This document shows positions 1 to 64,000 of a DNA stretch of 64,000 bases, one piece after another. The notes beneath the pieces were generated by a model, which was not told where the DNA came from, did not search any database, and saw nothing but the letters and a program-made list of their open reading frames with translations. The position numbers and the translations under genes are program-made. Origin of the DNA: Undaria pinnatifida. Lineage: Eukaryota > Sar > Phaeophyceae > Laminariales > Alariaceae. How positions within the stretch are numbered: position 1 is the stretch's first letter; each line of letters opens with the position of its first letter. Where the stretch lies: NCBI GenBank assembly GCA_012845835.1, contig JABAKD010000007.1, forward strand, positions 12,030,011 to 12,094,010. The letters run 5' to 3'.

Positions 1-3000
1 ATGTCATGAGCTGATGACCACCGTGCACATACCGATGGACCCCCATAAGCCAACATTTCCAGTAAGGGTGGTTCCCTTCGTCGACAACCACCACTGCCCA
101 AACAGAAATACAGATCGGGTCTAATTGGAGCGACACTGGAGCGTTGACCTGACCGGGCGAGGCTGTTTTCCGTGCCGTGCCCGCAGCAGCAAGGCCAGCA
201 ACATGCAGCAATGTCGCGAGTTGAAGGGTGATGCTCTCGCTGGTGCTTTCATGTTTTTGACTTTTTGGGCATCGTTGTCTCGTAAGCTTCGTTTGACTAA
301 GGCTCACCATCAACAACAACGCGTGTCAGCGGCAGCAGCGGCAACGTGGTTGCTGCTGTGCAGAGTGATATAATTCGTGTTAGTTACTTTTTAGACCTCT
401 GCTGCTGGTGCTGCTGCTGCTATTACTACTGCCGCTGCCCTTCTGCTACTGCCACTGCTGTGCCCGACACTCTCCAACCCTCGTACCGCATTAATTACCG
501 GACAACATGCACACCGCGCACGTAATCCATAGACTACTGTTTTACTAGGTGTAGAACTAGCATAACACAAGCGGTGATGGGCATGCCAATAGCAACTGTC
601 ACATAAAGCAGTAGTAGCCGCAGCAAAACAAGTGGTTTATGCTGTAGTCTACAGCATCAGTAATAGCTCTGTCGGATCCGCTAGCTGTTGAGGATGCTGC
701 TGCTGTTGTCTACGGTGTCCTGCTGTTCGTATCGCCAAGCCACTGTCGCCGTATTGCTATGTACATGTACATGGATTGTTCTAGTACTAAGAACGTTATG
801 TGCGCAGGTGCTGTACTCTGGTAGGTAGGAACCTCAAGTCACACGAGATAGGAGTAAGCAGCATCTGTACAAAACCGTTTCTCTCTTCGCCCTTGCTCCT
901 TGAAAAAAAGGCCCTCGTTGATTGATGGGATGCTCAATGCCGAAGCATCCACCAGGAGCCCAATACGACCTTGACCAGAGAGTGAGAAACGCGGACAAGG
1001 GGGAAGTGATTCCGCCCCGTGAAGGTTAGGTTGACTGGTTGTCGAGTAGATGGCGCGGAGGGACGATTCGTAGATATCTCGTTTAGGCTTGAGCAATGTG
1101 CACTGCAACGCGTGTGACGTGCGCCACGGTCTACAGTGGACGTGAATCACTTGAACCTGTCTTCATCCTATATGTCACATCATTGCACGTTCTCTCCCCC
1201 CCTCAGATGTACGGTATTGGCGTAATGGCGTCCAGATGTTTTCCGCCTGATGACGTGTGATCTGGTGATGCTGTTCTCTACCACTATTTTATGACGTTGT
1301 GCAGTGGGCGTGAAGGTCGCCACTCGCACCAATCAAGCGCTTGTTCGTGGAGTGGGGCTCAACGCTGTGGCGGACAACATCGGGGCAAAACCATGCATAG
1401 CATTCCTGGGGAGGGCAACGCGATGAGTGTCCGTTGTAAATGTTCATGTACTCTGCCCATGTAATAATTTTCTACGTTCAGTTTCACTTTTGGTTCTTGA
1501 ATCAATAAAACCGCCACGTAAGTGCCAAACATGCATTGATGAGCACACCGCCGTTGACCCCTTGGTGTTTTCTACTTTTTTGATGGTTGAATCCGTCCGG
1601 TAGCCACTGTTTTTGATATGACAAGACAGTGGGTCAATCAGAAGACGCCCGTTGGGCCGGACGAAAACGATACTTCGCGCAGCCGTTCTGTCCTAGCAAG
1701 CACAGTAATATGCTAGGTTGTGCTGGCCAGTTTAACCGATGAATCGTGTCAGGGTTGAATACCAATTTACGCCAAAAACATTGTAGAATCACGCTTGACT
1801 AAGGCAAAGATTGCGCTTGGAGTGCGAACCATGTGAGCGAGTACAATATAGTCGCGTCTCAGGCACCTTTGTTTCCCTTCTTTTGTGGGTGCACCTCGGA
1901 TTGCAATCAATTGCTTGCCCCCTATGCCATGACCAGTTGGCGAACATATTATCTTGCTGCTTATCGTCCGTCCCCAGAAAATGTCTTCGTATCATTCTAA
2001 TTTCTAGCGCTACAGACGACAAGTCTCAGTTAGAGCCCCCGACGAGATTAAGCCAGATGTGGAAGACCTTGACCTATTGGATCTAATATTTGATTTTATC
2101 TCATCGATGTGACTTTAGACGTACTTGCGCCGTAGGGGGGGGGAGGGGGAGCATAGCTGTGGGTAGACGACACACAGAAATATCGTCGACGGTTCAGCTC
2201 GATTGCTTCGTAGACCATTGGGGCTATACTCTTGTATGGCGCCACACAAAGTTTGACCGCATTGACTATCATTACCTCAACGTCACGACCGCAATAAAAC
2301 ACGACTTGGGCGTGGTTGGCATCTTTGGAGATCAGAAATCACTCAGCTCACCTGGGCGCAGTCAGCATCGTCGAAAGATATTGTTTGCGTGCCATTGCGT
2401 ATGATGTCTTCATACTTCGCGAAATAGTCAGTACCCGTACTCAGGAGGGGGACGGGCTAAGCAAAGCGGAGAGTTGTATTGTACCAAGTAGCCAGCACTA
2501 TTTATTGGGTTGCTTTCGCTCTTGATTCAATCACAGTCACTCCCTCTGCACCCAAACCAACCGCGGTGAACTCTAGCTCTGGCGAGCCGTCCCAAATATC
2601 GTTGTCGACGCTAACTTCCCCCGTAGTCCCAACGACGCCACAGGGGCACGGGTTTGCTATGGCTTAACGCTCAATGCTAATGGACATTATGCTGGGAACA
2701 CAGCGTGGTGGTAGTCGACCCCACCTTCCAATGGTGGAGTTGAAGAAGAAACCGCATACCATGGAATTTTCCGGGCTAGTGGCCGCGCGGATTATTAGCA
2801 AAACCAGTGTGCGACTGGATACTTTTTTCGCCACATCTGGAGTGTGTAGTGGCAGAGACGACCACGTTGACGAAACAAATGCCACCGATAGACCGCGTCG
2901 CTGAACACAGAGAACCATGGACGGTTGACCACCAGCTTCTCTGTAGGGAGCTGCGTTCGTTCATCGGTTTTGGACTCGATGTTTACTCTCTTCCTTCATT

Positions 3001-3735
3001 CCGTTGCCACTTCGAATTGCGGCGTTATAAAAGAGGTGAGTTGTCAGTGTCAGATAAACCCTTGTGCCGATATCCCCTGTGTCCTCCATGTTGTTTGGCC
3101 TGTTCGCGCCATTAGAAAGAGGTCTGCCAGGACACTACCGTCAAACTATTTGCCATGTTAGTATCTCGAAAGGGAGAACCCGGCAGGTGTTGGACTTCAT
3201 TGCCTTTGCAGCGATCCGGAATTATGCTGTAGCAATTCTAGAACGAGGTGTGCTGGCCAGCCGACTAGAGATGGGAGGTTGCGAGTGCAACTCTTTCATA
3301 GAAATTACAGAAATACGTTGAAGCGACCCGGGCAATATAGCAACAACACCAGAAAGAACACGACTCTTCCGAGGGTTCCTGCGTCGCAAACAGCTTATAA
3401 GCATGACCAAAACCGCCGGGCTTCGCTTGTGCTGTAAACGGTGTATCGACGTTCGTTACAGCTGCTGCTGTAGACTAGTCTATACTGTGTAGTCAATATT
3501 GCTACAAAACGGTTTCTGCAGTCGGGCGACAGTATGAGGTACAGAAGTAGCTGATACTCGATGAAGTGGATTTTTTTTTTTTTCCACAACCAAACAAACA
3601 GCGTTCAATAGCAGTGGCATCAGCAGCGTTGATGATTTGATGAATGATGTCACGATCTCGTGGTTCTGAGCCCCGGAGAAATAGCGTCGCCTTGAGCGAT
3701 TACCCTGGGGGGAGTGCCAGCCCTTCCTTTGTATC
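1..3735. other. Gene-poor stretch, no recognised gene
   Basis: I find no protein or RNA gene that I can support. Several open frames of 60-100 codons occur, some overlapping on both strands (for example around 1790-2090 and 2660-2960), but none shows a family motif. A CTG-rich patch lies at about 395-450 and a short G run near 2137-2155. The sequence is otherwise of mixed composition, as expected for old intergenic DNA. Confidence 0.5.
395..450. repeat. CTG/CAG-rich triplet tract
   Basis: Imperfect CTG triplets mixed with GCC and ACT triplets. Similar CAG/CTG patches recur in the window near 24424-24545, 24695-24720, 34188-34240 and 55500-55570. This low-complexity sequence generates apparent poly-Gln, poly-Ala and poly-Leu frames. 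Confidence 0.7.
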
Positions 3736-3739
3736 GAGG

Positions 3740-4740
3740 AACAATATATTTGAGACATTAGTAGTGCGCCGATGGTTAGAACACAGACGATCGGATGCGA
3801 TCTTGCGTGCGTACGGATGACGGTGAACACTATGAAGGGCATCATGTCATTCAGGGATTGTGGCAAGGATGTGTACTGTCGCCGCTTCTTCGCAATGTTT
3901 TTTCGCCCCACAGCGATACATTCCCTTCTACTAAAGTTCAAGTGAGAACCCAGATTGTTTAAGGACTTGGTGCACCTGGAGGAGGACTTCCTGGAGGGCG
4001 TCTTGGAGGTTGAACGACTGGCATATGTACGGAGATGAGTCAGTGATATGCTGAATGCCCACGATGCACGCGTTGTGTCTTAATCAACGAAATACCTTGC
4101 GAAGATGACTGTCATTGTGACCGTTTTCGAATCAGCAGGCCTCACCGTGACGAAAAAGGAGTGCTCCGCACACTCAACAACGTCCCCCCGGCCCCGTCGC
4201 TCGTCATCTAAGCGGTCGGCCGGAGGTATATATGCAGACGATCCATTTCCTGTGCCTGGGCGCGGTCATCAACCCAAACGACGACAAAATGCCATAAATT
4301 AAGGACGGCTCCGACTCGCGTGGGCATTCTACGATCGTTTCGAGCGTGAGTTGTACGATATGAAAGATACTTCGTTCAAACTAAAGGTGCGCCTGCTAAG
4401 GACCGGGGTGATGGACATCCTGCTGTACGGGCGTGTGGCTCGGAATCTCTACCAGGTGCACTTTGCTGACCTCCGAACGGCACACTAAAACCTCCTCATA
4501 ACGGATATTGGCTCCAACAAAGAACTGGGCGTAATCTGTAGTAGACCATATCAAAGCATTCAACTAACAGCCCCCCTTTTCTGTTAGCAGTAACGACCAT
4601 GCTACGGTCGAGGGCAGCTAGCAAGAGTGAAAACTGGTACCGGTGGGTCGTCGATGCGGCGGGCCGCTTCATGACGAAATACCACGGGATCGAGGCGGAT
4701 AAGAGCTGGCTAATCCACGCAACGGTGGACACTGATAACA
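3740..4740 (+). pseudogene. Decayed LINE (non-LTR retrotransposon) reverse transcriptase, 3' part
   Basis: This is a remnant of a LINE ORF2 reverse transcriptase and its C-terminal tail. At 3852-3893 the frame reads QGLWQGCVLSPLLR, matching the conserved RT block (usual form QGLRQGCVLSPLLF), preceded by a VRTDDGEH-type segment. Around 4045-4075 a degraded palm motif (LNAHDA where LYADDA is expected) lies just before VIVTVFESAGLTVTKKE, the usual segment after the catalytic Asp pair. At 4342-4490 a third piece includes VRLLRTGVMDILLYG, typical of the post-palm region of these RTs. At 4599-4735 NWYRWVVDAAGRFMTKYH resembles the C-terminal tail of the same kind of ORF2. The pieces lie in different frames with internal stops, and sequence between the third and fourth pieces is missing, so it is dead. 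Its 5' part is not recognisable. The LINE clade is undetermined. Confidence 0.85.
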
Positions 4741-7518
4741 GCAACCCGGGGAACCTGGATGGAAGGGGGGCGGGCGTACTGATACAGCTGTGGACGAACG
4801 CCGAATCGAAATGGTATATAGTATGACAAGCTACCGGTTTGACTAATATGCGGAGCGTGTTCAAGTACTATGGTATAGCCCTAAACCCTATAGTGAGCGG
4901 CAGTGTTGTTCTTTGTTTGTGTTGATCAAGATCAAGGGGGGACCGCGAACGCGGCAGTAATGACATTTACTTGTTGTCTTGCTTGCTTCGTTCATTTTAT
5001 TGCCTTATTTCTCTTGTTTTTCTCTTGTTTTCCCTCCCCGCCGGCCTTATGACGACGCCATTTGAAAGGTTATTAGTGGGGTATTAGTTTGTTTGACCAC
5101 TTGTAAAAGATAGCCACTAGCTTACCCACAATAAGTGTTATAATACACCGGTATCTTCCTCTTCTTCCTGCTGTTTCGTCTGTGCAACAGCTAGCTATTT
5201 TCCTTCAACAGTACGTGGGTTGTTTCTCTTGCAGCCGTGAAGGCGTTCTTGCATCACATTCTTCAAAGCCCTTGGTGTTTTCTGTTTTCATTTCAATTGT
5301 TTTTCATGTTACGGCCGAGCTCGTTTCGTTGCGCTGTCGTGTCCAGTACGCCGTCATTTTACTTGCTTTATGTTGATTATTCATTGAAATCGTTTGGTTT
5401 ACCCTGTCTCACACATACCTTGTATGTCTCTAGGATGAATAATAAGAACGGACGCCGGTTAGACTCAACACACATAACAAAGAATCTTCCGGTCACGCTA
5501 CCGGTTGTGATGTAGTTTTTTTGTTTTATTCTGGGATGTTTACGAGTATGAAGAAGAGGTATTATTGCAGAACAGAAAAGTGCCCCGCAGCAAGCATCAC
5601 CGCAGGTTGTCAGTGCACATGGCAGTGACCCTAGCGACCGGTTCTTACCCTTAGGGATGACTACCGACGTAAGGGCTGCGGTGCTGCTGATGCTGCTGTG
5701 TGGGTGATTGCGGCGCGATTATCTGTCACTCTCTCGTGGGTTGATGATGTTCTCAACTGCTGCTGACAATGTGCTCAATTGCTGATGATCATGTGCTCAA
5801 CTGCTGGGGACAAAACAAAACGGTTTGAAGGCTCTGATGACAATGATGTGCGATGTATGTGGAGAATTTAGTTGGATTAGGTTTCATGCCACGGCAGGGG
5901 GAGATGGGATAGATATTACAAACAATATTAAAAAATTGAGATGTGCACACCTACGATGGGTAATCGATTACCAGGTCATCATGTAAACCAGCAGTAGATA
6001 TTAAAAGGCAAGGTCTGAGTTCCCGATCTTGTCGATCTTGTGTTTAACGTAAATAAATAATGAAATTCAATGTTTCCGTGAGCACTCCTGGTCATCCGGG
6101 TGACGTCTCGCGAACCACAAACATCTAGCTAGATTGTCTAGCCGAAGACGAAGAGTTGCATCTGTGCCGTCCTCCTTGCAAGCCCGGAAGTGGCCGACAG
6201 AAAGATGGTGTAACATGGGTAACGGCCGCGCAAGCAGGACAAAAGGAGGGTTTGGGAGGGTAACTCGAGGCTTCAAATCGGTGGAGACCGGCTTCTTCAA
6301 GAATGGAGATCGACTGCCTCCGGGGTGTAAAAGAGCTGCTCCCAGGTGAAGAAAGACGCACCGTGACTCTGGTCAGCCTTAATTGGTGTCGTCTTCCTGC
6401 CTTCCAATCTCCGAGCTTTTATTGTTCAAACTGTTCGCGGGGTTCCATGTACCGGTGTGGCTCCAGCCATCATGAGAGCTGACTACTGAAAATATTCCAA
6501 AAACACCGAAAGGCCACACCAACTACTGCTGCTATTGGTGGGCTGCGAATCGGCTTTGCTGCGGGCCAGGGGTTGGGCCGGTAGAGTCTTCTGCACCTGT
6601 AGCGTTGGCGTTGGTGGAGCGCTTGTGGCGCGCTGAGTTTGTGTGTGGGCCACAGCTTGTCGGTCTCCAAAGAACGTGGGACGATCCTTCTGATTTAGGA
6701 AAATGTGTGCTTGCTGTTACGTGTTTGTAGCAAAGAGCTGAATTTGCGACGCTTTAGGCATTCTTGATGACGCGTCAGCCTGTCTGCCGGGGGTAATCCC
6801 GCAGAGCGTCCACTAGGAACCTGGCAGTCGCTTTGGAAGAGCGCTTGAGTGTTGTGAACGCCGTATGGTGTATCCGGGATGCCCCGTGGAAGATGATATG
6901 CGTTCCTCGATGTGTTGGTGTCCTGGTTGCCTAGTCGATTGTTCAATTTGTTTATGTGGGATTCCATCATTAAACTATGTTTTTTTTTTCCCTCGTAAAC
7001 TGGGCCATACCTCTACATAAATCAAGGTATTATTTTCTCTATTTTCACCCCCCCGCAGCCCAAATTATGATTAAAAATCCTTGATGCAAGTATCTCTGAC
7101 TGAAGGAACGGCTACAGTCCAAGCCACAGAGAGTGAGAACGTACACGTGTGACCGAAAATAGAGGTAAAGGGCGCGGTTTGCGCCATCAGGTTTTATTGT
7201 TTACAGCCATGGTAGATTCGCAGACAGGATTTATCCCCAACATATGCCATCGTCCTTCAAATCGAACGTCCCGTGCATGGCACAAAATCTCTACAGCTGA
7301 CACGTTTCCTTGGAGAACAGACAGCATACACCGTCGTCTCGGGTATAGCCCGGCTGGCATTCATCTTGCCAACCCTTGGGGATGTTTCGACTGTCTGATG
7401 TGGTCATGGCCATGAGAATGCCAGTACTTGCAAGATGAGGGATGTTTGAAGTATACGCATGATAGAAGACCTGAGTTGGAGCCGCAATAAAGTAACTAGT
7501 GACATGGGTTTGCCACAG
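4741..7518. other. Intergenic stretch, no recognised gene
   Basis: There is no supported gene. A T-rich stretch lies at 4970-5040. A coding-like frame on the minus strand at 6695-6970 (91 codons) has no motif I can name. A poly-T run is at 6979-6989. Nothing else stands out. Confidence 0.45.
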
Positions 7519-7671
7519 TAAAATCGGGCTTCCAGAAAAAATAGACACCGATCGTACGGAGGTGGGTCCATGAATTGAAACCTGTGAATCCCTCAAATAA
7601 TCTAGGCTACCCCGATCATTGTGCATTCTCCCTACGAACCCAACGCCAGAGAACATACGTTGTAGGAGAAT
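7519..7671. repeat. Dispersed repeat R1, copy 1
   Basis: About 150 bp that aligns collinearly with 8710-8862. Both copies contain CTTCCAGAAAA, then a GACACC block, then GTGAATC, AATCTAGG, a CTACGAA/TTACGAA block and finally GTAGGAGAA. The copies are direct repeats about 1.2 kb apart and clearly diverged. The parent element is not identified. Confidence 0.7.
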
Positions 7672-8709
7672 TACTGCGGATGCGAAGAGACTGTCGTCCG
7701 CGTCGTCCCAATCGGGTCGGCCGTTGGGACTGACGGCTGCCGCTGGACTGACGGCCGCCGCTCGCTCTGAGGAGCGGAATTCAAGGACCCCCCGTGTCGC
7801 AAGTGTTCGATACCAACCAGAAATAAGACGACGGCTTCCTTCGGAGCCGGAAGAGTCACAGACCCAAGCAACTTGTAAGGAGCCACGGGTTAGGACTTAT
7901 CACAGCGGCTCACCTCCTTGGCATAAACTGGCGTGGACTGTGGCATGGGCTTCCGGGCGCGGCTCGCAGATTTGCGTGCTTCCTCTTATCTGGTTAAAAG
8001 TTCTCTTAAAGGTGTGGGCGTTGTGACCACATTGAATTGTTGGGATAAGTGCTATTATGGGGGGATACTGCTATATAAACAACTTGGAGACGTGCACACA
8101 CGAGATATCCTTCGAGCTGCAATCAATTGTAAATGCGTAAGCACAAATACGACCAAGCAGTCGGCACGCAATTCGTACAGCAGTACTCCACCGTATGCAA
8201 ATATCAGGTATACAAGAATGTTCCCACCAGAAGATTAAAGCACACCACCAATGAATAGCAGACGCTTCCCGTGGCCACATCTGCTGTGCCGTGCGATTGT
8301 TACTGCTGTTTCTTTGCTTTGCGAGAGCAGGGTGCTGCTGATGACACTTCTTCATGCTTCTTTCTTGTCGTAGATACTGCATTTTGACGAGCAGACAACT
8401 ACTATGCATTGGTTATGGTTAGTTTTTCTACTAAACGCAGTTTCGTTGTACATTTGGATCTATAGTTCCAAATATCGAAAGGATCGTACAACGGAGACTT
8501 CCGTCGCGCACGCCACTATATAGACTAGACTATATGGTAATCATTTACAAAAAGTCTGGTTGAGACGACGACCCCACCCAGTCCTGTAGCCGATGAAGAG
8601 TAAAAGAAGCAATGTAGGTATGGGTAGGCTCACCGTCTGGGAAAGGTGGCCAAATCTTATCTAATACGTACTTCAAACGATCGGTGAAGCCGCGCCGAAG
8701 AATACTACA

Positions 8710-8862
8710 GAAAAATCGAACTTCCAGAAAATCCAGACACCAATGGTATAGACGTGGCTTCACGAGTTCAAAACCGTGAATCACTTGAACAATCTAGGGC
8801 ACCCCGAGTATGTGTCGTATTCTTACGAAACCAAAGCCAATGAACACACGTGGTAGGAGAAA
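8710..8862. repeat. Dispersed repeat R1, copy 2
   Basis: Second copy of the repeat at 7519-7671, in the same orientation and with the same order of conserved blocks. It directly precedes the repeat R2 copy that starts near 9022, so R1 and R2 may be parts of one larger decayed element. Confidence 0.7.
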
Positions 8863-9021
8863 CATTGACCATCCCACCCACCAGTCTTATGCATGCAGTA
8901 GTCCCTTGTTTTAAAACCTTTGCAGACCGGAGAAGGCTTCGAGCGCCTTGCCACAGTCAGCCCCCGCGGGAAAAAACTACGAGCACATGCGACGATAGAG
9001 GTAGCACTTTTCGTCTGATTT

Positions 9022-9227
9022 GTTTTCTAGAATACGGGTCTCCTCCAAAACCCAAAATCGTCGGGAATGGGACATTTGTTATATATGACTTCCATCGTAC
9101 ACTAGTTATGGGATTCTTAATCAGGCAGCAGACTTATGTTGTTACAAATCAGTTTCGGGGAAGTCTCAAGCTATCAAATCGAGGAACATCCGAAAGAAAG
9201 TGGTATGCTTCTATCGTGGCACGCGTC
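9022..9227. repeat. Dispersed repeat R2, copy 1
   Basis: Aligns with 23762-23969 in the same orientation. Shared blocks include GTTTTCT, CCCAAA(A)T..TCG, CATTTGTT, CAAATCAGTT and CTATCGT. Here it lies in an open plus-strand frame (8850-9236, 128 codons), but the second copy is not open in that frame, so I read it as a decayed mobile-element segment rather than a gene. Confidence 0.7.
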
Positions 9228-9800
9228 TACGACTAGGTATATCTTCAATTAATGCGGGATTGGGACAAAGCTATTGATTCCGGCCTCATTCAGCCTTCCT
9301 GAGACACGGCACCGGAACCACAATCATTAACGTGAACCTCTGCCTAACGGCCTCGGACTCGACGAAGCGCAAACAGCTTTAGACCACCCTAGACATCCTG
9401 CGTGTTGAATTGCTTCTGTGCCGTTATTATATTTCCAGCATTGCTGCCGCGCAGAGCGCTCAACACGAAGGTCCATATCAGGTGACACCCTTTTGCTTTG
9501 CGGCAGGAGGCTTCAACCAATCGGAAAATATACAGTAAACGATCGGTGATACCGCAGAAGGATACTACGGCTCAACACATCGGCAATGTCCATTGCGACG
9601 GACGAGTAATGAATAACCTTTAGGCAAGACCCGAACCACTGGCAAACAGTCGGGATGGCGCCAGGCCCGCCGTCGCCACCCCCCCCCGCCACCACTCCCC
9701 GAAAAGCAACAGGCATCCTTGAACGAGGTCGCGAGTGAAAACGCAGGTTTGAGTGGGGCCGATCAAAGGCATTGATGACACCTGGCCCCCAAGTTGTAAG
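9228..9800. other. Intergenic stretch, nothing recognised
   Basis: No supported gene. A short C run (9678-9690) is the only simple repeat. A segment near 9536-9560 resembles 8676-8700, suggesting more remnant of the R1-type element. Confidence 0.35.
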
Positions 9801-9835
9801 GCCTACCTACATGGGAAAACCATGAGGTGAGTCCT

Positions 9836-11038
9836 TCAAAAACAATGTTTCCTCGTGCCCGAGCGAATTGGAGAAGGGCATAGTACTCGGGGTATGAGCC
9901 TATACTGTACTGCTAAACAAGGTGGTTGGAACGCAAGAATACGGGGAGGCGAGACCACGTCGAGCTGCACAGCCCGGCAGTGTTTTAGTTGATAGCCAGG
10001 TCGCAGATGAGCGAATTCGGCGAGCTTTATCTTACCAGCAGAAGAGGGCACGATGAGGGACCCTGATGTACGATGCAGGTGAGAATTGATGTCGATCCAC
10101 CACAAACATTACGTGGTGGTCCAGAGAGGAGCATCACAGGCCTAGGGTGGTATGTACCAAGTTCGCGAAAGTACTCTCGTCTCTGACTTAGCGCTCGATT
10201 TTGAATGCAAGCGTATGTGATTGGTGTACGGGGTTCATAAACAAACATGATGGGGATGTGAAGTTTGCACAGGTCGCATATGGTATGCAACAATTACGTA
10301 ACTTAGTTTTATAGGGTACACTTGTTTTATTAGAGAGCCAGCCAACCGCTTAGCGAATGCAGTACACGATCAATGATTACACGGGTAAAATGCAGAACGC
10401 CTATCACCTACGTCTCGCACACGAGGTGAAAAAAAATACACCTCTTAGCGGTTGCTTGTTCCATACAACGACTTGGCAGAATACAGTTTAAACATACCTG
10501 TATAAGGCGAATATGGATTGAACATTGTCGGTGTGCACATCGTTAATGAAGCCCTTTACGGTATGAGCCCTTAACCTAGTAACGAATGTCTGTCTCAGGC
10601 AAACATCAAAAGCAACCGGACCAACACTCTGTTCGCCAAGTTTTCGAACACAGTTTCAAATACAAAATTTATGCCAACGATGTTGGGGATTTCCTGAGAT
10701 GCGCGCAGGTTATATTTTGGTGCGAGCGCACTCGATAAGTTAACTCACGAGACAAACGGTTTCAAGGACGGCCGCAATCGCAACTCCGAAGGCATACTTA
10801 GGTTGTACAAAACGACTGTCTCCGGGTTGATAACTAAAACTGGTAAACCCCGACCATCAACACGTTTGACCTCCAAACGGATCATCGACAAACCATGAAA
10901 GCGAAACCCTGGGCCTTTCACTACGGCTATATCAAGTGCATCATATGCCATTAAACACAATTTCTGCACGAAATATATAGAGCTCCGCATTACCGTATGT
11001 ACTCGATCCATGCTTAAAAAACAAATGGTGTATTGCAA
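9836..11038 (-). pseudogene. Unidentified decayed coding stretch, minus strand
   Basis: Minus-strand frames here look coding by residue composition and length. The clearest is 10745-11038, where an ATG at 11011 opens a run including MDRVHTVMRSSIYFVQKL, followed by shorter coding-like runs down to 9836. The stretch carries several breaks and is not an intact gene. I recognise no family. It lies directly downstream of, and on the same strand as, the EsV-1-7 gene at 11257-12501. It could be an old virus-derived gene or a dead host gene; the sequence does not decide. Confidence 0.35.
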
Positions 11039-11256
11039 AAAGACGCTGCATACCGGCCACGATGGTTCTATAAACCGTGGCGTTTTCCGCTCAACAGCGG
11101 AAGAATTTTTTTACTGTAGTTTTATATCCACGTTTTCACATAGGCTAACACTTTTCCGTCGCCTCATCAATGGGGCAGCCAATGTGTTTCTTCTTAGTCA
11201 CCGAATCTAGCCACGGTTAAGGGATGCCGACTACATGGTATCGCTCTCAACCGATA

Positions 11257-12501
11257 TCAGAATGAACACTCGGTCTTAACCTTGAACTGTTTGATTTCCG
11301 CGGTACGGTTTGGCGACCGATGAACACTACACTTACTGCGCTCGGGTCGCACGGTGAGAATAATGCCTGTCACCATGGTAGCGTGATTACCGCAGTGCGA
11401 AGGCTGTTCCTCGACGACTCCATGAGTCGCCCAGTTGCGGCAACCAACCACCCTGCACCTTGCTTTGAAGTTGATCAAAGGGCTGTTCAAGGCACTACTC
11501 CTATGCTCAGTGCAGACGGTTGCGACACCGCCCGCCAGTACTCCCCAGGAAGGTTGTCTCTTACAAGAGTCATGTGAGCAATGCGTGTTAAAGACGTCAA
11601 TCATGCCGTCATCAGCACCTCGCTTGCAGTACGCACCCCGCTTGCTTCTTTCAACAAGGTACGGAGCGGTCATCGTGCCACTTTTTTGTCGGCGACCATT
11701 GAATTTAAAGCAGACCATATTGTCCTCTGCATGTTGCTTGCAGTACGCACGTCCTTTGCTGCCTTTGAGATTGAAGGAAGAGGCTGTCGTGCAACCATCA
11801 TGTCGGCAACGCCTAGAAAGAAGACAGACCATACCGTCCTCTGCATGTTTCTTGCAGTAAGCACCGGTTTTGCTCCCCTCGACACCCAAGGAAGGAAATG
11901 TCGAGCAGCCAATATGTGAGCAACGCTTGCTTAGAATGTCGATCATACCGTCCTTTGCATGTTGCCTGCAGTACGCGCCAGTCTTGCTTCCCTTAAAATT
12001 GAAGAAAGGCTGCGTCATGCAGCCCTGATGAGTGCATCGCTTGCTCGTAATATCGATCATGTCGCCCTCAGCATGTTGCCTACAGTATGCGGCTCTTTTG
12101 CTGCCTTCAGCGTTGAAAGTGGGTATTTTCCCGCAGCCAATGTGCGAGCAACGCTTGCTTCTAACGTTCACCATGCCTTTCTTGGCATGTTCTCGGCAGT
12201 ATGCACCGCGCTTGTTGCCTTCAACGTTGAACATGGGTCTCTTAGTGCAGCCATCATGCGGGCAAGGATTGTGTTTAACGTTTATCATGCCGTCCTTGGC
12301 GTGTTGCCTGCAATACAAACATATCTTGCTCCCTTTCACATTAAAGGAGGGCAATGTCGTGCAGCCATCATGAGAGCAGTACCTGTTGGAGAGCTTGATC
12401 ATCCCGTCATCCGCATGCTTCTTGCAGTAGAGAGTCTTCTTGCTGCCCTTGACACCGTACGCCGCCCAACTTGCGCAAACAAGATTTGAACAACGTCCCA
12501 T
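11257..12501 (-). CDS. EsV-1-7 repeat protein (10 cysteine-rich units)
   Basis: A 414-residue protein from a single uninterrupted exon. It is built of tandem C-X4-C-X16-C-X2-H-X12 units, the EsV-1-7 motif, starting at residues 4, 42, 80, 118, 156, 194 and 232 (seven good units). A degenerate unit at 270 keeps only its third cysteine. Two variant C-terminal units start at 308 and 349. Spacer cores such as FNVEGSKRGAYC and DGMIDV repeat throughout. The four C/H positions per unit suggest a small metal-binding (zinc-finger-like) module; that is inference. In brown algae the family includes IMMEDIATE UPRIGHT (IMM), a developmental regulator in Ectocarpus, but I cannot assign this gene to IMM. The ATG at 12501 is chosen because the MGRC start is shared with the paralog at 44447, along with about 130 bp of upstream and 85 bp of downstream sequence. 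No signal peptide or membrane segment is seen. Confidence 0.93.
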   Translation of the reverse strand: MGRCSNLVCASWAAYGVKGSKKTLYCKKHADDGMIKLSNRYCSHDGCTTLPSFNVKGSKICLYCRQHAKDGMINVKHNPCPHDGCTKRPMFNVEGNKRGAYCREHAKKGMVNVRSKRCSHIGCGKIPTFNAEGSKRAAYCRQHAEGDMIDITSKRCTHQGCMTQPFFNFKGSKTGAYCRQHAKDGMIDILSKRCSHIGCSTFPSLGVEGSKTGAYCKKHAEDGMVCLLSRRCRHDGCTTASSFNLKGSKGRAYCKQHAEDNMVCFKFNGRRQKSGTMTAPYLVERSKRGAYCKRGADDGMIDVFNTHCSHDSCKRQPSWGVLAGGVATVCTEHRSSALNSPLINFKARCRVVGCRNWATHGVVEEQPSHCGNHATMVTGIILTVRPERSKCSVHRSPNRTAEIKQFKVKTECSF

Positions 12502-12606
12502 ACCAACGCCAGAATAAGGAGCCTAGGGTACCTGGAACCGAAAATATCGAGGTTACTGATGAAAAGGGTGGTATATACATTGACGGTACAACCAAAACGC
12601 GTGGGG

Positions 12607-12616
12607 CTTTAAATAG
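12607..12616 (-). promoter_or_regulatory. TATA-like box upstream of the EsV-1-7 gene
   Basis: On the minus strand this reads CTATTTAAAG, 106-115 bp before the ATG at 12501. The spacing would allow a short 5' UTR. The paralog at 44447 shares the adjacent GCCCCA(C/T)GCGTT block but has no TATA-like match at the equivalent place, which weakens the call. Confidence 0.3.
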
Positions 12617-12719
12617 CGGGCAAAACCAACAGTTGTGTGCACATGGGCGCAAAAGAAGTCATACTATCATTTTCCGACCTCTCTGGCGCTAGGTCATGAA
12701 ATTTCGTCAATAAGGAAAG

Positions 12720-15700
12720 TATTGGTTGCAACGTAAGCTCGCCGATTATGCGGTATAATAAAATAGCCCTTTGCGAATTTACCATGGGTAAGGGCGGTCG
12801 TTGACGGCTCTACCCTACAAACAGAAGAAAAAGCTCTCTGACGAAAAGCTCGGGTAGTACTTGTGCCGGATTTCCCGGATGACGGCCACGGTGCGGGTGT
12901 GAAACACGAACGAGAAGCTGACCAACCCTGGCGAGTATATCTATAGCACATGTGGAATTGACATGAGCATCTTGGGGGATCCCAGCAAGACGGCCGATGA
13001 AGCGCACCAGCACTTAGGATAGTACTTGTGCGAGAACGACGCGACACGATGTCCGATTTAGGGAGTATCAAGGGAAGGAGGTTGGCTTAAGATACGAACT
13101 TGTCAGTGGAGTCAGACTATATTCTGGTCACGCGAGAGGTCGAGTTACAACGTTTTGATTTTACGACGGTAGCGCCATAAGCTACATAATCAAATGCTTA
13201 AATGCCGACACTACGCCTTGCCCATTACCAAACGGGTGTCCTCCAGATATCTTGGGACTAAACAAACACACTGCTTAGACTACACCACGGCAGTAGCCCA
13301 TTTACGAGGGCAGCCGTGCAAGATTGTGCGAAGCTTAGCGGCATTCTTCTTACAGAAAAATTCCATGTCACTAGTGGAACATATGTGGCGTTTGCCAAAG
13401 AAACACGCATTCGCAAAAGAACAACGATAGGTTCTCTGCAGCAATGCCTCCTCCAGCTACGTCGCAATGACGATATGGAAACGTGCTAGTGTTGCCGCCC
13501 TGGTCGTTCAAGCGAACGTTCTGGTATGGACAATGGGGTTCGGTAATGGTTGTCGTTCGGGTTCGGCACTCGAAGCCAGTTGCAGGTCCAGCGTGAGTCC
13601 ACAATGCAAGGCCAACAGGACCAGGACACAGATTACAACCTACCTACGATTGACATAATATATGCCGCAACGTTGATTCAGAAATTGCTCTTCATTCCAC
13701 TAATTTTCGAGTAGATGATGCCGTCGTTCTAGTACGCAAGCCGCATACATTCCTCACGGCCCTCCGTGGTGGTGAATCGACAGGATGAAGAAAATTATAA
13801 TATGCGAAGGGCGGTGAGACGGTATACGCAGCGCAAAATCTTGACAGCTTTGAGCAGCGACACAATATGCCATGAAAATCCACGATAACGTTCGTGCTGA
13901 ACAAGGTAGGGCGAGAAAAACAGACTCAACGCAGGCAGTCGCAAACAAAAGATGAACACTGAAGATTGTGGGCGATATGACGCAACCTTTCTAGACGAAA
14001 AGGCAGTCGTCATCGAAAGGAACATTCCCAAAATAGCGCTAGTGAAAACAGTAGCTCTATGAGAGGAACAAACGACAACGGCGGGTACACGTCCGTAAGG
14101 CCGAACGGTAACTATGTTTAGTTATATCAATTTAAGCAGAGCGGAAGGTGCACACTAACATGAGCACGGCAACCATGTTGACCGCATAGGGAATGGCCAA
14201 ATATAAAGTGAGGTGAAAAAAATATCATGGCATTCCATGGAGGACGCAGTGACGCCCGTAATTCAACTGAAGACGGATGACAAAACTGTTGCCTTCGCAT
14301 ATTTCACCGTCAACCTGACGGCACGCGGCAGTATTAAGTGTCAGTTGACTGCAAAAAGTAGACAAGCTACCATGTGCGCTGCACCCATTTACACAAAAAC
14401 ACAAAAATTGCCATCATGGAGAGCTTTGAGATGGTCATCCATGACCGAGAGCTTGAGCGACAAGCTGCGGACACAGGAGGCAGGCAAAGTGGCGAAGCAA
14501 GATACGCTCGATGCTGCATACAAAATTGAAGAACATGAACACATGGAGCCAACACCCGCTTCAGCATAATTCTGACGGATGGAATCGGCAAGATCGCCGA
14601 TGACACAACAATATTTGACAAAGTAGAATCGTATCGTCCGTTACCCTCAACATCTGCTTTGTCAATACGGGGTCAGCACGATCCGGAACTGTAGTTGTAT
14701 TAGTCTTAAACGGTCGTGCGCACGAACTTGAGGGAAGAAAGATCAGGGCTCCCACATTTGATGTACGGATGATTTTGGTGTACTGGTGTCGACCCACGAA
14801 GAAATGTTGATTGCTCCCAATCTGGGACAAAGTGTCTCCGCGATGGGAGAACTCTTCGATACTGAAGCAAAAATGTTTTGAAGGCGAGCCCTCTTTTCTA
14901 CCACAACGATTACGGCATGACATTGGTTCCAACATCAAATCAGCCGGTGTTTGCCATTCGTATGGTACTGATTTGTCCACGAAATAGAGTTATTACATGT
15001 ATACTAAACGGCAGTAACACATACTCGTGGTAACCGTGAGATGGGTCTAGGTCGGTCCCGCGATGCTAACGGGACGACTTGCAACAAGAGAGGTTGATAA
15101 TATCGACAGCCCAATTAGACGAAGTTAAAAGGGCAATAGGATACAGGCCGACAAAGCCGGGATTGGACAAGAAGCTAGACGGCATAAATATGAAGCTCAT
15201 AACAAAATGCCAACACATCAATACGGTAATGCAGGGACTGTCGTCATGACACAGGAAAGTATATACAACAATGCACCGAAAACGAATGGCACGACAGATA
15301 CATGACGGACAGACACAATTGCGGCGGAGAGACCCATTAAGAGACCGGAAAATACAATTGTGTAAACCAATGACGTTGAAGAAAACTAACTTTTGTCAAC
15401 CGAGGACATTTCCAAGCAATCAAGTTAAACAGTGGATAGCCATACGCCACTGAGATGTGTGACAGGATCTGGTACTTGTTAGAACAGAAGCACGACCATT
15501 GGTATTGTTTACAACGAAGGGTCAACAAACGAAAACGCTTGCACCGTGACAGGGGTCGTTGGGCAGGTGACAAGAGCAAAAACGCCCCCAATCGATTGAG
15601 AGACGTCGTTGGAGGTGGGAACGTTGCGTCGGGATACACCTACTATAGAACCAGTACATGATAGGGCACTACAGCGGTTTGTGGGGGCAGGGGCGTGGAT

Positions 15701-18150
15701 ACGACATACTGCAACCTTCACAATCGGCACGCTGCCAAAGAAAAAGCCAGTAAGCAAACAAGTGAGACGCGCACTGCCAGTAAATGCGGAGCCATATCAC
15801 CGTTCGACAAACAAGATTAAGCCTCGCACGAAGCCCGAGGCTGCAGTTTATCTCCACGACAAACAAAATGATCCAAGACAACGCGTTGGAGTGAAGTACA
15901 CTGTAACGGAGTTAACGGACATACATATACACTCTTACGAAACACTTAGGCGCGGTAAACGTTGGTGAGAATCGAAAACAGTTTGGACAGTGAGTGAACG
16001 ACTCTCAGGTTCGAAATAAAGCAAACTATCGACAGGGTTCACTGGGGGTGATCGGAGAAGTGCAAATAAGGTTTTTGATACATTTGAAGCAATCGTTGAT
16101 ACATTTTGGTCATTTGTAAATGAATTTATATTGCTGACGGGAATGCAAGTTGGTATCAGAACGCGTGATGGTATGAAGTTGTTCTTAAGACGCTCTGTCT
16201 ATTGTTTATCGTTTCAAGAACGACTCGAGAATCCCAGTTGAGTCGTATACTGTACACGAGCCCGGTTTTCTAAGATACAGAAAGGTCGATGCAGGAGGTT
16301 TCGACAGCTGCGGTGTGACCGATCGATCCCGTCTCATTAGTATATGACTCGGGCTGTGCTCAGAGCCTGCTACCTAATGTCGTACCGCTAGTATGCAGAC
16401 GCAATTTAGGAAATAGAATGAAAAACAAACGTATTTGTCTTGATTGAGAGATGGGTCGGATGCCGGCCAACGTCACTCGTAAACGCCTTCGATGTAAGGT
16501 GCAGCGCGCACGAAGACGCCAAAATTTAGCTCGTTTAGTTTTTTCGTGCGTACGATCGACAAACGCGGTTATCCAAAAATACGTTGCTCGGCAGCAGTGC
16601 AATGCTCTGACGCCAACTCGATTTCCTTGATCATCGTTTGACTTCGTGACAAACGGAAACTCTAATGTACACATGACTCCGTGGACAGCGTTAACGTAAT
16701 GACGAACACTGGTCGGCCACTCCCTTGAGTTTGGATCATAAAATATATTAACTAGCAATGTAGCTTATCTTGAGAAAATAGTTCGGGATAAAAAGATTTC
16801 CATGGTGAGGACACTTGTTCGCCACACATGCTCTGAGTGATAAATTTGAAATACACCCCAACAAGTTAGATTAGAGCGTGGACTAGAGGATTCCCGGTAG
16901 CATCGGAAAAAAAGGCGTAGCGTTGGGAAGTTCGTCCGTTTGGGAGACCATTGAAGACGTTACAGCCAAAACCGGGGTACCACTATAGCTGCCCATATTG
17001 AGCGATAAATGACAACTATCTTCTTACGAAATATTCCTCCAGGAAAAATAGTACCACCGGCTGTGAAAACATTTCACGTTCACTCCAGCAGAAGCTATAC
17101 TCTTGTAAAAGGCCAATGCAATATAAAGAGATGACAGTATCTAATCTAATGCAGAACGAAGTGGTGGGGATATCTATACGGGGCAAATTACAAACGAAAC
17201 ACTGATGGTCGGCCGTAATTAATCCAATGTTGATGTAATACACTCGAAGGAAAGCTGTTCATCTTCAGGCACACGTCTGCAGGTTGTTCGTGTTGTGCTT
17301 CTTTCATTGTCACAACAAAACGTGATACGGGCAACAACTTGGACAGTCGAAATGGATCTGGAAGACAGGCCATACCATATAAACGACAACGTCGGACATA
17401 GCTGCAAGCAGATGGCCCCCAAGGAGGATGTACCAACCGTACCGGCTTGACACAATATATGAAACAAATTGTCATCGTATATACCACCCCATCAACTCCT
17501 GGTTGTGAATTACGACAGTGAACTACAAGCCGATTGTTGTGAACACGGTGACAGTCCTCGTTTATCGGTGGTCCGACGGACACAGTTGCGACTGCACGCG
17601 TGCATAACGTCGAATTATGTTCCCCGGCCAAGAATCCTGAAAATATGGCCTAATCACGGTGTGGAGACAGAGGACCAAATAACGGGCATGCCCACCATGG
17701 AGCCGGGACGACATTAGTGCGCATCGCAGGCTTTGCTGCCAGCGAAACTATATCGAGCACAGTCCTTTCGGATAACTTAGTATAAGTGCAAGGTCTCATC
17801 ATGGTGGGCTCACCGTGCACCATCAACGGTCAATATGCATATAAATCTCGTAGAGTCGAGTAGGTACAGAAGAAAAATCTTTTTCGTCAAACGCCATACA
17901 ACAGGAACACATCAATATCATCAAAATATCGCAGTGTCGTGGTAGTAGTCATCGACATCTCATTCCAGATCATTAAAAATATTCGGTTTCACTATAATTT
18001 TCGGGTGGCCCGCCCAATCCTTTACCACCCGGTTCCCAGCAAGACCCGAACGCCCGTTCCACGACTACCTCACACATCACCCCTCCATGTCGCCGGAGAA
18101 ACAACGGCCAACGGTTCCCAGCTGTGCGAGCGGGTAGCGTGAAAGGTCCA
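12720..18150 (+). pseudogene. Fossil gene cluster, unidentified, possibly virus-derived
   Basis: About 5.4 kb of plus-strand sequence in which coding-like frames follow one another. Residue composition and phrase-like segments are clearly non-random: STCGIDMSILGDPSKTADEA near 12.94 kb, TIFDKVESYR near 14.6 kb, AEPYHRSTNKIKPRTKPEAA near 15.8 kb, AIVDTFWSFVNEFILLTGMQ near 16.1 kb. It is broken many times over its length (dozens of breaks) and no gene is whole. I cannot match it to a family. The absence of recognisable transposase or reverse-transcriptase motifs and the neighbouring EsV-1-7 gene make an old integrated large DNA virus one possibility; dead host genes are another. Judged by its decay it is old. 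Confidence 0.4.
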
Positions 18151-18689
18151 CCCAGGGACGGTTCGATCACCCCCCGGGAAGGCGGAGAATCTCAAGAAAC
18201 GGGATATCCCCACCCAGCGGTGGTGCGTACTCTCGCCCTGCTGTTGTGCCGTTATGGATCGGTCGCAACGTACAGCTCCACTGCTGTGGCACTTCTGTGT
18301 TTGGTTGGATAGTAAATGGTTAGTAGATGGAGTGTGCTCGGTGGGTGACGGCTAACTCCCGATGCTCGAGATAGCGGTGTGCTGTAAAAAAACGAACTTA
18401 GTCGCGATTGCTACGGGGCTACGGGTCCTCAAGACTTTGGAATCAACCAACAGCTCCTCGCGTACCCATACACTACCGTATGTATTGCTTAACGGCCGTA
18501 CTGCTGAAGTGGGTTGGTCGAGAGGTGATACGTGGGTGGTTGGTACAATGGGCGGTGGCTGGTGGGTTGGTGGGTTTCGCACCTTTCATGCTTCCCTCTT
18601 ATTGTGTGCCGGATTACGACCGTACGTACTACTGCTGCAATGCTGAGCTACCTCGTGGTAGTACCGTTGTGTTACCTGTAACATACTTC
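18151..18689. other. Intergenic stretch with GGTG-rich patch
   Basis: No supported gene. A GGTGGG/GGTT-rich patch lies near 18530-18580. Several overlapping short frames exist on both strands without motifs. Confidence 0.4.
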
Positions 18690-18785
18690 ATGCTATACTG
18701 CAATATATTACAAATAAAACTACACTCCAGCTGTCAGATCAACTAGTATGTCCAAACTCATGTTTGCAGGGTGTGTGAAACATGC
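18690..18785 (+). repeat. Truncated copy of the G-tract repeat family (5' end only)
   Basis: The stretch beginning TACACTCCAGCTGTCAGATC and continuing through AAACTCATGTTTGCAGGGTG matches the first ~75 bp of the repeat copy at 50690 (TACACTCCAGCTGTGAGATC, then AAACTCATCTTTGCAAGCTG). It is followed by a GGGTGGGTGGT tract at about 18797-18830 in place of the G runs of the full copies. Confidence 0.65.
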
Positions 18786-21353
18786 TATTGTAGGTTGGGT
18801 GGGTGGTGGGTGGGTGGTAGGTGTGCTAGGCGGGTTAGTGGATCCTTTTATACGTTGCTTGATTTTTTCGTGCAGTCGTGGTTTGCTGTATTTCGCACCA
18901 TTTTTTTCTTCCGATAACCCGGCCGGCAACTGGAATATTTCGGGGGTACCATTTGTAACCATACATACCCCAGGAAACGCAGTCTCGGTGATGCCGTCCC
19001 GGTTTCCTGAACCCGCTATAAGACACGAATAAGGCAAAGTACCAAAACAGTGCTAAATCAGGGAAATAACGTGGAGAGTTTTGAGGTTCGTACCACGGAT
19101 ATTTACATATATTGTGGGTGCAGGCAGTTACAACAACAATGGTATGAGACACGAGGTATTTCTCAAAGACAGAGGCAGAAAGAAGAGCATATCGCTGTAC
19201 ACATGCAGGTCATAGTGTGTAAAACTCCTGACCTTTGCAGGGCAATGTGTGCACAACTCGTCAGATAGGCACTTGCAGCTATGAATAGGGGGAAAGAATG
19301 CACGGCCTGGCTATACTTGGAGATCCGTACATCGGGTGCTATCAAAAGTGGGCACACACACTGCGTATCAAGCCAGAAGAAATAAATACATGAAAGAAAC
19401 GTATTGCTGAAATTTACGTGCACGGTCAGCTAAACGGGTAACGAAAAGGAACACACGAGCACCTACGAAATTGAGTTGACAGTTCATGTCTTAAATCTAG
19501 GTCAAGAGCAACCCCTCAAAATAATGCGTGCATTCTCGCTGCCCGTGATACTGTTGGTCTGCAATACGTAAAATGAGCCACAAACACCAGCTTTAGTTGG
19601 TTTCTTTTAGTTACAATTTGCAAAGCTAACGTTGGTAACACTTCACTACACTGGTAGAAGTCGGAAAAAAAAATAACAACGTGCTGCATTTCCTCGCACC
19701 GGACGCCTAGTGGTGAACAGGAATCACCAATATTGTGCAAGGAGTATTTTACAAGGGGTCCGCACTCGTCCAACTGCGCCTTTAACCCAACGCGTCCTAG
19801 CGATTGCTTGCGGTTCTTGTGCAAGGTGCGTACCACAGCATTGCTGCGCACCAGTAGCCTGTAGAAGGTTGTATTATATACACATACGTGCGGCACGTAC
19901 GAACAGTATACAGAAGTCGTGCTCCTGTGATTGAGGATTAATTGTTTTCACCAGCCAAGCATTGGGGAGGGTAATTATTAAGCGTCCTTCTGGTGAATCA
20001 GCAATGCATGCTCTACGAATATATGCATATGTACCATTTTGATTTTTTTGCCTAGTCCGTCCCTTTTTCTCCGCCGGCAGAGTTTTTTTGTGTGCTTTCT
20101 TCTGCAATGCGATCAGACTACCCGTCGGTATATTATCAGCCGTGTGCCGGGCTCATGGGACGTCCGTGGCGCGAGCTATGGCCGCGGAAAGCCGCCGAGA
20201 CTGGCTCTATTTTGCGGGGTATGAGACGCTTCTGTCCCCGGGCAACCACACACTAGACGTATTTAAACCTCGAGGTTAGGTCTTAAGTACTTCCAACTGG
20301 AAGAGCTAGGCCATTCGATACTTCGACCTTAAACGCATAAAAAAACACCATATGTCTAAAACTCGAAATAGTGGTCTCTTTCAGTACGCATAAAAAGAAA
20401 AGCCGAGGAAAGATCAAACTACTTGAAAATAGACTATGATATTTCTGCACTACTCCAGACGCAGATGGCAAGACGAGGATTTATGTCATGAGTCAGCACA
20501 TGAGTGGGTGGAAACTTCGAGAAAGACCCTCCCCTGCCCATGCTGTGCGAGCTTGAACAAACGGCCAAAACAAATAACTGGTGCCTGGCAAAAACATTGA
20601 GTGCTTCGTACTTCATACTCGCTTCATATGTAGGATACCTCGCAGGCGTCTGCCGCCTTCGGTGTGCCTCAGTGTGGCAGTCAGTACAGCAGCACAGCAG
20701 GACTGGCCCTCAACCCGGTTCAATTTCCACCCTCGAAATGTAGGCATCCGCGGGAAAGAGGCAACAGGGTTGTAAACTGCAGCAGCAGCTCCGGCCATGC
20801 GCTACGTCGGGCACAAAAACCAAACAAAAAAAATGTGTCATCAAAAAATTAGAGCCTCTCAGGACGAGAGAGCAGGAGCACGAGCGCGCGATGAACTATG
20901 TCAGAGTCCCAGTTCTCTGACCGCAGAGAACGCCAGGGTAGGAGGAGTCTCGCGGGCGTTTTCCACCGGCTAGTTGTGCTGTAGTTGGGTTAGGTGTTGG
21001 GGTGCTGGTTGTCTGTGTGTTGTGCTGTGTTGTTTTGTTTTGTGGTGTGTTGTGTTGTGTGTGCGCTCGATCCTCGTGAATGAACAAGGACTCCTTCTCA
21101 AGTAACAGTACGTAGAGGCATGCCGCTCCACGAGAGTGGGTCGCCTCTGACCACCGCCAACGTTTCTGATGGTGTTGTACACGCAGGTTGATTAACCCGG
21201 GTTGGGGATACACCAAGCGGCTTGCTAGGTTGAGCGTTGCAATTACTGCGTGGGTGTTGTGCTGTGCTGCTGCTGCAGAGTGTCTGATGTTTCCTCGAGC
21301 TTTTGTCGTCTGAAATGCTGTTGTTTGCTGGAAAATACTAGGAAAATTGCTTC
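18786..21353. other. Intergenic stretch, weak coding-like patches only
   Basis: No gene is supported. A plus-strand frame at 20150-20279 and a minus-strand frame at 19516-19896 look mildly coding but carry no motif. A GT-rich stretch (TTGTG/TTTTG repeats) lies at about 20985-21062. Confidence 0.4.
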
Positions 21354-21393
21354 AAATATGCACTTGGGCCAAAATGTGCCCAAGTGCATATTT
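21354..21393. repeat. Perfect inverted repeat, 16-bp stem, 8-nt loop
   Basis: AAATATGCACTTGGGC (21354-21369) and its exact reverse complement (21378-21393) flank CAAAATGT. No CTRR-type Helitron end follows it closely. It is isolated, with no gene recognised on either side. It could be the core of a small transposon end, a fold-back element, or a structured RNA. Confidence 0.85.
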
Positions 21394-22255
21394 TGGGAAA
21401 ATCCACATCTCACCGTGGTCAGCCGTGGTCGTTAGGTCGATAAAATAGACCTATTTTTTAGACATTTAAAACACGATAGGGCTTAATTCGGTTTAGAGCC
21501 AAAAAGAAAAGCATATCGTCAGGCTTAAATACGTCTACTACACACATGGTGGAACTTTAGTCCTCGCACGTACATCGGGGTGGCATCAAAATGTATTTGC
21601 GAGAGAATTTTCCCGCACTGCTAGACGCGGGCGCGGTGTATATGTACCCGCTGCAACGACGTGAACTATGTCATTACTGTGAGTTCTCCCTCACAATTGA
21701 CACGGTGGTTGCCATACAGCAGTAACGAAACCTGTATAAAGAGATATAAAGTAGCAACACAACTCATGCAAAAGTAACGATGTGCACACAACAGACCATA
21801 TCGGCAACAAACATCGGTATAAACTGTTTAACTGTTTAAGCGCGCGGGGAAAAATACTGGACACAGAAAACAAACAACAAATTGACACCAATGATTCCTC
21901 TAACAGCAGCGACAGCAGTACAAACGTAGAATTAATTGCTGCCACGCAGTTATACGGAGTGGACTTTCGAATAACTTATCACACCGAGCCTCAGCAATAT
22001 CCCAACCCTCCTCCTCCAAATGTCTGTGATATCTTATATTATCCACATTATTTCCACTACGCATCCCTCCGATATACACCTCCTGCATAAATACTTCATC
22101 ATCCGTTGTAGTCATTCGACTTGCGTCGCCCCCGGGAGGCACGTGTCCACCTGCCGAAGGGGAACCTTGTAATACCATACATTTACGATAATTAGATCAA
22201 CGTTCGCCGCCTCGCAGTAAAACCCTCCCAACGCCCCAAAGGGTATCGGGTCGCC
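21394..22255. other. Intergenic stretch with a possible coding relic, minus strand
   Basis: At 21900-22178 the minus strand has an open frame whose residues look coding (for example TTTDDEVFMQEVYIGGMRSG), but no family is recognised and neighbouring frames are broken. The rest holds nothing I can support. Confidence 0.3.
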
Positions 22256-22846
22256 ATGAAAAGGAAGTCATTGCAAATATTTACGAATGAGATTTCCCCT
22301 TTGTACTTTTTTCAACGTAGGTGGAATCGTCTTACACCTCTCTCCATGCGATCGCGGTCAGACGATCTTCGATATATGTCAGCTATGATAGTATTCCATG
22401 ATCGATTAAACTCACCTTGTGATGATTGCACGTCAGACAACGGATGGCTGCATGCTACACATGCCCTGCTTGAAAGATTCTACGTACCACATTACGAACT
22501 TGGTACACACTGCAATCCTTGCTTTCTGTCTCCATCGAAACGAATAGTTCTATATACCATCAGAGTCCACAACTCGTTGTCTTCTTGGTCGTTTTTCGAG
22601 CATACCCAACGAGATAGTAGGACCTGCCGTCTTGACCTAAATATATTATTATCCCCTTATATGTTGTCCCATCAGCCACCATCGCGGCTATTGTCAGTGA
22701 TCTGCGGTCTTCATGCAATACGTTACGGTTTTCCATGTAGTTGTAATACTATCGGCTACCCTGGCGCTGATTCAATGCCGTTTATTCGCGCATGTTGGCC
22801 ACTACCCCAGACGCAGGAGAACTGCCTCCTTAACGGAAAACAGTGA
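22256..22846 (+). pseudogene. Long ORF, possibly a LINE reverse-transcriptase C-terminal remnant
   Basis: A 196-codon open frame beginning with ATG. The segment PLSMRSRSDDLRYMSAMIVF, with RFYVPHYELGTHCNPCF about 50 residues later, resembles the pattern after the RT domain in many LINEs (an RR..DL...Y.I.....SP block, then a F.VP block). The similarity is weak and the protein ends without further LINE features. Alternatively it is a chance or unrelated frame. No polyadenine tail or target-site duplication was seen. Confidence 0.3.
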
Positions 22847-23761
22847 TAAAATAAGAGCAGTTAAAAAGGCGGTTATCGCCCTGTCAAGGTCATGGAGTTG
22901 CCGTACTTAGAGGTCGGGGTCCGGAGCACAACTTTGAAGATATGAAAAAGTTACATTCGTTCTATTCGCTGTTCGCATATTCGTTGCACGCTTATTACTA
23001 TTCTTGGGAAGTCGGCCTGCTTGCAATTGGAATCCAAGATCGCTGCACTCGTATTTGATCCCAGAAGTTATCGATATGAAATATATATATATATACTTAT
23101 AGACTATTGTTGTTAATCAAGTCCGTGGTCACAGGACAGACCTAGTCCGTGCACTTGTGAGTATTTTCTGAGCAGCCCTTGGAAACCTCCTGCGTCTACT
23201 ACTATTCTTCCGAGCATCACAATTCCTCCCTTCCACCGCCCGTTTCTCCCACAGAGTATTTCCCCTTCTCCGTCTCCCTTCGCCTAGCCCAGTTCTTCCC
23301 AAAGTGTCAACGTGAAGGCGGGAGCAGTGCCGCCACGCCACGTCCATCTCCTTCCCAACATTGGTGCTTACTCCCGTGGGTTCCATCCCCTCTTCACTGT
23401 TCGATACGAGACCCACACTTTCCGCGGCGGTGATGCGGCACTGCATCAGAAAAACCAAAATATATAGACTATATCTCTCACTTTGAACAAAGAGGTCGTT
23501 GGACTTACACAGATATGAACGTTTCAGCTAATACGCGAAACGGCCTAAACGCAGCAATAAGCACTCGCGTGTTTTCATTTCAAAAGCTCAATTATGCATC
23601 CCATCAAAATAAAATCACCTCGCGAACGTTTGAGGAAGAATTTGGAGACATCCCACGATAAGGGCGAGGCATGAGGAGCTCAATATCCCACTCAAAAATG
23701 AATTTCGAAGGATTCCGTCCGTCGCGTGGTACGATAAAGGAAACCCTTTTTCGCAGTTTTC
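22847..23761. other. Intergenic stretch, no recognised gene
   Basis: No supported gene. An AT dinucleotide run lies at about 23078-23093. A basic minus-strand frame at 23129-23458 has no motif I can name. Confidence 0.4.
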
Positions 23762-23969
23762 GTTTTCTGAGTGACGGGGCTGCTTAACCCCAAATAGTCG
23801 GAAATCGGTCATTTGTTCTGCGTGATTCTCGTTGTGCACGTAAGGCATGGGATTTAGCATCCGGCAGAAGTTCTACTTTTTCTCCAAATCAGTTAGTTGG
23901 AGAGATCTTAAGCTCCCAAAACTGAGGAACGCCATAAAAAAATGGTGCACCTCTATCGTAGCGTGGGTC
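23762..23969. repeat. Dispersed repeat R2, copy 2
   Basis: Second copy of the repeat at 9022-9227, same orientation, about 14.7 kb away, clearly diverged. Conserved blocks include CAAATCAGTT and CTCTATCGTAGCG. Confidence 0.7.
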
Positions 23970-25188
23970 GTTCGCACAACCCGACCAAGCTTCTACACCT
24001 GATATCCCCGAACAATGTTTACTCGTGAAATTACTTTATTTACCGTCAGTTCTTTACATTAGGAGCTCAATCGCCCAGGGACAGTTTTGCCCCAAACCGG
24101 AAACCCCTACCGTGGGATGACTTGTTGCCCCAAAACGGCATGAAAAATGCTGTTTGAGTGGACGATTTAGAGTGACCTTGCATGATTCTCCACCAGCTCA
24201 CACGATTAGACTTAAAAATGCCGAGTTTAACACAGTCGCTCTCCAGGCACAACGGCACCACAGTCAGGGGGCACGAGGGCACACCCCACACGGCAACACA
24301 CAGCAGGCAGTATTCGCGGTGCGCTGTGCTTGGCAGCGGTAGACACAACCCAACCTTGATGAAGAGGCACCAAAGGGTAGCTCGGGAAGTTTGGCGGGTG
24401 AGCGGGTACGCTCGCTACTCTGACATCGTTCTCTGCTGCTGCGTGATGTAGCCACCCACGCCGCACCGCAAACAGTCGCCACTGCTGCTGCTGGTGCTGC
24501 TGCAGTTGCTGCTGCTGTGCGGTCGCTGTTGTGCTGCGGCTGCGGTTGGTGTCTCCATCGTTAGGTTCGAAAAAATCAAAAGTGGGTGTTCTATCGTCGT
24601 GATGATCGGCCGTGGTGGTCGAGCCAGGCCAAGCAGCTGTGCCGCAATTCAACTTGCGGGGCCATCGCCATCGCCACCTCCGGCCCCGCCCCAGCCTCTG
24701 CTGCTGCTGCTGTGCTGCGGTACTCACTATCTCGTACGCGTGTTCGAAAAGTGTTCTGCGTTCGTTGTTGCGGGAGATCGATCCTGATGTGCGTGGATTG
24801 TGTACATCACAGGATGGCCCGTTTTTGTGCTTGTGTAATTTTTGGTCTATTTTTTTGTGGCAAACTCAGCCAAATGCAAACCGGAGTGAATATGACCTTT
24901 TTTGAATCATGGTGGGAAAATTCATGGTTTTTTTTAAACGCTAACACTGCTGTAATGGCTCGTTTCACTGGTGAAGCAAGTTTATCTCGTATACTAGTAC
25001 GTCTAAAAAAAATAGCTGCATTCGGGAACATGCGCTAGATGCGGTATCCCTTGGTCCCCGTAGCAGTATTTATTCTGCAATGAATGCTGTACAACCGTAG
25101 TGGTGTACCAAGTGGCATGCCACTCTATGGTGCCTGGTGAATGGTGCCGGATGCCTGATTAACCAATCATACAAGTCCCTTCAACAGA
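23970..25188. other. Intergenic stretch with CAG/CTG-rich Gln-type frame
   Basis: A 166-codon minus-strand frame (24227-24727) is rich in CAG-encoded Gln (QQQQQ runs, QQQQLQQHQQQQ). Overlapping plus-strand frames are rich in Leu and Ala from the same repeats. The minus frame could be an exon of a Gln-rich protein, which algae do have. Without a domain or splice evidence I treat it as low-complexity sequence. Confidence 0.4.
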
Positions 25189-26421
25189 TGGGAACAAGCA
25201 GCAGAGGAAGAACACTAAGCAGTAGCGACATCATGTTGTCGTTTAGGGCCGCTATCTCTGGCTGGTACATGATAGCACCTCGCCTAGTCTACTTTATTAG
25301 ATTATAACGATGAAGGCTAACTCTTTAACAGCCTACTTCACTGGGCGGGCCAATACGGTAGGTTGGACAGGAAATACATCAGCAACGCTGCCGTAGAAAG
25401 TGTGTACGTAGCATTCTGTCTCGATGGGACGTCTCGTTTCGCGATTGGATTTCCAACGCGTTCACCTAGCGTTGCACCTCAGTGCAGAAACGTATTACGT
25501 ATTTCATCCGAACACCACCAAACTAATCGTATTGTTCGTGACAACTTGACACTGGGCAGCAAAGCAGCAGCACCAGTACGGCAGTACCCTCTACTGTACC
25601 GCAATATTGGTATCTGTACATACCACACGGTACAATACGTACCATAATTCTAACATTCGTCCAAAAATTAACCTGTTGTATTGTGCTCGGGGCATGTGTA
25701 AATCTTGAGTTTACCTATGTACGAATGATACAGCAGTACTTCTGCGCGTGGGAACCACAACATCAAGAGTCGGCAAACAATCAGTATGTGCTTGCGGGCA
25801 ATCATCAATCTCCCAGCGTTTGTGGACTGCTGCACATGGCGATGTAACAATCCGTCTTCTACATAGCAGGGTAGGTGGCCGTTTACTGCCAGATTGCGTG
25901 ATGTGTCTCGGTCTGCGCCAATCATCCGACACTTACATGTGGGAGTAGGTAACGTGACTTCATCTCGTACGGTATAGTCGCTGTTCAACTCGACGCGACG
26001 AACTTACCTTGATGTGAACCACCGCACTGTGAGCTAAGGGCGACACGGCGACCAGAAGGACAGCAATTGCCGGACTTGCAGAGGCTTCCTCGGAAAACAA
26101 ATACTCACCCGAAGGCTCTCATTATCCGGGGAGCGGTACATGCAACTCGCGAGTTGCATTTCAAAAAACAAACCCGGGAATAATAAGTACGTATCCCCCT
26201 ATGTTGGAGCCCCAGCAGCACATTTTAAATTAACAAAAATATAAAAAGGCTTCCACATACTCTGGAACTCCCGGATAATTTGGATAATTTGCACTTTTAG
26301 CCTTTTTTGTGCCTTCTGTTTATAGCTGCTGCTGCTGTCCGTTTGGTCGTCGTATCCCTGTTTATATTAGGTGGTTGTTGTTGAGAAGGTGAGCGCTTCA
26401 CTCGACTGTCCGTGTTTTGTC
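25189..26421 (-). repeat. Dispersed repeat R3, copy 1 (~1.2 kb)
   Basis: Aligns collinearly, with indels, to 53385-54582. Shared blocks occur in the same order: TGGGAACAAGCAG, TAGTCTA, TGATGAAG/CGATGAAG, GCCGTTTA.AGC/TGCC, GTG.CTCGGTCT.C.CCAATCATC, GTGAACCACC, GGTCGTCGTAT and GTGTTTTGTC. On copy 2's minus strand a frame contains DVIGAIECEHLE, which recalls the GAIDCTH block of PIF/Harbinger transposases, so the strand is given as minus. This copy carries an extra ~140 bp insertion near 26121-26267. It is a decayed element of uncertain class. Confidence 0.7.
26140..26159. repeat. Perfect 20-bp palindrome inside a small insertion
   Basis: ATGCAACTCGCGAGTTGCAT is its own reverse complement. It lies between a 10-bp inverted pair, ATTATCCGGG (26121-26130) and CCCGGATAAT (26270-26279). 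This part of R3 copy 1 has no counterpart in copy 2, so it may be a small fold-back insertion. Confidence 0.7.
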
Positions 26422-26528
26422 GGTGATTAGGGAACACGGGTAAGTGCATGTTATTTTTGTTAGCTATGTGTCATTGGTCTTACCACGCTACACACCCACG
26501 CTGGACAGTATTCCTTTGCTAATTTTCC

Positions 26529-26807
26529 CATGTGGCGCCGTGCTTCGCCGTGATCAGCCTCGTGGTGCAGTTTCGTGCTTTGCTTTGCTGTGCCGTGCTG
26601 CGTGTTGTACAAAAGTTATATTTCGTCCATGCAAGATCTCATTCGACGACTTATCATACAGCAGTACCGAGGTACACCGCACCAGGTTTGTACGTACTGC
26701 ATTGTCGAATCGCAAAGGTGCACGCAGCTACAGCTCAGCTATATATAGCTCAGCAGCCGGGCGCGCTCCGCTGCGCCGGGCGGTGCCGCGCAATGCCGTG
26801 CCTGTCC
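26529..26807 (+). repeat. Dispersed repeat R4, copy 1 (~280 bp)
   Basis: Aligns with 31223-31503 in the same orientation at high similarity. Shared stretches include GCAAG(A/C)TCTCATTCGAC, CACCAGGTTTGTACG, ATTGTCGAATC, AGCTCAGCTAT and GGTGCCG(C/T)GCAAT. There is no long open frame common to both copies. The size suggests a SINE- or MITE-class element, but I see no A/B boxes or terminal inverted repeats. Confidence 0.8.
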
Positions 26808-27376
26808 GTATTATGCCTTTCATCAGGAACCATCAGCAAGTGTGTGTTAACCTGTGTTCGTAGCTATGTCTAGGGGTCGTTCTTATCAATAAAACAATTT
26901 TCGTTTTTTTGCTACATATTTGTCACGTATTTGCGACAAAACTATTCGTCATTAACTACGAGCACACCGTGTTTTCTGGTTTTATCATTTTTTTGGGGGA
27001 ATATGATTTTATTTTTTATCATTGTTTCGAAGACGGCGTGTTGTCGCTCCTGACCAAGGCTTGTCCCTACCCTAGCACTCACTGGCGTAGACATATAAAC
27101 ATCATGAGCGAAGTCCACAGCTGAATACGCCCAGGCCGAATAGCAGCTACCCTTCATTGCTACATAGTACTCGTAGTATCATTATTACTCTGCTGACAAA
27201 GCTTTTTACTGCTGTATTGCATTGTTTACTACCATGGTATGTCGTTATTAAAGCTGACCAATCAAAATAGCTTACAACCTGGTAAAACCTTGGGATACGA
27301 GCAACTGCCATCGTCGTTAGTACGCCGTCGTTACCATGATACCAGGTACTGGCAAGGTTTTATTACTACTTACTGA
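26808..27376. other. Intergenic stretch, weak coding-like patch
   Basis: No supported gene. The minus-strand frame at 26942-27157 looks mildly coding but has no motif and no sign that it is spliced to the coding-like stretch at 27377-27790. Confidence 0.35.
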
Positions 27377-27790
27377 TAACAGCTGCTGCTGTATGTGTTC
27401 AATATGCTAGTATTGACGCCGACGAATCCAAACAACTTGCCTGATACTGCCTCGGACAAAGTACGTATAACAGCTATCATTCTTAGAACTGATCGCATCA
27501 TGTAAGGTAACATTTTGTCGATGTTCACCCTACCAACACCTATAATAGGATCCATATATAGGAATATGTACTCTAAGGATGGTACATCAGGTTTAAAACG
27601 AGCGGCCGGTGTGTCACGCAGCTTGAAAACATGAGTATCGGGCCTTAATACATCCAAGTCACCGCTGATGTGCTCCGTTTCGTGTTCTATAAAATAGATT
27701 CGCGCACCCTTGCTAGAGCAGAGCCGCTGCTGGCCCAGGGCGTGCAGCTTTGCCTGGGTTTTCAACAGGAAATCCCACAGGCAGGAAGAC
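27377..27790 (-). other. Possible exon or coding relic, unknown protein
   Basis: A minus-strand open frame of about 130 codons with coding-like composition (for example LRPDTHVFKLRDTP and IIGVGRVNIDKMLPYMMRSV). It has no ATG near its 5' edge and is followed just inside its end by a strong donor-like GTAAGT (TTATCA|GTAAGT), so it could be an internal exon. Farther upstream on the same strand (27945-28163) another frame includes MIADVCDPCKYGAVIHAKCL, with a C-X2-C pair. I recognise no family. A decayed mobile or virus-derived gene is an equal alternative. Confidence 0.3.
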
Positions 27791-27944
27791 TAACACCTCA
27801 TGCCAATGGACACGTAGAGCCAGCATCATCAGGGCGATTATTTTGCAGTAAAAAATGTGTGGTAGAACCAGACGAACGATGTATTTTCAACCAAAAAAAA
27901 GAAATGTTTGATTTCTCTTGTCGCTGATAGAGAGGAGACCTCTC

Positions 27945-28390
27945 TCATGGATAATCAGCGCTTAAGTCCACTGCTGTTTCGTTCATTGCCGTTGTTCCAG
28001 TCAAACGCAACACAGTCAGTGCCTCCCCGTGCCCATCGCAACTGGTTTTCTGCCCAAGACACTTGGCGTGTATGACGGCACCATACTTGCACGGGTCACA
28101 CACGTCGGCTATCATTTCGGCTCTGGCATTCAACCCTCGATGTCTCATGGTCCACACCCGCATGCCCGATGTTCGCGAATACCAAATATATGCGGAGCGT
28201 AACCTCTCACTATCGGGGGAAGGGGCAGCTCATCTGGCATACTGGGATTGGCAAGTGTGACAATGCGGGTGGGGTCGGGGATAATGTTTCTCCCGCCTTT
28301 TATTCACCCGCACACCCTGCTCTCCAAAAGAACCGCCAGCGACAACAAACTGCGGGGAAAAGGGAAGTACTAACTGAGACGGCACCGTTT
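27945..28390 (-). pseudogene. Unidentified coding-like relic, minus strand
   Basis: The minus strand reads as coding-like over this stretch, including DVCDPCKYGAVIHAKCLGQ and TVLRLTGTTAMNETAVDL. It lies about 155 bp upstream of, and on the same strand as, the stretch ending at 27790, so the two may belong to one gene. It carries at least one break. No family was recognised, and the Cys spacing alone is not enough to call a zinc finger. Confidence 0.3.
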
Positions 28391-29415
28391 TTTCCTTAAA
28401 AAGTGGTCAATGGCTTGCCCTACATTGCATCTATACCGGAAACGAAGGTTGGATGGGTACTCTCGCTGTCCCGTCTTAAAGCAATCACCAATACACCAAA
28501 GAATACCAAACAGGGAGTTGAAACATCGGATGAGAAACAGCATTTATATGTGAAAACATGCATGAACCCTCTACACTTTGTGAAAACGGAAGTCAACCCC
28601 AAATGGGGAGGGGGGGGCAGGGGGGGTGGAAGGGGGTGGTCTGACGACGCCCCTCGTCCTTTGGTTGTGTATAAATATTTATCTCCGCACTCCATCAAGA
28701 TCAACCTATGAGCGAAAAATCATAGGAGCGAGGGCGGGCGGCAGGGATGGGCGCGGCGTCACCCGTTTGCGAAATATGATTACACCTTGTATTTAATCAC
28801 GCCCAAACCGCAAGGCAGACAATAAGAGGGGAACGAGACAACTACGCGCGCCGTCGGCTTTGAATATATATATATATATATGTTTTAAATATGATATATA
28901 CTCGATCAGGCTCAAGCTGCACGAAAAACAACGGACCGGCAGGCCAAACCGCTTTTGCGTCTTCTCTATATCTGAATATAACAAACTAAACTCCGTGGGC
29001 TATCGAGCTTAATCTGCATGTCAAAACAACGGAGGCGGGGCTCGTTATTGCGCCGTACTCTCTTGTTTTGTAGTTGAAACTACACCCTGCATTCTATAAT
29101 TATACAAGATTCCAACTGCAATCGAAGACGAAGGGGGAAGGGGGGGGTGACCAAACATTGGTCCTTGCTAGATATAGAGCATAAAATACACCCTGCGCTG
29201 TATCCAACTAAAATAGATATGATATAAAGGTGTTCGAGTGGGCGGCTAAACCGACGTACTTTCCGGATGCAGAACAAGAACTACGGACTATTAAAGTCCC
29301 GACGCGAAAGAGGAATGAAGGGAGGGGGGGGGGGGGGGGCATCTAGCCATCAATATCATAAGCTATCCTAATGATAGGGGCCCTCTGGTGAAGACGAAAA
29401 CAACAAAAACAAACC
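28391..29415. repeat. G-rich and AT-rich simple-repeat stretch
   Basis: Contains G-rich patches at 28606-28640 and 29129-29146, a pure G run at about 29322-29338, and a TA dinucleotide run at 28864-28881. Two segments near 29084 (ACTACACCCTGC) and 29189 (AATACACCCTGC) look like diverged tandem units. There is no supported gene. The composition resembles the G-tract repeat family at 41.4-42.6 and 50.7-52.3 kb, but I could not align it convincingly. Confidence 0.55.
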
Positions 29416-29679
29416 TCACTCTACAAGTTTAAGCTCCAGACGAGAAGAAAGGGAGAGGGAGCAAAGGAGGGCTGGGTGCCAAACCGTTGAACTATCTTTT
29501 ATTTTGAACTGGAACCAATCCCTGCACTTCATGAAGCAACATTGTTGGGCGCAAACCAAAGTATGGGGTGGCATGGGTGATGTGCGTGGCAGCTTACGGT
29601 CATATAACGCGAAACACTCGCTTGCCTCTACCAAGCCCAAGCTGCAACCGAACACAAAAGGATAGAGAGGGGAGGCAGC

Positions 29680-29823
29680 GAACACCGTGCTGTTCGTAAC
29701 GCCAAACCTCGCCGCGGCATCTAGGTAAGAACCCCCAGCAAGCTTTTGCAGGCCTATCGCCAGTCGAATTTTCACCTCGATCACGCTGGTTGTCGAGCAA
29801 CGCAGTTCTGGGTGAGAGAACAC
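29680..29823 (-). pseudogene. PIF/Harbinger transposase fragment, helix-turn-helix region
   Basis: The minus strand encodes EVKIRLAIGLQKLAGGSYLD followed by AAARFGVTNSTVFA. This matches the N-terminal DNA-binding region typical of PIF/Harbinger transposases (pattern EVKLAIALRMLAGGSY.D....FGVS.STV). The frame stays open past it but no longer resembles the family, and no DDE catalytic motifs follow. With the fragment at 30590-30790 it forms one dead element whose two halves are separated by about 770 bp. Confidence 0.75.
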
Positions 29824-30589
29824 ACGGAAGCAGCGAACAAAATACGTTAGCGCTGATCACAGCCGACAGCATCACCCCCGCCAGTGTGCCTGGGGGCACT
29901 GCTGTTAACCCTTCGTTAACCCAACGATGCATTGACCAATGAATCGGCGATTTCAATATTACCTAGATTCTTTTGGATAGAAAGAGGTTGACGCGTGTAG
30001 GACAATCCTTTCTATTGAAATTTGGACTTCTGCTGTAGCAGTCTCCTAACCCTCCCCACCTTATTTTAAGTATGAACGACACTGGAATCGTCATCTTTTT
30101 TCTGCCATGATCGTACCGTTATCACTGTTGTTTGGTTCCTGGTACACAGGGACTTGTTACCCTCAGTCCCTCAGCTTTTCATGGTATATACCGGCACACC
30201 TATCGTGTGCTGGTGTGCGTAGCTACAGAGTAGCCGTACTGCCGTGGTATACACCCAAACAACCCTATTGATACCAGATGCTTCTGCCGACACGTGGTAC
30301 GAGTACTGCTGTTCCAGGTGTCTATATGTCTCTATTTTTCGGGTGTGATCGTACTTGCAGCGCTGTGGTATCTAGACGATATGATGCAAGCTGCAGGTCC
30401 GTCATGGATAGAGATTAGGCTATATGACGAATGCCCAAAGCTGATGTCGACCAATTGTCTGTATCTGGGTAAGCATGCAAGCAAAGGCGGCGCTGACGCC
30501 CTTGTGAACTTGAGTCGGAAACACCAAAGACGTGTGAGTACAGGTGGTGTAATGACTTACTTTTAATGTTTTCACCTGCACAAGTGCTA
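29824..30589. other. ~770-bp stretch splitting the PIF/Harbinger relic
   Basis: Lies between the two transposase fragments, which would normally be almost adjacent in the protein. No gene is recognised here. A G/C-mixed stretch at 29824-29956 remains open on the minus strand. The stretch may be a later insertion or decayed transposon sequence. Confidence 0.4.
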
Positions 30590-30790
30590 CTAGTTTTTCA
30601 GAGCTGCGCGTAGAACATCGGGGATCTTGACGAAGCTCGCCTCAGACATCCGCAAAATCCTCTTGAAAGCTTTTCGCCAGAGATCTTTTCTGACCTGTGC
30701 CCATGAGCCATGATCCGGCTGATAGAGTTCACCCCGTGTGTTGGGAGCATTGCGTGTAGCTCCTCCTCTAACCAACAGCATGCCTAGCAT
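30590..30790 (-). pseudogene. PIF/Harbinger transposase fragment, extreme N-terminal region
   Basis: The minus strand encodes WAQVRKDLWRKAFKRILRMS followed by EASFVKIPDVLRAALKN. In PIF/Harbinger-type transposases a F...FRM....F..L...L.P.L segment of this kind comes immediately before the helix-turn-helix. The second half is at 29680-29823 on the same strand, so both derive from one element. Start and end of the element, and its terminal inverted repeats, were not found. Confidence 0.65.
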
Positions 30791-31222
30791 GACGAGTTCA
30801 TATTCTGTTGCCTCTCGTAACAGGGTATTTCGGCTGGGATGAATTGGTGTTTAGTTCGACTGGAAGAATCACCTCCCCGTTGAGCACACTGCTTGCTTAT
30901 ATCGTCCATTACGTTGGACCGCCTTGGTCAACGTTGAAGCTGTACATACGCCCTGGCGTGGAAGCACGGCGGGCGACGCAGACCTTTGTCCTCTCACGTG
31001 AAAATCTTGAATATGGCCCAAATGTCGTTTTTTTCAGAAATCATGGCCGTATTTTGGTTCGGATTCTGTTAAATTTCTAAACAAAAGACGAACCGCCTGC
31101 GTATTTCGTGACAAATTTTCAAAATATGTGGAATTTGGAAATTTGGTGCATCAATAAGAATTACCTTAACTGGTCTTCCCTCGCTACACTCCCCCGCTGG
31201 CGTGGGTACGTAGCTTGTTATG
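30791..31222. other. Intergenic stretch, nothing recognised
   Basis: Short frames only, no motif, no simple repeat. Confidence 0.4.
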
Positions 31223-31503
31223 CATGTGGTTTCGTGCTCTGCCGTGCTCAGCCTGGCGGTGCCGTGTTGTATGGTGTTTTGCTTACTTTGCTGTGCCGTG
31301 GTGTGAGCTGTACAATACTTAATGGTTCGTACACGCAAGCTCTCATTCGACAACGCATCATGCAGAAGTACCGAGATACACCACACCAGGTTTGTACGCA
31401 CTACATTGTCGAATCACAAAGGTGTACAAAGCTATAGCTCAGCTATCGCTAAGCAGGTGTGGCGCATCAGCGATTTGCGGTGCCGTGCAATACGGTGCCT
31501 TTC
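31223..31503 (+). repeat. Dispersed repeat R4, copy 2 (~280 bp)
   Basis: Second copy of the repeat at 26529-26807, same orientation, about 4.7 kb away. The similarity starts at CATGTGG in both copies and ends in a GC-rich segment. Confidence 0.8.
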
Positions 31504-32735
31504 CCGGGGGTGCTGTTACGTGCCGTACTTCGCTGCGATTTCCTCTCCACACAGAAATCAATGTATCATGCAAAGTTCAAGATACTGTACCAGATACCGG
31601 CATGTACGTGTGTACTCGTCTTTTTTACTTTCTTTGTTGATTATCTTTCCTGTCGGTCCTCCTGGTACTTCGTTTTTCTCATTTTTCCTTTTTGCCGATC
31701 AGAACGCGACACCGACGACAAGCGTACGCCACACCACCGAGCAACAAGCTCAGCACATAATGCTTTTGGTATTGCGAAATCGATTTTTCAACCAACCCAG
31801 GCCGTCTCCTCTCTGCCGCTTTAACGTTTTTTTTTCCTGTTGCGTGGGAGTAGCCGACAGCGTCGGCCGCCCGCGGAGCGGATGCCTTGTTCTACTTGCG
31901 TATTATACCCGTGGGTCGTATTCCCTTTGAATTAAGTTCCTTTTTTTTCTTCTTTACTCATACAGACCTGTTCCACGTTGAAAGACGGCTGTGCCTGTCG
32001 ACGCGAGAAGACAACGTCACAGGTTTAGTGTGTATGATAGAGATAATATAGCATTTCTGTGTCGGGAATCGGGGTCGTATGGGATCTTACAAAAAGCAAA
32101 AGAGTACCCCAAGGCCCCTCTCGAATGCAGATCGTAGCGTGTAGGCTAGCAAGGGAACGTCGGGCGCTACCGAGTTGGGGCTCTTGCTGATTACGTGGGT
32201 AAGCCTGATGTAGTTCCTGGATCGGCCAGCCAAGCTAGGCACTCGAGTAATATACCTAGATAAGCAGTGAACGTAAGAAATTGCCTCCCCCAAATGCCAC
32301 TCGCAATATCTAGTAAAGGGGAGGATTTTTGGTTTCTTGCTGACCTCAATAATCACGGTAAGAGGGTGACATTGCCTATTTCTCTAGCGGTCTTGGGCTG
32401 TCGTTGGGAGCGAAAGTCTCATGGACCAATGACAGGCCTCCTCTATGTTCACATATTTTTAAGGAATTTTTTTAAGCACTGGAAAAATAAAACGTTTGCG
32501 CCGCATTTTGCGCCAACCGGTAGGAGGTATTGCGAGGCAACTGTGTACATATTTTAGAAGAGAGTCGAAGATCTGATCTGTCTATGTTCAATATTAACCA
32601 GAAACTCGCCAAAACTGGATTTAAGCAAAATTTTAGTCGTTCAAAGGATACTACGTGTGTTACCTTTTTTTTCTACAAAAACACAAATATCTACGCCGAA
32701 TTTTGTACGTTCTCGCTCTTGTTTTTGCTGAGCTT
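31504..32735. other. Intergenic stretch, no recognised gene
   Basis: Plus-strand frames at 31322-31930 (202 codons, beginning in R4) arise mainly from repeat and T-rich sequence and show no motif. Nothing else is supported. Confidence 0.4.
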
Positions 32736-32890
32736 TTCACGGGTCATGACCAGACCCGCGGGGTTAGGATAGGGAAGAAATGTCGCGGGTCAAAATGTAT
32801 CGAGTTATTTGTTTTTTAATGTCACGGGACGGGTTCGAAAGGTGAAGACGTTTTGCAATATAGAGGGTCAAGAGGTTTGGAAATCTTACA

Positions 32891-33332
32891 GGTCGGGTCG
32901 GGTCGGGTCGGGTCGGGTCGGGTCGGGTCGGGTCGGGTCGGGTCGGGTCGGGTCGGGTCGGGTCGGGTCGGGTCGGGTCGGGTCGGGTCGGGTCGGGTCG
33001 GGTCGGGTCGGGTCGGGTCGGGTCGGGTCGGGTCGGGTCGGGTCGGGTCGGGTCGGGTCGGGTCGGGTCGGGTCGGGTCGGGTCGGGTCGGGTCGGGTCG
33101 GGTCGGGTCGGGTCGGGTCGGGTCGGGTCGGGTCGGGTCGGGTCGGGTCGGGTCGGGTCGGGTCGGGTCGGGTCGGGTCTGGTCGGGTCGGATCGGGTCG
33201 GGTCTGGTCGAGTCGGGTCGGGTCGGGTCGGGTCGGGTCGGGTCGGGTCGGGTCGGGTCGGGTCGGGTCGGGTCGGGTCGGGTCGGGTCGGGTCGGGTCG
33301 GGTCGGGTCGGGTCGGGTCGGGTCGGGTCGGG
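32891..33332 (+). repeat. (GGTCG)n pentanucleotide array, ~88 units
   Basis: A 442-bp nearly perfect array of GGTCG. The only irregular zone is at about 33178-33215 (GGTCT, GATCG and AGTCG variants). Five is not a multiple of three, and the unit contains no stop in any frame on either strand, so long artificial frames (VGSGR and RPDPT repeats) cross it. The G-strand carries regularly spaced GGG runs and could form G-quadruplexes. Flanks at 32840-32890 and 33331-33400 carry a diverged GAGGTTT.GAAAT-type segment also found near 34715. Confidence 0.97.
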
Positions 33333-33400
33333 CCGAGAAGTTTTGAAATTTTGCTGGTCGTGTTTGGTCGCGACCTGCAAGATAGGGGTCACTCGCGGAT

Positions 33401-34605
33401 GAAGTCGCCATGCCACCATGACCTTCCGGCTGATTATGGCTCACCCGCTAGCCGAACCCAGAGATCTGTCCTGCGGATTCGCCTTCTTGAAAAAATTGAG
33501 CTACTTTTACGAGAGCCTTTGTGGTGCTCGCGTCCCGCGGGCCGCACCCGCGGCTCCGACAAGCGGGTCCGAATTTAAAATAAACATGCGGTCTCATGCA
33601 CGAGATCTCCTCTCGTCCCTATACTCCGTTCGTGTGTTTTAATTCCTCCATGAATATATTCTATTTGACAATATGTTGTCGTACCATGCATAAAGGACTA
33701 CTGCGGGAATTCCCGTGTGCGATGACGCCGTACGTATTATTCAGCCGTGTTGTCATCTGTCCATGTCCACTAAAACACGCCACGGCACGAATCATTGCTG
33801 CATTTCAAGGTGCAACAAATAACACGACTAATGGCAGTATACGAACCCATGTTCAACGTGTACGTACACATTGAAAATCCTGTATGATAATCGTACCAGT
33901 ACCAAATGTGACCAAACGTAAAATTACTGGACAGTCGTCGTCGAGGCAGGAGCTACAGCACCGGCAGCAGCAAGCGCCAGCACACCCGGATTCACTTGGA
34001 TCGCAGGCCTTGCAGGCGGTTCAATCGTCCCAGTTGCGAACGTGTTACAGTAGGCGGCTAAGCTAGGCTACTTGCCGGTGCCGGAGACTTCATCGATAGA
34101 TTCAGACGGTAGCTTGGTTGAGTATTATTATACAAGCCCGAAATGTAATCAAACGGAAAAAAAAACAAGGAAACCAGTCGTTGCCGAGGCAGCAGCAGCA
34201 ACACATAAGCAGCAGACACTCGCAGCAGCAACAACAAGACGCAGACCCCGCATCCTCTCGAACCGCAGCCCTTCACTACCGTTTCACCGCCCCAGTTTTA
34301 GGCTGCCGTGGGCGTCTCAGCTAAGGGGCGGAGACGGCATAGACAACTAGTTCGCTCGTCGGTTCGTTCGTGGGGTCGACCAGGAGATCTAGCGCTATCA
34401 GCCTGCCTAATTGCTCAGTATTCGGTTTCGGTCTTTTTTTTTTTTGCACGCGCACACCACATAATAAAGGCGCGAGCAATGCCGCTAGACAAAACGGGAA
34501 GCACGACATCCTCGCAGAACTACGAGGGAGTGAGGACTAATCAACCGACCAAGGTCACTGTCCAGACATGTTTGACTAGTGACTGTTCGACTTAGACCCG
34601 GCATC
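33401..34605. other. Intergenic stretch with a duplicated CAG-rich segment
   Basis: Two segments align: one at about 33898-33990 (AAATGTGACCAAACG, then a GTCG-rich block and CAG triplets) and one at about 34139-34240 (AAATGTAATCAAACG, then CAGTCGTTGCCGAGG and CAG triplets). They look like an old tandem duplication about 240 bp apart. Short plus-strand frames cross both copies but no gene is supported. Confidence 0.45.
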
Positions 34606-34880
34606 ACTGGTCCATTCACCCGACCCGCATGGATGACCAGTTACACGGAATGTGGCCGGTCGGGTCGACTTGGTTGAACAGGATTTTGAAAGGAGTTGGT
34701 CGGGTCTGGTCGGGTCAGGAGGTTTTCAAATGTCAGGTGTCGGGTCAGGTCGGTTCAAGAGGTGTTAACACTATTCGGGTGGGGTCGGTCTGGTCCAGAC
34801 GTTCCAACCATTTCGCGGCTTGGGTCGGGTCAGATAGCTGTACCCGACTTGGGAGATTTGACCTGACACGCGAAAAGCCC
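34606..34880 (+). repeat. Degenerate GGTCG-type repeat
   Basis: Interspersed GGTCGGGTC, GGGTCAGGTCGG and GGGTCGGGTC motifs separated by A/T-containing spacers such as AGGAGGTTTTCAAATGTCAGG. The same spacer type flanks the pure array 1.3 kb upstream, so this looks like an unexpanded relative of the sequence from which that array grew. Confidence 0.75.
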
Positions 34881-36200
34881 TGACATTCGTACACTTACTC
34901 TCCATGTGCATCTCCTCGCCTGACCTCCCAATATATATAATGTAATATGTTTATATGTTTGCCCAAATTATTTTGTCTAAAGGTGGTGGACATTTTCCGA
35001 AAAATCTTTAATTGACGAAAAAAAGGAAACCCAAAACAATGAAAAATGCAGTGTTAGGTCTTCGCAGGGACATATATTATGTGTGCCAAATTTCACTTTT
35101 CGAATCGAAAAAATGGCCTAGACATCCGCCGTAAAATACATGGTTCGGGATTCTAAGTTGAACAAGCCTGTATACGCTCATTCCCTTTTCTAGTCGGATT
35201 GCGAACTGGTCGTGATCCCTGGTGTCATGCATTGTGGTCTGTTCCGGATGCGGCTCTTGGCCCATTTTGTGAGAGTATTCAGTCTGCCGCGTAGATACTG
35301 ACTGCCGATAAATGTGTTTTTGTTTGTGGCACGGGCGAGAATTGCTTCAGCTGTGGTACGTATTTGTGGCACCGTTGGTTGTTAATATTTTTTCTTCAGC
35401 TATTTTCCCTTTCTAAAGCGTCTGAAGCCTTTCCCGTGACCACGAACTTGATTATGCTAGTTAACTCGAGAACAACAGCAACGGCAGCAGCATCACTTTA
35501 CCGAAGAAACAACGTCGCCAGGAAGCAACCAAATTTTGATATTAAAATGGCATTACCTTCAAAGCTGTTTGTTGAACGCTTAATTACAACCACTAGCACA
35601 ACGTGTTTCGGACTCTGACCGGCGAAAGAAGGATACGAGAGACGGGTAAACAGAAATCAAGATTCTTCGTAGCAGGCACGTTATATGTTACATAGACAAT
35701 AATGCATTTAGCATGCAACCATACCTGATCTGATTTGCAATTTGCAAACCTAAGTGGAATCGAGAATGCAAGGGCAGCTAACGATATAATGATATCGCGC
35801 TTCCCCGATAGTATGCACATAGGGGTAAAAGGAGTCCACGTACTTCGAAGCATATCGGCAGGTTAAAAGTAACATATGGCATATTTACGATGCGTTCATG
35901 GTCGTGACCTCCCGCCACCTCCAAGGCGTATGAAGCGTTACATTGATTCCCCGCGAATGCTCACAAATAATAGACTTGTGGCAAACGATTATGTTTTCTT
36001 TTTTTCCAATGCTTGGTATTGATGATGCCTCGTGTAGTAACTCAAATTGTTTTCGAGCACGCGTGCCTGACAGTCCGTAACTCATAAGACACTGTTCCGA
36101 ACCCACTAGACTCCTGCTGTTTATTTTTCGTACGGCCTTAATGAGTAGATTCCGTAGAAGGTGCAATTTCTTGAACAACCTACCGTCTATTGCTGTTCAG
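34881..36200. other. Intergenic stretch with a coding-like minus-strand patch
   Basis: Between 35593 and 36178 the minus strand has frames with coding-like composition (for example SYGLSGTRARKQFELLHEAS). No family is recognised and the stretch is broken. Elsewhere nothing is seen. Confidence 0.35.
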
Positions 36201-39200
36201 CATTGCCGAGTGGGACGCTTAGCATGGTAATGTGTTTTGTCCAGGACCATCGGTCGGACTGCTCGTGGTACCGAAATAATGGGTCAAAGTCAACGTAACC
36301 GGTGCTTGGTCGTTCACGTCTCGCAAAAAAACGTGGACGAGGTCTATATCATATAGAGCTTTGGCCTCCGCAAGACGCGCAGGGACACCCTGTAAAGTTA
36401 ATCGCGAAAAGTTTTAGTTGGTCCCTTCTTCGGCGAAGAGCCGACGAACCAGTAACATTTTCGTGTTACCGCGTCTACCGATGTAGAACTTTTTTCAAAA
36501 CGTTGTCTTTGCATTTTGTAGCCTAAGGAAACCCTAACGCTTACCTTTATGTATTTGCGGAGTTTTCGTTTTTCGTTTGAGCAGTAAAACGGGCAGCATG
36601 CGTTCATTCACCAGTTGTAGCCCTTTGGTTCTACCATGACGATGTCCCGAGGCAAGCAATGCCTGCTTGTCTCCAGAAATAATCGATTGTCCTGAGTCTC
36701 GGCCCCTTCTATTGACCGTGCTCGTAGATTGTAGCGAAACATGTTATGTTTTTGTCCAAATAAATATTTGTGCATGTTTTGACTTCGATTATATTTCTAC
36801 CTGCTTAAACGTGTGTATCACGTGCAGTGTGTATACCCACATTCTAGAGTATCCGCGGGAGGATCTTCGAAAGGGTTCCGCCAGGTTGTGCAGTGGTGCC
36901 TATAAAATTTTTCTTTGTTTTCGGTTTTGTTCCTGTTGCCTTAACTCGGCAGATCAACACCGCGTAAATTTGGTTCAACTCATGCTTAAGGGATCAAGAT
37001 TATTCATCTCACGAATACACAGTCACCCCGCCCTTCGCGTCCACATAAACTTCTCAACTTTAGATGCGCTCTTTGCCGATGAGGAATAGCTCAAATCATT
37101 GCTTTCAAGTTTACCTGCATTACGTGTAGTCAAACGAGTACTTATGTCCATGCTAGTAACTTCCAAATACGGCATTTTACCCCGATTTATAGTCTTTTTT
37201 TAGTATTTTGAATGATTTTTACGAAACGTCCGAAACCCGGTCTCAACCATAAACGGGGACAACACCAGCTAGCTGCGTTTTAAGCAGTGTATTTAAATAT
37301 TTATCTCGGTGTATTCCGTTTATCGATCATGTTTTTTCTTCTATACGTTTTCATATGTGTCCGACTGTGTAACCTTTTCATGTGCAATCTGCCTTGAGGG
37401 TACACGTTCCGCCTGCTACCACCATGTTCCCACGATAATGGTTCCTCCCATATACCCTGAGATTTCTCAAGGGACTCTACTGCGCATCATTTTTACCGGC
37501 AGCAAGGCCCACGATGCGCACTTATGCCGTTCCGACTTACATGGTGTCCATGCGGCGCATGCCGTCCTTGGACACAGCAAAGTCAGTGTGCCATCGGAAA
37601 TTGAACTTCTTTCAGGTTAACCGAGTTCGACATTTTCACGAGTATAGCCACAACTGTGTCAGTCGTCCAACGTATTTAGCAATGTCGTCGTACCCACCCC
37701 CCTCTCTCGACTTCAAGTTCGAAAGCGAAGTACACGGCCGGGTTTTGCGTGTGATATCTCATCAAGGTCGTGGCATTTTGGCTTTCTACCTTTTTTATGG
37801 GAGTATGGTTGTCATTTCAGCAAAAACCATTAACTGGCTGCTTGCAATGTCTAAAATGTTTAAGGCTGTTGTCTATATCGAATATACCGTTCGGCCTCTC
37901 TTTCATTCTTATGTCGACTGTCCAAATACTCGCCTATATAATACTTTTGACCTGGCTGTGAACGCAACGTGGAACTAATAACTTGAACACCTCGACCAGA
38001 TATTGAGTATGTGAGACCAGGGTAATATGTCCACACTTGATTTTTGAACGAAGACAAACTGTAGTTTATTGCAATTTTCGCCGGCATAAATTTCCAACGA
38101 CAGCCTTATACTTGATGAAGGTTACGGATATTGTATACAAGACGTTGGCCTTGCGCGATACAAGCTGCCGCGGGAGGGTATTTGAGTTCGTTTGCAGCCG
38201 CTGTAGACAGTTGACTTGAATAGACTGTTATTTTGCAGCCAGTTGCCGTTCATCGTTCTTTAGTCAAAATATGCAATTTCAACGGTAGTCCATTTGGTGC
38301 CGTAACTTTATGATTGACGGACCTCTCGAAACTGACGAACTACCAAACACTGTATGATCTCCGTTTGTTCTTTACGATAGGACATTTTTAGCGCACAGTC
38401 CACGCTCTACTTTTTTTTTGGGACGTGTACGTTATGTTTATTACTCGATGGGAGTATTTGTGGCATGCATGTGTTTTTAGGTGGAAACCCTCGCTCGCCC
38501 AACTGCATGATAAGCATAATAACCTGCATGACTAGATTTCGCGTGCAACGGAGAAACTGCCACGGCAATTGACCCGTGTTCTGTTTGTTGTAGCGGCATA
38601 TGCGTGTTTGTATTCCCTTTGTAAATGGTCATCATCACAATGACAATTTTCGCTAAGTAATACTCATATTCGTCTTTTGCCTTGCACCAATTATCAGCAG
38701 AAGCCGAGGAAGGTCAATGTAAGGCCGGGTCAATACCTTGCCGCCGAACGGCGTATTGTCGGCCCACCATGATGGTCAATCGTACAGGTATTAAATTACC
38801 GACCCAAATCAACTTCTGCGGCTTAGTGCGGGATGCATCCTACGCCGAAGATGTGTTAAAAGTGACGTTTCCCTCAAACTAGCCTGTCCCTGCCAACGAG
38901 CCTAGTCATTCGATTTCCACACTGCTTTCGCCAATCTGCCGGCGCTGCAGCAGCAAAGCATAGAGCAGCTGGCGCTGAGCAGAGTCTAGGCTATATAAAA
39001 ATCACAGCGGATAGAACGATCACAACACCGTCTTGTTGACTTCCTGTACAGATCATTTCGACTCCTTGTAAACCCCTCCCCCTTAAGGTACACAAGCCAA
39101 ATATTCTACTCAGCCTCTTTGGATACAAAAATGTTAAGGAGATGACCTGTAAACATTTCCTCCATACCCGGTCGCATTCCTATATCAACTTGCATTCCTG

Positions 39201-39207
39201 TCTTGAT

Positions 39208-39208
<1 letters not shown>
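36201..39208. other. Intergenic stretch, weak plus-strand coding-like patches
   Basis: Plus-strand frames at 36667-37089 (140 codons) and 37309-37978 (two overlapping frames) are longer than most, but show no domain or motif and no splice context I can defend. A small frame at 38682-38882 is similar. No RNA gene was seen. Confidence 0.35.

Positions 39209-39209
<1 letters not shown>

Positions 39210-39239
<30 letters not shown>
39210..39239. repeat. (TA)n microsatellite
   Basis: An uninterrupted TA dinucleotide run of about 14-15 units. Confidence 0.9.
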
Positions 39240-39242
<3 letters not shown>

Positions 39243-40564
39243 CACCCTTATTAATCAAAAGGCGTCGCAAATAGTGACAGTATTGTTATGTACAGTCCCC
39301 CATTCGCCCCGCTATATAAACTCCACTGCTGTGCCATATATGGGTACAATGGGACATATCGAAAACGAGAAACATTCACCCACAGGACAGAATGACAATC
39401 TTGTCACCATCATGTGTGGCGCCCTCGCGTTTCGTAAGAAATATGTTGCCCTCAGAAGTGCGATGCAATGTACTTAACATCCGAAACGTTTGTCTCAACC
39501 AAAAATTATATCGTGGGGAAAAACTACCTCGTTCGACGTGTTCGTGGTCTAATCCTGACCCGGCTACGGTACAGGCGTTCCTTTTGGGGGCTTTCGTTGC
39601 AGTGGTTCAGAGTCACTGGCGCGAGTGAACGCCCTAGTGTGCGTTAATTAAGCGGGGGAATCGCAAACGACGCTGAGCCAAAGAATTCACCTTAAACGTT
39701 TTTCTCCGTGAGGTGCAGAGTCACTCCTGCGAACATGATATGGTAGTATGACATAATACCTCAAATACACTAGTGAAATCTGGGTTGCCCCTCTTACTAT
39801 AGCTTTGACTTTTTTCGGTTTGACTGCCGGGTTAGACTCCATATTTGTCGGCAGTAGAAAACATCTCGCTTGTTTTCTGCTGCCTAGGTTGATGAAGCGC
39901 AGTTTGTGCGTTTTCTAGTTCCGTGTCGCCTCCCGGGCTTGCCTCCACAACTACTTGTAGGGGATCCAATATGTACTCATTCTTATGAAGATGCATCTCG
40001 ACACAGGCTTCGTAACTTCGACAACCGTGACCAGGCTACGGGAGGTGCTCTCACTCTTTTCAAGTACGGGATGACTCCCTGGCAGGCAGCCGTTTCCGTC
40101 TTTGGGCGTTTCGCTCAAAATATTCCGTAGATTCGTTTTGCTTTTTTTTTCAGGCACGAGATAATTCTGACACACGCCAGTGTGTCGTAGCTCCTTTTAT
40201 TGTTCAAACTAAATTCCTAAGAAGTGTCCTCTCTGGCGAAGTTATTTCGTCTACGGCGTCCATGGTTTCTAAGAATTTAGCTTCGGGTATCTAGAGCGGT
40301 CTCCATTCCGAAAATGTATCCGTCGCGCATATACCTGCAGTTTCCTGCGCTCTCCGTGTCCTCTTTGTTATTACTTCCTCCGTCACAAAAATTTTGCTCG
40401 CGTTAGCATCGTAATGGATTCCGTTTCATGTACCGACCTGCAATCGTGTGCGGTTTAACGTAACGTCACGTGCGAGCGCAGCTCAACTCGCGTATACGAT
40501 ACAGTCGCACGTTTTCTCCGGTCTTTGGAGCTGTTATAATATCAAACCCCAACGATCTAGTCGT
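39240..40564. other. Intergenic stretch, nothing recognised
   Basis: Short frames only. The plus-strand frame at 39906-40130 looks faintly coding. No motif or repeat was found. Confidence 0.35.
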
Positions 40565-41023
40565 TCAGCTATCAGCAAAATAGAGTTTTTTTAACCAATG
40601 TCTAGGCTGCTTCGAGTCTGTGTTCAATGCCTTGAGAGATATGATGTGATGACGTCGTTTCCTTGAACCATTGCGAGATATGCATGGTACGATCATCGGC
40701 TGACTTTCGATTAAGACGGAAAACACGCTGCTATCGTTGCGTAACAACGTATTCTTCGCCATCACACGGTCATTCACTTTCGTATCGGGTAGTGATCTTA
40801 CCCGGGATTCTCTCTCTCCCAGATGGGGAGTAATCAACACACCCTCGTGGATCAGCACCACTACATCAGTGTAATTCCGTGCACCGAACGCCCATACCAT
40901 AAGGCAATCGATCATGCCGGCCACGTGTTGGCAAAACTGATATGCGGGGAATGCCGTAGGATGTTTTTCTACTCTGTAGATTACTTTGGTGTCACTTGCC
41001 ACCTTGCTGTTTCCATCCTCCAT
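40565..41023 (-). CDS. Hypothetical 152-residue ORF
   Basis: The longest clean ATG-to-stop frame outside the EsV-1-7 genes that is not made of repeats. Its composition is balanced and coding-like: VAGMIDCLMVWAFGARNYTD near residues 34-53, a charged middle, and a basic SRNGSRKRRHHIISLKAL segment before the C-terminal RHWLKKLYFADS. I recognise no family, signal peptide or membrane segment. It could be a small gene, one exon of a spliced gene, or the last open piece of a decayed element. The SINE at 41060 starts only 37 bp upstream of its ATG. Confidence 0.35.
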   Translation of the reverse strand: MEDGNSKVASDTKVIYRVEKHPTAFPAYQFCQHVAGMIDCLMVWAFGARNYTDVVVLIHEGVLITPHLGERESRVRSLPDTKVNDRVMAKNTLLRNDSSVFSVLIESQPMIVPCISRNGSRKRRHHIISLKALNTDSKQPRHWLKKLYFADS

Positions 41024-41059
41024 CTATACTGGGAAGGCGGGGGGTTCCTATATTGTACT

Positions 41060-41347
41060 GGCTGCCCCAGTGGCGTATCAGGTTGTCCTCGAGCCTGGTA
41101 TAGGTCAGTTTCGTGAGTTCGAACCCACCGAGTACATATTCGTATATGTCCGTGGGGACTTTTTCTTTTGCACGAACTGACTCGCGGAAAGCGCGAGAGC
41201 GTGAGCTAGCAACGCTCGATGAAAAACCGACGAGCAGTGAGATTGCTGAACCCTTTGCGCGATGAAATTAACAGCAAGAACAGGGGCGGGGAAGGGACGA
41301 CACCTGTAACCGCGGCTCGTCCAGAAGCTGGAAAGTAGAGGTGTGCA
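41060..41347 (+). mobile_element. tRNA-derived SINE, copy 1
   Basis: The head is tRNA-like: a pol III A-box match TGGCGTATCAGG (41071-41082) and a B-box match GAGTTCGAACC (41115-41125), 44 bp apart. The head is followed by about 220 bp of tRNA-unrelated body, ending CCAGAAGCTGGAAAGTA and then an A/T tail. The copy at 53023 aligns over the full length. Pol III transcription and LINE-driven mobilisation are what the class is known for; the partner LINE is not identified. Confidence 0.87.
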
Positions 41348-41400
41348 AATATATATATGTATATAATATATATATGTGATTTAAACAAAACTGCCTGAAA

Positions 41401-42560
41401 AATCCCCCCCCCCCCCCGCCCCCCTCCCACCCCCCCCCTCTCTCGCTTTCCCTTACTCAAACGCCCCACCAAATATCGAAATCCGCCATATTAATAAAAA
41501 CTTCACGCACGGGATATCACCTCATTATCTTTCGAGAGCCATCCATGCCTCTGTTTCCCCCCCCCCCCCCCCCCGCCCCAAACGCCCCCTTCTTCCCCAT
41601 CACCCGCACCATCGCCTAGACCTAGCACCACACGTATAGCAAACCCCTCACCTAAAACCCTTCCTTTCACCCCCCCCCCCCCCCCCCTTGCCCCCCCCCC
41701 GCCCCCTCCCCCTCCCCCCCTCCCCGCCCCGCCCGCCCCCACCCCCCACCCCCCCTCCTCCCCCCCCCCTCCCCCCCCCCTCCCCCCCCCCTCCCCCCCC
41801 CCTCCCCCCCCCCCTCCCCCCCCCCCCCCCTCCCCCCCCCCCCCCCCCCCCCCCTCCCCGCCCCGCCCGCCCCCACCCCCCACCTCCCCCCCCACCCCCC
41901 CCCAACTCATCCCAACCCCACCCCGTCGAACACTCCACCCTCTCTCTACTCACTGATTGTACGACTTACCCCAGGATATACATGACAATCTGATGCATTA
42001 TTTCCCAAACCGTCACATTTATCCCTTCAAAAATAATGTATAGTTTCCACGCACATATTGAGCTGCCCCATACGCCCCCCCTCAGCCCCAACACCCCCGC
42101 AAAAATAAACTGGTGCCAAAACCGTCAGATTTATCCCCTTGAAAGGATTTATAGCTTACATGTACAATATGCCCGCCCTTTCCTCCCCCCCCCCCCTCCC
42201 CCTCCAAACCCGCTCGCTTTTGATCAAAACCAGGCCCCCACGTCCTTAAAAACTCCGCCCCCACCCCTCACCGGTTATTCGACATACAAGATTCCCTTTA
42301 TTAAAGGATACATTGCCCTCCACAGCTGTCAGATTTTGTCCCCCTTAGGAACGGGGTTTATAGTTTCCGTGCACAAACTGACTAAAAAACACCCTGTTGA
42401 CCTTGATAGCTACACTGTAGTTGTAAGGGCAGTCGCCGACCTATATCCTTAATCAGCACACACATCTTGTAATGCGCGCGATCGGAGTATCACACACAGC
42501 TTGCAAAGATGAGTTTCGACGAAATCTTTGATCTCACACCTGGAGTGTATTTTCATTTTC
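41401..42560 (-). repeat. G/C-tract repeat family, copy A (inverted, ~1.15 kb)
   Basis: Read on the minus strand from 42560, this matches 50690-51245 and then parts of 51420-52275. Shared blocks are CTCCAG..GTGAGATC, AAACTCATCTTTGCAAGCTG, GATATAGGTCGGCGACT, TGACAGCTGTG, GCGAGCGGGTTTGGA and CCTGGGGTAAGTCGTACAAT. They are followed by GCTATACG..GTCTAGGCGA and CATGGATG..TGATATC blocks separated by long G runs (C runs on the plus strand, 41401-41460, 41558-41576 and 41671-41910). It has no open frame of its own; the proline- and glycine-rich frames are artefacts of the runs. Confidence 0.85.
41671..41910. repeat. Poly-C / CCCCCT low-complexity tract
   Basis: About 240 bp of nearly pure C on the plus strand, broken by single T, A and G bases; part of repeat copy A. 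Long Gly-rich (minus) and Pro-rich (plus) frames here are not genes. Sequencing length errors are likely in such a tract. Confidence 0.95.
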
Positions 42561-43237
42561 TATAGTATATATACATTCATGTGCTTGTGATTTTCATTCG
42601 GCATTGAACGCATCCTTTTCCACTCTATCAGCGGCCTTCTTCAACTGCACGAAATCATGAACTTGTCGTCCGAGCATCGTCAGTGACCGCTATCAACCTC
42701 TCTTCAGCGGCAATTTCTGTACAATGTTGAATAGGCGCGCAACACGCCTGAAAGTTGATTTTGCTTTTGCCGCTGGCCTGAACGGTATTAACATTGTGCA
42801 GGTTTCACTATTCTAGTGACGTAAGTTAAACGGACAGTGTGACGTCCGCGGCCAGTTTAATTGATGTCCCGACGGCAGCGACCATGGTTTTTTTTTCCCG
42901 TCTTGAAATTTTGTGATTTCATGTGAGCGCCCGCCGCTTGCAAACTTGGTACGTCATTGCCGCATTGCAGCATAAGCGCGTCCTGCCTAAGGTTGTTCAG
43001 CGTTAGCGTTGTCGTGGATTTGCTGAATAATGTATGACGTTGCACGAACGCTTGCGTGCCTTGGACGTTGTTGGTGCTGCCAGGACGCTCCGAGTCACAT
43101 TGCATCGCATTCTTTATCGGTTTGTATTATTTGTCGTCAAGAAGAGCTGCGAAGAATGCCCGAGTCGTGCGTGTTGGAGCTACGACATTAACTATTGATC
43201 TGGATTTTACTCGGATGAGCAATCTGTATCTAATTGT
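42561..43237. other. Intergenic stretch, nothing recognised
   Basis: Short frames only. No motif and no RNA gene seen. Confidence 0.4.
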
Positions 43238-43363
43238 GCTCGCGGAATAGTATTTTGCAACGGCTATCATATTTAAGCTAGGGACTTGACCATGAATTTC
43301 GCTCGCGGCATAATATTTTGCATTGGCTATCATATTTAAACTAGGGACTTGACCATGCCGCGC
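43238..43363. repeat. 63-bp tandem duplication (two units)
   Basis: Units at 43238-43300 and 43301-43363 share GCTCGCGG, ATTTTGCA, GGCTATCATATTTAA and CTAGGGACTTGACCATG with few differences. The length is a multiple of three, so a minus-strand frame stays open across it, but no gene is supported there. Confidence 0.9.
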
Positions 43364-44446
43364 TTGCAATCTAGCTTTACCAGCGAGCCGATACTTTTTT
43401 AAAAAAAATCTCAACAGCACGGCGACTAATCGCTGAATCTCGTTCTCCCTTCAGAAACGTGAGCGTGTACGACTTGAGTGGTAGCCCAAGCAAATCCCCT
43501 TGGTCAATCCGCTATAGCTGTATGAGTTGTTGTCAAGAAGGGCTGTTATTGCCATCGATGAACCGGCTTTTCATGGCAAACGGCAATCATGTCATATTAT
43601 CATATTTATTTTTTGTTTCTGTTGGGACATCTTCCCACGCCCGCTCTCGTACACAAGCGATCGCCGCAGTGTCGTGTAAGCGTGATACTGGGTGGGTTCC
43701 CCATTGTTCTGCGAATACGCTTTCGGTAAGATGTAGGACACGATATCCGAGCTTCAGCGTCAGATCGTGCTGCAGCTGGCATTCACGAGAGCAAGCGTTA
43801 AAGCGAAAACATAGTGAAGTCATCTCTCATAGGAAAGCTGTAGCAGCTTCTTGCACCGGCGGTTTTTGTATGCTAGTACACCACTTTTGTCTAACCTATA
43901 ATAGGCAGAAATCCTTTCGAGTCGTCCGCGCACGACATATGTCGTAGTTACTGCTACGGTCCACGGACCGTTATTTGGACAGACCCCGTTTGTACTCTTT
44001 ATTTTCATGCCCTACAGATTAACTCGTCAGGATCACCTTCGTGTTTTTGCTCCCTCCCAAAATGGCCGTCCTTGGGGAAAGGCCAATTAACTATTGCCCA
44101 AGTTTTGTCTTGTTTCTGTGTTTAGGATTGGGTCTTAAAAATAACGTTACGACTGTTTTCATCCTCACTAAATTTTAGACGATGTCCCCGTTCTTCTAAT
44201 CGAAGAGGTTTAGTGGGTTTGTGGTTTGCCATAAGCGGTCCATGTAAAGGTTTAAATGATTTAAGGACATGGAGGTTGAAATGCTTGAATGGTTTTTATG
44301 TGTGCTACACCCACATAATCAATAACGGTGTATCCAACCTTCTTTTGCAATGCCCCATGCGTTGCGTTGATGGGATCCTCCATTTTTGTCCCTTGTTATT
44401 ATGTTCTCTGTGCCAGGTGTCCCACGATCCATAATCTGGCGTGAAC
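43364..44446. other. Upstream flank of the second EsV-1-7 gene, with a coding-like minus-strand patch
   Basis: At 43587-43823 the minus strand has coding-like residues (for example LGYRVLHLTESVFAEQWGTH) of no known family. The last ~130 bp before 44447 align with the flank of the other EsV-1-7 gene; shared pieces include GCCCCATGCGTT, GTGCCAGGT and ATCTGGCGT. Confidence 0.5.
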
Positions 44447-45577
44447 ATGGGACGTTGTTTAACCCCCCGTTGCACAACTCGGCCAGCCTACGGCTTTCAG
44501 GGCAGCATGAAAGCAACCTACTGCAAGAAGCATGCGAATGACGGCATGATCAACGTGTGCGGGAAACGTTGCTCATATGATGGCTGTACCAAGATATGTC
44601 ACTACAATGTTAAAGGTAGCAAGATCGGTGTTTACTGCAGGTACCACGCTGAGGATGGCATGGTAAACGTCAAACACAAGCGTTGCTCACATGGTCTCTG
44701 CACGCTATTACCTTCGTTTAATGTTAAAGGCAACAATGTCGGTGCTTACTGCCGGAAACACGCTGATGACGGCATGGTAAACGTTAAACACAAGCGTTGC
44801 TCACATGATGGCTGCACGAAGATTCCACATTTCAATGTCGAAGGGGGCAAGCGAGCTGCGTACTGCAGGCAACATGCTGAGGACGGTATGATAGACATTA
44901 AAAGTAAGCGTTGCGCACATGGCGGTTGCACGCTATCACCTTCCTTCAATGTCAAAGGCAGCAAGAGGGGTGCGTACTGCCGGCAACACGCTGATGAAGA
45001 TATGGTAAACGTTAAACACAAACCTTGCTCACATGACGGCTGCACAAAGATTCCCTCTTATAATATTGAAGGAGAGAAGATCGGTGCTTACTGCAAGCAA
45101 CATGCAAGGGACGGCATGGTTAGCGTTGTCTCCAAGCGTTGCCGGCATGAGAGTTGCACGACGATCCCTTCATTCAACGTTGAAGGAAGCAAGCGGGGCG
45201 CGTACTGCAAACGACATGCTAATGACGGCATGATCGATGTCTCCAAGAGGCGTTGCGAATTCAACTCTTGTAATAAACAACCGTCCTGGGGTGTACTGGC
45301 GGGCGGTCTCGCAGTCGTCTGCACTGATCATGTGGGCAGTGCCTTAGGCGGTCCGTTGATTAATTTCAAAGCAAGGTGTAGAGTTGTTGGTTGCCGGAAG
45401 TTTTCGACGTGTGGACTTGTCGGGGAGCAGCCATCTCACTGCGGTTATCACGCTACCTTGGTAGAAGGCATTGTCCGCACCGTGCGACCAGAGCGGAAGA
45501 AGCTTGGAGATCATCAGTCGAAAAACAGGGAGGCAGTATTCCAATCTTTCAAGGTGAAGACCGAATGTTCATTCTGA
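44447..45577 (+). CDS. EsV-1-7 repeat protein (9 cysteine-rich units)
   Basis: A 376-residue single-exon protein. Seven canonical C-X4-C-X16-C-X2-H-X12 units start at residues 4, 42, 80, 118, 156, 194 and 232, all with the four C/H positions intact. Two variant units follow at 270 and 311: the first has 15 residues after its His, the second has X15 between the inner cysteines. The tail ends FKVKTECSF. The second unit carries an extra Cys (CTKICHYN). I place the start at the ATG at 44447 (MGRC...), not the in-frame GTG six bases upstream, because the paralog starts at the same residue. A metal-binding, possibly regulatory, role is inferred from the family, which in brown algae includes the developmental regulator IMM. 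It is the more intact of the two paralogs. No signal peptide or membrane segment is seen. Confidence 0.95.
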   Translation: MGRCLTPRCTTRPAYGFQGSMKATYCKKHANDGMINVCGKRCSYDGCTKICHYNVKGSKIGVYCRYHAEDGMVNVKHKRCSHGLCTLLPSFNVKGNNVGAYCRKHADDGMVNVKHKRCSHDGCTKIPHFNVEGGKRAAYCRQHAEDGMIDIKSKRCAHGGCTLSPSFNVKGSKRGAYCRQHADEDMVNVKHKPCSHDGCTKIPSYNIEGEKIGAYCKQHARDGMVSVVSKRCRHESCTTIPSFNVEGSKRGAYCKRHANDGMIDVSKRRCEFNSCNKQPSWGVLAGGLAVVCTDHVGSALGGPLINFKARCRVVGCRKFSTCGLVGEQPSHCGYHATLVEGIVRTVRPERKKLGDHQSKNREAVFQSFKVKTECSF

Positions 45578-45649
45578 TATTTCGCCGGTAGAGAAGGATA
45601 CTGTGTCTTCGCAATCCTTTAAACTTGGCAGGATTCGGTCACCAAAAGA

Positions 45650-45677
45650 GGCGCAATTGTTGCTGGACAATTGCGCC
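45650..45677. other. Perfect 10-bp hairpin downstream of the second EsV-1-7 gene
   Basis: GGCGCAATTG (45650-45659) and CAATTGCGCC (45668-45677) flank TTGCTGGA. It begins 73 bp after the stop codon, just past the segment whose sequence is shared with the 3' flank of the other paralog. It is not present there. It may be a 3' UTR structure or chance. Confidence 0.7.
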
Positions 45678-48600
45678 GACAAGAGAGGGTTACTCTAAGA
45701 GAATTCGCGCACATGTAACTGTCATAATATCTCGCTGTTAAGTGTATGTGTCTCTACGCGGCAACTAATACCCGTCGTGGGCGACATTAAGCGCCTCTGT
45801 TCAATACACACTGTGTACTTTGGCCAAGGGCCATGTACTTGAGGTATTGTGGAGCTACCTTTATTGGCGACACTTGATATTGCCGTAGAAACCGGCAAGT
45901 ATGGTGATGCTCGCTTGGTCAGCTATGCTTTCTAGGTCAAACGTTTTGGTAGTGTGTTTTCGTTGGGGGCAATAACCAAACTGAAACTACCCGCAACTGC
46001 CGGTAGTTCGGCCCTTCGTTAAGCTATTCGGCATGATGAGCACGGTGATATGTACATATGTTTTTACCTTGTTATAGGGCTTTCATTGGTGGTCAACGAG
46101 GGGTACACTTTCTGTGAAGTGGAGCAGAGGAGAGGTCACTCTGGGTTACTGCATGACATTAGTAGACTTGCGGGGGCATGCCCTCCGAACAGGTGGTCAT
46201 GTAGAGGATCCGTAAGACCCTGAGTGAGCCACTGGCACGTTAGCCCAAACGACGTTCAACACGAAACAGAGAAAAGATGCACGCTCCCATCAAGGTCTGA
46301 AGTAACCTTTCTAGCGCGCCGGAACTGCTTTTGCGGCAGTCTGGCGCACGCGCGAGAGCCTCCCGCTGCAGGGTTTCGGCCTATATCATCAATTATCCAA
46401 AACTCAGGCGGTATACCGATAATCGTCCATTGCCCGTTTTTTATTTGAGGAATGGGGGACAATAGTTACTATCTAACCCGAGTACTCCTTGGCAGTCGCT
46501 ATAGCGTCCGTCGCTTAACCATTTCGACACATGCAACAGTTTATGTAGCGCTCGCGGACCAAAATAGTTTCTACCCTAAAAGTCAGTGTTTGAGAATTGC
46601 TTGAAGCTCCTCAATCGTTTTTGCGGTACATCCACCGTCGCAAGCATGGAGAGTACAACCGCTTTTACCAGGTTTCGCTGGCAAAAAAAAAACGTTAGTA
46701 CACAGAGCAACCGTTTCAACTGCCAAATATGTCGTCCTAAAATCCGCGTGTTTCTGAAATGTGTCTGACTCCCTGACGAAAAAAGGACGCCGAGCTGATT
46801 TTTAGCAAACTCAACAATGTGACGAAACCAAAAAAATGAAGCCGACTTGTTTATCTGTGTCGTTTTTGTACGAGACTACAAACAAACGCCGATTTCAATG
46901 CCTTATTTCGACTTTAACATTTCGTTCACCTGTACTGGACGGATTCAGTATGCTGGGCGGAAGCGTCATGGATGCAGGAACATTGGGCTTCAAGCAGGGT
47001 ACTATCATACTACTCACAGATTTGTCCTAGACTAAGAATAGCGAGCCGAGGTCAAGGTGAAGAACGGCCAGACTTTCCAGATCAGGGAGCTTGACGTGTG
47101 CGGAGATAGATGTTTCCTCGAGGGCATAGATGTCGGGGATCCGAGGCGCTTTTAATATTTTTAAAGTACAAACTTCATAGAAATTTCCATGGGTAAGAAA
47201 CTGCCGACAATCCACCAAAAAAAAAGAAATATCATCTGAGGAATAGTCACACCAGAAATTGAATCTTACTGTACAGATTGTCTAAAAAGTTGTCAGGTCC
47301 AACTACCCTATATCGTCGGGAGCTCAGTTCGTTGGAACACAAATAACGGCACATCCAGAGAGTGATAACATTCACCGCGGTCGACCACTTTTTTTTGGAA
47401 TGGTCTCGGGCGTGATGTACAATGCTCATCAATTGAAGAATCACAGCACGTAGGCGTAGCCCACCGTGGTACAAATTCTAAGCGCGACCCCCATGCGCAC
47501 GCCATCAACATTGCTGTGTAATGGCGTCCTGTTGATGCAAAAAACTGTACGCATGATTTGTTAATGGTTGAAAACATGTTTTTCGACATCTAACTGACAC
47601 TAGATGTAAAAGTACCATTAACGAATTTGGCCGCAGCGCCCTGAGCCAGAAGGTACACGATGATGTGTCTTTTTTTGCAGTTGTCACTTGCGCACCACTT
47701 GCCACAGTCTTTGGCAATTCCGTCCTAGGCATAATTTGAGCAATACGCTAGTATGCTACAAGCAGTGGATATCTGGCGCCTACCAGGCCGGCGCCCAGTA
47801 TCCACAGAGACCCAACGCTGGTACGAGAAAAAAAAAATACGCATCGTGTCTCTAGAGCAAGAAGTGTATACAACTCTGCAGATGTGCCTCGCTCGTAGCG
47901 CGATGAAGTTACTGCACATTCGAAAATAACCGCAGGTACTAGGAGGCGGAAGTAGTTGACTAATCTGCTGTATATTCATATTACAACCAAGACGGTCTCG
48001 TAGGATGCAACAGGCGACGCAGTTCTTATCGTTCTAGGCACACGAGTTGGCTACAATCAATAATACCATTGTCGTCCAAACCAAACCCAGGGTTATCAAA
48101 AACATGGGGTCCTATGGGCCCCGGGTGTGATGGTGTGCTTTGCAGAGGACTGCTGGGCTCGGCATAAAACAAATTCAGAAATGCGGGCTTTGTTGGCGAA
48201 GCTAGGAACTACTTCGTGATTGATGACGTTGACAGCAAGCGTCTCCACTCTGATGCTCTTGGCGTGCCCTTGCTAGCCAGCACGTGACGCGCTTTACCCG
48301 GGACTGGGCATGGGGTGCTTGTTTACGTTTGGTACACCCCCCCTGTGGCTCAGATATCGTCTTTAGGCCGGTCCGATTTGAGACTTTTAGTTGCAATCGC
48401 CGCGAGTCACTCGCGCGAAAGACACCCTGCAAATTCGCAAGCCTCGTCCTTGGTGTTTTTTTTATTTTTGCGACGGCAATTCGCAATGCATCAGTTATCT
48501 ATGCTGCGGCAAGAATATCGCGCAAAGTCATTCGTCAGGGAGGCACAGAAGTTACTCGTGCTAGTAAGTCAGATACAACATTCTGTAAAAAAGGGCGGAC

Positions 48601-48911
48601 CCCCCCCCTTACCGCAGCCAATGTGAATTACATACTCCCTTATCAACGAAAAAACGCAAAATACATTCCATTGCACGTTACGTTGACTTCTTCTATCGAC
48701 CAAGAATGTTCTACTATATTAGGTTTTGGTCGTTTCACAAATCGGCTTCCCATCGCACGGTTAAGGTCGGCACGGAAAACGTGCATAACATTCAAACGAC
48801 AGGGACGGCGTTTGCTATATAGGCGTACCTTGTCGACGGGTGTTCTTTGATTCTCACGTGAGCAGCTCCAAATTTGAATACACAATGTATTCTTAGTAAC
48901 ACGAAAAAAGA
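45678..48911. other. Intergenic stretch with faint coding-like relics
   Basis: A plus-strand run near 47040-47150 (AEVKVKNGQTFQIRELDVCG) and minus-strand frames at 47247-47732 look coding but are broken and unrecognised. The 188-codon plus frame at 48284-48850 begins without a convincing start and has no motif. Confidence 0.35.
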
Positions 48912-49131
48912 ACACAACCAACAATCCATCGACTACCATCCCATTCGATATATATCTTTTTTTAAATAAATTTGTGTTCCGACAATGTTAGTAGGTTTCG
49001 AAGTTGACAGTAGATTATTGTACACAACCAACAATCCATCGACTACCATACCTTTCGATATATATATTTTTTTTAATAAATTTGTGTTCCGACAATGTTA
49101 GTAGGTTTCGAAGTTGACAGTAGATTACTGT
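48912..49131. repeat. 110-bp tandem duplication (two near-identical units)
   Basis: Units at 48912-49021 and 49022-49131 both run from ACACAACCAACAATCCATCG to GTTGACAGTAGATTA. They differ at only a few positions, mainly in the T/A run. This is a recent local duplication with no open frame of note. Confidence 0.95.
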
Positions 49132-50689
49132 TTGGTGCAACCACGCCAACTAGCTCAATAATTGGATATAAACGTAACGATGACGGCTTCGGTCGTGACC
49201 TTCCTTTCCGGAGGTTCCGGGTTCGTGGATGAAAGTTTGTACAGAACTCACAAAAGTTCCGGGTACTGTGGGACGGGCGTGATGAAGTTACAGAAACTCC
49301 GAGCAAGTAAGAAAATGCTGCACCCGCACGCCAGCCATATGTGGCACAGGCGCACAGAAGAAACATAAGTGCTAGGTACATATATGAATGTCCTACAGAA
49401 CCAACACAAGTTCCGAGTACGGGTAATACCCACGAAAACAAATGGCCTCGGCGGTGGAATTCGATTTGGAGTAGTTGTGGGTTTTCCAACTTGAATTGCT
49501 GTGGGCCAAATTTTCAGGAGGGTTCCGTCGTAGCTTTGAGGAATATCAACAAACACCATCTACACGATTTAGCGTTAACTATAACTAGTGCTGACCGGGG
49601 CAACAGCAGCACTCGTGTCTAATTTTCTGTGACAGATCATACCATAGCGTACCCCGGCTGTGGCGCCTCAAAAAAAAATAGTGTTGGTTTTTAACCCAAT
49701 TTTGCCACCCCGGCTCGACAAGCAAAGCAAATGTCACGCAAAAGAAGAAGCTGTACCGAAATTTGTTGTTCACGACGTAGACCATATCATAGCGAGATGT
49801 GCATTTTCCGACAGAAAAAAAAAAACATTTATACTACGCAATAGGTGGTTTCCCCATAGGCGGCAAATGTTGCGTGTTTCCACCGATTTCGAAGCGAATT
49901 CAAGTATGTAATCAAAACAGAAAACATTGTCGATTCATGAGTGTGCATCGCTATTACGCGTGACCTAAAAAAAATGAAACAATCATAAACAACAAGTACA
50001 AGCTCTCATTGTATGTGATACACTGCTGTTCGGCCTTCAATATTTGTGGCTGACAATGAGTCGTCAAATTTCGAAGTACACTCTTGGAGTTAAGCCTGGA
50101 CAAATTCGAAGCTCCCCGGGGATTGTAACAAAAGCATATCCGTGTCCCGGGTATTGTGCCTCAATTTTTTACAAGACACAGAAGTTCCTGGTAACGATAT
50201 GAAGATATCACATAACTTCCAATAATTCCGCGTACGTTGTACAGAACATCCACAACTCCCCTGCATTGGGGTACAGGCGTACAGTACTCGCAGAAGTTCC
50301 GAACAGGTACAATATTTTGCTGTACCCGTACCCCTGGTATTGAGGAACGGACGAACGAAACATCCAGAGGTTTCCGGGGTACGGGGATGAATGTCGTAAC
50401 GAACATCCAGAAGATGCAGAAAGCGGTATGAATGTCTTACAAATCTTACAGAAGTTCTGTGTACGGGAAAACACAGCGAAAAATTCCCCGGGATTTGGTT
50501 TATACGTACCCTTTAAAACACAGCCTAGTAAAGGTTTATTCTCTGTTCGCTACATTCGGTTTCAGCTATATGCCGAGTATCATCATTGGGAAATCGGTAC
50601 TGTAAGCATAGAAAACCAAAAACCCTCCATTGCAAACAAAGGGAACAGCTGAATATATGGAATACAAAATATTTTAGTATATATAATAA
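49132..50689. other. Intergenic stretch, possible degenerate local repeats
   Basis: Several segments resemble one another loosely, built around ACAGAA(C/G)T, AAGTTCC(G/T)G and GTAC(G/T)GG (near 49230-49275, 49385-49430, 50172-50195 and 50276-50310). This may be a diverged minisatellite. No gene is supported. Confidence 0.35.
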
Positions 50690-51245
50690 AATTTAAAATA
50701 CACTCCAGCTGTGAGATCGAAGATTTCGTCGAAACTCATCTTTGCAAGCTGTGTGTGATACTCCGATCGCGCGCATTACGAGTTGTGTGTCCTCATTAAG
50801 GATATAGGTCGGCGACTCCCCTTACAACTACAGTGTAGCTATCAGGGTCAACAGGATGATTTTAGTCAGTCTGTGCGCGGAAACTATAAATCCCGTTTCT
50901 GAGGGGGACAAAATCTGACAGCTGTGAAGGGAAAGGGGCGCCTGGTTTGGATCAAAAGCGAGCGGGTTTGGACGGGGGCGGGGGGGGGGGGGGGGGGGAG
51001 GGGCAATTTGTGCATGTAAGCTATAAATCCTTTCGAGGGGATAAATCTGACGCTTTTGGCACCAGTATATTATTGGGGGCGGGGGGGGGGGGGGGGGGGT
51101 TGGGGCGGGGGGGGGGGGGGGGGGCAGCTCAATGTGTGCCTGGAAACTATACATTATTTCGAGGGGATAAATGTGACATTTTTGGAAATAATACTTCAGT
51201 TTATCATGTATATCCTGGGGTAAGTCGTACAATCAGTGAGTATAT
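50690..51245 (+). repeat. G/C-tract repeat family, copy B (direct, partial)
   Basis: Aligns with the minus strand of 41945-42560. Contains G runs at about 50979-51002 and 51076-51124. Three related ~50-bp segments occur within it (50873-50926, 51010-51060, 51133-51185), each with an (A)AACTATA or AGCTATA core followed by GAGGGG and then AAAT(C/G)TGAC. The copy ends at CAATCAGTGAGTA and is followed by AT-rich sequence with a TA run (51279-51296). Confidence 0.85.
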
Positions 51246-51416
51246 ATATTCAACCATACACATACTCAAACAAAATCGATATATATATATATATATGTTG
51301 ATCTTAGCTGATAATTCATATATTGGCGTCAAAGCCTCGACACGCCAAACAAGTTTTGTGCGTCAATTCACGCATGCGCTGGCGCCGTATAGTCGTTTCA
51401 TACATATTTCATAAAT

Positions 51417-52275
51417 AAAAAATATACTCTAGCTTTGCGATCGAAAAAACTCATCTTCGCCATCTGTGTGTGATACCCCGGTGGCGCGTAATATATATTA
51501 GTAAAATATAAATACGTTCTATCTAGCTGTGAGATGCAAAATTTCATCGAAACTCGTCAATGCAAGCTGTTCGTGATACTCTGATCGAGCGTATTACGGG
51601 TTGTGTATCCTAATTAAGGATATATATGGGACACTTCCCTTGCAACTACATTGTAGTTATCGAGGTCAACAAGGCGACGTTAGAAACTCTGTGCGCGGAG
51701 ATTATTAAACCCGTTTTTGAGGGGCGCAACACATGACAGATCTGTGGAAGGGAATGGATCAGTTTGTCAAGAGTATCCTATTAGTCGTATAACCGGTGAG
51801 GAGAGGGCAGATGTTTTAAAGGCGCGGGCGGGTGGGTTTGAACAAGAGGTAGCGGAGAAAAGAGGGAGGTGGGGGTGGAGAGGGATTTTAACAGGTCTAT
51901 GTCGCAGACCTGTAGGGGGTTGCTATACACGCGGTGCTATGTCTAGGCGACGGTGCGAGTGGTGGGGGAGGACGGGGCATTGAAGGGGGCTGCTATACGC
52001 GCGGTGATATGTCTAGGCGACGGTGCGGGTGGTGGGGGAGGACGGGGCATTAAAGGGGGGGGCGGGGGGGGGGGGGCGGGAGGGGGGCGGGTGGGGGGGC
52101 GGGGAGGGGGCGGGGGGGGGGCAGGGGGGGGGGGGGTTGACTAGAGCTGCGTCATGGATGTCTAGACAGATTTTGAAGTGATATCGATTGCGTGGAATAT
52201 ATATATATATATATTTGTCCGATTTTGTTTATTAGTGGAGCGTTTGAACAAGAGGGATCGGCAAGAGGGGGGGGG
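51417..52275 (+). repeat. G/C-tract repeat family, copy C (direct, rearranged)
   Basis: Begins with a short truncated 5' piece (51417-51490), then a second 5' piece from about 51525 (GCTGTGAGATGCAAAATTTC). It continues through GATATATATGGGACACTT and TAACCGGTGAGGAGAGGGC to the GCTATAC..GTCTAGGCGACGG block, which is tandemly duplicated. It ends with G runs (52054-52137), a CATGGATG block, a TA run (52197-52216) and GGAGCGTTTGAACAAG, the counterpart of the end of copy A. Confidence 0.8.
51915..52054 (+). repeat. 70-bp tandem duplication within copy C
   Basis: Units at 51915-51984 and 51985-52054 share TGCTATAC.CGCGGTG.TAT, GTCTAGGCGACGGTGCG and GTGGTGGGGGAGGACGGGGC. Copy A has a single unit (about 41580-41660). 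Confidence 0.93.
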
Positions 52276-53022
52276 GCGCGACAATACAAAATGTGCTCGG
52301 GAGCTGAAAACCGTTCAAGAGGACAGTTGCGACGGTTGTAGCAAGGAAACATCACTCGATTTCACCTGCCTGGTGGTGTTGATTATCATGCTTGAAAGTT
52401 TTGAATTAGTTGTGGTATACAACACAATCATTGTGTGTGGTATACAATGTGTTATAGCTCCATAATTTGTTCTTGTACATGAATCGCAAGATTAAATATT
52501 TCCATCTACAGGTACAACCATGTAGTCGCCATCATTTCACCGTGCCGGTGTGGGGCTGTGACGTCGACAGTTTTAAGACGGATATACATGTTGCTAAATA
52601 GAACAGGCAAGGTGATATGGTAATGCAATGTAACCACTATTGAACACGAGGGGGAAGAGGATCGTATCGTCAGTGTTTTGAAAAGAACACTTAATGTACC
52701 CGCGCTCAATGGCGTTACTCCGTTAGGCATGGATTATGCTCTTTCCTTCTTTAGAGGTTGTCAGGCGATCATGCAGGCGGCAGATAGGCACGGAATACTA
52801 TGCCTAATAGGTTGGTAATGTGGTCTACCGCGGATTTAACATCTCTGTCTGTACTTCCTTTTCACATTTTTGTTTGTATGTATGTCAAGTTATAGAACAA
52901 CTAAAAAGAATTCGAAGCCCTGCGCTAGCTGGGGCTTCCTTCGATTCCCGTAACTGTATTCACTCCGCAACGAATGCTGTAGAGTCGACGTGCGCTAAGT
53001 GTTCTGCCTCCATATAGTGACC
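52276..53022. other. Intergenic stretch, nothing recognised
   Basis: Short frames without motifs and a poorly defined AT-rich patch. Nothing supported. Confidence 0.4.
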
Positions 53023-53323
53023 GGTCGCCCCGGTGGCCTATCAGGTTATCCTCGAGCCTGGTATAGGTCAGTTCCGTGAGTTCGAGCCCCGCCGAGTGCG
53101 TACTCGTATAAATTCGCTGGGACTTTTTCTTGTGGGCAAATTGACTTGCGGAAAGCCCGAGAGCGTGAGTTAGCAACACTCGATGAACAATCGACGAGCA
53201 CTGGGATTGCTGAACCCTGTGCGCGATAAAAACTGAAGGCAAGAACCGGGGAGGAGAAGGGACGACACCTTTGACCACGGCGAGTCCAGAAGCTGGAAAG
53301 TAAAGTGTGCAAAAAAAAAAAAA
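53023..53323 (+). mobile_element. tRNA-derived SINE, copy 2 with poly-A tail
   Basis: Full-length relative of the copy at 41060. A-box match TGGCCTATCAGG (53034-53045) and B-box match GAGTTCGAGCC (53078-53088), again 44 bp apart. The body shares GGGACTTTTTCTT, GCCCGAGAGCGTGAG, TTGCTGAACCCT, GGGACGACACCT and CCAGAAGCTGGAAAGTA. It ends in a run of 13 A (53311-53323), a clear sign of retroposition. No target-site duplication was found by eye. Confidence 0.9.
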
Positions 53324-53384
53324 TGGTGTCGGTTTAGTCTCGCCGAATACCTGCCAGAGCGATTTCAATTATACCTAGGCCGGC

Positions 53385-54582
53385 TGGGAACAAGCAGTAA
53401 CGAAGAATTATGGGTGTGTAACGCTATAAAAATGTCGCGGCGGATGCAGGGCGGGTATATCCAACGGGAACATGACACGGCACTTTACTTAGTCTATGAT
53501 ATGTTGATGTTCTTAGTCTAATGATGAAGAGGCTAACATTTTCAGTCTGTTATCAATGATCGGGTCAATAAAGTAGGTCCGGTGGAAAATACACCAAGCA
53601 CTTCGTTGCAGACAAAATGTGGACGTCGAAATATCTCCAGGTTTAGAGCCCGGCGTCAGCCGTCAGTTCTGCTACGTAGGCGCGGCATCATCCTCCAGCT
53701 ATCAATATAAGGACAATGACACCACCAAGTTCGCCTTAACTGGCACGCCCGTTGCCGAGAGTCCTGGCTGCTAAACACTGCCGAGCTATCTGTTCTGTTG
53801 TGCAATTCCTGGCACTGCGAAGCTGTGAAGTAGTAATCTGTGCTGTGGTACCTGCACATAGGTACAATAAACTGCACAGCAACGGTGTCATCCGCACGTG
53901 CCGCCGTAAAATCGTACCGTTTTCTACCATGTTGTCCAAAATTTTCCAGATGCTCACATTCTATTGCTCCGATCACATCATAGGTGTACATCTTGGGACT
54001 ACCGGTAGGAAATATATTTTTGCATAGCAGTACTCCTGCGCGCGTAGGAGCAGCAACCTAAAGATCCGAAAAAAAGTGGTACGTACTCGAGCTCGCGGCC
54101 ACGATTAACCCCCTGAGCACTTGTAGGCTGCTATAAATGGCTACACCACAAGCTGTCTACGATAGAATGTGTGGCCGTTTATAGCGAGATTTTGTGGTGT
54201 TTGCCTCGGTCTACACCAATCATCTCAACCTATCTGTAAGGGCAGATAAAGGAACTTAATCCACCTCGGTTTGGTCGATGCTGGACGCACGGTGATGGAC
54301 CTACCTCCACGTGAACCACCACTGTAAGCTAGTGGTGACATACGACGACCAACGGCCAGATTGCATGGGCTGCCCCCGACAACCCAAATACGGTCACCAT
54401 CCCGCCTAGAAAACGCTCTCAAGTTCCATGGAACTCCCCCAAAAAATGCTATTATGCTGGACACGTGCGTGCGGTTTTGAAGCTCCTACTTGTACTTCGC
54501 CCGCCTGGTCGTCGTATCGCTCTATCTACGAAGAGGTGATTAAGGTATAGGTGAGTGTTTTCACGACCGGTTGGTGTTTTGT
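53385..54582 (-). repeat. Dispersed repeat R3, copy 2 (~1.2 kb), possible PIF/Harbinger relic
   Basis: Second copy of the element at 25189-26421, same orientation. The minus strand at 53656-53991 has a 111-codon frame including YTYDVIGAIECEHLENFGQH. DVIGAIECEHL sits where PIF/Harbinger transposases have VVGAIDCTHV, the first catalytic Asp block, but the Asp is replaced by Glu and no second catalytic block is clear. The class is therefore only suggested. It lies 61 bp beyond the tail of SINE copy 2. Confidence 0.6.
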
Positions 54583-56063
54583 CTAAATTTAGGCAGCACC
54601 AGTAGTGCATACTCTCGTGCCTGCACTCCAACCTTTTTTCGGATGCCAGTGTTAACGTGTTAACCATGATGCCAACCCTTCTCAGACAAATACCCTTGCC
54701 GGGTTACCTGCATCGTGGCGTACCCCAGTACTACGATTTAGCAAGAGCACTCATCCTGTACTTCCGTACCCTCCGATGTAGAGTGGGGTCTATGTAATTG
54801 TCAGTCAGCTGGTAGCGGGTAAAAAAATTTACCACAGGCATTGTAGACTACATCTGGTTCCTCTGGTACGCGCGTATAGAACGAGCAGGTGGTATTGTGC
54901 CTACCTCGTACAAGGTACAGCAGTATTATCTATAGGCTATAGGAGAATCCAGCGCTAAATAGCTGAGATGTTCGGTTACAGTGTCAATACGGTATTCCTT
55001 TTGGCACTTAGTCGTTGCGATCCAGTATTAACCGGGTTGCCTAAACACTGTAAATGGCATGTTGCTTTCGTTTTGTTTAGAATGCTATGCCATCCTGTAT
55101 CCCCCGCCCGAAGGCACATGACCTGGTATGATTACGAAGAAGATTCAAACTCTTTTCTTAAAAAACATGTGCGAAAAACGTCCTCAAAATCGTTAATCGT
55201 TACAACTAGGCATGCCGATTTTTTTCACATCACGTTTTAACGCCCGCAGATCCGACTGTTACTACACGGTGAATCGAAAGCAATGAGGAGCGTGACCTCA
55301 ATACCCTCATCTGTCCAATCGGCGATGCCGTAGCGAAAAATATTGAACAAGAGCAGCGAGAGAAAGAACAGAAGTGTTTCTTAGCGAACCTGGTATAGTC
55401 GGACATCTGAGCTGAACAAAGCAGCACACACGAGCACGTACGCTCTTTGATACTTTCCGTTTGTAAGAGGCAAATGAGCTCCGTACTCGTTGTGCTGCTG
55501 TACTCCAGCAGCAGCAGCAGCAGCAGCGGCAGAAACAGCAGCTGAAGCAGCAAAAGGAGCAGAAGCAGTTGCTGCGATAGCGACAGGAGCAGCAGGAAAC
55601 ACGAGATCAGGGCCGGGTCGACGTCGCTGTGCGTTCGTTTCGTCTATCAGCTGCCTAAATGAAATCTACGTTTTTTTTTTTTTTATTACCGAAGGCGAAC
55701 AATGTGCATCTACCTCGGGTCATGGAACCATATCCATTATCGGAGGGAAGAACTCCAGCCGCCACCATGATCTCTACCACCAGCAGGTCTTCTCCGTCCC
55801 CCCATCCGTACGGTCACCCTGAAAATGCTTTTTTGGAGCATGTCTCAAGTTCGCGCGCCTGAATGATACTAGGGACAGAACATGCACATGGGGCTCGCTG
55901 GACAAAAATTAAGTTCCTAAACGGGAAGTTTAAATGACGTTAATTGCGTGGAATGATGCTTTTTAATAGTTGAAAACATGTGATACGAACCCGGTTTTCT
56001 TGAAAAATGACACGTTGCCGCACGTGTCTCGACGAAATGTCGACGACTTACGGCCAAACCAGA
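54583..56063. other. Intergenic stretch with CAG tract
   Basis: The CAG/GCA-rich patch at about 55498-55570 produces Ala- and Gln-rich frames on both strands. A T run lies at 55670-55684. No gene is supported. Confidence 0.4.
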
Positions 56064-56263
56064 AAGAGAAGAGTTGATTCTTCTTTGTGAGTTCACCAAG
56101 ACCTGTCTGGTTCTGCCTTGGTGAGGTCTACATAGAGTGCCGTCGAAAAATGTTGCCGAAAAAGAGTTGACTCAGTTGGTTATTATTTGTGAGTTCACCA
56201 GGACCCGTCAGTTTATTCCTTGGTGAGGTCTACGTAGAGTGCCGTGGAAAATCGTTGCCGAAA
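56064..56263. repeat. 102-bp tandem duplication (two units)
   Basis: Period 102 bp: units share GTGAGTTCACCA(A/G)GACC, CCTTGGTGAGGTCTAC, TAGAGTGCCGT and GTTGCCGAAAAA. Within each, CACCAAG or CACCAGG and CTTGGTG form a short inverted pair. A third unit starts (GAAAAAACAGGCGACTCA) but stops. Confidence 0.9.
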
Positions 56264-57000
56264 AAACAGGCGACTCACACACACGTACGGACATACACAC
56301 TGGCAGGGAAACTACATCTACGCAGCCTACCCTCGGAAAAGCGTCCGAGTATGATAAGGCTTATGTTGCCTCTATCACCTAGAGATAAACGGTAGAGCTT
56401 CGCCCTTGCGCGTCTCATAATAATCGAGCCATCGCAACCCTATCTACCTTTTGTACGGGATTGGTATTTTTTGGCATGTTTGGGATCCAGAACGGACAGC
56501 ACAGTGTAAGCGTATGTAAGCATGGTTAATGTGGGGGCCATCTTGGCGTGTTTACCTTCTGCCAGACGTTTTGAAACTGACCTCAATATCGTCGCATTTT
56601 TGGGGGTGGTATAACGCACCGCGCACGAGTTCAAGCGCAGACATCGGGGTATACACCACGATAAGAATACCGTTAAACGCCACAGGTCGGAGAAGGTTTT
56701 TTCGCCGTTTCTGAATCGAGCAACATGTAGTACGCCGGGTGGTTGCCCCAACCTAGCTCTTCGGGTCGTTTGCTACCAGACGTCAATTATTGTTTTTTTT
56801 AAGTTTCAAATCAACATATTTTCTAGCAATGGTTGACCTGGCGCCATGCTCCTAGGTATGTTGCAGCACCGCCCTTGCTACTTTCCTGTATTCACTTTCT
56901 CCATGTTCCCGTTTGACACACACTTGTTCAGACAAGGTCTCACCTTGGGGATGCCTTGATGACTGCGTCGGTGTAGGTCGTATTGAAAAATTACAGCCAT
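56264..57000. other. Intergenic stretch, nothing recognised
   Basis: Short frames without motifs. Nothing supported. Confidence 0.4.
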
Positions 57001-59330
57001 TGAGCTCGCGACATATCGAAAGCCAAGACCTCCCTTTTTTTTTGTTGTCGTTATTGACGATTTCGGCAACCTTGTTAACTTGCTGTGGCCCCATGGTGGC
57101 GCTTACACACGCCGTACTGATGACCCCAACAAACAAGCCTCTGACCCCCATGGGCTCTTTGCCGTTTTGTTTTGCACCTACTCAGATTTAACACGTGCCG
57201 ACCTCGGCCTCGTCGAAAGTGACAGTCTTTCGAAGCCGTCGTTGTGTTCTATGTAGTTGAATTTATGTACCCAATCCAAAGATATTCTGGTACTTTTTTG
57301 TTAGTATTACGTCAAAATCGTCCATCGTATGGCCGCGCTGCGGGTCGTCTTTTGCTTTTTTTTTGGCTCGCTCGTGCGGGTGACACCCCATGTTCTATTG
57401 TGCTCAGAAGTGGTCGTGATGTATGTTTTTTTCTGTACAAACCAGCAATGTAATGGCGAACTACGGTGCGCGAGTCAAGTCGCCTCAAGACATTTCGCAT
57501 ACGAGGTTACAGTCAGCCGTCCGAGTGGCTCCAACCCAGGAGTGAAAAATGACTTATCCCCTTTCACCGTAGCAATAATGTTCCGAGTATAAATATCTGC
57601 TTTTTTTTATAGGCCAGAGGTCACAACACTTAATTCACGATAAATATATAGCGGTAGGATTGACGTCGTCAAACGTAATCTATCGCATCCCCCGCACCAT
57701 GAATAAGCGTGTGCTGTAGGAAGAAATATTTTACTGCTTTTTTATTTTGTGCTCTGCTGTCAAATCAGACAGACGATTGATTCACCACCCAAAAGGTCTC
57801 TCAGACTCCGAACTCCCTATATTTGGTTTTGTCACCATTTCTTGATGCTGTAAACATATACGATTTGTCGCGCCACGAATGTTTTTTATTTTTTTATACT
57901 CGGCCGAAACCAGTCACTAAGCGAACCATGTGTTTTTCAAAAACCAACGGCGTAATGTTTGTGTACTGCTTAAAGGTTGCACACTGTCCATTATCCAGGC
58001 AATTATCTACGGTATGCAAAACACGGACGGCGTAGGATTTCGTGATATCATCTCTTCGTTACCAAATGATTGAGCTGAACCTAAATATCCTGGGTATCAT
58101 ATCACGGATGTAGAACTGTGGTTCCGGGTGTGGTACATTATCACCGTATACTAATTTCCGACATGCGGTTTGTGATACGATCATGCCGACAAACCTTGCA
58201 TCGAGTTACCCGATGTGTACATGGATGTTTGACCTGCACTCTATCTTGTATGTCGATTTTAATGAGGACCGCAAACACGCCTGCACAACAACGGCTGCCC
58301 CAGTGGTAAGAACCATTCCCGTTAATCACGATCTACAGCTCCCACACAATAGCTGACTTCAAGAATGAGCTCCCCCTCTCTGTTGACATCATGTGCACAT
58401 GCTTAGTATGGGTTTTTTCAACGTATCCAACATGTAATTGCCCGACATTAAAAATATCAATGTTCGCTCTTATGAGGTCGAAGTTTTGGTGCACCAAGGG
58501 CAGCATTTAGCGCCGACCCCGAGGATTTCCAAGTCGATCAGCGTGTTTCACGCTATGAAGTTTTACGTTGTAGATCGAGTGGCTGTTTTTGGAAGGAAGA
58601 GTATTGTTTAAAAGTAACACCCCTCCCCGTCCAGCTGAGTCACAAATATTCGTAGATGTGCAGCTGTTAATTGGATCGGGCTCACACAACATTGCCCAAA
58701 CACCATATCTTTCAGGTGTGATGACTTTTTGCATCGGTACATGTGTTTGCATCAGTATCTCTCGAGATAATGGCCTCCCCTGTACTTAGTTGAGCGTAAG
58801 TAATTCAGTACCTATTGAACAGTCATATGTAGTCTTCGCTCTTGCATGGAACTTGCAATGGGCGAACCGTTTGCGCGTCGACGGTTTTGTTTTCGATATT
58901 CCAAGGCAAGTTATTTCTCTGCTCTGGACAGTAAACTTTATGCATACCGCACACCACCCTTCCTCTACCCTTAGCTGCTTACGTGCAGTTCTTCACCGTC
59001 TTCTGTACATGAAGAATACGTAATCTACCTAGGCACGTGATTGTTTTTTTCCTCCCCTTCTGTCATAGTCCGTAGGTTCCATTTCCCTACCGCCCTTACT
59101 CCATGTAACTCAGAACCAGTCTGGCTAGGCAGGCTCTTTCCCTTTCCCTCCCCCTTACGCTTTGTTCCAATTTTTTTTTTTGTCAAAAACCTCATTTTTT
59201 TGCTGTATTGTCTCTTCGTGGGAAATTGTGTCTACCCACGCCCTCAGGCCCTCTCTAGAGAGGATTGCGATACGTTTTTGCAAGCAGAGTCAAACATCTG
59301 CTCCGCAGGAAATTGAAAACGCAGGATGAA
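57000..59330 (+). pseudogene. Fossil coding stretch, unidentified, possibly virus-derived
   Basis: Plus-strand frames of coding-like composition recur, for example SRPSGSNPGVKNDLSPFTVA near 57.5 kb, FDLHSILYVDFNEDRKHACT near 58.2 kb and KNINVRSYEVEVLVHQGQHL near 58.5 kb. The stretch is broken many times and no gene is whole. No family was recognised; an old viral integration and dead host genes are both possible. Confidence 0.35.
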
Positions 59331-61200
59331 CTCTGGTCGCAGTCTAGGCAAACCACCAGACTTCTGCACAGCCACTGTTCCGCCCGTGTCAACAAGCCTG
59401 CAGTCGCGTATCCTTGTACAGTATTCCCCCCTCCGTGAACCTGCAGCATGGTCCATTCGCCCTGTAATTTCCAACCCCCCCAGTTGACCTAGGTGTTCGG
59501 GTCTCTTTTTCTTCCGAGCTACAGTCGTGTCCGTTCGTACGGTAAACCCCCTGTCCCCCCTATTCCCTGTCTCAACTACTCCAAGGATGGCTGGTAGTGG
59601 AGTGAATCAACGCTTGTCGTTGCACTTGTTGGAATAACTAAACATGTACTTGTCTGATTAACCTCCTTATAAGATGAACCGGTTGGACATTGGTGAAGTG
59701 CTTTCCGAAGTGGATATTCTGTTAAGACTAGGCCATAGATGCTTGGTCCGGTTGTCCCAGGGAATGCTTTCAAAGCCATTTCTGTCGTGTGATATTGCGT
59801 TCCTTATGTTTTTATACCAGGGGCTTTCTGCCGCACATCTACCGTGGCATGGCGGGTAATGCTTCGACGTCGTTCTTGGCCCATGTACGTTCCAACACCA
59901 TGATGCCCGCTGATGTCGGACGATAGTTCGCGTTTCCTTGGACAGGATACATTGAGTCGCTTTCCTCCGTCCGCCATCTTGATCGTACGCTGCTGCTTCA
60001 TGCTCCCCGCTTCACATGTCAACCCTTTAATCGGCGTAAAACTTTGAACACAATGTGAGCGGAAAATGCTCGGCGAAATAATTAGGGTGCTTGTCGGCCA
60101 TCGTAGCAATTTCGCCGATTCAGTACCTATATCGACATTTTCATAGACAATGTCTCTTTTAGCCAATTGAAATCGGTGCATTAAGCAGTTTACGTTTCCG
60201 CCCTTGTTCTAAGCAATTTTTCTGTTTTTGGTTTGTCTGTCATATAAAACGTTACTCTGTAGGTTTCTATCTCTGTCTTTCGATTTTCCAGCTATTAGGT
60301 AAAACGGGCGTGATAGTTCCGATAGCATGTGTGGTGTAATGTTGCCCAAGACCCGTGGCAATGATCTCGGCGGAGTTGCTCCGTCAAAGGGGAAAAATAG
60401 TTCTTATTGCATCGTGGTACATCGAGGAAAAGACACTCTTGCAATACATTGGTCGACAGTGCTGATCCGTTCATATCTTTCACGAATTGGACCTTGGTCA
60501 CACCTCTCTGCCGTCGCCCATTTTTTCCTGGACCCATAAGAAAACTTTCGACAGGCCCGTCTTGCAGCTTGCCAGTTTGCTTACCAGTTGAGTTTTTGAG
60601 TCCTTCACCGGTGGAGCTTGTGATGTCATTTTCATTTGCACCAAAAGTGTTAACGCAAGCTCTTATATTTTGTATGCTCCACTGATGTAGTTTTTCGGAT
60701 GCTTATATCGTTTGACAGGAGCAAAATTCTGGCACCTAAGCATGACCATCAAAAGTTTCGCACTCATGTTGTGACGGTATGTGATATTCCGCTATAACGT
60801 ACATGCAATGCCCAAAACGGCAGCGTTTAGCAGAAGCTGCACTCGAGGTGTTTCCGGTCCTGTTGTCTTTGTATAGGGGAACTTTTTTCTACCTCCCTTA
60901 AGGTTGTCTGACAGACCGTATCAGAGCCCCGCCTCATCTCAAGTAATGTGGGTTTTGGTTCTAGGGTAGGCCGATTCGCCCTTATACATCCTAGTTTAGG
61001 TCTGGTCTGAAGTAACATGTCAATATTATTATTCATTTTGACTTGCCGACATATAGAGTTGCTTTCCCGGTTCTGGCACACAAAATTATGACGAGCATCC
61101 AAATCTGGTGATGGCTTTACCAATCGAATATTAGAAAATACTCTGATTTCCTTTAATCACAGCAGATTTGCTGCTTACACATGGAATATTGCTGTGTATG
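59331..61200 (-). pseudogene. Decayed coding-like stretch, minus strand, unidentified
   Basis: Minus-strand frames at 59576-59779, 59804-60181, 60295-60537 and 60827-61123 have coding-like residues (for example VQFVKDMNGSALSTNVLQEC). None is long, none carries a motif I can name, and they do not form an intact gene. Its relation to the plus-strand relics on both sides is unknown. Confidence 0.3.
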
Positions 61201-61399
61201 TGGCTCTAATTTGATGCATGGAAACGTCCGACAGAGCAGACGACTCCCACGTGCAATCACCACTGAAAATAGTGGCTGTACACAGCTATAGGGAGCTACA
61301 GAAAACATGCCCACCAATCAGAGCAACGACTGGTCCAGCAGCTTCCAAATCGAACATCGATCTCTACGTGGTATGTAGCAGGTGCACTCGATACGCTCG

Positions 61400-63770
61400 T
61401 CGGCAAGTGCACGTTGTCTGATGTTCTGTTTTGCGGCGTGATGGGCCGTAGTGTGATATGGGGTGGTGTGGAGTGGTGTTCAATGTCGATGCTGCTAAGG
61501 CGTAAGTACCGCTCATTGCTGCCATCACGCCAACTTCATCTTGACGCTCGAGTCGGAGACCTGCCTCAGCTTTACGCCGTTGTAGACGAGGAACTCCATG
61601 TGACTCGGGGTAAGACGATGTTGCACCAATGTGTATTAAGATGGTTACACCTGGATCGTTTGGTGGTTACGGCGATGTTTGGTGAGGTAACTGTGCACCG
61701 TGGTATCGCTGTGAATGCTGTACACCGCCGAGATACGTATGTTGCTAGCATTCGCGGCCAGTTTAGGCAACGTTCGAGGCCGTAGTTCCATGTTGCAAAG
61801 GTTAACCATGTCGCTCAACACTCTCCGAATGCTGGTGTACCCATTATCCAGGATAGAGGTGACCTACGGATTCAAGTCTGAAACGGGCAAGTATTTCAAT
61901 GAGTATGCGATGAAATGATAATGAAACACCCTACAAGACGCTTGGTTATGTGGCAGTTGCCCTAGTTGCAAAAAGCATTGTTCAGCTTCTACGCAAAGGT
62001 ACAACTACCCCATACAGCAGAAACATACATGGATCAGCAACAGTAAGACAAGAACATGGTCCGACCGCCTCGAAGCTTAATTTATTTCTCGAGTGACAGT
62101 GTCGCGGTGCGCATCGGTTACCGAACTGCTGCGGTTTTGTCACATTTTTTTTACAACATCAATATATCCATGGCCGGTAGCTCACTGGATTTTATGTGAG
62201 TCTTGCATAGTTGCGGAAACCGGAACATCTTACCACACAAATCGAAGCAGTAGTGAACGTGTTTCCTTGTCATACCCTATTCGTGTGTTTTGGAAAGAAA
62301 ATTCGATCGGATATTGCGTCTAAAGCAGGTCGTTTATCGTCGCTGTTAGGATAATGGGATCTGTAGTGTTGGTGTTTTCGTGTGTTTTTTCCATTGCCAC
62401 ATGTTTTATTGGCAACGCAAAGAGCGGCGATAGTGCTGACGAAAGAAGCTCCCTGTCTTGCCCTTCATAGCTGGAAATTCGGTTCTAAGTTTTTTTTCGT
62501 CTTTTTCTTGAAAGGAGGGGTGTTTGGGCTCTTAAAGAGATGAGAAGCCCGGAACGTGTTCCAATTTTGAGTATATTCATTTTTTGATAGGTCGGTCGAC
62601 ATTTTTTTTTTTTTTTTGAGGGCGACCGAGTTTAGCAGTGCCGAACGGCCAGAAAGAGGCAATAGTCGAAAGTATCCCCTGCCTCTTGGAATTGTTCCAC
62701 CGCGCTAAACTTTTACCGTAATGTATCGTTACGGTTGATTTGACGCCATGCAGAACACGGCAGAGCAAGTCACTCACTAAACCTGAACGACCGCTCCGGC
62801 AAGGTGCACAACGATCAGATGGACAGCAACTGGTGAACCTTCACCGATCTGAAGCAAACAGAGAGTATGTGAACCGTGAAAGTGTTCCTGGGTATGTTTT
62901 TGCCATTAGGTTTGTGGATTATTGTCTTCTGTTGTGGTCTGGTTTGCTCAGTAGCCAGATAGCAGGTATATTCGACCTGCAGGATGTATCGCTGTCGATA
63001 TTTGAGGGCCATTGATTTTCCGTAGGTGAAAGATTCAGTGTGTACTGTCATTTTGGGAACGAGAACAGTACTGACGACATATATGCTAGAATGCCCACGA
63101 AGGGTTTGGCTGATGCTCGCGTCGATTTGGGCACTGTACCGGCTAATATCGGCCTAGCAATGAATAACATCTACTGATCACTTGTATCGTACGTGTTTGT
63201 TGTGACCTACATGGTGGTAATGAAACACGGCATTCCAGGAGCATGGTACCCATTTGATGCACCAGCGGGTGCTTCTCCGATACAACTTTTGGCTGGAGAC
63301 ATTCCCAGGCACGGTTGACTTGATCACCTACTTAAAGGGGGCATTTTTGTTCATTGAGACATTCCTACGTTTTCTGAATTGTTTGTGCGGTTTGACGAGG
63401 TTTTACGTATTGAGACATACTTACAACAACGTGCCTACAGCCATATCTAACGAGTGTAAGATTGGTGAGCGCGCCACAAGACGTTTGTTTTTTTCTGTTC
63501 ACGAGGAAGAGTAGAAACGGACAAATCCCTTGTAGAACGACCGTTGCAATCTACGGCGACTACCGTTTATCTTCCGCCATACCCCAGAGTAAAGAAGTGG
63601 ACGAACCGAACTAATTCTGCAAGGGTTATATTCTTAAGGCCGATTTCGTCAGGTACGGTCCGGAGTGCAGCCCTGATTTCAAACGTTTGTGCTGCCCATG
63701 CACAAGAGCTTCAATGTACGACTCCGTGCGTTCCAGGATCGTTCTTTTTCGGGGGTGAGGAATGAGTGAA
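61400..63770 (+). pseudogene. Fossil coding stretch at the right end, unidentified
   Basis: Plus-strand coding-like runs include RIEVTYGFKSETGKYFNEYA near 61.9 kb, GLADARVDLGTVPANIGLAM near 63.1 kb and HGIPGAWYPFDAPAGASPIQ near 63.25 kb. It is broken repeatedly (at least a dozen breaks) and probably continues the 57-59.3 kb block. The family is not recognised. A poly-T run is at 62603-62618. Confidence 0.35.
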
Positions 63771-64000
63771 AATATGCCAAATTGCATCATAAATAGGTAT
63801 ATGGTTTGATGCCGACTTCTGCAACCTGCGCCTACTTTTTTGCCTGCGCGTGGTCAGGTACCAGGTATGCATTAATTGGTATTTTTACACATTTAATACT
63901 CCCTTTGATGCTGCTAAGTTCAACAGGAGACATCTTTAATATGCGACCTTGGTCCGTGAACAATATTCTGTCCTTCCTGCAGTGCTCTGAATGGTGTCAT
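63771..64000. other. Right edge, nothing recognised
   Basis: No gene or repeat seen. Confidence 0.4.

Follow-up and report, generated by a model that had tools for sequence, protein, structure and literature searches.

A divergent pair of EsV-1-7 genes in Undaria pinnatifida lies in the arms of a probable old inverted segmental duplication

Background

Proteins of the EsV-1-7 family, whose founding paper is said to be that of Macaisne et al. 2017, carry a motif with the spacing C-X4-C-X16-C-X2-H. Old segmental duplications and inverted repeats, for their part, are a known kind of structure in nuclear genomes. The family is expanded in brown algae (PMC12993054, PMC7457493, PMC12629598), and the 90 EsV-1-7 proteins of Ectocarpus species 7 have been counted among proteins hypothesised to be zinc-finger transcription factors (PMC12629598). 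One Ectocarpus member, IMMEDIATE UPRIGHT (IMM), acts in early sporophyte development (PMC12993054), and EsV-1-7 genes are enriched among sporophyte-biased genes (PMC6368402). Published work also places EsV-1-7 genes in viruses (PMC7457493) and an EsV-1-7 domain at the N-terminus of a Tc1/mariner transposase of Ectocarpus, TcMar-2_Ec32 (PMC12477816). Among the open-access papers listed, we found no account of how EsV-1-7 copies arise, nor one of their duplication.

Here, we describe two EsV-1-7 genes of Undaria pinnatifida and the DNA around them. Throughout, the window denotes the whole stretch of 64,000 nucleotides that was analysed, and the sequence-only reading denotes an earlier interpretation of it; the family expansion that this reading mentioned is the one in print.

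Results and Discussion

Two members of the EsV-1-7 family

The two divergently oriented open reading frames described by the sequence-only reading are present as stated (genes A and B, Table 1), and both are members of the EsV-1-7 domain family, with scores against the Pfam profile PF19114 (EsV_1_7_cys) that lie far over the curated cut-off of 25 bits (gene A 336.4 bits, E 8.2e-103; gene B 345.5 bits, E 1.1e-105). Compared at the level of the family profile, they share with the family, to which Ectocarpus IMM belongs, the repeated 38-residue units and the ligand spacing, but differ in having arrays of ten and nine units and a common C-terminal tail. The period is 38 residues over the regular units of both genes, and the C-X4-C-X16-C-X2-H spacing known for the family is also the one read from the sequence. 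The earlier count of ten and nine units holds for the slots of the arrays, with all four ligands present in 9 of the 10 slots of A and in all 9 units of B, while the eighth slot of A has lost three of its four ligands. In the last unit of each gene there is one residue fewer between the second and the third ligand.

Both frames were read as intronless. As previously noted, they have their start and C-terminal tail in common; both begin with MGRC and end with KVKTECSF. In-frame stops lie directly upstream of the ATG in each gene (the stop-to-stop reading frames start at 12522 in A and at 44435 in B), which makes it plausible that the common ATG is the true start. The products are basic (pI 9.53 for A and 9.40 for B) and rich in Cys and His. 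In the Pfam search neither gene had a second domain, a sub-threshold zinc finger aside, and this sets them apart from the TcMar-2_Ec32 transposase, which has the same EsV-1-7 domain. The sub-threshold match is to a WRKY19-type zinc finger (PF24906) in gene B (E 0.0059); at 16.9 bits against a cut-off of 27, with ten residues matched, B is not a member of that family. On the published hypothesis for the family, zinc would be the most likely ligand of the products, and they may also bind nucleic acid. The predicted structures are of low confidence, with a pLDDT of 28.5 for B with A as its alignment and of 57.6 for one unit with a 15-row alignment, and a search of solved structures by sequence, with gene B only, gave a best E of 0.52.

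With a profile of the units, no further EsV-1-7 array was found in the six frames of the window. At 47671-47745 on the minus strand there is a 25-residue resemblance to EsV-1-7 with an internal stop (tblastx E 0.010), which scores 3.5 bits with the unit profile; another site in the window reaches 3.7 bits, and one of eight shuffles gave 4.4 bits, the other seven 2.5 or less. The stretch 50309-50437 scores 2.8 bits, and a third EsV-1-7 copy at either site is unproven. Phage records gave no match with gene B as query, and no convincing relatives were found in viral contigs (four queries) or in prokaryote contigs (unit alignment). The single candidate that these searches yielded, at locus L001, was taken as a chance match, since it lies inside a reading frame of 1116 residues, one that presumably resembles the bacterial DNA polymerase III alpha subunit. 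Because EsV-1-7 genes are known in viruses (PMC7457493), we read the viral and prokaryotic misses as a consequence of strict patterns and not as absence.

Table 1. Coordinates, within the window, of the two genes, the arms and the other features discussed
Feature	Coordinates	Strand or orientation	Remarks
EsV-1-7 gene A	11257..12501	-	414 aa; ten slots for units, of which nine have the full set of four ligands
EsV-1-7 gene B	44447..45577	+	376 aa, nine units
Degenerate unit 8 of gene A	11581..11694	-	position from 114-base period
Units B3 to B5	44684..45025	+	coordinates from 114-base period
Left arm	10713..22592	+	dense homology to ~17817, patchy 17817-22592; edges approximate; CDS-masked chain and arm alignment
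Right arm	35586..46566	-	contains younger repeats; edges approximate; CDS-masked chain and arm alignment
Spacer between arms	22593..35585	.	~13 kb
Chain match	10713-10823 / 46566-46455	inverted	CDS-masked
Chain match	10853-10938 / 45953-45871	inverted	CDS-masked
Chain match	10972-11253 / 45865-45586	inverted	CDS-masked
Chain match	13712-13904 / 43194-42993	inverted	CDS-masked
Chain match	14577-14683 / 41018-40910	inverted	CDS-masked
Chain match	14757-15812 / 40888-39818	inverted	CDS-masked
Chain match	15812-17817 / 39557-37420	inverted	CDS-masked
Chain match	19538-19658 / 36597-36474	inverted	CDS-masked
Chain match	22188-22592 / 35971-35586	inverted	CDS-masked
Direct-pair segment	25020..26449	+	without detected coding conservation; diverged like arms
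Direct copy of 25020-26449	52910..54610	+	broken by younger repeat at about 53026-53322

Collinear homology beyond the genes

Comparison of the window with itself under permissive scoring showed more shared sequence than had been noted. With both genes masked, 11 inverted matches reached E < 0.1, and nine of them form one collinear chain that joins 10713-22592 to 46566-35586 (Table 1), two of the nine having an E of 0.06. The two matches off the chain, at 18712-18777 and 27565-27672, both match the repeat family present near 42 and 50 kb. When the right half was block-shuffled ten times and searched on both strands, one match arose in total, and a comparison of the left half, unmasked, with the right half reversed yielded one at E < 0.5. 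Aligned globally with the genes included, the arms are 59.7% identical over 8746 columns, compared with 50.3-50.5% in three controls (one reversed arm and two other stretches of the window). Identity reaches 68-78% in the four 400-base windows of this alignment that hold the gene, is only 51.8-55.5%, near the control level, in those of 12600-14599, and is 54-60% over 14600-17799; few columns align over 17800-22199, except at 19000-19799, and identity is 61.5% at 22200-22599. The homology is dense as far as about 17.8/37.4 kb and then becomes patchy, so that a few patches support the more distant part of the arms; with divergence this high, the arm edges are approximate. Outward past 10713/46566 the best match is one of 20 bases (E 0.45). 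Inward, a comparison of 22500-29000 with 29000-35600 gave only two inverted matches at E < 5 (E 0.018 and 2.6), and the first of these, a 26-base match of 23114-23139 with 35429-35454, may extend both arms. Once the younger repeats are set aside, each arm has no match in the window except the other.

The flanks next to the genes are part of this larger inverted block. Downstream, the similarity forms one block of 285/288 bp, 62% identical over 287 columns, or about 400 bp with gaps. Upstream, the clearly similar part is the 42 bp adjoining the ATG (73.8%), and an anchored extension runs to between 46 and 109 bp depending on gap costs; the first 100 bp are only 47% identical by global alignment, with patches of 55-59% identity farther upstream. 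The collinear inverted homology supports the sequence-only reading in that a duplication with inversion carried the gene together with its flanks, and the similarity continues past the start codon as well as the stop codon. Its dimensions, however, were too small: about 85 bp of shared downstream sequence, where the chain continues to 10713/46566; about 130 bp upstream, which is no limit, as collinear homology goes on to 22592/35586; and a segment of about 1.4 kb, in place of about 11-12 kb per arm by the masked chain and the arm alignment.

It is therefore likely, in our judgement of the aligned sequences, that the two loci represent an old segmental duplication, now inverted, with arms of roughly 11-12 kb in which the genes have been retained. 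Like old segmental duplications and inverted repeats of other nuclear genomes, the arms exhibit collinear homology over coding and non-coding DNA alike. In comparison with segmental duplications generally, the pair is strongly diverged, at about 57-60% identity in the well-aligned non-coding parts, and lacks near-identical arms such as gene conversion would maintain.

Divergence and selection

Over 376 aligned codons, the two genes have a dN of 0.25, a dS of 0.82 (bootstrap 0.65-1.07) and a dN/dS of 0.30 (0.22-0.41) by the NG86 method with 300 replicates, and 46 of 102 fourfold sites differ (JC 0.69). When the extra unit of A was placed elsewhere and the first 307 codons were compared, NG86 gave a dS of 0.91-1.03, and YN00 a dS of 0.70-0.75 with a dN/dS of about 0.40. 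The coding sequences are 73% identical and the non-coding arm stretches, the 100 bp just upstream aside, 53-63%; three such stretches show 56.6, 57.0 and 58.7%, where a reversed control aligned in the same mode gives 40.3%, and identities of 55.4-63.5% correspond to JC distances of 0.68-0.50. Divergence at fourfold sites is about the same as non-coding divergence, which fits a single duplication event, and silent sites and flanks are alike consistent with an old one. High as it is, synonymous divergence is comparable in magnitude to that of the flanks, and is not so excessive as to make the flank similarity a matter of chance. A palindrome homogenised by gene conversion was considered and rejected, because arms with 59.7% identity and a dS of 0.82 are not nearly identical.

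Both reading frames remained open while their surroundings drifted, which we take to show that selection maintained the genes; this holds for the pair as a whole and not per copy, since the ratio is a pairwise average and selection on one of the copies may be weaker than that average. The EsV-1-7 gene is the only clearly conserved coding part of the duplication. Outside the genes and the repeats, tblastx with linked statistics off gave only two weak protein-level matches between the arms (15247-15468, E 4e-4; 14768-14848, E 0.004), at which a short exon is possible. Within the gene, dS is uneven, at 1.17 across units 1-6, among which unit 4 gives no defined value, and about 0.5 from B unit 7 onward, with third-position identities of 58.9% and about 69%, respectively. 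Turnover of units, misaligned units, conversion (perhaps partial) or chance are possible reasons, and the dS estimate is disturbed because silent divergence differs along the gene.

Turnover of units within the arrays

The order of units had been reported as shared between the genes, and this is supported at the ends of the array only. A tree built from the 15 regular units of A and B groups A1 with B1 (support 100/99) and A8 with B7 (moderate support, 91/98), and leaves 9 of its 12 inner branches open. From this pairing, the end units of the array are probably older than the duplication. Several interior units of A are nearest to B units elsewhere in the order (A2 to B3 and B5, A3 and A5 to B4, and A7 to B5), and B3 and B5, with 82% DNA identity and a support of 93/87, are the closest pair among the 15. 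The difference in length of one unit falls inside the array, where A7 fits best as the additional unit (575 identical sites, against 568 for the next placement).

Unit A8 keeps its reading frame intact, but three of its four ligand codons are changed relative to B7 (two Cys have become Arg and Gly and the His has become Gly, with the third Cys retained). In relative-rate comparisons at a 50% threshold, A8 has 10 private residues where other units agree and B7 has 0 (p 0.002), and the corresponding DNA counts are 14 to 7 (p 0.19); since the test was chosen after the decay had been noticed, its p-value is biased. These patterns suggest, and in part show, that units turned over within the arrays after the duplication, through gains, losses and copying in the interior.

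Route of the duplication

The window also holds a pair of segments in direct orientation at about 25 and 53 kb (Table 1), which are 59.5% identical against 43.6% for a reversed control, as compared with 56.6-58.7% against 40.3% for the arms. The younger repeat that breaks the second copy recurs at 41050-41348 (83%), and outside it no tblastx match at E < 0.01 joins the pair. No rightward extension of the direct pair was found, and its left side gave no more than a 25-base match (E 2.0). Of the six end pairs tried, four belonging to the arms and two to the direct pair, none had terminal inverted repeats above shuffles. The likeliest route, to which we would give an even chance, is a tandem duplication spanning at least about 16 kb, followed by inversion of most of one copy; with inversion of the block at 35.6-46.6 kb, it would account for the arms and the direct pair together.

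The direct pair could instead be an unrelated repeat. A single-step inverted duplication, by template switch or fold-back repair, with the direct pair as an unrelated old repeat, departs from the preferred explanation in the route only, and we place its probability somewhat short of even. The arms alone require just one event, and the direct pair, with no extension on one side and so little on the other, behaves as a short element would; but it has diverged as much as the arms, and no terminal inverted repeats were found at its ends.

It is improbable that a large mobile element carrying an EsV-1-7 gene gave rise to the arms by inserting twice. The domain of the Ectocarpus Tc1/mariner transposase (PMC12477816) indicates that EsV-1-7 can travel on elements, yet the four arm-end pairs tried have no terminal inverted repeats above shuffled controls and the ten reading frames scanned, of 79 listed, contain no transposon domain, signs that divergence could mask in both cases; in addition, the arms match nothing in the window but each other, younger repeats aside. 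Very improbable is a gene-sized inverted copy of about 1.4 kb, which suits the peak of similarity at the gene and its near flanks but not a masked collinear homology spanning about 12 kb, and most improbable of all is a retrocopy of a spliced transcript, as homology extends kilobases beyond the gene even though both frames are read as intronless.

On the preferred reading, a segment of roughly 11-12 kb or more with one EsV-1-7 gene and its flanks was duplicated long ago, and its copies now lie inverted and about 13 kb apart, as the collinear homology shows. The array of that time already contained the end units A1/B1 and probably also A8/B7. The surroundings then drifted while selection held both EsV-1-7 frames open, interior units appear to have been gained, lost or overwritten by one another, and one unit of A decayed.

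Conclusions

The pair shows one way in which the EsV-1-7 family can grow, and is otherwise ordinary. Tentatively, and as a possibility that we rate well short of even, EsV-1-7 families may grow at two levels, through segmental duplications (tandem, then inverted) and through the copying, loss and switching-off of single units. As a block duplication can be named as the origin of the pair, the non-coding DNA of the block provides a rough neutral yardstick, and with an outgroup this makes selection on each copy and the turnover of single units testable. If growth at two levels is true, loss of metal ligands and drift would affect single units, with selection still acting on the whole array.

Additional open reading frame and repeats

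An ORF of 179 aa has a match to COPI_assoc (E = 0.0011, 19.5 bits) that is sub-threshold, falling below the cut-off of 30. Outside the two EsV-1-7 genes, a short stretch resembling EsV-1-7 is interrupted by a stop codon, and its resemblance was not clearly higher than that of shuffled controls.

The older direct pair is broken at 53 kb by the second copy of a repeat of about 300 bp, the two copies of which are 83% identical. For a direct repeat some 340 bp long, whose copies share 74% identity, matches at the protein level occur in at least two frames. A 110 bp unit is doubled head-to-tail, with copies 95% identical. The spacer between the arms holds an array of the pentamer GGTCG (88 copies, 98% match). 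Three further pieces, with pairwise identities of about 73-91%, represent one dispersed repeat family, and C- or G-rich runs occur close to them.

Positions of the features in the window
Feature	Position	Strand
ORF	37439-37978	
EsV-1-7-like stretch	47671-47745	minus
~300 bp repeat	41050-41348; 53012-53312	
~340 bp direct repeat	26475-26807; 31171-31504	
110 bp tandem	48912-49131	
GGTCG array	32891-33332	
Dispersed repeat pieces	41947-42574; 50677-51242; 51491-51855
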